This document shows, piece after piece, positions 1 to 33,569 of a DNA stretch of 33,569 bases (position 1 is its first letter; every line of letters begins with the position of its first letter). The DNA is from Verrucomicrobiota bacterium (GTDB taxonomy: Bacteria > Verrucomicrobiota > Verrucomicrobiia > Limisphaerales > Fontisphaeraceae), in the NCBI GenBank assembly GCA_037139415.1, contig JBAXGN010000075.1, positions 1 to 33,569 on the forward strand, written 5' to 3'. The position numbers and the translations under genes were made by a program. The notes below the pieces were generated by a model that worked only from the letters and a program-made list of their open reading frames with translations, was not told where the DNA came from and made no database searches.

Positions 1-59
1 AACAACAAAAAACAAAACAAAAAAACATTTACACAATTATATTTACAAAACCTCATTTA

Positions 60-422
60 TCATTTATGGCTTACATATCTAAGGAATTTTGCAGTTAAAT
101 CGTCTGATTTGAGTGCTCCTTGTATTATACGCTCCAAGAGGCGCTGTTCGCACTTTTCTAATCTCCTAACGTTTAACCCTTTATCAAGTTCTTTTTCCAA
201 TTTTTTCGCATCGAACTCACGGGCTTTTTTGTAAAACACAGCACTCGGTTTTGTTACTATAGGATGCTCTGCGACTCCAATCAAACACGACCTGTCAGAA
301 CATTTCTCTGCATCTGTTATATTTACAGCAAGAACCTTATTCCCCATTACTTTTGAGACAACAAACCATGGGTGGTTGGAATCGCCAACCAATTGAAAAG
401 CTGTTCCTATCTCAATGCTCAT
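60..422 (-). CDS. Small PemK/MazF-like putative toxin partner of the Panacea protein
   Basis: This 120-residue protein has no signal peptide or membrane segment. The N-terminal 70 residues look like a small SH3-like barrel of the MazF/PemK kind. There is a hydrophobic strand with HPWFVVS around residues 17-23, then VLAVNITD around 31-38, then a Cys/His-containing stretch ending in EHPIVTKPSAVFY. The C-terminal half is charged and helical. Its start codon lies inside the stop of the upstream Panacea-domain gene (TAATG, 1-nt overlap), so the two are translationally coupled and probably form one operon. Panacea proteins are known antitoxins that pair with many unrelated toxins, so a toxin role is inferred from fold resemblance and position. 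No catalytic residue can be assigned by eye. It could instead be an unrelated SH3-like accessory protein. Confidence 0.6.
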   Translation of the reverse strand: MSIEIGTAFQLVGDSNHPWFVVSKVMGNKVLAVNITDAEKCSDRSCLIGVAEHPIVTKPSAVFYKKAREFDAKKLEKELDKGLNVRRLEKCEQRLLERIIQGALKSDDLTAKFLRYVSHK

Positions 423-988
423 TAACTAGCCCCAAAAAGCAATTCCACCCTATTGAAATTTTCCGTTTGCTCGGCAGCCTCGCAAATTTCTTCTTTTTGT
501 TTACCTACTGCTTCCAGAATACTTTCGTAAGAAATCGGTTTTGATCCAGATTTTCTTTCTTCATATTCTTTAAGCTTATGGCAATAATCGCGCATCATTT
601 TCCAGTTGTAGTTACGGAACTTCCTGTGAATTTGCTTTAATATGTCCTCCTCAGATTTTGAAAGTTCATCCGTTCCTGGCTCTTTGAGTAGCGATATGCG
701 ATTTGTTTGTTGGTCGGCAGGCGAAACGAATTTCCCCCAGTCACCCTGAAAGCGTGGACAGGCTCCTTTTGTCAAATCATAGACAGTACTTAGAACCGGA
801 CCATATTGCATGGAAACTGGTGAATCTCCAGTGAGAGGCTCATTCCATTTTTCAAGCGAAATTCTATCGGCGAGGTACAGCATTTTTATGAAGATATATT
901 TATCCATATCCCCATCATTCAACCTCAACAGCACACAGGCAGCTTGAGTTGCCTTCTTCACATTGAACTTAAACTGCATCGTTTTCAT
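422..988 (-). CDS. Panacea-domain (DUF4065 / SocA-like) protein, candidate antitoxin
   Basis: This 188-residue cytoplasmic protein has the hallmarks of the Panacea (DUF4065) domain seen in SocA and in PanA antitoxins. An N-terminal helix is followed by KMLYLADRISLEKW (about residues 35-48), then PLTGDSPVSMQYGPVLSTVY (about 51-70). A C-terminal part resembles the family's PISYESILEA segment (about 150-160). In known systems the domain neutralises a toxin by direct binding, and in SocA it delivers the toxin to a protease. The ATG at 988 has an upstream AAAGGCGG that can serve as ribosome binding site; a second Met lies three codons later. The downstream 120-residue gene overlaps by one base, which is the expected two-gene toxin-antitoxin layout. 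The surrounding DNA is more AT-rich than the rest of the window, consistent with an acquired module. Confidence 0.8.
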   Translation of the reverse strand: MKTMQFKFNVKKATQAACVLLRLNDGDMDKYIFIKMLYLADRISLEKWNEPLTGDSPVSMQYGPVLSTVYDLTKGACPRFQGDWGKFVSPADQQTNRISLLKEPGTDELSKSEEDILKQIHRKFRNYNWKMMRDYCHKLKEYEERKSGSKPISYESILEAVGKQKEEICEAAEQTENFNRVELLFGAS

Positions 989-1196
989 TTGCCGCCTTTA
1001 ACGTAGCTGATTTTCAATAAAGAAGCAATTGGAATCTCTTGCGACCTCATGTACGCATGCAGAATTGAGAGCAGAAATGCAATAAAAACAGAATCGCAAA
1101 ACCTTTATAAAGAATAGGATAGGACGCTTTTTTCGCAGAATGAACTTGTAAAAAAAAGCAGCCATTAGCATTCAAAGGACCATCATTCGTTACGAT

Positions 1197-3122
1197 TTAT
1201 GGAAGCAGTCGCAGTCGGAAAAACATCCGTTTAGCGTTTGCGATCCCCCAGTAATCGGACGGCGTCCAAGTATTGTTCGTTGCAAAAAAGGACACCCCGT
1301 AATTCACCCAATTGCCGAAATCATAGGCGATTTCCAATTGATAACTTTGCCCAAGCATCAGGCTGTTTGCGTTGGGAATTACGGCGTTTCGATAAGCAGC
1401 GGGCGGAATATTAATCACGGTGTTGCTACTATAACTCGAACCCGCACTGGTGATCACAATATTTGTAACCGAACCATTGCTAATCTGTGTGTATGCTGCT
1501 GCACCCTGGCCACTTATGTCTCGGAACGTAACGGAGGGAGCAACTTTGTAATCACTCCCAGATGCGTTCAAATTTGCGCCGACAACAAACCCGTTTAAAA
1601 TAACTGGAGTGGCGGCTGCGGCAGGAGTATTTGTAAGGACGATATTCACAGCCGGAAAGAATGCTGGGCCGACTTGAGCAACTGTGGTGAATGGATAGCC
1701 AAGGCCCGCACTAGTAATTACGATATTCGTAACAGAACCACCGCTAATTTGGCCGTAGCCGCTGGCTCCACTTCCCCCTTGTCCGCTAAATACGACGATT
1801 GGCGAATTGGTGTAACCACAACCACCGTCTGTCAAAGTTACCCCAACAACAAATCCGTTTACTATAACAGGTATGGCTTTTGCCGGCACTGCGTTCACAA
1901 TTACAACTGCAACCGAACTCGTTACACTTCCCATGGCATTGGTGACAACAACATCATATTGAGTAGCATTGTTTTCCGATACGCTGATCAAGCTTAAGGT
2001 CGGTGATGTCGAACCACTTATATTGCCACCATCTGCCAGATTTGTTCCACCTTGCCGCCACTGATAGACGAAAGGCGGCGTTCCAGTTACGGTCACCTTA
2101 AGAACGAATGAACTACCAGGACAAACAGCAAGATTTAACGGCTGTTGCGTTATTTGCGGTGGATTGGTTTTGATGTTCCCAATGTAAATTCCGCCAGTAC
2201 CAACTGCTGCCATCAGTCTAGTCCCGTCAGACGTTGACGCGACTGAACTCCACGCTATGCCATCTGGTATGCTACTCTGAATCCATGTGAGACCTGAATT
2301 TGTCGAAGTGTAGATTCCGGCTGTATGTAAAGCTGCTAATTTTGTCCCATCGGATGACGTGGCGACACGAAACCAATTCGTGCTAGGCGCACTGGTCTGC
2401 GCCCAAGTGAGACCGGAATTAGTAGAAGTGAATATTCCACCGCCAAAAACTATCGCGACCAATTTACCTCCATCGGCTGATATGGCTACATCTTTCCATG
2501 AGTTCGCTGGTGCGCTGGTCTGTATCCAGGTCAATCCTGAGTTTGTTGAAGTATAAATTCGGCCATAAAGGTCTGCCGCAATTAATGTTGTTCCGTCAAA
2601 TGACGCGGCAACACGATAAGTTCCGTTAGTAGGTGTGATTGCTGGCAGCCATGTGAGACCTGAATTTGTTGAGATGAAAACACCGCTTCCAGAAGCGCTA
2701 CCGCCAGATCCGGCCACCAATTTTGTTCCGTCATACGATGACGCGACTGACCACCAGTTCTTATTTGGCGCACTGGTTTGGGTCCACGTGAGGCCTGAAT
2801 TGGTTGAAATGTAAATGCTACCGTTTATGCCGTCGCCAACCGCTGCAAGCAGTTTGCTTCCGTCGGATGATGAAGCACCACAACTCCACTGAATCACGGT
2901 TGGCGCAGCACTTTTCGTCCAAGTCACACCGCCATTAGATGAAATCCAAATCTCATTGGTAACACCGTAAACTGCTGCCATTAATTTCGTTCCATCAGAG
3001 GATGAGGTAACGAACTGCCACTGCTTATTTGGGGCACCGCTTTGCGTCCAAACAAACTCCTGTGCGTAAAGCAAAACAGAACAAGCGGCCATTATGACCA
3101 TTATCCATAATATCGTTTTCAT
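1197..3122 (-). CDS. Secreted seven-bladed beta-propeller protein with Ig-like and repeat domains
   Basis: This 641-residue protein begins with a Sec signal peptide (about residues 1-20, ending near LLYAQ). Residues about 22-315 contain seven copies of a BNR/sortilin-type propeller repeat, each with an SSDGTKLxA strand and an STNSGLTW strand. An Ig-like domain follows (about 320-415, with YQW and a NATQYDVVVTNAMGS strand). Two copies of a 70-80 residue module follow, each starting PVIxNGFVVG and containing GSVTNIVITSAG. The C-terminus (about 580-641) has LGQSYQLEIAYD and ends in an FFRLR motif, a tail I associate with Verrucomicrobiota exported proteins. No catalytic residues are evident, so it may bind glycans or the cell surface. 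An AAGGGA sits 6 nt upstream of the ATG. The propeller repeats are also similar at DNA level. Confidence 0.8.
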   Translation of the reverse strand: MKTILWIMVIMAACSVLLYAQEFVWTQSGAPNKQWQFVTSSSDGTKLMAAVYGVTNEIWISSNGGVTWTKSAAPTVIQWSCGASSSDGSKLLAAVGDGINGSIYISTNSGLTWTQTSAPNKNWWSVASSYDGTKLVAGSGGSASGSGVFISTNSGLTWLPAITPTNGTYRVAASFDGTTLIAADLYGRIYTSTNSGLTWIQTSAPANSWKDVAISADGGKLVAIVFGGGIFTSTNSGLTWAQTSAPSTNWFRVATSSDGTKLAALHTAGIYTSTNSGLTWIQSSIPDGIAWSSVASTSDGTRLMAAVGTGGIYIGNIKTNPPQITQQPLNLAVCPGSSFVLKVTVTGTPPFVYQWRQGGTNLADGGNISGSTSPTLSLISVSENNATQYDVVVTNAMGSVTSSVAVVIVNAVPAKAIPVIVNGFVVGVTLTDGGCGYTNSPIVVFSGQGGSGASGYGQISGGSVTNIVITSAGLGYPFTTVAQVGPAFFPAVNIVLTNTPAAAATPVILNGFVVGANLNASGSDYKVAPSVTFRDISGQGAAAYTQISNGSVTNIVITSAGSSYSSNTVINIPPAAYRNAVIPNANSLMLGQSYQLEIAYDFGNWVNYGVSFFATNNTWTPSDYWGIANAKRMFFRLRLLP

Positions 3123-3240
3123 CAGTGTCCCTTTGCAAAGGCTGGAAACAATCCTGCGCCGATGAATTGTAAATGCAAGCGCGGAATTTCCAAATGACTA
3201 TAGCCACAATTGACTATGGCACGCCAAGGAAATGGTTTTG

Positions 3241-3714
3241 CTAAGGGGTTGCGGAAATGGCCAGCGGTTCTGGTTCTGGCGCTATAGGCGCAACACTCAC
3301 CAGCGGGACTGCTGCCATAGAGACTTGCTGCTTGTTACTTGCTGACGGCCTATTGGTTCCCGGTAGTGGTCTGCCGCTCAATACCCGCTCCAAGTCGCTG
3401 AAAGTCGCGATGCTGCGAGACATCTTTTCAATGGCCGTGGTGTCTATCTCTTTGGCATTGAGCAGGGCATCGAATAGCTGATGGAGCTTGTCTAGCTGTT
3501 GCCTCACGCGTGGGAGTTGCCGCCGTTGGTAGGCATCTAGCGGGATATTAGCGACAATAGCGGGCGCAAGCGACGGGTAAAGTCTCCGCAAGCGGCGAGC
3601 CTCATGGCTACGCATAGCTAACGCTCTGGCGTTTCCTTGGTTTATTCGGCCAGGGATATTGGCGATAGTGGTTTCAATTACAGCAACCATGATGCAGTGT
3701 ACCACATAAGGCAT
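3241..3714 (-). CDS. Hypothetical Arg/Ala-rich protein
   Basis: This 157-residue protein was not recognised with confidence. It starts at ATG 3714; a second in-frame ATG at 3690 would give 149 residues, and neither has a clear Shine-Dalgarno. The N-terminal half is rich in Arg and Ala and predicted helical. The middle (about 70-120) reads like a coiled coil, with RVRQQLDKLHQLFDALL followed by a SDLERVLSGRPLPGTNRP segment. The C-terminal 35 residues are Pro/Val/Ala-rich and probably disordered. There is no signal peptide or membrane segment. The coiled region plus GRPLPG loosely recalls small proteins near phage packaging genes, but I could not confirm this and no phage gene is adjacent. It stands alone between the propeller gene and a gene-poor stretch. 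Confidence 0.45.
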   Translation of the reverse strand: MPYVVHCIMVAVIETTIANIPGRINQGNARALAMRSHEARRLRRLYPSLAPAIVANIPLDAYQRRQLPRVRQQLDKLHQLFDALLNAKEIDTTAIEKMSRSIATFSDLERVLSGRPLPGTNRPSASNKQQVSMAAVPLVSVAPIAPEPEPLAISATP

Positions 3715-4420
3715 TGAAAGTCCAAGGGGTTACACCTTTGAAGCTTCCAGAAAACCAAGGCGCATGAAAACGGGGGATTCTCTATTCCGAGCCACCCCCG
3801 AAGTCCCCGCCCCACCCCCACTCCGCCCCCACGGTCCCCGGCTGAAAAGAGATTCCCTTGCCCGGCTACGATTCGGCCCGGTCAATGGCTGGCAGTTCCG
3901 CCCGGCATCCGGTAGCTTGTTTTGATGGTTGGGCAGGTGAGCGCCACCGGGGAAACCTTCCCGCGCCGTTTGCCCCGCGTCTATCCCTTTCCGCAATGTG
4001 ATTACCTTCCGCCGTGTTCGGCGTGGCCTTGGGGCATCCTGGCGCGTCTGGCGGGTAAGGTGATTCAACGCCAGCACCAGCGCCGGAAGTTGGACAAGCA
4101 GGGACACGCTGGCAGATGGTTGCCGCCCAGCCACGCGGGGAACACGTTTCAAACCGTGCTAGCGGAAAGGAGCTAGCACCCTGCCGGGCATCAAGAGAAA
4201 CCCGGAAGACGTTCCAAGGGCAGGAAAGCGCCCTTTGGCATCATGGCACAGTGATGCAAACGAACGCTGAGCCGGGGAAACCATCAGGAACCGAAAGCGG
4301 CTTTAGAAGCTTCAAAGTGGAACAGAAGTGGAACAAAGAAATATTTTAAAGCCGGAAAAAGAATTTTATTTTAGCAGGAATAAGTGAATTTAAGCACTGT
4401 TTTACCGAGGTTTTTTGAAG
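3715..4420. other. Gene-poor stretch upstream of tRNA-Phe
   Basis: About 700 bp hold no coding region I can support. The open frames here (3730-4152 minus; 3922-4176 and 4116-4349 plus) have unusual composition and no recognisable domain. A strongly C-rich tract runs from about 3793 to 3840. The last 100 bp before the tRNA are AT-rich. The position directly 3' of a tRNA gene, next to an AT-rich accessory segment, would suit the scar of an old integration. I found no integrase and no duplicated tRNA 3' end inside the window. Confidence 0.4.
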
Positions 4421-4496
<76 letters not shown>

Positions 4497-4638
4497 CACC
4501 GAAAGGCAGGGCATTGAACTGCCCAGCGCCCGGTTTGGCAAGGCGAATTTTACAAAAAATTCACATTCCGACCCGGACGGGGTTCTCCCTCAATGCCCGG
4601 GGGCGGGCTTAATCGGGTATAAAACTCCGCGTAATGCC

Positions 4639-5922
4639 CTATTTGCCGGATGTTTTTTCCGGCGTGGCCCGCACTAATACGGTGGCGTGTGGACCGACTT
4701 GCGTGGTGAAGCTGTCTTTGAAAGTACCCAGGTCCTGGTGGGCCCAGAGGTCGCGCAGGGCCATGGCAGCGCCGGGTTTCAGGCCCAGGTCCTTCCATTG
4801 GGCGGTGATGCTGGCGGGTTGCTCGCCCCGGTTCAGCAGTGCAATTGCCACACCGCCGCTGACCAGTGGCTTGCGCCAGACATCCGTGGAAGCGGTGCGG
4901 GTCACGCGGTTGCCTTGCCGGCCCAGCGGGTCCTGGTCCACAGCGATGGCCTCGGGATTGGTCAGGATGCGGCGCGTTTCGGCGTCCATGTTGCGGATGT
5001 CGCAGCCGATCATCAGCGGGGCGGCGAGCAGGCACCACATGCTCACTTGCGTCTGGTATTCGGCGCTGTTGCAACCGCCACCTTTGATGTAGCCCTTGTT
5101 GCCCAGCCCTACGACCAGCATGTCGGGATCATTCCAACCGCCCGGCCCGGCGTGTTTCTCAAGGTTGGCGCTGGCGTCAATGGCCGCGAGAATGCCGATG
5201 CAACTGTAGGCGTTATGCGGGGTGTCCCACAGGTCGCCCACGTCGAAGGAAATGCGCCAGAGGTGGCCGCCGGCTTTCCGCCCCCAGAGCCAGGGCGAGC
5301 GCGGGCCCCATTCGCAGATGCTGAAGATAATCGGGCGTCCGGTGGCTTTCAGGGCGTCGCCCATTCTGGTGTAGCGCTTGATGGCCTCCGGGAAATCATC
5401 CGGCGCGTAGCAGTAATCGTATTTGAGATAATCTACGTCCCAACTGGCAAACGTCGTGGCATCGTCTTCCTCGTGCCCGTAGCTGCCGACTTCACCGCCG
5501 CAGGTTTTGTCGCCCGCGCAGGAGTAGATGCCAAATTTGAGCCCCTTGTCATGGATATACGCCGCCAGGGCCTTGATGCCGCCGGGGAATTTTTTGGGGT
5601 TGGCCAGGAGTTTGCCCTGGCTGTCGCGGCCGCCGTGCCAATGGTCGTCAATCACCACATATTGGTAACCGAGGTCCTTCAAGCCGAGTTTCACGAAGGT
5701 GTCGGCCACGCCCTTGACGACGTCCTCATTGATTTCTTTGCCGAACGTGTTCCAACTGTTCCAGCCCATGGGCGGGGTGGCGGCCAGGCCACGGTACGGT
5801 TCGGGTTTGGTATCGGCCGCGGTGGTGTTCAGCCCTTGGAAGGTTAGCAAAGCGCAGCCTAACAGAAGTTGGCTGCCCAACCTGCCGAGCCAGTGAGGTG
5901 ATGACGTGTGTTTGTGTGTCAT
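4639..5922 (-). CDS. Secreted GH27 alpha-galactosidase
   Basis: The preferred start is ATG 5922, giving 427 residues with a Sec signal peptide (basic N-terminus, then LLLGCALLTF). The frame extends to 6045, but that extension has no signal character. The catalytic barrel starts with ATPPMGWNSWNTFG (about 49-62), the GH27/GH36 signature. It continues with YVVIDDHWHGGRD and LKFGIYSCAG. The nucleophile is D169 in YLKYDYCY, and the proposed acid/base is D227 in WRISFDV, aligned to the GH27 WRxxGD position. A beta-sandwich C-terminal domain follows from about residue 340. The enzyme removes terminal alpha-linked galactose from oligosaccharides or plant galactomannans in the periplasm or outside the cell. 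N-acetylgalactosaminidase activity is an alternative within the family. It is followed by tRNA-Phe on the same strand. Confidence 0.92.
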   Translation of the reverse strand: MTHKHTSSPHWLGRLGSQLLLGCALLTFQGLNTTAADTKPEPYRGLAATPPMGWNSWNTFGKEINEDVVKGVADTFVKLGLKDLGYQYVVIDDHWHGGRDSQGKLLANPKKFPGGIKALAAYIHDKGLKFGIYSCAGDKTCGGEVGSYGHEEDDATTFASWDVDYLKYDYCYAPDDFPEAIKRYTRMGDALKATGRPIIFSICEWGPRSPWLWGRKAGGHLWRISFDVGDLWDTPHNAYSCIGILAAIDASANLEKHAGPGGWNDPDMLVVGLGNKGYIKGGGCNSAEYQTQVSMWCLLAAPLMIGCDIRNMDAETRRILTNPEAIAVDQDPLGRQGNRVTRTASTDVWRKPLVSGGVAIALLNRGEQPASITAQWKDLGLKPGAAMALRDLWAHQDLGTFKDSFTTQVGPHATVLVRATPEKTSGK

Positions 5923-6115
5923 GTTTGTGTTCTTGTTGCCGAGGACACTATGGAAAGGGCAGGGGAAACGCAATGCCGGATTCATGGTTGCTGATTGAAT
6001 TGGAGACTTGTCACCATCCGGCGAGCCGGTTACGCTGAAACCCATGAATGCAAGTACGCACCAATGCTCTCCGGACCACGTAGTACTCAGTGGCTAAAGG
6101 GAATGTATTATTTTG

Positions 6116-9100
6116 ATGAACCCGCTGGAAACATACCTTACTGAACCCCGGGACATCCGCACCAGCGGTGCGGTAGTCAAGGAAACCTCTGATTTGAAGC
6201 GCGTCTTCCTTCATGCGGCACCGCTCAACAACCCGCGCGAGGTCGCCTTTTTCCTCGCCTCTTATGCCCGTGATGCCCGCGCTCGCGTGGAAGCCGCCGG
6301 GGACCTCCCCGCACTCACCGCCGTCCGCACCGCGTTGGAGGAAGCGCTTGGCATGAAATTTGAGGCGGACAAGGGCGAATATTTCTTTCGCTCTACGTTG
6401 GTGCAGACACTCTTTTATGGTGTCTTTTCCGCGTGGGTCTTGTGGCACAAGGAAAACCCGTTGCGCAAAGACCTGTTTGACTGGAAAGCCGCCGCCTGGA
6501 CGTTGCGTGTTCCCATGATTGCGGCGTTGTTTCATCAAGTCGCCGACCCGCAAAAGCTGCGGCCACTGGGTTTGGATGAAGTGTTGGATTGGGCGGCTGC
6601 CGCGCTCAATCGCGTGGAACGGCTGGCGTTCTTCAAGCAGTTTGCGGAAACACATGCCGTCCAATATTTCTACGAACCGTTCCTCGAAGCCTTTGATTCC
6701 GAATTGCGCAAGGAACTGGGGGTCTGGTACACGCCGCCGGAGATTGTTGAATATCAGGTTGCCCGCGTGGATGCGGTGTTGCGCGAGGAATTGGAGATCG
6801 CCGATGGTCTGGCTGATCCGCGCGTCTTTGTGCTTGATCCTTGCTGCGGTACCGGCGCGTATCTGGTCGAGGTGCTGAGAAAGATTGTCCACACGCTGAA
6901 AGTGGAAAAATGCGAAGGCGCGATTGCCGAACTCGCAGCCAAGGAAGCCGCCATGAACCGTGTCTTCGGCTTTGAAATCATGCCCGCGCCGTTCGTCGTC
7001 GCGCATCTGCAAATGGGGTTGCTGCTGCAAAATCTCGCGTCACCGCTCGATGACGCGAAAAACGAACGCGCCGGTATTTTCCTGACCAACGCGCTTACCG
7101 GCTGGGATTTTGCGGGTGAAAATCCCAAGCTTGCCAACTGGCCCGAACTGGAAGCCGAACGCAAAGGGGCCGGACAAGTGAAACAGGAGAAGCCGATTCT
7201 CGTCATCCTGGGTAATCCGCCGTATAACGCCTACGCGGGCATCAGCCCCGAGGAGGAACAAGGATTGGTGGAGCCATACAAGGAAGGGTTGGTGAAGGAA
7301 TGGGGTATCAAAAAATTTAACCTCGACGACCTGTACATCCGCTTCTTCCGGCTGGCGGAGCGGCGCATCGCGGAGAAAACCGGCAAGGGCATTGTCTGCT
7401 TCATCTCGAACTTCTCCTATCTGGGCGATTCTTCATTTGTCGTCATGCGCCAGCGGTTCCTCAAAGAGTTCGATACGCTGTGGTTTGATTGCCTCAACGG
7501 CGACAGTCGCGAGACGGGTAAACTGACGCCGGAGGGCAAGCCGGACCCCTCCGTATTCTCCACCGAATACAACCGCGAAGGCATCCGGGTTGGCACGGCC
7601 GTTGGCTTGATGGTGCGCCGGCCCAAGCGTAACAAGAAATCGCAGGTATTCTTCCGCCAGTTCTGGGGTGCGACGAAACGCGCGGATATTCTGGAAAGTC
7701 TGAAGGTTAAAAAGTTTGCGAAGCAATATGAGAAGGTCGAACCGGAACGGGACAACCGTTTCTCGTTCTGTCCATCGGTGGTTGCCGGGCACTATCAGAA
7801 ATGGCCGCGGCTCACCGAGCTTTGCGCCGAACCGTCCAGCAACGGTTTGATGGAGAAACGGGCTGGCGCGCTCATCAGTCTTGATCGCGTCGCCTTGGAA
7901 CGGCGAATGCGGATGTATTATGACGAATTTGTGGATTGGGAGTCGCTCAAAGCGCTGGACACCGGGTTAACCGAAGATGCCGCCGACTTTAATGCCAAGA
8001 AAGTTCGATTGAAAGTCCAAGCGGCGAAAGAATTCATGTCTTCGCACTTGCGCCGCTATGCGCTTCGGCCTTTTGAAACCCGCTGGTGCTACTACAGTGA
8101 TGTCAGTCCTCTGTGGAATCGGTCTCGCCCAACGCTTTGGGCGCAATGCTGGAAGGGGAACACATTCTTCATGAGTCGTCCCGCCGGGGTCGCCAGCCCG
8201 GAAGGATTTCCGGTCTGCGCCACCTCGCTGCTGGGTGATAATGATTTTCTGCGCGGTCACGCGTATTACTTTCCACTGCGCTTGCGGCCGGCGGCGAAAG
8301 CCAAACCGAAGAACAAGGATGATGGCAACGGCGAGTTCGGCAGCGTCATGCGCGAGGCGTCGCCTGAATATGACGCGGGCGGAGGCAAGATCACTGCCAA
8401 CCTTTCACCCGGTGCCCGTTCCTATCTCGTTGCGCTCGGGATCAAGAATCCCGATGCGGACGCGGATACGGCGGCGTTGCTCTGGATGCACGCGCTCGCC
8501 ATTGGTTATTCGCCGTCCTACCTGGCCGAGAACGCCGACGGTATCCGGCAGGATTGGCCGCGTATTCCGTTGCCTGAAACCAAGGCAGCGCTTCTCGTTT
8601 CCGCCGGGTTAGGCCGCCAAGTTGCGGCGCTGCTCGACACTGAGGCACCCGTTGACGGCGTGACGGACGGTAAACTCCGCCCCGAGTTGAAGACGGTTGC
8701 CGTCTTGTCCTCCACCGCGAATCTATCTCTCACCGTTGGTTGGGGCCACGCGGGCAAAGAAGGCGTGACTATGCCCGGTAAAAGCAAGTTGACCACGCGT
8801 GGCTACGGGACGGATGAGGCTTTGGCGGAGGCGATGTCCGATCTGCTTGGGAAAGTCACGCACGACATTTATCTCAATGACACGGCCTGCTGGCGGAACG
8901 TGCCTGAAAAGGTTTGGGACTTTACCATTGGCGGGTACCAGGTGCTGAAGAAGTGGTTGAGTTATCGCGAACATGATTTGTTGGGGCGTCCGTTGACGGC
9001 GGAGGAAGCCCGTGAAGTGACCCATACCGCCCGTCGGCTGGCTGCGCTGATCCTGCTGCAATCGGAATTGGATGCCAATTACCAACGCGTCAAAGCGGTG

Positions 9101-9121
9101 TGTCACCCTTGGACGGCATGA
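6116..9121 (+). CDS. Type ISP-like adenine-specific DNA methyltransferase lacking the N-terminal nuclease domain
   Basis: This 1001-residue protein has ATG at 6116; a TTG one codon earlier is also possible. It carries an N6-adenine methyltransferase core: the SAM-binding motif LDPCCGTGAYLVEV (about 240-253) and catalytic motif IV NPPY at 367-370. A helical region precedes the core, with FLASYARDARARVEAAG and ELGVWYTPPEIV. The C-terminal half (about 560-1001) corresponds to the type ISP target-recognition and specificity region. Residues 1-25 resemble the start of full-length family members (YLTEPRDIRTSGAVVKETS), but residue 26 continues straight into the segment that normally follows the nuclease domain. 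From memory of the family, roughly 130-170 residues with an EVK nuclease motif are missing, in frame. It therefore looks like an orphan methylase or one that needs a separate nuclease. No helicase, separate nuclease or specificity gene lies beside it. Confidence 0.8.
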   Translation: MNPLETYLTEPRDIRTSGAVVKETSDLKRVFLHAAPLNNPREVAFFLASYARDARARVEAAGDLPALTAVRTALEEALGMKFEADKGEYFFRSTLVQTLFYGVFSAWVLWHKENPLRKDLFDWKAAAWTLRVPMIAALFHQVADPQKLRPLGLDEVLDWAAAALNRVERLAFFKQFAETHAVQYFYEPFLEAFDSELRKELGVWYTPPEIVEYQVARVDAVLREELEIADGLADPRVFVLDPCCGTGAYLVEVLRKIVHTLKVEKCEGAIAELAAKEAAMNRVFGFEIMPAPFVVAHLQMGLLLQNLASPLDDAKNERAGIFLTNALTGWDFAGENPKLANWPELEAERKGAGQVKQEKPILVILGNPPYNAYAGISPEEEQGLVEPYKEGLVKEWGIKKFNLDDLYIRFFRLAERRIAEKTGKGIVCFISNFSYLGDSSFVVMRQRFLKEFDTLWFDCLNGDSRETGKLTPEGKPDPSVFSTEYNREGIRVGTAVGLMVRRPKRNKKSQVFFRQFWGATKRADILESLKVKKFAKQYEKVEPERDNRFSFCPSVVAGHYQKWPRLTELCAEPSSNGLMEKRAGALISLDRVALERRMRMYYDEFVDWESLKALDTGLTEDAADFNAKKVRLKVQAAKEFMSSHLRRYALRPFETRWCYYSDVSPLWNRSRPTLWAQCWKGNTFFMSRPAGVASPEGFPVCATSLLGDNDFLRGHAYYFPLRLRPAAKAKPKNKDDGNGEFGSVMREASPEYDAGGGKITANLSPGARSYLVALGIKNPDADADTAALLWMHALAIGYSPSYLAENADGIRQDWPRIPLPETKAALLVSAGLGRQVAALLDTEAPVDGVTDGKLRPELKTVAVLSSTANLSLTVGWGHAGKEGVTMPGKSKLTTRGYGTDEALAEAMSDLLGKVTHDIYLNDTACWRNVPEKVWDFTIGGYQVLKKWLSYREHDLLGRPLTAEEAREVTHTARRLAALILLQSELDANYQRVKAVCHPWTA

Positions 9122-9247
9122 CTCAGGCCGGAGTGAATTGGCGGCCTATCACTGCGCACATCCGCCAACCCACTGTTCCGCCCTTACAGGACGGAGAGGT
9201 TTGCGAGGGGGTTGTTCCCGTGCCTTCAGTCCGGGCTATCATACAAC

Positions 9248-9260
9248 GGGCCTTTGGCCC
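9248..9260. repeat. REP-like palindrome GGGCCTTTGGCCC
   Basis: A 5-bp perfect stem (GGGCC/GGCCC) with a TTT loop lies in the 290-bp gap after the methyltransferase gene. The surrounding text (a TTACAGGACGG segment, then a pyrimidine-rich stretch and ATCATACAACGGGCC) has the look of a degraded interspersed repeat. No second copy is present in this window. The rest of 9122-9411 contains no gene I can support. Confidence 0.35.
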
Positions 9261-9377
9261 TGCCACTAAACGCGAGATCACATTTTTCAATCCGAAAGAG
9301 GGGAAACAGTGAGTCGGCCACGCGTAATTCGCGGTTCCATCCACTTTTCATGGCCGTCAAAAAAGAACGCCCATCAT

Positions 9378-9406
9378 TTGACAATTCTTTCGCCGTCTGC
9401 GAGTAT
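9378..9406 (+). promoter_or_regulatory. Possible sigma70-type promoter for the 81-residue gene
   Basis: A consensus TTGACA (9378-9383) is followed after 17 bp by GAGTAT (9401-9406), a poor -10 box. The ATG at 9412 lies only 5 nt further on, so a transcript from here would be leaderless. The -35 is perfect; the -10 is weak. Confidence 0.3.
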
Positions 9407-9411
9407 TGGGT

Positions 9412-9657
9412 ATGGAATCGCGTGACTTGTGGGCTGATCGAGTAAAGAAGCGTTTGGAATGCGCTGGGTTCAAAGTGACGTTCGATGACGCGACGTTGGC
9501 GTTCGAGCGAAAGAGAACGGAACGGCGTCGCGACCGCGAACTTCTAACTGGAGGTCAAGAGACGCCCGAGACGATCCAAAGAAGGAATTCTCTGTTTGGC
9601 GAAACTGCCGCGACATTTCGCATCTTGGACTACGGCGGACTTGCGAAGAAGAATTAA
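9412..9657 (+). CDS. Small charged hypothetical protein
   Basis: The frame opens at a TTG (9406), but ATG 9412 gives a better 81-residue protein (MESRDLWADRVKKRLECAGF at the start). It is hydrophilic and highly charged, with a helical ERKRTERRRDRELLTGG segment in the middle and a C-terminal RILDYGGLAKKN. I do not recognise a family. Codon and residue use look protein-like, unlike the antisense frames, and no other gene competes for the interval. There is no Shine-Dalgarno; a leaderless start is possible given the adjacent promoter-like hexamers. It lies between two REP-like palindromes. Confidence 0.4.
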   Translation: MESRDLWADRVKKRLECAGFKVTFDDATLAFERKRTERRRDRELLTGGQETPETIQRRNSLFGETAATFRILDYGGLAKKN

Positions 9658-9764
9658 ATGCCCAGCCAGTGTCGCCGGAAATGATGCCCGTTCCCCGCTG
9701 TGTGTCCGAGAAGGAAGCCCGCCTTATTTCGTCCCTCGCCCTACAGCCATTCTCAAATCCGGAA

Positions 9765-9780
9765 CAGACTTCCAAGTCTG
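9765..9780. repeat. Palindrome CAGACTTCCAAGTCTG
   Basis: A perfect 7-bp inverted repeat with a 2-nt centre sits in the 288-bp non-coding gap between the 81-residue gene and the thioredoxin-like gene. It looks like an interspersed REP-type hairpin rather than a terminator, since no T-tract follows on either strand. Nothing else in 9658-9945 is recognisable. Confidence 0.4.
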
Positions 9781-9945
9781 CTGCTTCTTATGCCAATCTT
9801 CGACCCGACATAGGTGAATCAGCAACGTTCATTTTCATTGACCGGAGGCGTCGGCCTGTGGATGGTCGGTGCCATGATAAATAACTGGTCATCGGAAACC
9901 ATGAATGAGAAGGGCGTTTGATAAATATTGTTCTGCGTATCACGT

Positions 9946-10320
9946 ATGAAGAAGAAGCTGCTCATAATCGGAATCCTTTTCGCTGTGGGGATTGTTGTTT
10001 TTCTGCTCTTTCGGAAGCCGAAGCTCGTCGATAAATCGGCAGCCACCTACACAGGCCGAATCGAAGATTACCGAGGCAACAAAAGGCTGATTGTGGTCTT
10101 CACGGCATCTTGGGCGAGTGTATGGAAGCTAACGGAGGAGACACTGAAGAGCCTTGATTTCACCCGATTTGATCTGTGCATCTTAGACGATGCGGTTGAT
10201 CGTCAGGAAATTAGACGCCATGGCATTACTCTTCTGCCAACGGTGGCTCTCGTGGAGGCTGGCCATCTTACGAAGCGCATCCAGAATATGACCAGCATTG
10301 AGCAGCTAAAGGACTGGTGA
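9946..10320 (+). CDS. Membrane-anchored thioredoxin-like protein without CXXC
   Basis: From ATG 9946 the protein has 124 residues; an earlier TTG at 9928 is less likely. Residues 1-22 (MKKKLLIIGILFAVGIVVFL) form a signal anchor. The rest follows the thioredoxin pattern: a strand RLIVVFTASWASVWKLTEETL (about 49-69), a middle FDLCILDDAVDRQEIRRHGI, then the cis-proline segment LLPTVALVEAG (about 97-107). The WCxxCK redox motif expected after the first strand is replaced by WASVWK, so both active-site cysteines are absent. A disulfide oxidoreductase role is therefore excluded as the protein stands; a binding or structural role is inferred. It stands alone, about 100 bp upstream of the DUF4304-like gene. 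Confidence 0.6.
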   Translation: MKKKLLIIGILFAVGIVVFLLFRKPKLVDKSAATYTGRIEDYRGNKRLIVVFTASWASVWKLTEETLKSLDFTRFDLCILDDAVDRQEIRRHGITLLPTVALVEAGHLTKRIQNMTSIEQLKDW

Positions 10321-10425
10321 TGAGATCACAGACAACCCGATGCAGCGAACCCGGTCATCGCGCTCCGGTTACAATCCACGTGTCCTGCAGGCCGCCATCG
10401 GGGAGCTGATCGTTCGACACTGACA

Positions 10426-11106
10426 ATGCGAGACACAACAGACATAGAACGGGAGGCGCATGCCGCCTTGTGCAACGGTGATTTTGCTCGTGTGCTGGCA
10501 TTGTTAGACGGACTCAAACGACCACTCACCACGAATGAGGCGGCGTATTTGGGATCAGCACTCCATTCTGAGGTGGACATGCCGCGTTCGGTCGCACTAC
10601 TTCAGCAAGCAGCCGACGCCGGACACTACATCGCCGCACGCAACCTTGTGCTCATGACAAGGGACAAGCGGTTCCCTACTTACTCGCCAAAACTGGCAGA
10701 GAAATACCATCGGCATGCAACCGCACTGTGGCAGGCTCCTTGGAAAGCATTCATGGGGATGGCTGTGGCCAGACTTAAGTCATTCGGTTTCCGAAAGCGG
10801 GAGTCGCTCTTCTGGCGCAGACGTGATGCGTTACACGTGATCGAGGTGCACAAGTCCCGGTGGAACTGCGATTTCGATATTCGACTTGGCCGGGACCTTT
10901 CGCCCGACATCGTGCCAAGGCACGTTGAGGAATGTAATGAGACCATAATGATGAAGATGATTGTTAGGGTTGGCGAAGCATTTGACTATACTTGTGGGTT
11001 TCAGGACCCTGAGATCCGTATGGATGACATGAACCGACTTCTTGAAGTAGTGGTGAACCGGGCAATCCCGTGGTTTGAGGGAGTGAAATTGGAGCGGAAC
11101 CGGTAA
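10426..11106 (+). CDS. DUF4304-like protein with N-terminal TPR/Sel1-type helices
   Basis: This 226-residue protein is cytoplasmic, with no signal peptide. The N-terminal half (about 5-75) contains helix pairs of the TPR/Sel1 kind (AALCNGDFARVLALLDGL, then SVALLQQAADAGHYIAARNL). The C-terminal half (about 112-200) resembles DUF4304, which is marked by an L/FGFRKR motif, then xxxIEVHKSRWNCDFDIRLG. DUF4304 proteins are widespread, often near polymorphic toxin or immunity loci, and have no established function. The gene ends with TAA at 11106; the frame of the GH2 protein opens at 11107, though its functional start is probably 114 bp downstream. No partner gene suggests a pathway. Confidence 0.55.
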   Translation: MRDTTDIEREAHAALCNGDFARVLALLDGLKRPLTTNEAAYLGSALHSEVDMPRSVALLQQAADAGHYIAARNLVLMTRDKRFPTYSPKLAEKYHRHATALWQAPWKAFMGMAVARLKSFGFRKRESLFWRRRDALHVIEVHKSRWNCDFDIRLGRDLSPDIVPRHVEECNETIMMKMIVRVGEAFDYTCGFQDPEIRMDDMNRLLEVVVNRAIPWFEGVKLERNR

Positions 11107-11220
11107 ATGCTCAGTACGGCGCTGAGCTGTTTTATGAGACAGCATCACCCCTTAGCCATTCCCTTTTCGCCCAGTTTTTCTTTCCCTTTTCCCGTGGGGC
11201 GGCTATTAAAGAACCCCGTT

Positions 11221-14064
11221 ATGCATTATCAACAATTCAGGATGGCCGCCCGAGTGGCCGGCGTGCTGGGCTTGCTGGCGGGGGCCGCGCTGGCCGCGCC
11301 GGGTTTCCAGACGCAGACGGTTTATCTCTCCGGCACCGGCGTGGAGGATGCCGTGCCGTGGAAGTTCCGCGTCAGCGAGGGCATGCGGGCGAATCAGCCG
11401 GGAACGATCCCGGTGCCCGGTTGCTGGGAGTTGCACGGGTACGGCGCGTACAGTTACGGGCACGACAAGGTGCAGCCGAATGAGGTGGGGTATTACGAGC
11501 GGGAGTTCGCGGCCCCGGCGGAGTGGCGCGGGCAGAGGGTGTTCCTGGTGTTCGACGGGGTGATGACGGATGCGGAGGTGAAGGTGAACGGCCAGGTGGC
11601 CGGGCCAGTGCATCAGGGGGCGTATTATCGCTTCAAGCACGAGATCACGGCGCTGCTGAAGTGGGGCGCGCCGAACACGCTGGAGGTGGTGGTACACAAG
11701 GAGTCCGCCAATGCGAGCGTGAACCGGGCCGAGCGGCGCGGGGATTATTGGAATTACAGCGGGATCTTTCGCCCGGTGTCGTTGCAGGTGGTGCCGCCGC
11801 AATTTGTGGAGCGCATGGCGATCCATGCTCAGGCGGATGGCGCGTTCACCATGCAGGTGTTCAGTGAAGGCAAGGCGGAGGCGGTGCGGGCGGAGATCCT
11901 GACGTTGCAGGATCAGCCGGTCGGCGAGGCGTTCCAGGCCGTGCTGGTCAGCGGCGGGCCCACGGTGCTCCAGACGCGCGTTAAGCAGCCGCAGACGTGG
12001 ACGGCAGAGACGCCAAATCTTTACAAGGTGCGCGTGAGCTTGCTGGCGGGTGGCCAGATCGTGCATCAGCGGGAGCAGCGGTTTGGCTTTCGCACGATGG
12101 AGGTGCGCGCCGGGGATGGCTTGTACGTGAACGGGAGCAAGGTGCGCCTCAAGGGCACGTGCCGGCATTCGTTTCACCCGGATTCCGGGCGGGCGTTGAG
12201 CCGGGCCATCAGCCGGGCGGACATCGAGTTGATGCAGGCGATGAATATGAACGCCGTGCGCATGTCGCATTACCCGCCCGACGAGCATTTCCTCGATCTG
12301 TGCGATGAACTGGGCATGTATGTGCTGGATGAACTCGCGGGCTGGCAGAAGTGTTACGACGCGGACATCGGGGCCAGGCTGCTGGAGGAGATGGTGACGC
12401 GCGATGTGAATCATCCGGCGATTCTTTTCTGGGATAATGGCAACGAGGGCGGCTGGAACACGGCGCTGGACACGCTGTTCGCCAAGTACGATCCCCAGCA
12501 ACGGCACGTGCTGCATCCGTGGGCGCTTTTTGGCGACGTGGATACCAAGCATTACGCGGTGTACAGCGCGGTGGTGAGCGCGTTGAACTCCAATCATATT
12601 TATATGCCCACGGAGTTCGTGCATGGTTTGTACGATGGCGGCCAGGGGGCGGGCCTGGAGGATTATTGGAACCTGATGCTCGCCAAGCCCAACTCGGCGG
12701 GCGGCTTCACCTGGGCGCTGGTGGATGAGGCGGTCAAGCGCACGGATCAGAACGGGCGGCTGGATGCCAATGGCAACCTGGCGCCGGACGGCATTGTCGG
12801 CCCGCATCGCGAGAAGGAGGGGAGTTTCTACACGATCCAGGAACTGTGGTCGCCGGTGCGGGTCCTGCTGAAGGAGTTGCCGGCCAATTTCGACGGCGCG
12901 GTGCCCGTGCATAACACGTATGCGTTCACGGATCTCTCCGCCTGCCGGTTTAGCTGGGCGCTGGTGCGGTTTCCCGCGCCGGACGCCGCGCCGGGACATC
13001 AGGTGATCGCGCAGGGCAATGCCCCCAGCCCCGCCGTCCCGCCCGATGGCAAGGGCGCAGTGAAACTCCCGCTGCCCGCCGATTGGCGGCAGGCGGACGC
13101 CTTGCGCTTTACCGCCACGAACCCGAACGGGCGCGAGTTGTGGACGTGGACCTGGCCGATCATCAAGGCGAGCAGCGTCTGCCAACGAATTGTGCCGCCC
13201 GCCGCTGGCAAAGCCGCCGGGCAATTGCGCGGGGAAAACATCGTGGTTCAGGCGGGCGACGCGGAGTTCCAGTTCTCCGCCAAGGATGGCTTGCTGCAAA
13301 AAGTGCTGCGCGGCGGCAACGCGTTTTCCTTGAGCAACGGCCCCGTGCTCGTGGCGGAGAATCAGCCGGAAGGCACGAAGAAATCCGGCGGCGACAAGAA
13401 GAAGGATGCCGCGAAGAATCCCAACCCAGCGCCCGCACCGGTGTTGGACGCCTCGACGCCGCGCACGGTGACGCATCACGCGGACGGCGGCGAGTACGTC
13501 ATCCGCGCAGACTATGACGGCCCGACGAAGTTCATCGAGTGGCGCGTCCGGGGCAATGGCTGGCTGCAATTGCGCTACGCGTATGCGTTGCAGGGCGAGT
13601 TCGATTGTTTTGGGGTCAGCTTCGATTATCCGGAGAGCCAGGTCAAAGCCGTGAAGTGGCTGGGGCAAGGGCCGTACCGCGTGTGGAAAAATCGCCTGGC
13701 CGGCACCACGCTGGACGTGCATCGCAAGAATTATAACGACACCCTCGCCGGGCAAACCTGGGAGTACCCGGAATTCAAAGGCTACCACGCCGGGTTGCGC
13801 TGGGCGGTGCTCGAAACCGGGGAAGGCCCGCTCACCGTCGTCGCCAATCAGGAGGATTTATTCCTGCGCCTGTTCACGCCCCAAACGCCCATCGAGCCGA
13901 AGAGCGCGCGGATGATCTTCCCGGCGGGCAACCTCTCGTTCCTGCACGCCATCGCCCCGATTGGAAATAAGTTCCACAAAGCCTCCGATACCGGCCCGAT
14001 GGGCATGAAGAACCAGGCCAGCGGCACGTACCAGGGCGAGGTGTTCTTGAAGTTCGGGCCGTGA
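11221..14064 (+). CDS. Secreted GH2 beta-galactosidase-family enzyme
   Basis: Starting at ATG 11221 the protein has 947 residues with a signal peptide (VAGVLGLLAGAALAAPG); the frame is open from 11107, but the extra 38 residues look untranslated. The N-terminal sugar-binding jelly roll contains PVPGCWELHGYG and YYEREF (about 60-100). An Ig-like domain follows, then the TIM barrel with KGTCRHSFHPD and MNMNAVRMSHYPPDEHFLDLCDE split over two strands. The acid/base is E409 in WDNGNEGGW and the nucleophile is E465 in MPTEF. A LacZ-type small-chain domain closes the protein (about 650-945), interrupted by a Lys-rich linker near residue 725. Family members cleave beta-galactosides or related beta-linked sugars; the exact substrate cannot be read from sequence. 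It may work with the GH27 enzyme on galactose-rich polymers. Confidence 0.9.
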   Translation: MHYQQFRMAARVAGVLGLLAGAALAAPGFQTQTVYLSGTGVEDAVPWKFRVSEGMRANQPGTIPVPGCWELHGYGAYSYGHDKVQPNEVGYYEREFAAPAEWRGQRVFLVFDGVMTDAEVKVNGQVAGPVHQGAYYRFKHEITALLKWGAPNTLEVVVHKESANASVNRAERRGDYWNYSGIFRPVSLQVVPPQFVERMAIHAQADGAFTMQVFSEGKAEAVRAEILTLQDQPVGEAFQAVLVSGGPTVLQTRVKQPQTWTAETPNLYKVRVSLLAGGQIVHQREQRFGFRTMEVRAGDGLYVNGSKVRLKGTCRHSFHPDSGRALSRAISRADIELMQAMNMNAVRMSHYPPDEHFLDLCDELGMYVLDELAGWQKCYDADIGARLLEEMVTRDVNHPAILFWDNGNEGGWNTALDTLFAKYDPQQRHVLHPWALFGDVDTKHYAVYSAVVSALNSNHIYMPTEFVHGLYDGGQGAGLEDYWNLMLAKPNSAGGFTWALVDEAVKRTDQNGRLDANGNLAPDGIVGPHREKEGSFYTIQELWSPVRVLLKELPANFDGAVPVHNTYAFTDLSACRFSWALVRFPAPDAAPGHQVIAQGNAPSPAVPPDGKGAVKLPLPADWRQADALRFTATNPNGRELWTWTWPIIKASSVCQRIVPPAAGKAAGQLRGENIVVQAGDAEFQFSAKDGLLQKVLRGGNAFSLSNGPVLVAENQPEGTKKSGGDKKKDAAKNPNPAPAPVLDASTPRTVTHHADGGEYVIRADYDGPTKFIEWRVRGNGWLQLRYAYALQGEFDCFGVSFDYPESQVKAVKWLGQGPYRVWKNRLAGTTLDVHRKNYNDTLAGQTWEYPEFKGYHAGLRWAVLETGEGPLTVVANQEDLFLRLFTPQTPIEPKSARMIFPAGNLSFLHAIAPIGNKFHKASDTGPMGMKNQASGTYQGEVFLKFGP

Positions 14065-14144
14065 GCGAGTTCCAACCGTGACCTCGAACCGCCGTTGAAG
14101 CAGTTTGTGGAAGCCCAGGCTCAATCCGAACTGAAATTTTGAGA

Positions 14145-14371
14145 AATCCATCCTAAAATGCCAATTTTGTGCCAAAAAGGCACAGGAACGTGCAAAATTA
14201 GCGAAAAAGCTGGGGTTCTGAACCCCAACGCTGGGGTTCCGAGCTCCGACTTCGGAGCAAAAAGGTCCGAAACCGGGGCTCAGAGCCTCGAAGCTGGAGC
14301 AAAAAGCCTCGACTTCGGACCTCGGAACTCCGAATTCGGAGCTAAAAGGTCCGGCTTCGGAGTTCGGAGCT
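14145..14371. repeat. 21-bp-period palindromic array (array A) with flanking core
   Basis: Between the convergent GH2 and argB genes, at least eight consecutive 21-bp units run from 14204 to 14371 with no indel. Units 14246, 14330 and 14351 show the consensus best, beginning CCGACTTCGGAGCAAAAA, CCGAATTCGGAGCTAAAA and CCGGCTTCGGAG. Many units contain inverted repeats, for example CTCCGAATTCGGAG (14328-14341) and GGGGTTCTGAACCCC. The unit is a multiple of three, and one plus-strand frame would read heptapeptides close to SDFGAKR. A core of about 35 bp at 14145-14181 (CCATC, AAAATG, AATTTTG, CCAAAAAGG in order) lies on the left and resembles the edge of the array near 30.7 kb. The array may also act as a bidirectional terminator. 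Confidence 0.85.
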
Positions 14372-14433
14372 GGGGAAAATTCCTTCCTGCGGTTGCAGTT
14401 CGGAGGCGGAGCGGGCCGGTTGAGGCGGCGGAT

Positions 14434-15309
14434 CTACAGCACCACTTCGGTACCGATGCCTTTGTCGGTGAAGATTTCGAGCATCACGGCATGGGGCACC
14501 CGGCCATCTACGAAGGAGACTTTGTCCACGCCGGACTTGATGGCCGCCACGGCGCTGTCCACCTTGGGGATCATGCCCTTGTCCACGATGCCCTTTTCCT
14601 TGAGCTTCGGCACTTCGCTGATGCGCAGGTGAGGGATGACGGTCGCGGGGTCTTTGGGATCACGCATGAGACCGGGCACGTCGCTCATGAAAACCAAGCG
14701 CTTGGCCTTGAGCGCGATGGCCGCCATGGCCGCCGCCACGTCCGCGTTGCAGTTGTAAATCTTCCCATCCACGCCGCGCGCAGTGGGGCTGATGACGGGG
14801 GTGATGCCTTTGGCGATGCATTCGAGCAGCGGCGCGGTGTTGACGCCGGTGACTTCGCCGACGAAGCCGATGTCCAGCTTTTCGCCCTTGGGACCTTTGA
14901 GAAACATCTTTTTGCAGGTGAAGATGTCCGGGCCGGCAAAGCCCTTGGCCTGGCCGCCGAGCGTCTGGATGGTGCGCACGACTTCCGGGTTGATCTCGCG
15001 CGAGAGAACCTGGTCCACAATGTTGACCGTGGCTTCATCCGTGACCCGCTGCCCCTGGATGAACGTGGCCTGCAAGCCCGCCTTCTCCATGGCGCGGGTG
15101 ATCGCCTTGCCGCCGCCGTGCACCACCACCGGGTCAATGCCCACGGCTTCGAGAAACACGATGTCGCGCGCCACGCCGTTGCGCACTTCCTGGTCCGGCG
15201 AATCCATGAAACTGCCGCCGTATTTCACCACGAACGTGGCACGGTCATACTTCTGAATGTACGGCAGCGCTTCCAACAGCGTATGCGCTTTGAGAATCAA
15301 TTCCTTCAT
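14434..15309 (-). CDS. argB: Acetylglutamate kinase
   Basis: ArgB phosphorylates N-acetyl-L-glutamate with ATP, the second step of arginine biosynthesis, in the cytoplasm. The 291-residue length is usual. The amino-acid kinase fold is marked by FVVKYGGSFMDS (K29, phosphate binding), PVVVHGGGKAIT (about 60-71, substrate and ATP binding), GQRVTDEATV, a MAAIALKAKRLVFMSDVPGL segment late in the protein, and a C-terminal FVDGRVPHAVMLEIF. The N-terminal helix of about 20 residues resembles that of arginine-sensitive ArgB proteins, so feedback inhibition by arginine is possible. The gene follows argJ on the same strand after 36 bp, so the two are probably co-transcribed. Array A lies just beyond its stop codon. 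Confidence 0.96.
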   Translation of the reverse strand: MKELILKAHTLLEALPYIQKYDRATFVVKYGGSFMDSPDQEVRNGVARDIVFLEAVGIDPVVVHGGGKAITRAMEKAGLQATFIQGQRVTDEATVNIVDQVLSREINPEVVRTIQTLGGQAKGFAGPDIFTCKKMFLKGPKGEKLDIGFVGEVTGVNTAPLLECIAKGITPVISPTARGVDGKIYNCNADVAAAMAAIALKAKRLVFMSDVPGLMRDPKDPATVIPHLRISEVPKLKEKGIVDKGMIPKVDSAVAAIKSGVDKVSFVDGRVPHAVMLEIFTDKGIGTEVVL

Positions 15310-15345
15310 AATCGTCGCGAGTAAGATTGAAATGCCGCGTGCGCC

Positions 15346-16674
15346 TCAGCCGCCGAGCGCGGAGGGGTTGCTCACGTCGCCTTTGTTGAAGTCCACGTAT
15401 TCCTCCGTGAGGTCGCACGTGTACATCACTGCGCTGGCGGAGCCGAGATTCAACTGGATGTGCAACTCAAACTCGCGCCCGGCCACGGCGGCGCACAAGG
15501 TCTTGAACGGCGTACTCGTCGGCTGCCCGCGCTTGAGTGAATAGATCAACTTGCGCGTCCCCGGCGCGCTGTAGGCGATGTCCACCTTGTTCTCGACCAC
15601 CTTTGCGGCGGAATAACCCAACGCGTCAATGATGCGGCCCCAGTTCGGGTCGCCGCCAAACCAACTGGTCTTGACCAGCGCACTGTTGGCGACTGCCCGT
15701 GCGGCGGCATCCGCGTCGGTAAATGATTTTGCGCCGTTGACGCGGACCGTGATGAAGCGGGTGACGCCTTCCCCGTCGCGCACAATCTTCTTGGCGAGTT
15801 CGAGGCAGACATGGTTGAGCGCCGCCTGGAAGATCGCGAGGTCTTTGGAGTTGCCGGCCTTCAGCACCGGGTTCTCCGCGAGCCCGTTGGCCAGCACCAC
15901 CACGGTGTCGTTGGTGCTCATGTCGCCGTCCACCGTGATGCGGTTGAAACTGTGGGACACTGCCTCCTGCAACGCGGCTTTCAAGGCCTTGCCCTCGATG
16001 GCGGCATCGGTGGTGACAAAGCAAAGCATCGTGGCGTGGAGCGGCTGCGACGCGGGACGCGCGCCGGTGGGGCTCATGCCCGGCTGGATCATGCCGGCGC
16101 CTTTGCACATGCCGCCGATGCGGACGGTCTTGCCGCCCAGCTTGAACTCCACGGCGATCTGCTTGGGCTTGGTGTCGCTGGTCATGATGGCCTCGGCAGC
16201 CTCATCGGCGTGCTCCGGCTGCGGCCCGAGGATTTGGGCTGCGGCGAGGATGCCTTGCTTCACATTGGCCATCGGCATGGTGACGCCAATGCGCCCGGTA
16301 GAAGCCACCAGCACTTGTTCTACTGGCAGGTGAAATTGGTTGGCCGCAATCTGCGCCATCAGGCGGGCATCCTTGAGACCTTGCGCTCCGGTGCAGGCGT
16401 TGGCGTTGCCGGAGTTGACCACGATGGCCTGGGCCGTGCCACCCCGGAGATGCTCGACGCACACCTTGACGGGCGCGGCGCACACCTGGTTGGTGGTGAA
16501 CATGCCGGCGGCGGTGGCTGGCACTTCCGAGACGATCAGCGCCAGATCGCGCTTCTTGCCTTTGTTGGACCCCTTGCCGGTGCCCAACCGTTTGATGTCG
16601 CAAAATACGCCTGACGCCAAAAAGCCGCGCGGAGCAGTCACCGCGCCGGAGATTTCTTTGAATCCTTTGCTCAT
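15346..16674 (-). CDS. argJ: Bifunctional glutamate N-acetyltransferase / ornithine acetyltransferase
   Basis: ArgJ transfers acetyl from N-acetylornithine to glutamate, giving the cyclic arginine pathway; many members also use acetyl-CoA. The 442-residue precursor self-cleaves before a nucleophilic threonine into alpha and beta chains. Family marks include AIVVNSGNANACTG (about 83-96), ASTGRIGVTMPM, GGMCKGAGMIQP (187-198), then ATMLCFVTTDA with the predicted nucleophile T215, DGDMSTNDTV and NWGRIIDALGY. Thirteen residues (SPTGARPASQPLH, 201-213) lie between GMIQPGM and ATML, where the enzymes I know run MxPxMATML directly. An AGAGG upstream of ATG 16674 can serve as ribosome binding site. 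It leads the argJ-argB pair. Confidence 0.95.
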   Translation of the reverse strand: MSKGFKEISGAVTAPRGFLASGVFCDIKRLGTGKGSNKGKKRDLALIVSEVPATAAGMFTTNQVCAAPVKVCVEHLRGGTAQAIVVNSGNANACTGAQGLKDARLMAQIAANQFHLPVEQVLVASTGRIGVTMPMANVKQGILAAAQILGPQPEHADEAAEAIMTSDTKPKQIAVEFKLGGKTVRIGGMCKGAGMIQPGMSPTGARPASQPLHATMLCFVTTDAAIEGKALKAALQEAVSHSFNRITVDGDMSTNDTVVVLANGLAENPVLKAGNSKDLAIFQAALNHVCLELAKKIVRDGEGVTRFITVRVNGAKSFTDADAAARAVANSALVKTSWFGGDPNWGRIIDALGYSAAKVVENKVDIAYSAPGTRKLIYSLKRGQPTSTPFKTLCAAVAGREFELHIQLNLGSASAVMYTCDLTEEYVDFNKGDVSNPSALGG

Positions 16675-16786
16675 ATACGTGCCTCTTTGTTAAGGTACAC
16701 AAGCATGAAACGCAAAGCAAAAGATGAGCCACATGAATTTTTCATAAAACCGACATTAAGGAAAGGCGTTCCCCCTCTATTACTCC

Positions 16787-17737
16787 TTATGGTATGATCC
16801 GCAGTGGTTTATCCAACTCCAGAACTTTGGTGACCTGGTTAGTCGGTGATACCACAACCGTGATCACCACTGAAGTGCTCCCGATGTGCTCGCAACGAAG
16901 ACTGTATTTGGTTTCGCCGTTTGCATCAGTCATCGCTTTTTGTTCGCCGATATTGAAACTCACCTCATTAATCGTCACTGATTTCCTGCCATTAATCCTT
17001 TGCAGGCACAATTCCATGGATTGCGGCGGCATGATGTTGCAGGTATTACTCGCTTGTGCAAAGATAGGTGCTGGCAGGTTGGTGACCATGAGTCCAGTGC
17101 TTATGTCGAACATATAAGTTCCCCCAGTGTTGGTGATGCCAACTTTTATATTCAAGGTTCCCGCAGGTGGTGGATTAAAGCCGTCAGCCATCTCTACGCT
17201 CAGAAGGTTGCGTGTGTCATCAAATTGCCACGACTCAAACCAATATCGCCGACGCTCACCCAGTTGCAAAATATCCACGTTGGTTATCAGCTCACTTATC
17301 TGGTACTGCTTGACCTCTCTGCCTTTTCGGTAAAACACCAGAGCCAATGTCCAACGATCATCATCAACAAAAGGAAAGGATCCTTGTGCTGCAATACATT
17401 CACCATCCCGTGACACTTCAATATTTTGTGCATACCAAGCAACAGTCCACAACGGATTTGTTGCTCCATTATTAAAATAGAGGCCGGATCGGGGGTATCG
17501 CGCATATAACTGGTCATTTGTTTTGCGATACTTATCCGGGACCAGCATGACGAAAAGGTATTTTCCATCCTTGGTGGTTTTACAATATGACGAAGGCCAT
17601 GCGGTTCTCGCATTCAGAAAGTTGAGGCTCATGGTAAAGGCAACAAACCATGCAACCCAGCCCCCATGTCTTCCATCCGTCTTAATCTGACATGTTACGG
17701 CTGCCAAAATTTGTTTTAGCCACGAGCGCATAATCAC
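16787..17737 (-). CDS. Hypothetical exported protein
   Basis: This 316-residue protein is not assigned to a family. A hydrophobic stretch (about 25-42, GGWVAWFVAFTMSLNFLNA) can act as an uncleaved anchor or as a signal peptide after an unusually long basic N-region; a start at Met3 is also possible. The rest is beta-rich and soluble. It includes a kinetic-propeller-like opening with SSYCKTTKDGKYLFVMLVPD, a DDDRWTLALVFYRKG strand, a mid segment AGTLNIKVGITNTGGTYMFD and a C-terminal sandwich ending VTKVLELDKPLRIIP. GC is somewhat lower than in argJ and sppA. It sits alone between these housekeeping genes, with 112 bp to argJ. I cannot propose a function. Confidence 0.6.
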   Translation of the reverse strand: MIMRSWLKQILAAVTCQIKTDGRHGGWVAWFVAFTMSLNFLNARTAWPSSYCKTTKDGKYLFVMLVPDKYRKTNDQLYARYPRSGLYFNNGATNPLWTVAWYAQNIEVSRDGECIAAQGSFPFVDDDRWTLALVFYRKGREVKQYQISELITNVDILQLGERRRYWFESWQFDDTRNLLSVEMADGFNPPPAGTLNIKVGITNTGGTYMFDISTGLMVTNLPAPIFAQASNTCNIMPPQSMELCLQRINGRKSVTINEVSFNIGEQKAMTDANGETKYSLRCEHIGSTSVVITVVVSPTNQVTKVLELDKPLRIIP

Positions 17738-17816
17738 TACACTTTGGTTTCAAAGCAAAGCCAGAACCAATACAACGAACCCTCGCTGCTCATGCCTTTT
17801 GCGCCTTGGCGCCAAA

Positions 17817-19004
17817 TCAAGGCAGCAGCACCGGAGATAGAAAATACATCCGCCCGGTTTTTATCTTCGATATCTCCACGCCAAGATCAATCTTGATGGC
17901 GGGCGCCTCGGTTTTCCCAAGCAGACGCATGACATTCAGAAAATCAAACGGCACTTGGTATTGGATGAGCTTGGCGTCTTTGCATCCAGCCAGGGTTTCG
18001 GCCCGCTTGACCGCGGTTTCAAAGGTGCCCAACTCGTCCACGAACCCAAGTTCCTTCGCTTGAATGCCCGAAAGGATCCGACCATCCGCATAGGTCGCCC
18101 ATTCGCTGTTCAATTTGCCATCCCGCCCCTTGGCGACGACTCCTTTGAACCGGTCATAGACCTCCTTGATCAAACTTTGCACCATGGCCTGTTCTTCCAC
18201 GCGATCCTTGCGCTCCGCCTCGGTCAGGTTGGCGAGATCCTTGTCGCCGCTGAGCATGTCCTTGAACCGTCCGCTCTTATAAACCTCGGGTGCGATGCCC
18301 ACCTTGTTCATCAGCCCGCGATAATTATAGCCGTGCATGATGACACCGATGCTGCCCGTGATGGTCAGCTCGTGCGCCACAATCCATTTGCAGGGCGCGG
18401 AGACATAATAGCCGCCGGAAGCCGCGAGACTGCCCATGCTGGCTATCACCGGTTTGGAGCTTTCTTTTTGGAACTTCTGAATTTCCTTGGCAATCTCATC
18501 CGAAGGCAGCACTTCGCCGCCAGGAGAATCCACGCGCAAGATCACCGCTTTGACATGCTTGTCTTCCGCCGCCAGCTTCAATTGCTTCTTAATCAGGCGC
18601 GCCATGGAAACCCCGCTGCCATCCGCCGGACCGCTGTGAATGATCCCCTCCAGGCTGATCAACGCAATCTTGTCAGTCCCATCGTTATCCTCAACCACGG
18701 TTTCGATGAAATGCGGTTCGCTATCCTGCGACATCCCGGACGCGCCGCGAAACGCGCCGGTGATAAATGAACCCACGTTCAGCAGCATGATGCCGCCCAC
18801 TACGCACAGCAGCACGATGGCCAGGGTGCGCCAGCCGCGTCCGGTTGTTTTCCTGGGTGCGGCCAGCGGCGGCGTCAGCAAAGGTGGGGTCGGCAGACGC
18901 GGAGGGGGCGATGGCGGCAGGATTGGGGCGGCGGGCAAAACCGGGGGCTGTGCCGGGGGAACCGGCGGCGTCACTGGTGCATCATTGGGCGGTACGTTTT
19001 CCAT
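17817..19004 (-). CDS. sppA: Signal peptide peptidase SppA (S49 family)
   Basis: SppA is a membrane-bound serine/lysine-dyad protease that degrades cleaved signal peptides. The 395-residue protein starts with a 50-residue cytoplasmic tail made largely of prolines, then one membrane helix (about 59-83, LAIVLLCVVGGIMLLNVGSF). The catalytic domain has VILRVDSPGGEVLPSDEI (about 154-171), the nucleophile S196 in GSLAASGGYYVS, ITGSIGVI and the general base K248 in YKSGRFKDML. This is the short, single-domain form typical of Gram-positive and many other bacteria rather than the 67-kDa E. coli form. The proline-rich tail is atypical, and the membrane gene at 19579 has a similar one. The gene is divergent from the DUF2127 gene, with about 100 bp of shared upstream DNA. 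Confidence 0.94.
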   Translation of the reverse strand: MENVPPNDAPVTPPVPPAQPPVLPAAPILPPSPPPRLPTPPLLTPPLAAPRKTTGRGWRTLAIVLLCVVGGIMLLNVGSFITGAFRGASGMSQDSEPHFIETVVEDNDGTDKIALISLEGIIHSGPADGSGVSMARLIKKQLKLAAEDKHVKAVILRVDSPGGEVLPSDEIAKEIQKFQKESSKPVIASMGSLAASGGYYVSAPCKWIVAHELTITGSIGVIMHGYNYRGLMNKVGIAPEVYKSGRFKDMLSGDKDLANLTEAERKDRVEEQAMVQSLIKEVYDRFKGVVAKGRDGKLNSEWATYADGRILSGIQAKELGFVDELGTFETAVKRAETLAGCKDAKLIQYQVPFDFLNVMRLLGKTEAPAIKIDLGVEISKIKTGRMYFLSPVLLP

Positions 19005-19105
19005 AATGCGTTGAACCTAGTGGATATTCCCGTTTCCGGCAAGCGTGATTCCAACCGCAGTGAAATCGCTTGCAATTAATCGCCTGACAACGCAAGGCTT
19101 TGCAC

Positions 19106-19582
19106 ATGTCTGAAGCCACCTGGCATCATCGTTTCGGAATGGCGGCGATCGCCGTGTTCAAGCTGATCAAGGGCATTCTGCTCTTGGTGACGGCGGTTGG
19201 CCTGCTCAAGCTGGTGCATGCCGACCTGAGTGCTTTGGTCGAACATTGGGTCACGCTGCTGCGCATGGACCCGGATAATGAACGCATTCATCATGTCATG
19301 GAAATGATCACCAATATCAGTCCCAAACAACTCAAGGCCGCCAGTGCCGGGTCCTTCTTTTATGCCGCCTTGCTGTTGACGGAAGGGATTGGGCTCTGGC
19401 TGGAAAAACGTTGGGCCGAGTATTTAACCGTGCTGGCGACCTCCACATTTATTCCGTTGGAACTTTATGAAATTTGGGTTCACCTGACCGGGATCAAGTT
19501 GGCGGTATTGATCCTGAATGTGGTGATTGTGCTCTACCTGATACGCATGTTGCGGCGGGATAGGGGAGCTAAAACGGTGTGA
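19106..19582 (+). CDS. DUF2127 family membrane protein
   Basis: ATG 19106 gives 158 residues; a TTG two codons earlier is also in frame. The pattern matches DUF2127 integral membrane proteins: a first helix with FKLIKGILLLVTAVGLLKL (about 15-33), a polar loop with a helical HHVMEMI segment, then three helices (about 75-150), including LTEGIGLWLEKRWAEYLTV and IPLELYEIW. The C-terminus is basic. Function is unknown; the family is found in many bacteria as single genes. Its stop codon overlaps the GTG start of the next gene by four bases (GTGA), so the two are coupled and likely encode partners in the membrane. Confidence 0.8.
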   Translation: MSEATWHHRFGMAAIAVFKLIKGILLLVTAVGLLKLVHADLSALVEHWVTLLRMDPDNERIHHVMEMITNISPKQLKAASAGSFFYAALLLTEGIGLWLEKRWAEYLTVLATSTFIPLELYEIWVHLTGIKLAVLILNVVIVLYLIRMLRRDRGAKTV

Positions 19583-20025
19583 GTAGCGAGCTAACAAAAC
19601 AACCGCCGCCGCTCCCGGCAACTCCGCCGGTGGCGGTACCGCCCGTCATCGCGCCGCACGCAACCGTGGAAGTCATGCCGCCCGGTGAACCGGAGCGCAA
19701 GACCTGGCTGCACCCATTGAGTGGCGGGGCGATTCTATTGTTCGACAACCTTTTTTTCGGCGGGGAATTGCTCACGTTTGAGATGGGGCTGGTTCCGCTT
19801 TGCCTGCTCGCATTCCTCATTACCACCATCCTGGTATTCGTCATCCAGAGACAACTGCGCGGTGATACCACCAGTGCCTGCGCCAAAAAGGCGTTATTTG
19901 GCGGCGTGATTGCGGGTTTTCCCACCAGCCTGAGCGGCACGGTAGTAGGGGGCGCGGTGCTGATGCTCTCCGGCTTGAACAGTTGGAAGGAATGGCTGGC
20001 CCGCAAGCGGCTCAAACGTATTTAA
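19579..20025 (+). CDS. Small membrane protein with proline-rich N-terminus
   Basis: This 148-residue protein starts at GTG 19579, which overlaps the DUF2127 stop as GTGA, strong support for this start. Residues about 8-36 are rich in Pro, Val and Ala (KQPPPLPATPPVAVPP), then there is a WLHPLSGG segment. Three hydrophobic segments follow: ILLFDNLFFGGELLTF, LVPLCLLAFLITTILVFVI (about 72-90) and GGVIAGFPTSLSGTVVGGAVLML. The C-terminus is basic (RKRLKRI). No family is recognised. The tail resembles the proline-rich N-terminus of the SppA encoded divergently upstream, so both may use the same cytoplasmic binding partner; that is inference. Confidence 0.65.
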   Translation: MSSELTKQPPPLPATPPVAVPPVIAPHATVEVMPPGEPERKTWLHPLSGGAILLFDNLFFGGELLTFEMGLVPLCLLAFLITTILVFVIQRQLRGDTTSACAKKALFGGVIAGFPTSLSGTVVGGAVLMLSGLNSWKEWLARKRLKRI

Positions 20026-20169
20026 TGAACGCCCAACAAGCCGACCCTTGGCGCTTTTTCGCGTGATAATTTGGAGGATGTTTAGGATGTGCCGTTTTTG
20101 GGAGGCAGCATTCGCAGCTTCACAACCCCATTGAGCGCGTTGAATTCACGGTCTTTATGCACCAGTAAT

Positions 20170-20286
20170 CCGAAGACCGAAACTGAAAACATGGCCCGCC
20201 AATGACACCAATGGACGCGAACAACGAACAGATTCGAAGCCCGAAACCCGAAATCCGAAAGAAAACCGAAGGCCGAAGGCCGAATC
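20170..20286. repeat. Short CCGAAnn heptamer repeat clusters
   Basis: Two clusters with a 7-bp period occupy the gap between the membrane-protein gene and hisG. Cluster 1 (20170-20190) has CCGAAGA, CCGAAAC, TGAAAAC. Cluster 2 (20234-20286) has TCGAAGC, CCGAAAC, CCGAAAT, CCGAAAG, a 4-nt break, CCGAAGG twice and CCGAATC. The rest of the 514-bp gap (20026-20539) holds no credible gene. A stretch at 20308-20345 contains degenerate AAAAATG-type motifs. Minus-strand frames across this gap only read the repeat. Confidence 0.75.
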
Positions 20287-20455
20287 CAGAGCAGGAAACT
20301 TTTGCAGAAAAATGAACCGGCATAAAAAATGGGAGGCCGAACATGACAAGAAAATAGGAGCTTGGAGCAAGGGGATAGAATGGCCGCTACGTCAAAGATG
20401 GGTGGTGAGGGAAAAGGCCTGAGCGGCATTTCATTTTTGCGCTGCATTTATTCTG

Positions 20456-20483
20456 TTGCACCGCCGCAAGGATGGGCTAATCT
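20456..20483 (+). promoter_or_regulatory. Candidate hisG promoter
   Basis: TTGCAC (20456-20461) and TAATCT (20478-20483) are separated by 16 bp, and the hisG ATG lies 56 bp downstream. Both hexamers are near the sigma70 consensus, and this is the best such pair in the gap. No attenuator or leader peptide for histidine is visible. Confidence 0.45.
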
Positions 20484-20539
20484 GCTGCCCGCTTTGCGGG
20501 GACGCTCGACGGTTCTCCGGCGACAAAGCGAATATTTGA

Positions 20540-21436
20540 ATGAAGACGAAACTAGCGGAACCACAACCGAAGCTTAAGTTTGGATTGCCCAAAGGCAGTC
20601 TGCAAGACGCGACCATTGAGAAGATGGCCAAGGCGGGCTGGAACGTCACGCTCAGCAGCCGCTCGTATATCCCTTATGTGGATGATGCCGAGATGGAGAT
20701 TCGGCTGATTCGTGCCCAGGAAATCAGCCGATATGTAGATCATGGCTATCTGGATTGCGGGATCACCGGTTATGACTGGATTGTCGAGAATGGCAGCGAT
20801 GTGCATGAAGTAGGCGAATTTTTGTTTTCCAAAGCCACCCGGCAGGCGGCGCGTTGGGTGTTGTGCGTGCCGGAAACCTCCCCCATTCAATCGGTGAAGG
20901 ACTTGGAAGGCAAGCGGATTGCCACAGAAGTGGTCCATATCACCAAGAAATACCTCAAAAAGCATGGGGTCAAAGCCGAGGTCGAATTTTCCTGGGGAGC
21001 CACGGAGGTTAAAGCGCATGAGTTGGTAGACGCCATTGTGGAAATCACCGAAACCGGATCTTCACTGCGGGCTAACAAGTTGCGGATTGTGGATACCCTG
21101 CTCACCTCCACCCCGCGTCTGATTGCCAATCATAAATCCTGGCAGGACCCATGGAAACGCAAAAAGATCGAAACCCTGGCGTTGATGTTGCGGGGTGCTT
21201 TGGCGGCGGAGGCCAAGGTGGGTCTGAAAATGAACGTGGCGCGGAAGAATCTCGACCGTTTGCTGACCAACCTGCCGGCTTTGCGCAATCCAACCATCTC
21301 GCAATTAAGCCTTGAAGGTTGGGTCGCAGTGGAAACCATCATTGATGAAGCGGTGGTGCGGGAATTAATTCCCCAGCTTAAGGCTCATGGCGCGGAGGGG
21401 ATTATCGAGTACCCGCTCAACAAGGTGGTTTATTGA
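20540..21436 (+). CDS. hisG: ATP phosphoribosyltransferase, long form
   Basis: HisG joins ATP and PRPP, the first and regulated step of histidine synthesis. The 298-residue length and the C-terminal domain identify the long (homohexameric, HisZ-independent) form. Recognisable parts are [18 protein letters not shown] (about 12-29), [12 protein letters not shown] (about 72-83), [14 protein letters not shown] and a [22 protein letters not shown]-binding segment (about 162-179). The regulatory C-terminal domain (about 215-298) ends with [14 protein letters not shown]. The gene is not clustered with other his genes here. It is followed after 79 bp by the small COX24-like ribosomal gene, perhaps on the same transcript. 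There is no clear Shine-Dalgarno before ATG 20540. Confidence 0.95.
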
Positions 21437-21515
21437 TTTTTATTACCTGCATTTCAGGGCTGGACACGCGCCACAGATTGCTATACACTCTTAACACGTA
21501 ACTGAAACTAAAACT

Positions 21516-21617
21516 ATGGGATCATTGAAGAAACGCCGTAAGGCCAAAATTAATAAACATAAACGACGCAAGAAGCTTCGCACCAATCGCCATAAAAAGC
21601 GCACCTGGCAGAAGTAA
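21516..21617 (+). CDS. AURKAIP1/COX24-domain small ribosomal protein (bS22/mS38-like)
   Basis: A 33-residue, extremely basic protein is encoded here. It starts [20 protein letters not shown] and ends HKKRTWQK, with 20 Lys/Arg residues in total. This is the AURKAIP1/COX24 signature: KKRRxKxxKHKxRKxxRxxR. The same short family includes mycobacterial bS22 and mitochondrial mS38, both bound to the small ribosomal subunit near the decoding region. Its place on the ribosome is inferred from those relatives. It is too short for normal gene finders. A strong hairpin begins 40 bp after the stop. Confidence 0.85.
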
Positions 21618-21657
21618 GTGATTTCTGCGGTTGCGAAACCGTGTAATTCATTCTTAA

Positions 21658-21697
21658 ACACCGCTCTCGCTTGTGAAAAGCGGGGCGGTGTGCTTTT
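21658..21697 (+). terminator. Terminator-like hairpin at the start of the TPR lipoprotein gene
   Basis: A stem starts with ACACCGC (21658-21664) and closes with GCGGTGT (21685-21691). It extends inward through two G-T pairs and, after a one-base bulge, CGCTT paired with AAGCG around a short GTGA loop. It is followed by GCTTTTA, which runs into the ATG at 21698. It can end the hisG/COX24 transcript. Because it abuts the start codon, it could also control translation of the lipoprotein gene. Confidence 0.6.
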
Positions 21698-23425
21698 ATG
21701 ATGGCTTTGCGAAGCATGGGTTGGAGCGTTCTTTTCGCCTTGGCTTTCTTGGTGGCGTTACTGGCTGGCTGTGCCGCCCCCGTCCGGCAGGCAGCGCCTG
21801 TGCCGCCTCCAACCGTAACCAAAACGCCCACACCCGAGGAGATTGCCCGGTTCGAGGAAGACCATTCGGAGGCCATTGAAAATAAGGCGGAGGCTTACGC
21901 CCGCTACGCGCAAGGGCTATCCCAGGAAATGCAGGGCAAGCGAGAAGAGGCCATTGAGCAATATTACCAAGCCGCCTTGGCCGATCCGGGCTACGAGTCT
22001 CTGGTCCTGGACGTTGCCCTGCGCTTGGTGCGGCAGAAGCAGACCGAGCGCGCCTACCTATTGCTGACCAACGCGGTGGCTTCCACTGAGGCTTCGGCTC
22101 CGGTTTATGCACAATTGGGCTGGGTGTGCAAGCAATTGGGCAAAAAGACGGAGGCGATCGCAGCGGATTATCAGGCGATCCGGCGGGCTCCCACCAGCAT
22201 CTCCGGCTATCAGAATCTGTTCTTTTTATACCTGGACGAAAAGCAAAACCGGGAGGCATGGAAAGTTCTGGAAACCGCTGGCAAGCAGGATGGCAATGCC
22301 GCCTTTTTCCTGGATTTGGCTGAACTGTTCACCAAGTACCGCCATACCGTGATCGCCGAAGCGGAAGTCGCACGCGATCAGGTGATTCGCTCCCTCAACC
22401 AGGCACGCGCAAAGAAACCGTCCGGGTTCCTGCTCCAGATGAAGTTGGCGGATGGCTATAATTTCATCGGGGAATACAAGCAGGCGGCGGAATTATATTT
22501 GAAGATGCAGGAGGAGTATGCCGCAGAGGCACAAGTGCGTGATGCCATTCGGGCGAAATTGACGGAACTTTATTTGCGGGACAAGGACCCCAAAAAAGCG
22601 GCGGAACAATTGGAAGCCATTGTCAAGGATCACCCGCTGAATCCCCAGGCATACTATTATCTGGGCGGCTTGGCGTTTGAGGATAAAAATTACGGCCGGG
22701 CCATCGAGTTATTTAACCGCACGCTGCTGCTGGCCCCTGAGTTTGAACAGGGGTATTACGACTTGGCGGCGGCCCAGATCAATACCAATCAAGTCAAGGA
22801 GGCCCTGCAAACAGTGGCGAAAGCACGCGGTCTGTTTCCGCAGAGTTTCGTGATGGAATACTTTGCCGCCCTGGCGCACAGCCGGGCCAAGGATTACGGA
22901 GCCGCGGTTCGCTCGCTGGTGGCCGCCGAGGTGGTGGCGCGGGTCAATGAACCCAAGCGTCTGACGCCCCTGTTTTATTTTCAATTGGGCTGTAACTACG
23001 AGCGTAACAAGCAACTGGCCGAAGCGGAAAAATACCTGGAGCAGGCCATTGACATGGCCCCTGATTTTGCCGAGGCGCTCAATTATCTTGGTTACACTTG
23101 GGCGGAGCAGGGGAAGAATTTGGAAAAAGCCAAAACCTATGTGGAGCGCGCGTTGCGGGTCGAACCGAAGAATCCCGCCTATCTCGACAGTCTGGGGTGG
23201 ATTTATTATAAAATGGGCAATCTGGCAAAAGCGTTGGAGTGCGTGGAACGGGCGGTCGCGCTGTCGGAGGAAGCGGACGCGACGCTTTTCGAGCATCTGG
23301 GGGATATTCAGGTTGCCCTAAAAAAGCCGGCCAAGGCCCGCGCTGCGTACCAACGCTCGCTCGAAGTGGAAGCCAACGAAGCGATCAAAAAGAAGCTGGA
23401 ACAATTGCCGGCGGAGGGAAATTAG
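21698..23425 (+). CDS. TPR-repeat lipoprotein
   Basis: This 575-residue protein has a lipoprotein signal: hydrophobic VLFALAFLVALLAGC with the lipobox LAGC (Cys about 25). The remainder is a solenoid of about ten TPR units (for example EEAIEQYYQAALADPGYESL about 70-90, YYYLGGLAFEDKNYGRAIEL about 312-331, and NYERNKQLAEAEKYLEQAID about 430-449). A Pro-rich linker follows the lipid anchor. It is likely an outer-membrane or inner-membrane-facing scaffold for a multiprotein complex. No enzymatic motif is seen. The start could be ATG 21698 or 21701, or ATG 21716, which would free it from the preceding hairpin; none has a Shine-Dalgarno. The next gene starts inside its stop codon. Confidence 0.88.
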   Translation: MMALRSMGWSVLFALAFLVALLAGCAAPVRQAAPVPPPTVTKTPTPEEIARFEEDHSEAIENKAEAYARYAQGLSQEMQGKREEAIEQYYQAALADPGYESLVLDVALRLVRQKQTERAYLLLTNAVASTEASAPVYAQLGWVCKQLGKKTEAIAADYQAIRRAPTSISGYQNLFFLYLDEKQNREAWKVLETAGKQDGNAAFFLDLAELFTKYRHTVIAEAEVARDQVIRSLNQARAKKPSGFLLQMKLADGYNFIGEYKQAAELYLKMQEEYAAEAQVRDAIRAKLTELYLRDKDPKKAAEQLEAIVKDHPLNPQAYYYLGGLAFEDKNYGRAIELFNRTLLLAPEFEQGYYDLAAAQINTNQVKEALQTVAKARGLFPQSFVMEYFAALAHSRAKDYGAAVRSLVAAEVVARVNEPKRLTPLFYFQLGCNYERNKQLAEAEKYLEQAIDMAPDFAEALNYLGYTWAEQGKNLEKAKTYVERALRVEPKNPAYLDSLGWIYYKMGNLAKALECVERAVALSEEADATLFEHLGDIQVALKKPAKARAAYQRSLEVEANEAIKKKLEQLPAEGN

Positions 23426-23808
23426 TGGCGTACCAATTTTCCAGACATCATACGCTTGCCGAGGCGCGCGCTTTGCTGCCGCGCCTGCGTGAATGGCTGG
23501 TTCAATTGCAAGTGCTGCAAAAGCGGCTGGATTCTTTTGAACGCCGGCTGGCTGGACGCCTGGAGGGCGGCGCGGATGCTGGAGGGGGTATGGTGAACGA
23601 TTGGGCGCGGACCATGGCCGACTTTGCCGGGGTATTTCAAGAGTTCCGTTCCCGGGAAATTCAGATCAAGGATTTGAACCGTGGTCTGCTGGATATTCCG
23701 TCGTTGCGCAACGACGTTGAGGTGTTTCTCTGCTGGGAACTGGGCGAGGAGGAAATTGAGTTCTGGCATGAAATTCACGCCGGGTACGCCGGACGCGAGC
23801 GGCTGTAA
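23425..23808 (+). CDS. DUF2203 family protein
   Basis: This 127-residue cytoplasmic protein starts at GTG 23425, which shares one base with the TAG of the TPR gene (TAGTG); the coupling supports this start. It has the DUF2203 pattern: an N-terminal FSRHHTLAEARALLPRL (about 5-21), a helical middle, and a C-terminal REIQIKDLNRGLLDIPSL with VEVFLCWELGEEEIEFWHEI (about 95-114), ending HAGYAGRERL. The family is widely distributed but uncharacterised. The conserved EVFLCW and FWH residues suggest a binding site. Co-translation with a TPR lipoprotein may only reflect compact organisation. Confidence 0.85.
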   Translation: MAYQFSRHHTLAEARALLPRLREWLVQLQVLQKRLDSFERRLAGRLEGGADAGGGMVNDWARTMADFAGVFQEFRSREIQIKDLNRGLLDIPSLRNDVEVFLCWELGEEEIEFWHEIHAGYAGRERL

Positions 23809-23884
23809 AAAAATCTCATTTCACTTGCGTCAAAGGCAGGCTAAAGTATTACACTGACGCGCCTTTTAAAGGTGGCACCCAAAC

Positions 23885-25348
23885 ATGAGTGATTTATTGA
23901 AGCAACCGATCTGGCAGGGACAGGACTTGGGGAAAGCAATTCCCAGTTCACCGCACGCCATTTCCGTGGCGCTGCCACGATGGCAGGATGTGGTGGGATA
24001 CGAGGAGAAACGACCGGAAGTCATTTCCCGGTTGGCAACCGGTTATCCCCGGTTTGTGATTCATCCCAAGGTGCGTTCGCTGGCGAGTACGCTAAGTTCG
24101 GAAAAGAACTGTCTGCCATTTCCTTCCTTGCATAGTGCCGAACAATGCGCCGCGTTTGTCCGGCGCATCAGCGGTCAACCCACGCAAATTGTGGGGCTGG
24201 GCGAAGTGCATGGGGTGGTGACTTCCGCGACGGGTGCTGCCGCCTTGCAGGCGTTTTGGCAACATACCGGGTTGATCGTCTCCAGCCGACAGGCGGAGGC
24301 GGTGATGGAAGGACGGGCGCAGCCGCCCGACACGAACGCCATCCGGGCATCCTTGCGGCGGCAGTTGGCCGACTTTTATGATTGCCGCCCGGACGATGTG
24401 TTCTTGACGGCCACCGGCATGGCGGCGCAGTTTGCCGCGCTACGCAGTGTGAACCTGTGGCGTCCGAACCGGCCCACGGTGCAACTGGGTTTCCCGTATG
24501 TGGATACGTTGAAATTGCAACAGAAGCTGGGTTATGGCGGCATCTTGTTGCATGACTTGGAACGGATTGAGGCGGATTTGCATCACCTGATGGAGCAGCA
24601 AACCCTGGCCGGATGCTTCTGCGAGATTCCCGGCAACCCGCTGCTGGGTTCCGCGGACGTGCGGAAGGTCTCCCCGCTGTTGCGCCAGCATGGCGTGCCC
24701 TTGATTGCGGATGATGTCGTGGCCACGCCGTTCAATGTCAATCTGTTGCCTTATGCCGATTTGATTGCCACGAGCCTCACCAAGTATATCGCGGGCACGG
24801 GGGATGTCATGGGCGGGGCGCTGATCTGCAATCCGCGCTCGCCCTATTATCAAACGCTGAAGTCGTTTGCGCAAATGCAGCATGAGGAGTTGCTTTGGGG
24901 CGAAGAAGCGGCGGTGCTGGATGCCCAGGCCCGGACTTTTCCCGAACGGATGCAGCAGCATAACCGCAACGGTTTGTACCTGGCGGAGCGACTGCGCCAG
25001 CATCCATGCGTCGAGCGCGTGTGGTACCCCAAATGGGAATTTTCCGGAGCGTATGAAGCGGTGCGACGTCCCGAGGGCGGGTATGGTTCGCTCATCACCT
25101 TTTTGCCGAAGCAGGCGGAACTCAACGCGCCCAAAATCTATGATGCCATGGCGGTGTGCAAAGGCCCCAGCTTGGGCACCGTCTTCTCGCTGGCGTGTCC
25201 CTTCACCCTGCTGGCGCATTACAGCGAGTTGGAGTGGGCGGAGGCGTGTGGCGTCTCGCGCTATCTGATCCGCATTTCCGTGGGTTTGGAAGAACCAGAG
25301 GAACTCTGGCAGCGGGTGAAGACGGCGCTGGAAACGACGAACGCTTGA
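23885..25348 (+). CDS. Cys/Met metabolism PLP enzyme, fungal-type cystathionine gamma-synthase-like
   Basis: This 487-residue member of the fold-I PLP family (cystathionine gamma-synthase and relatives) has its internal-aldimine lysine predicted at K300 in DLIATSLTKYIAGTGDV. The substrate and cofactor part includes FCEIPGNPLLGSADV (about 239-253), the aspartate of LIADDVVATPFN and a C-terminal SVGLEEPEELWQRV. Unlike the roughly 390-residue bacterial MetB, it carries an N-terminal extension with HAISVALPRWQDVVGYEE and TGYPRFVIHPKV (about 24-65). I associate that segment with fungal Str2-type enzymes. It probably forms cystathionine from cysteine and an activated homoserine; the acyl donor cannot be read. 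No SAM riboswitch is seen upstream. A weak promoter (TTGCGT, 16 bp, TATTAC) lies at 23825-23852. Confidence 0.8.
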   Translation: MSDLLKQPIWQGQDLGKAIPSSPHAISVALPRWQDVVGYEEKRPEVISRLATGYPRFVIHPKVRSLASTLSSEKNCLPFPSLHSAEQCAAFVRRISGQPTQIVGLGEVHGVVTSATGAAALQAFWQHTGLIVSSRQAEAVMEGRAQPPDTNAIRASLRRQLADFYDCRPDDVFLTATGMAAQFAALRSVNLWRPNRPTVQLGFPYVDTLKLQQKLGYGGILLHDLERIEADLHHLMEQQTLAGCFCEIPGNPLLGSADVRKVSPLLRQHGVPLIADDVVATPFNVNLLPYADLIATSLTKYIAGTGDVMGGALICNPRSPYYQTLKSFAQMQHEELLWGEEAAVLDAQARTFPERMQQHNRNGLYLAERLRQHPCVERVWYPKWEFSGAYEAVRRPEGGYGSLITFLPKQAELNAPKIYDAMAVCKGPSLGTVFSLACPFTLLAHYSELEWAEACGVSRYLIRISVGLEEPEELWQRVKTALETTNA

Positions 25349-25349
25349 A

Positions 25350-25361
25350 CCGAAATTTCGG
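25350..25361. terminator. CCGAAATTTCGG palindrome between convergent genes
   Basis: A perfect 12-bp palindrome fills most of the 16-bp gap between the stop codons of the PLP-enzyme gene and the pseudouridine synthase gene. It may help end both convergent transcripts. It lacks a T-tract, and its short stem makes it weak. Confidence 0.25.
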
Positions 25362-25364
25362 GCC

Positions 25365-26168
25365 TTATCGGGTCGCGTAACGCCGCAGGAACTTTAATGC
25401 CACGTTCAGATCCTTGGGCCAGGGGGCGGTGATGACCACCGGTGCCTGCGTTACCGGGTGGTTTAGTTCCAAGCGTTCCGCATGCAGGGCGACGGTGGAG
25501 AGCAGCGGGCGCTCAACTTTGTCCCCCTTCAGCCGGTATTCCTCTTTCAACTGCGAGAGATTTAACGGGTGGCCGCCATACACTTTATCGCCGCAAATCG
25601 GCACCCCGCAGCATTGCAGGTGAACCCGGATCTGGTGTGTGCGCCCCGTCAGGGGGCGGCAGCGCACCAGGGTCCAGCCACGAAAAACTTCCACCGTTTC
25701 AAATTCGGTGATGGATTTCTTCCCTTGCTTGCGGTCTATCCGCATCACGCCCACCTTGGCGGGATGCATGGCCAGCGCGGCATCCACCGTCCAAGTGGCA
25801 GTAACGGGTTGCCCGTGGACCAAGGCTACGTAGGTTTTCACCGGTTTCAAGGATCCGAACAAGTTGGCGAGTTCCACCAGCACGGGCTTGCTTTTGGCCA
25901 TTAACATCACCCCGCTGGTCTCGAAGTCCAGCCGGTGCGCGTTCATCAGATACGTCAGCCCGCGCTCGCGCGCCCACGGTTTCCCGGCGGTAATGCCGTC
26001 ATGCAGCAGGCGCATGAGGTTGGGGCGCAGGGGATCATAACGATCCGGGGAACTGAGCAGGCAGGCCGGCTTGCATAAGGCTAACAAGTCCGCATCCTCG
26101 TAAAGCACCGGGATTTCCCAGAATTCCTTGGTGGCAGGCGACGAAAGTTTGACGGGCGGATAGTTCAT
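25365..26168 (-). CDS. RluA-family pseudouridine synthase
   Basis: This 267-residue cytoplasmic enzyme isomerises uridine to pseudouridine in rRNA or tRNA. The catalytic aspartate is D81 in the motif AHRLDFETSGVMLMAKS (about 77-93). Other family parts are VLYEDADLLALCKPA (about 21-35) and KTYVALVHG. The RxxTGRTHQIRVHL (about 170-183) segment is followed by GDKVYGG. There is no S4 domain, so it resembles the RluA/TruC subgroup; the modified position cannot be assigned. It runs convergent to the PLP-enzyme gene and lies downstream of the PpiD/SurA-like gene on the same strand, but a terminator separates the two. Confidence 0.92.
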   Translation of the reverse strand: MNYPPVKLSSPATKEFWEIPVLYEDADLLALCKPACLLSSPDRYDPLRPNLMRLLHDGITAGKPWARERGLTYLMNAHRLDFETSGVMLMAKSKPVLVELANLFGSLKPVKTYVALVHGQPVTATWTVDAALAMHPAKVGVMRIDRKQGKKSITEFETVEVFRGWTLVRCRPLTGRTHQIRVHLQCCGVPICGDKVYGGHPLNLSQLKEEYRLKGDKVERPLLSTVALHAERLELNHPVTQAPVVITAPWPKDLNVALKFLRRYATR

Positions 26169-26225
26169 AGTTTTGCAGGGTTAAAGGATTCCGCTGCTCC
26201 ACCGTTCCACGCTCTGCGCGTGGAT

Positions 26226-26266
26226 ATAAAAAATGGGCAGAAGATCTGGAGAATCATTCTGCCCAT
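26226..26266 (-). terminator. Intrinsic terminator of the PpiD/SurA-like gene
   Basis: On the minus strand a perfect 10-bp stem (ATGGGCAGAA/TTCTGCCCAT, at 26233-26242 and 26257-26266) with a 14-nt loop is followed by six T residues and TAT. It starts 21 bp after the stop codon. This is a clear rho-independent terminator. Confidence 0.85.
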
Positions 26267-26286
26267 AAGTTGGTTGACCGTCTCGC

Positions 26287-27999
26287 TTAGCGACGGCGCT
26301 GCGGTTGTTGTTCGTCCTTGCGTGGTTCCGGCAGGTCTGACTGCATGCCCTGGCGCTGACGTCCCAGCCATTCGTTGGCCACTTCAAACTGCCGGCTTTG
26401 ACGCAGGCCGGCCGAGAACTTGGGCAGTTCGGCCATCAATTTGGTTTCGTCCACGAGGATGCGTTCGCGCAGGTAAAGGATGATCCCGCCGTCGTACGTG
26501 GGGAGAAATACGCTGGCCGTCTTGGGCGTGAGGCTGAACGCGATGCGTTTGATGTCATTCAGATTCAACGCTTGTGGCAGCAGTTCGACGGAGCGCGTGC
26601 TGCGGGAGAAGGCGGGCAGGATCAACGGCTTTTGCTTTCCGGACAGGCAGATTTCCGTGAACGTCTTGTGTTGGCCCAGGCCGTTGGTCAGTGTGTTGTA
26701 GAAAATCCGGCCATAGGAGCGGGCTTGCGCCAGCGCTTCGGTTTGCTGGTAGTCTTTGGTGACCTTGGCAAGCACGGCCTCAAAGGGCGGCACTTCGCTT
26801 GGGAATTTCGCCTTGAGTGCGATCAGGAAAACGCCGTCGTCACCCATGATGGGGTTCAGGTTCACCGGTTCCTCCGGGGCGAGTGCAAAAGCCACGTCGG
26901 TGAACTTGGCCAGGACCTTCATGTCGGCGGGGCCGTCTTCGCGATCAAACGGGGCCGAGGTTTTTAACGTCAATTTGAATGGATCCGCCGCCGCCATTTG
27001 CGCCAAGTCCTCAATTTTCAGTTTGGCGCCACTGTCCGCTTTCTCGGAAAGCTTGGTGGCCAGGTCGTAGGCCTTTTTGCGCGCGGCATTCATCGCCTGC
27101 TCGTCCTTGATTTCCTTGCGGATGCGGACTTTGGCCACGTCGGGATCCAGCGCCTGGCCATTCTCGCGGTAGAAGTTCGTGCCGCGCTTCATGTAGATGG
27201 ATTCCACGATGGCGTCTTTGTTGGTCAGCTTGTTGAACTGTTCTTCGGCTTCCACCATGAAGTTGGTGACCTCAAACTTCACATAGGCCAGTTGCACGCG
27301 GTCGTTCAGGCGGTATTCGGCCATGTGGTTGGTGTAGAATTCCTTGAGCTTGTCGGGCGCGGCCATGGGTACCTTCTCCAGGTAATTGGTCGCGGCGAAA
27401 TGCACGAGTTCGGTGACCACTTCCTCGTTCTCGCGGCGGTACAGGGTCTTGGCTTCCTCGGGCGGGATGAGGCGTCCGGCGGTGCCAGCCACGGCGACGA
27501 GGTGGAGGATGCGGACTTCGTTGCGGAGAAACCGTTCGTAATCCGTCTTATTCAGGCCGTTGGGTTTGAGGATGACCCGTTCGAATTCATCCAAGGCCGC
27601 CTTGGGGTTCATCCCGCGGGCACCGAGGGCCTCCAAGTGGGATTCCGCCAACTCCACCAGTGTTTCCGGGTTGGCATGGATATTCATTTCCCGCACCTTC
27701 TCCAGCATGAACAGGCGGGAGTTGGCTTCGTTATAATCATCCCAGCCAAATTGGCGCGCGGTCTCACTGCGATCCGGCCATTGGCCAAAGCGGAAGAAGA
27801 ACCGCAGTTTGGCCTCATGCATCACGTCCCGATATTCGTCATAAGTGACGTCCCGGTTGTTTATCTTCAGCCCTTTCTCTTTCCCCCCGTTTCGCGAAAA
27901 ATAGCGATCGGGTGAAAAGAATATCACAAAGCTGGGGATCACCACTGCGATGACGGCCAGCCAAATCCACTTCTGATGTTGTCTAAATCCTGCAAACAT
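26287..27999 (-). CDS. PpiD/SurA-like membrane-anchored periplasmic chaperone
   Basis: This 570-residue protein has an N-terminal anchor (about 10-30, WIWLAVIAVVIPSFVIFFSP). A SurA_N-type helical domain follows, starting KINNRDVTYDEYRDVMHEA (about 45-63) and containing the NGLNKTDYERFLRNEVRI segment. A middle region (about 200-330) is rich in charged helices. Residues about 330-420 are in the place of a parvulin PPIase domain (LAPEEPVNLNPIMGDDGVFLIALK), but conservation looks low, so isomerase activity is uncertain. The C-terminal helix is basic and Gln/Arg-rich. PpiD and SurA assist folding of secreted and outer-membrane proteins, fitting a cell that exports many proteins. It ends with a strong terminator and lies about 150 bp from the beta-helix gene on the same strand. 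Confidence 0.8.
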   Translation of the reverse strand: MFAGFRQHQKWIWLAVIAVVIPSFVIFFSPDRYFSRNGGKEKGLKINNRDVTYDEYRDVMHEAKLRFFFRFGQWPDRSETARQFGWDDYNEANSRLFMLEKVREMNIHANPETLVELAESHLEALGARGMNPKAALDEFERVILKPNGLNKTDYERFLRNEVRILHLVAVAGTAGRLIPPEEAKTLYRRENEEVVTELVHFAATNYLEKVPMAAPDKLKEFYTNHMAEYRLNDRVQLAYVKFEVTNFMVEAEEQFNKLTNKDAIVESIYMKRGTNFYRENGQALDPDVAKVRIRKEIKDEQAMNAARKKAYDLATKLSEKADSGAKLKIEDLAQMAAADPFKLTLKTSAPFDREDGPADMKVLAKFTDVAFALAPEEPVNLNPIMGDDGVFLIALKAKFPSEVPPFEAVLAKVTKDYQQTEALAQARSYGRIFYNTLTNGLGQHKTFTEICLSGKQKPLILPAFSRSTRSVELLPQALNLNDIKRIAFSLTPKTASVFLPTYDGGIILYLRERILVDETKLMAELPKFSAGLRQSRQFEVANEWLGRQRQGMQSDLPEPRKDEQQPQRRR

Positions 28000-28152
28000 A
28001 ATCGTTTTTAAATATGGAGCGCGAAACGTAGCGCACTGTTTTCCCCCTTGTCGAGAGGTTTTTCATATTAAATGATGTGCGCGGCTGGCGGCGGCCAAGG
28101 CAAACACTGTGGCATAGGTCCTTTTGACCGCTGAAACATGGGTGTTTTTGCG

Positions 28153-30273
28153 TTAATTCCCGTGCAGGGGCAGCACGATGGCGTTGGGGTTGGGCAGCGC
28201 GTGTTTCAGGTCCGAGGGCAGTTCGGGGAGTTCCCGTTTGCCGGTCTGGTTGAAGTCGCCGCGCTGGAAGGCCGGAATGTCCAGATTGGCTCCGCACGGT
28301 TGCTGGCTGGGTCCGATCGCCAGGGCAGGGGAGGTCGGCGTTGGGCGGAGGTCCAGGGTCGTCGTCGCGGCCTGTTTCCAATTCCAGATCAGCGCGTCCC
28401 GGAATGGCGCGGCGGGCAGTGGCGGCTCAAATTGCACGACGTTCTCATCGGCTTTGGTGACTCGGCGCAGGAGGCCATCCCCATTGATTTCAATCTGGTC
28501 GCCGATCTCGAACTTAGCCGGGGCTCGCAGGGTCAGACGAGAGCGGGTGTTGGCGTCATCCCAGCGCACGGCGGCCTGAAAGAGTGGGGCGGCGCGGAAT
28601 TGTGGGTTGGCGCGCCGGGAATGCGCCTCGCGCCCGAGCGCGGCGGCTTCCTCGGGGGTGAAGAGGGAACGCCATTTGGGTTTGGTGACTAGATAGATGG
28701 GCAGTTTGGCATCCTGCTGGTAAAGCAGGTTTTCCTGGCTCGTCAAAGTCTCGGCCAGCGTCAGCGGGTTATTCCACACGATGGAACGGTTGAGCCGATA
28801 TTGATGGCCGGTGAAGGAAAACGCCCCATACCCGCCCAGGCCGATGGTGGATTGTTCAATCGTCCAATCATGCGAGTTGCCATGGCCGAAGATGACGGCG
28901 ATGGCGGCGGTGCCCACGATGATGCTGTTGCGGATGGTGCTCCCGTCAATCTCCTCCGTCATGATGCCTTGGCCGCCCCAAAGCAGCACGTTATCCTCGA
29001 CGACCAGCCGGTGTACGCCCCGATACGTTTGCAGGTTGTCCGGATGCCCCAGCAACAGGTGGTGATGGATGTAATTGCGGCGGACGGTGATGTCCTGCGA
29101 TTCCGGTTCCCCGTCGGGTTTGCCGCTGACGTTCCCGGCAATATCCACGCCATCCACCAGGTTCAACGCAATCTCATTCTGCTGGACCAGGACGTTCTTG
29201 CTCGAAATCACCCCCACGCCGTTCGCGTTCGCCACCACAATGTTATTCTGCAACTGTATCTCCTCGCAACGCCGCACCGAAATCCCGTTCCGCTGGTTGT
29301 TATGCACGATGCAGCCTTGAATGTTCACGTGCGATGCGCCCGTCACCTCCACGCCCACCCCGCCCGAGCCGCACACCTCGAGCCCCGCCACGGTGATTTG
29401 CGTTGCCGGGTGGCCTTCCCGCCCGCTCACCAGCAGCAACCGCTGGGCTGCGCGCCGATACTGGGTCCGCTCCAAGTCCGCCACGGCCGCTGGCCGAAAG
29501 TACACGCGCACCCGCGGCGCGTCCAACTCCACAAACGCCCATTGCCCCACCTGCGTGATCAACCGGGGATGATTGACCAATTGGTAACGACCTCCTTTGC
29601 CCTGCAACGTGGCGCACACGCGGGCATCCCCGAGCTTCACCACGCCGCCCGCCGCCTCCAATCCCTTGACCCCGACCGTCGAGAAATAATTCCCCCGCGC
29701 CACATACACAAACGCCATCAGCGATTGCGGGCGGGCGACCACCTCCGCCGGCCAACCGGTGCCCGGCCCCGCGCCGTCCTTGAACGTCGCGGCTCCGGCA
29801 TCCGGCTCCTTCACCGAGCGCATGGGCTGCTCAGCTCCGGGCCAGCGCGAGACCGGCTGCGGCGTCAGCCCCACATACAAATCGGCAATGGGCCCCTCGA
29901 TCGTGGCGCTGTAAACCTCTCCCGCCTCCCGTTGCCAGCCTTGGATGGGGGTGAACCCGGACAACACCACCCGTTCCCCCGGCGCGGCGCGCAGGGCGAT
30001 GGGTTTCTCCGGCGTGCCCGCCCCCTGGAGCGTCACCGTTTCCGCGTACGTGCCTTGGCGGACCAGAATCGTATCCCCCGGCAGCACCGACTTGGCCGCC
30101 GCGCTGATGGTGGCAAACGGTTGGGCGGGCGAGCCCACCCCACCGGCCGCCGCGCCGGCCTGCACCCACAACTCCCTGGCACTGGCGGTAACAACCAGCC
30201 CGCCGCACAACAGCGCGCCGACCCCGGCCATGCGCCAAGCCGTCTCATAGCAAATCAATCCAATGAGCTTCAT
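28153..30273 (-). CDS. Secreted right-handed parallel beta-helix protein
   Basis: ATG 30273 gives 706 residues with a signal peptide (MAGVGALLCGGLVVTASA region); the open frame reaches 30366, but the added residues are basic and lack signal character. After the peptide, LWVQAGAAAGGVGSPAQPFATI and GDTILVRQGTYAETV (split over two strands, about 50-80) are typical of the DUF1565/NosD-like start of pectate-lyase-fold proteins. Coils with repeated NGVGV, NxIxLN and HNNQRNGISVRR elements follow (about 290-450). The C-terminal 200 residues form a distinct beta domain with FRDALIWNWKQA. The fold is used by polysaccharide lyases and by binding proteins; no calcium- or catalytic-residue set could be assigned. 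It is divergent from the ThuA-like gene. Confidence 0.85.
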   Translation of the reverse strand: MKLIGLICYETAWRMAGVGALLCGGLVVTASARELWVQAGAAAGGVGSPAQPFATISAAAKSVLPGDTILVRQGTYAETVTLQGAGTPEKPIALRAAPGERVVLSGFTPIQGWQREAGEVYSATIEGPIADLYVGLTPQPVSRWPGAEQPMRSVKEPDAGAATFKDGAGPGTGWPAEVVARPQSLMAFVYVARGNYFSTVGVKGLEAAGGVVKLGDARVCATLQGKGGRYQLVNHPRLITQVGQWAFVELDAPRVRVYFRPAAVADLERTQYRRAAQRLLLVSGREGHPATQITVAGLEVCGSGGVGVEVTGASHVNIQGCIVHNNQRNGISVRRCEEIQLQNNIVVANANGVGVISSKNVLVQQNEIALNLVDGVDIAGNVSGKPDGEPESQDITVRRNYIHHHLLLGHPDNLQTYRGVHRLVVEDNVLLWGGQGIMTEEIDGSTIRNSIIVGTAAIAVIFGHGNSHDWTIEQSTIGLGGYGAFSFTGHQYRLNRSIVWNNPLTLAETLTSQENLLYQQDAKLPIYLVTKPKWRSLFTPEEAAALGREAHSRRANPQFRAAPLFQAAVRWDDANTRSRLTLRAPAKFEIGDQIEINGDGLLRRVTKADENVVQFEPPLPAAPFRDALIWNWKQAATTTLDLRPTPTSPALAIGPSQQPCGANLDIPAFQRGDFNQTGKRELPELPSDLKHALPNPNAIVLPLHGN

Positions 30274-30550
30274 GGCGGCGAGCCTACGCCGCAACCCGCA
30301 GCCTTGTCGAGCAAACAGTGACTGCCGGGCGGCCGCCGCGCACCAAAACTTTCTGACAAAAAACACTTGTCAGTCCTAAGCTGAATGGGTGCCTTCCGTG
30401 AAAATTCACTGGCAATCGAGCATGAATGGCATGTTTCCAGGTAGGATATTCGATGCAGTTTCCGCCCATACACCCGGCGGGACTACGGAAGCGCTTTCCA
30501 GCGTGAAGGGCACCCTTTTGTCATCCCCGCCCCAGCCAGGCCAAAAGCGT

Positions 30551-30739
30551 CCCCAGCGCGGCTGGGTGGACCCCCAGAACCGCTGGGGGGATCCCCAGCG
30601 CGGCTGGGGGGATCCCCAGAACCGCTGGGTGAACCCCCAGCGCGGCTGGGGGGATCCCCAGGACCGCTGGGGGGCCCCCCAGCACGGCTGGGGGGATCCC
30701 CAGGACCGCTGGGGGGCCCTCCAGCGGTGCCAGAAACCA
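30551..30739. repeat. 21-bp tandem palindrome array (array B), alternating A/B units
   Basis: Nine units begin exactly 21 bp apart: 30551, 30572, 30593, 30614, 30635, 30656, 30677, 30698 and a decayed one at 30719. Odd units read CCCCAGCGCGGCTGGGG (7-bp stem); even units read CCCCAGAACCGCTGGGG or CCCCAGGACCGCTGGGG (6-bp stem). Four-base spacers are mostly GGAT. The unit pair is therefore a 42-bp repeat copied four times. Spacers allow alternative pairing (CTGGGG with CCCCAG of the next unit). One plus-strand frame reads heptapeptides such as PQRGWGD and PQNRWGD. The right edge runs into a core at 30734-30780 (CCATCAAAA twice, AAAATG, GATTTCGCGCAAAAAAG) like the one flanking array A. The rest of 30274-30842 has no credible gene and holds the divergent promoters. 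Confidence 0.95.
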
Positions 30740-30842
30740 TCAAAAAACCATCAAAATGAGCGATTTCGCGCAAAAAAGCCCAAATTTGACCATTTTTGAA
30801 TCTTTGCTTGCCCATCCCAGTAGTTTTGGCCATATTCCGCTC

Positions 30843-31640
30843 ATGAAAATCACCTTAACAAATATAATGAAATACAACGCTGGCAGGTTGCGCCGCTCCG
30901 CTTTGGGGTTGGTCGCGCTGTCGGCGCTCAGTTTGATCACCGCTTTACCCGCCTCGGCCCAGACGGCCAAGCGCACCGTGGTGGTTTGGTCGGAACGCAC
31001 CGCGCCCACCAATGTTTACCCCAAGGACATCAATGGCGCGATTGCCGAGGGGTTGCAAGGGTTGGCTGGCTGGGAGATCATCACTGCCAATATTGACCAA
31101 CCGGAGCAGGGCCTGAGCGACGCGCTGTTGAAACAATGCGATGTCCTCATCTGGTGGGGACACAAACGGCACAAACAGGTCAAACCGGAACTGATCCAAA
31201 AAATCGAGCAGCGCGTGAAAGCGGACGGCATGGGTTTCATGGCGCTGCATTCCTCCCACTTCGCCGAGCCCTACAAGGCCATCATGGGCACTAAATGCAG
31301 TTGGGCGGAATACAAGGCGGATGGCACTTCTGTGAAAATTACCGTCAAGGAACCGAACCATCCGATTGCGCAGGGCGTGCCCAAAGAATTCGATCTCCCC
31401 AAGATTGAACGTTATGGCGAACCGTTCCAAGTGCCCACGCCGGAAGCCGTGGTGTTTGAAGGAATGTATAAGAAGCCCAACGGTGAAACCGCCATGGGCC
31501 GCATGGCCATGTGCTGGACGATGGGCAAGGGCAAAGTCTTTTACTTCACGCCGGGCCACGAAACTTACGACGACTTCTTCCGTCCCGAAGTTCGCCAGAT
31601 CATGAAGAACGCCGTTCAATGGGCGGCGCCCAAGAAATAG
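30843..31640 (+). CDS. Secreted ThuA-like protein
   Basis: ATG 30843 gives 265 residues; ATG 30867 is also possible, and the frame from 30756 would overlap the repeat core. A signal peptide (about 15-40, LVALSALSLITALPASAQ) is followed by a ThuA-like (trehalose utilisation) domain of glutamine-amidotransferase fold. Marks are KRTVVVWSERTAPTNVYP (about 42-59), LLKQCDVLIWWGHKRHK, MGFMALHSSHFAEPYKAIMG and a C-terminal GKVFYFTPGHETYDDFFRP. Such exported ThuA proteins are abundant in Verrucomicrobiota and Planctomycetota and are thought to act on sugars, but their reaction is not settled. The upstream gap holds array B. A terminator hairpin follows the gene. Confidence 0.88.
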   Translation: MKITLTNIMKYNAGRLRRSALGLVALSALSLITALPASAQTAKRTVVVWSERTAPTNVYPKDINGAIAEGLQGLAGWEIITANIDQPEQGLSDALLKQCDVLIWWGHKRHKQVKPELIQKIEQRVKADGMGFMALHSSHFAEPYKAIMGTKCSWAEYKADGTSVKITVKEPNHPIAQGVPKEFDLPKIERYGEPFQVPTPEAVVFEGMYKKPNGETAMGRMAMCWTMGKGKVFYFTPGHETYDDFFRPEVRQIMKNAVQWAAPKK

Positions 31641-31668
31641 TATTGGCCGTCCAACATGTGTTTTGACC

Positions 31669-31711
31669 AATGCCGGCATGGGATCCATGCCGGCATTATT
31701 TGTTCGTTATT
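31669..31711 (+). terminator. Intrinsic terminator after the ThuA-like gene
   Basis: A perfect 13-bp stem (31669-31681 with 31685-31697, AATGCCGGCATGG) around a GAT loop starts 28 bp after the stop codon. It is followed by a T-rich but not uninterrupted tail (ATTTGTTCGTTATT). The stem is strong, and the same DNA is palindromic on both strands. Confidence 0.7.
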
Positions 31712-31767
31712 GGTGAATGGAAAAACGAGTTTGTCAGGCGGCGGGAATGGGGGTAGCGTACCGCCTA

Positions 31768-33303
31768 ATGAGCATGAGACATATCAGCAACGGCAGGCGG
31801 CTGGGGTGGTTATCCGCAGTCCTGGCGGTGCTTTGCCTGGCGCTGTGGAGTGCCGCTGCCGCCGCCGATCAACCGCAATGGGGGCACGGCTTCACGCGCA
31901 ACATGATTTCCCTGGAGAAAGGTTTGCCGGATGCCTTCGATCCCGCCACGGGCAAGAACATCAAGTGGATGGCGCAATTGGGGACCGAGACCTATTCAAC
32001 GCCGATCATCGCGAACGGGCGCGTCTTGATCGGCACCAACAACCGGCAACCGCGCGATCCACGCCACACCGGCGATCGCAGTGTGCTCATGTGCTTCGAT
32101 GAAACGGATGGGAAGTTCCTCTGGCAATTAGTATCCCCCAAAATCACCAACAGCATCTATTGGGATTGGCCCAATGACGGGATGTGTTCGACGGTCACAG
32201 TGGAAAGCAACCGGGTGTACCTGGTCGGGAACCGTGGCGAGGTGTTGTGCCTGGACCTGGACGGCATGGCCAACGGCAACGACGGGCCGTTCCTGGATGA
32301 GGCGCGTCACAGCGTCCCTGCCGGGCAGGAACCCATTGCGCCAGGGGCGGCGGACGCGGATATTGTCTGGTTGTTCGACATGATCAAGGAATGCGGCGTG
32401 CGGCAGCATGATTCGGCGCATAGTTCCATTTTGTTGCTTGGGGATTATTTGTACGTGAACACGTCGAATGGCGTGGATGATTCGCATCGGCGGATCATGT
32501 CGCCCGACGCGCCCAGCTTGATCGTGGTGGATAAACGCACGGGCCGGCTCGTGGCCCGGGACAAGGAACGGATCGGACCGCGCATCTTTCACAGCACCTG
32601 GTCCGCGCCGGCCTTGGCGGAAATTCAGGGGCGGAAACTCATTGTCTTTGCCGGGGGTGATGGCGTGGTGTACGCCTTCGAGCCAATCAGCCAGGCTCCG
32701 CCCAACGGCGTAGTGCAGAAGCTCAAGAAAGTGTGGCAGTTCGATTGCGACCCCACGGCACCCAAGGAGAACGTCCACAAATACAACAGCAACCGCAAGG
32801 AAAGCCCCAGCAACATCAAGGGCATGCCGGTGTTCGACGGCGGCTGCATCTACGTGGCGCATGGTGGCGACCTGTGGTGGGGCAAGCACGAGGCGTGGCT
32901 GAAATGTTTCGCGGCCTCCGGGGAAGGAGACACCACGGCCACGGCGTTAAAGTGGTCGTATCCACTGGAACGACACTCAATGTCCACCCCGGCGGTGTGG
33001 AACGGACTGGTCTTCATCGCGGATTGCGGCAAAAAGGTGCATTGCCTGGACGCGAACACCGGGAAACCGTATTGGGTGCAGGAGACCGGCGGGGATATCT
33101 GGGGCTCGACGCTGGTGGCCGACGGCAAAGTGTATGTGGGCACCCGGCGCGGGGACTTTTGGATCTTTGAATGCAGTAAGGAAAAGAAAGTGCTGTCGCA
33201 AGCGGCCTTTGGCAGCCCGATCAATGCCTCGCCCATGGCAGCGAACGGGGTGCTCTACGTGGCGACGATGAAGAACCTCTACGCCATTCAGCAAGCCAGG
33301 TAG
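31768..33303 (+). CDS. Secreted PQQ-type beta-propeller protein
   Basis: ATG 31768 gives 511 residues; 31717 and 31774 are alternative starts in the frame. The signal peptide (LGWLSAVLAVLCLALWSAAAAA) is followed by DQPQWGHGFTRNMISLEKGL, the entry of many exported PQQ-like proteins. Repeated propeller strands include TYSTPIIANGRVLIGTNNR (about 52-70), NRVYLVGNRGEVLCLDLDG, GKVYVGTRRGDFWIFE and a last blade FGSPINASPMAANGVLYVAT. The blades lack the catalytic Asp/Glu and cysteine-disulfide set of PQQ alcohol dehydrogenases by eye, so a scaffold or sensor role is as likely as redox chemistry. No cofactor biosynthesis gene lies nearby. A strong terminator separates it from the ThuA-like gene. Confidence 0.88.
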   Translation: MSMRHISNGRRLGWLSAVLAVLCLALWSAAAAADQPQWGHGFTRNMISLEKGLPDAFDPATGKNIKWMAQLGTETYSTPIIANGRVLIGTNNRQPRDPRHTGDRSVLMCFDETDGKFLWQLVSPKITNSIYWDWPNDGMCSTVTVESNRVYLVGNRGEVLCLDLDGMANGNDGPFLDEARHSVPAGQEPIAPGAADADIVWLFDMIKECGVRQHDSAHSSILLLGDYLYVNTSNGVDDSHRRIMSPDAPSLIVVDKRTGRLVARDKERIGPRIFHSTWSAPALAEIQGRKLIVFAGGDGVVYAFEPISQAPPNGVVQKLKKVWQFDCDPTAPKENVHKYNSNRKESPSNIKGMPVFDGGCIYVAHGGDLWWGKHEAWLKCFAASGEGDTTATALKWSYPLERHSMSTPAVWNGLVFIADCGKKVHCLDANTGKPYWVQETGGDIWGSTLVADGKVYVGTRRGDFWIFECSKEKKVLSQAAFGSPINASPMAANGVLYVATMKNLYAIQQAR

Positions 33304-33569
33304 CGTGGCAGGGAGAAAATCGAAGCAAATTAAACCTGCCCTATTCCAGCCAGTGCAAAGGTCGTAAACGGAAGCGGAATGGGAAAATAAGCGTCCAGCA
33401 GTAGGTTGTACCATTCAGACGTTCATTCGATGAAGCCGGCCCGTGATGTATTTGCGCGTTAACGCTCGCCCCCCAAGGGTATTGGCCTGCGTGATTCGAC
33501 ATTGCTCCCATCGCTAAACTCAGAACACCGCATCTGCGCCGAATAATTTGATACCATTGGGGATTGGCG
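33304..33569. other. Non-coding 3' end of the window
   Basis: The last 266 bp contain no supported gene. A 6-bp inverted repeat (GGCAGG, CCTGCC, 22-nt loop) just after the propeller stop could be a weak terminator. No T-tract follows. Confidence 0.4.

Follow-up and report, generated by a model that had tools for sequence, protein, structure and literature searches.

The window, by which is meant the whole stretch of 33,569 nucleotides that was analysed, is contig C75 of a 7.9-Mb Verrucomicrobiota genome in 378 contigs. Two tandem arrays with a 21-bp period lie between its genes. Array A (14216–14361, no strand assigned) contains about seven imperfect palindromic 21-bp units between convergent genes, each unit pairing a palindrome of about 14 bp such as CTCCGACTTCGGAG with a 7-bp spacer such as CAAAAAG. 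Array B (30543–30724, likewise without a strand) has about 8.7 units of 21 bp between divergent genes, and here CCCCAGCGCGGCTGGGG and its alternate together give a 42-bp higher order. Both are real arrays of period 21, as a preliminary description of this DNA had stated. Identity at lag 21 is 0.59 in array A and 0.75 in array B, which reaches 0.88 at lag 42, and Tandem Repeats Finder reports period 21 at 14242–14362 and periods 21 and 42 at 30551–30726. To the left of array A is a long plus-strand open reading frame (11107–14064, with a gene finder start at 11242) that ends 152 bp before the array and is presumably glycoside hydrolase-like; to the right is a minus-strand, argB-like gene (14434–15309) that is conserved in relatives and that we take to encode N-acetylglutamate kinase. 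The genes around array B are transcribed away from it, one at 28153–30273 on the minus strand and one, presumably ThuA-like, at 30843–31640 on the plus strand; the start of the latter at 30843 was chosen by the analyst, the gene finder placing it at 30756.

A terminator-like hairpin and its T tail (14209–14229, minus strand, a consensus match only) make up the left edge of array A. It lies downstream of the argB-like gene and on the same strand, so that part of array A may end the transcript of this gene. A scan for promoters and terminators found two sites resembling each by array A and no site of either kind by array B. The two terminator-like sites within 14050–14450 compare with 0.7 expected in shuffled sequence, all of these being consensus matches only. 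The two promoter-like matches, one per strand, fall at 14131–14164, where none is expected in shuffles (again consensus matches only), and overlap the A-side segment discussed in the next paragraph. An Rfam scan of the window returned nothing but a tRNA. The first 52 or so nucleotides of the window match the ends of two other contigs at 98% (L032 4–55 and L123 1–51) and are either an AT-rich end repeat or an assembly artefact.

The preliminary description had joined the two arrays through a proposed core of about 35 bp, located on the plus strand at 14145–14181 beside array A and at 30746–30780 beside array B. The alignment of these segments is present and lies above shuffled sequence, but neither segment recurs as a core. 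Its local score is 15; of 3000 dinucleotide-shuffled pairs 0.2% score as high, as do 17 of 22356 windows and 43 of 8205 AT-rich windows, some of which overlap array A itself. Extended across both flanks, the alignment scores 18, where the 99th percentile is 17 for shuffled pairs and about 20 for random window pairs, among which self-overlap is possible. These statistics are weak because the alignment had been chosen by eye and both flanks are rich in A and T. When the pattern CRATTTYGYGCMAAAAAG is sought in the 7.9 Mb with up to two mismatches, there are eight matches, made up of the two defining copies in the window and six others, all with two mismatches; the reversed-pattern control gives three. 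None of the six (0/6) has a 21-bp array beside it, and this core was rejected as a recurring element. The B-side segment had also been likened to the units of array A, and the two agree at 13 of 18 bases, counted by eye. What arrays A and B have in common is their period and design, not this core.

To place the two arrays among others, 80 stretches of 20 kb were surveyed together with the window, 1.63 Mb in all or about 20% of the genome; the window and the stretch on contig C40, which was picked for its match to array A, are not a random sample, and 79 stretches were unselected for arrays. Arrays were detected by identity at lags P, 2P and 3P, and those outside strong genes, as called by a simple codon-based gene finder, were counted. 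Period 21 gave 20 intergenic arrays (16 in the 79 unselected stretches, three in the window and one in the C40 stretch), and the 16 intergenic arrays at period 42 are largely the same ones. The other multiples of seven (14, 28, 35, 49 and 56) gave one to four intergenic arrays each, while every tested period between 10 and 60 that is not a multiple of seven gave none or one, and periods 18, 24 and 54 occur almost exclusively inside genes. Five of the 20 arrays lie between convergent genes, eight between tandem and five between divergent genes, and two are at contig ends; among background gaps of at least 250 bp, 32 are convergent, 138 tandem and 71 divergent, and no clear preference of orientation around the 20 arrays, nor any that suggests a function, was found. 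A cruder, ORF-based split places 11 arrays in and 11 outside long open reading frames, since 21-bp arrays stay open easily.

For the comparisons below a set of 25 arrays was used, 15 from the survey and 10 linked to the recurring core described further on. Dropped from the 20 were the hit at 18864 in the window (which is probably N-terminal coding sequence of a gene), L016 and L142 (both weak), L147 (a heptamer array) and L130 1–166 (contig end); the core-linked C164, the short C118 and the contig-end C22 also stand outside the set. Arrays range from about 3 to 19 units, with a mean identity of 0.62, 0.64 and 0.62 at lags 21, 42 and 63. Identity at lag 7 averages 0.21, about the level of other lags, array A being an exception at 0.42; a seven-base sub-unit was rejected as the basis of the period, there being no lag-7 signal on average. 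The period is the same in arrays with unrelated flanks, and the unit sequences are mostly unrelated, only 14 of 300 array pairs matching by blastn at E 0.01. Array A resembles the array on contig C40 at 67% over 167 bp. Several 21-bp arrays lie at or near contig ends (L123 1–251, L130 1–120, the end of L221 and the start of L218); the assembly therefore probably breaks at such arrays, and their true number may be underestimated.

Palindromes were judged against a null in which the 21 columns of the unit are permuted alike in all units. The two-centre score exceeds z = 3 in 8 of 25 arrays and the one-centre score exceeds z = 2 in 13 of 26, one of which is from another genus, with a Stouffer z of 10.6, arrays of the same family being non-independent. 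Taken singly, about half of the arrays are not significantly palindromic; arrays A and B, with z of 4.7 and 4.1, are among the clearest. Against the same null, the folding energy (MFE) falls below z = −2 in 15 of 25 arrays on one strand and 14 of 25 on the other, with values of −5.4 and −4.7 for array A and of −2.9 and −2.7 for array B. Folded as RNA, A and B also outdo 200 of 200 dinucleotide shuffles, as any tandem palindrome must. Read from the consensus units, the palindromic arms are conserved as sequence, and centres and spacers are variable. Covariation between the arms within arrays shows no overall excess (2030 paired cells against 2010.5 expected, z 1.2), with the exception of C49 (z 4.9). 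Because both strands are equally strong and there is no overall covariation, the data favour a palindrome at the DNA level over an RNA hairpin, and RNA hairpins under compensatory selection were rejected on the same two grounds.

A core that does recur was reached through the motif AAACCATCMAAAAACGTC, noticed beside several arrays and matching the genome eight times against once in a control. It led to a dispersed core of about 75 bp with the consensus GTTTACTTTAACGCCCGCCATTAAAGCCGGGAAnCCCCGnTTTTTGACGTTTTTGGCGGTTTTTTGCGTAAGTGCCT. An alignment of 15 copies gave the sequence-only model R1, which has 22 matches at E < 1e-3 in the genome; one is inverted inside the C132 element, leaving 21 sites. 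In the orientation of the core, a 21-bp array is found on the right at 16 of the 21 sites (C39, C2, C132b, C21, C110, C118a, C90, C36, C158, C164, C256, C93, C64, C20, C154 and, at a contig end, C22) and on the left at 0 of 21, where none reaches a score of 0.52. The preliminary description had arrays on either side of a core; for the recurring core every array found is on one side. The 16 consist of 15 sites with a score of at least 0.52 and C22, with a lag-21 identity of 1.0; the cut, which C164 (0.52) and C118a (0.53) pass marginally, was chosen after the scores had been seen. About 300 bp separate core and array at C93 and C154, and at C101, C132a, C118b, C55 and C87 (0.35 to 0.44) the array is absent or too weak. 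The fraction is also biased by C21, C36 and C20, which were known arrays beforehand (without them it is 13 of 18), and by the discovery of the core through a motif seen beside arrays. As background, 10 of 242 intergenic windows have an array, and these windows themselves include arrays. There are 16 weaker R1 matches in all, and of four separate ones examined (E 0.03 to 0.16) none has an array (0/4). In a scoring-matrix scan, 12 of the 15 surveyed arrays have no recognisable core, so that common descent of all arrays is unproven; the scan is imperfect, having passed over cores that lie 270–320 bp away from C93 and C154 as trimmed. Often a second dispersed block (CATGACCTCCGGAAAGCCGCCCAATAAACCCAACTGCACC followed by a GGGGTGCC hairpin) stands upstream of the core, as at L040, L180, L183, L216, L217, L218 and L222, and parts of this block are also matched at places that have no core.

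Loci made of a core and a 21-bp array that differ in unit number thus recur much as the preliminary description had supposed, though not with the core that it named, and its two arrays fare differently as members. Array A has no core-like flank by R1 or by the scoring-matrix scan, and near 14145–14181 R1 yields only 2.0 bits in the wrong orientation. Beside array B a degenerate second half of the core (CATTTTGATGGTTTTTTGATGGTTTCTG) lies on the minus strand at 30731–30762, overlapping in part the segment 30746–30780 on the other strand; read in the direction of the core, it has array B to its right. It is the best of 31 R1 matches in the window at E up to 10 (8.3 bits, E 0.056, R1 E-values being rough) and abuts the array on the expected side. 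Its PSSM score of 10.7 falls between the 95th and 99th percentiles of 348 intergenic controls; in the same scan the other half of the core scores 6.9 by array B, above the 99th percentile, on the wrong side and strand. This suggestive match makes it probable that array B belongs, in degenerate form, to the core family.

The units beside the core fall into about six families without mutual matches at blastn E 0.01, where C20 has the second core half only and C64 joins C154 weakly; several mutually unrelated unit sequences thus go with one recurring core. Between families, identity in successive 21-bp steps after the anchor GTAAGT runs 0.63, 0.42 and 0.36 (shuffled 0.34 to 0.36), and from the third step on it stays at 0.35 to 0.39, against a shuffled level of 0.31 to 0.36 overall (12 loci and 50 pairs; a thirteenth locus, L217, was omitted for want of an anchor). 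Sequence is common through the core and is nearly lost within about 40 bp past it while the period stays. Two copies with both flanks alike, on contigs C22 and C10 (L041 and L134), show length differences of 84 bp and of a 210-bp block, and several other pairs differ by 21 or 42 bp; among 10 aligned pairs many gaps are not multiples of 21 (e.g. 14, 22, 29 and 36). Similarity between units falls with distance in some arrays (from 0.54 to 0.20 in C110 and from 0.69 to 0.37 in C49), and other arrays show no strong decay. At L041 5700–6400 and L134 1300–2160, array and flanks are alike, including the start of the following coding region, so that here the duplication took in both the array and its neighbourhood.

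In relatives, 734 kb in 40 stretches contained one comparable array that was recognised, at 509–739 of L257 in another genus, made of GTGA-N6-TCAC palindromes and 7-bp spacers with a 21-bp period. A crude ORF rule classes it inside an open frame; other period-21 matches in relatives look coding. With one such array in another genus, the class is enriched in the present genome and not unique to it. A scan of 28 argB loci in relatives (L053–L080) showed no convincing 21-bp array beside argB, its one weak match (L077) looking coding, as does a weak match in L096 from a different search. Under stricter filters, R1 has partial matches (E 0.003 to 0.01) in three of 57 other genomes and none in the remaining 54. 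Two exact core patterns had no match in the genome_contigs collection, which may omit this genome and its near kin, the core had none in plasmids, and array B with its flanks had none in phages. No description of such 21-bp arrays was found in the open-access literature that was searched.

On this evidence it is somewhat more probable than its opposite (roughly 0.55) that arrays A and B are members of a class of non-coding arrays of 21-bp imperfect palindromes that are satellite-like or REP/BIME-like. Array A would join this wider class by its period, its palindromes and its partner array on contig C40. An element composed of core and array would have been copied around the genome, after which each array would evolve by local duplication and deletion of units, through slippage or unequal exchange, together with mutation; such local turnover would homogenise units within an array and replace them between arrays. 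Twenty-one base pairs are two helical turns, and sites so spaced lie on one helix face. The palindrome and the two-turn spacing could be kept by selection for a dimeric DNA-binding protein on that face or, alternatively, hairpin formation itself could promote slippage and in this way keep both. A mobile or slippage-driven element had been suggested beforehand; slippage-like gain and loss of units is supported, and for mobility of the core the evidence is its dispersal.

It is possible, if rather doubtful, that these are plain minisatellites, that is, functionless chance tandem duplications expanded by slippage, whose common period reflects descent from one array. Gain and loss of units by 21 bp, the decay of similarity between neighbours in some arrays (C110, C49) and the lack of a preferred gene context agree with this; however, palindromes beyond those of column-permuted units and the one-sidedness of the core need an extra reason, and the similar palindrome-plus-spacer array of L257 in another genus speaks against it as well. 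Even as ordinary minisatellites, most sampled intergenic arrays would be of one 21-bp design, often palindromic, and such a genome offers a clear test of protein-binding and hairpin-slippage explanations of extragenic palindromes.

In its strong form, the seeding model of the preliminary description amounts to a dedicated enzyme with a two-turn ruler that recognises the core and repeatedly duplicates the adjacent 21 bp. We consider this unlikely. Wherever a core site has an array, the array is on the same side, across about six mutually non-matching unit families, and the period is the same in arrays with unrelated flanks, both as such an enzyme would have it; yet 12 of the 15 surveyed arrays are without a recognisable core, and no candidate enzyme for array formation was found among the eight Y1_Tnp genes of the genome that were checked. 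The preliminary description had pointed to a REP-type transposase, and none of the eight Y1_Tnp loci (0/8) has a core or a 21-bp array in its flanks, which extend up to 1.5 kb and less at contig ends. Amplification driven by a RAYT was therefore rejected. Two of the eight genes, in L235 and L236, lie among several copies of a different palindromic repeat family (AACACCAAAGGTGTT, CAACTCCAACGGAGTTG), likely forming with it a RAYT/REP pair of this genome, and no similarity of that repeat to the 21-bp core is detectable. One of the eight loci has a 41-bp array (L236 2565–2854, lag-41 identity 0.90), at least about 700 bp from the transposase. That the neighbouring DNA is amplified in 21-bp steps on one side only and irrespective of its sequence, under the direction of a conserved non-coding core, leaving unrelated palindromic arrays beside near-identical cores, is likewise improbable. 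Should seeding by the core prove real, the arrays would amount to a bacterial equivalent of satellite DNA that has its length ruler built in, and would offer a tractable way to study how tandem arrays start and why one period persists.

Operator arrays, each bound by a dimeric regulator of its own, are very unlikely. The arms keep their sequence while centres and spacers vary, and a 21-bp spacing is known to put sites on one helix face, both of which would suit operators, but many unrelated unit sequences would need equally many regulators, and the neighbouring genes, read by their first residues only, show no common theme.

A coding function as heptapeptide repeats or peptide precursors, based on the open frame that the preliminary description took for a property of the repeat family, is scarcely credible. 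Open frames are mostly expected from 21 = 3 × 7, since a frame that is open in one unit tends to persist, and such frames occur in 20 of the 25 arrays, permuted unit columns predicting 19.4, and are missing from the other five. Arrays A and C40 do read as degenerate heptads in one frame, there are 57 open frames in total where 40 would be expected, and 18 of the 20 arrays that have an open frame exceed their permuted mean in best codon score; nevertheless this score does not exceed 0.19 per codon in the arrays, compared with 0.31 and 0.39 for the genes beside array A, and palindromes, which open frames on both strands together, inflate both the summed frames and a best-of-several codon score. 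With neither open frames beyond expectation nor gene-like codon bias, the heptapeptide reading was rejected, which is a caution against annotating open heptapeptide frames in 21-bp arrays as genes.

Several known systems resemble these arrays in part. REP and BIME sequences are extragenic, palindromic, dispersed, clustered and tandemly reiterated, as set out in PMC3733652. The 21-bp arrays are likewise extragenic, palindromic (about half of them individually), dispersed, clustered and in tandem, but the sequence of the palindrome varies by array, with 14 of 300 pairs matching and hence no single high-copy family, the period is constant, a subset has a one-sided core, and no RAYT was found beside them (0/8). 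The same source gives REP super-families a GTAG or CGTC tag at one end (PMC3733652). In the linear consensus units of the 25 arrays, read by eye and exclusive of the joints between units, GTAG occurs in none (0/25) and CGTC or its complement in two (C41 and C20).

Bacterial minisatellites or VNTRs are tandem units gained and lost whole. The present arrays also gain and lose units, and related copies within one genome differ in number, but here palindromes are common among the units, and a single period prevails in sequences that are unrelated. CRISPR arrays have a leader-like conserved block on one side, as the 21-bp arrays have their core; here, in contrast, a constant repeat with unique spacers is missing, the conserved positions being spread over the unit rather than forming one block, and the repeated unit is not conserved between arrays. 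Eukaryotic satellite DNA evolves in concert inside each array and turns over from one array to another. Homogeneity within and turnover between arrays are seen here as well, in arrays that are, by contrast, bacterial and as short as about 3 to 19 units. In Beggiatoaceae, abundant intergenic direct repeats of the heptamer TAACTGA are described in PMC4679880. The 21-bp arrays differ in having no lag-7 signal on average (0.21, with array A excepted at 0.42). Similar in kind to the Beggiatoaceae repeats is the GTGATCA heptamer array of this genome, a pure heptamer array at L147 11164–11350 (GTAATCA / GTTATCA / GTGATCA), which has further matches in L117, L120, L026 and others.
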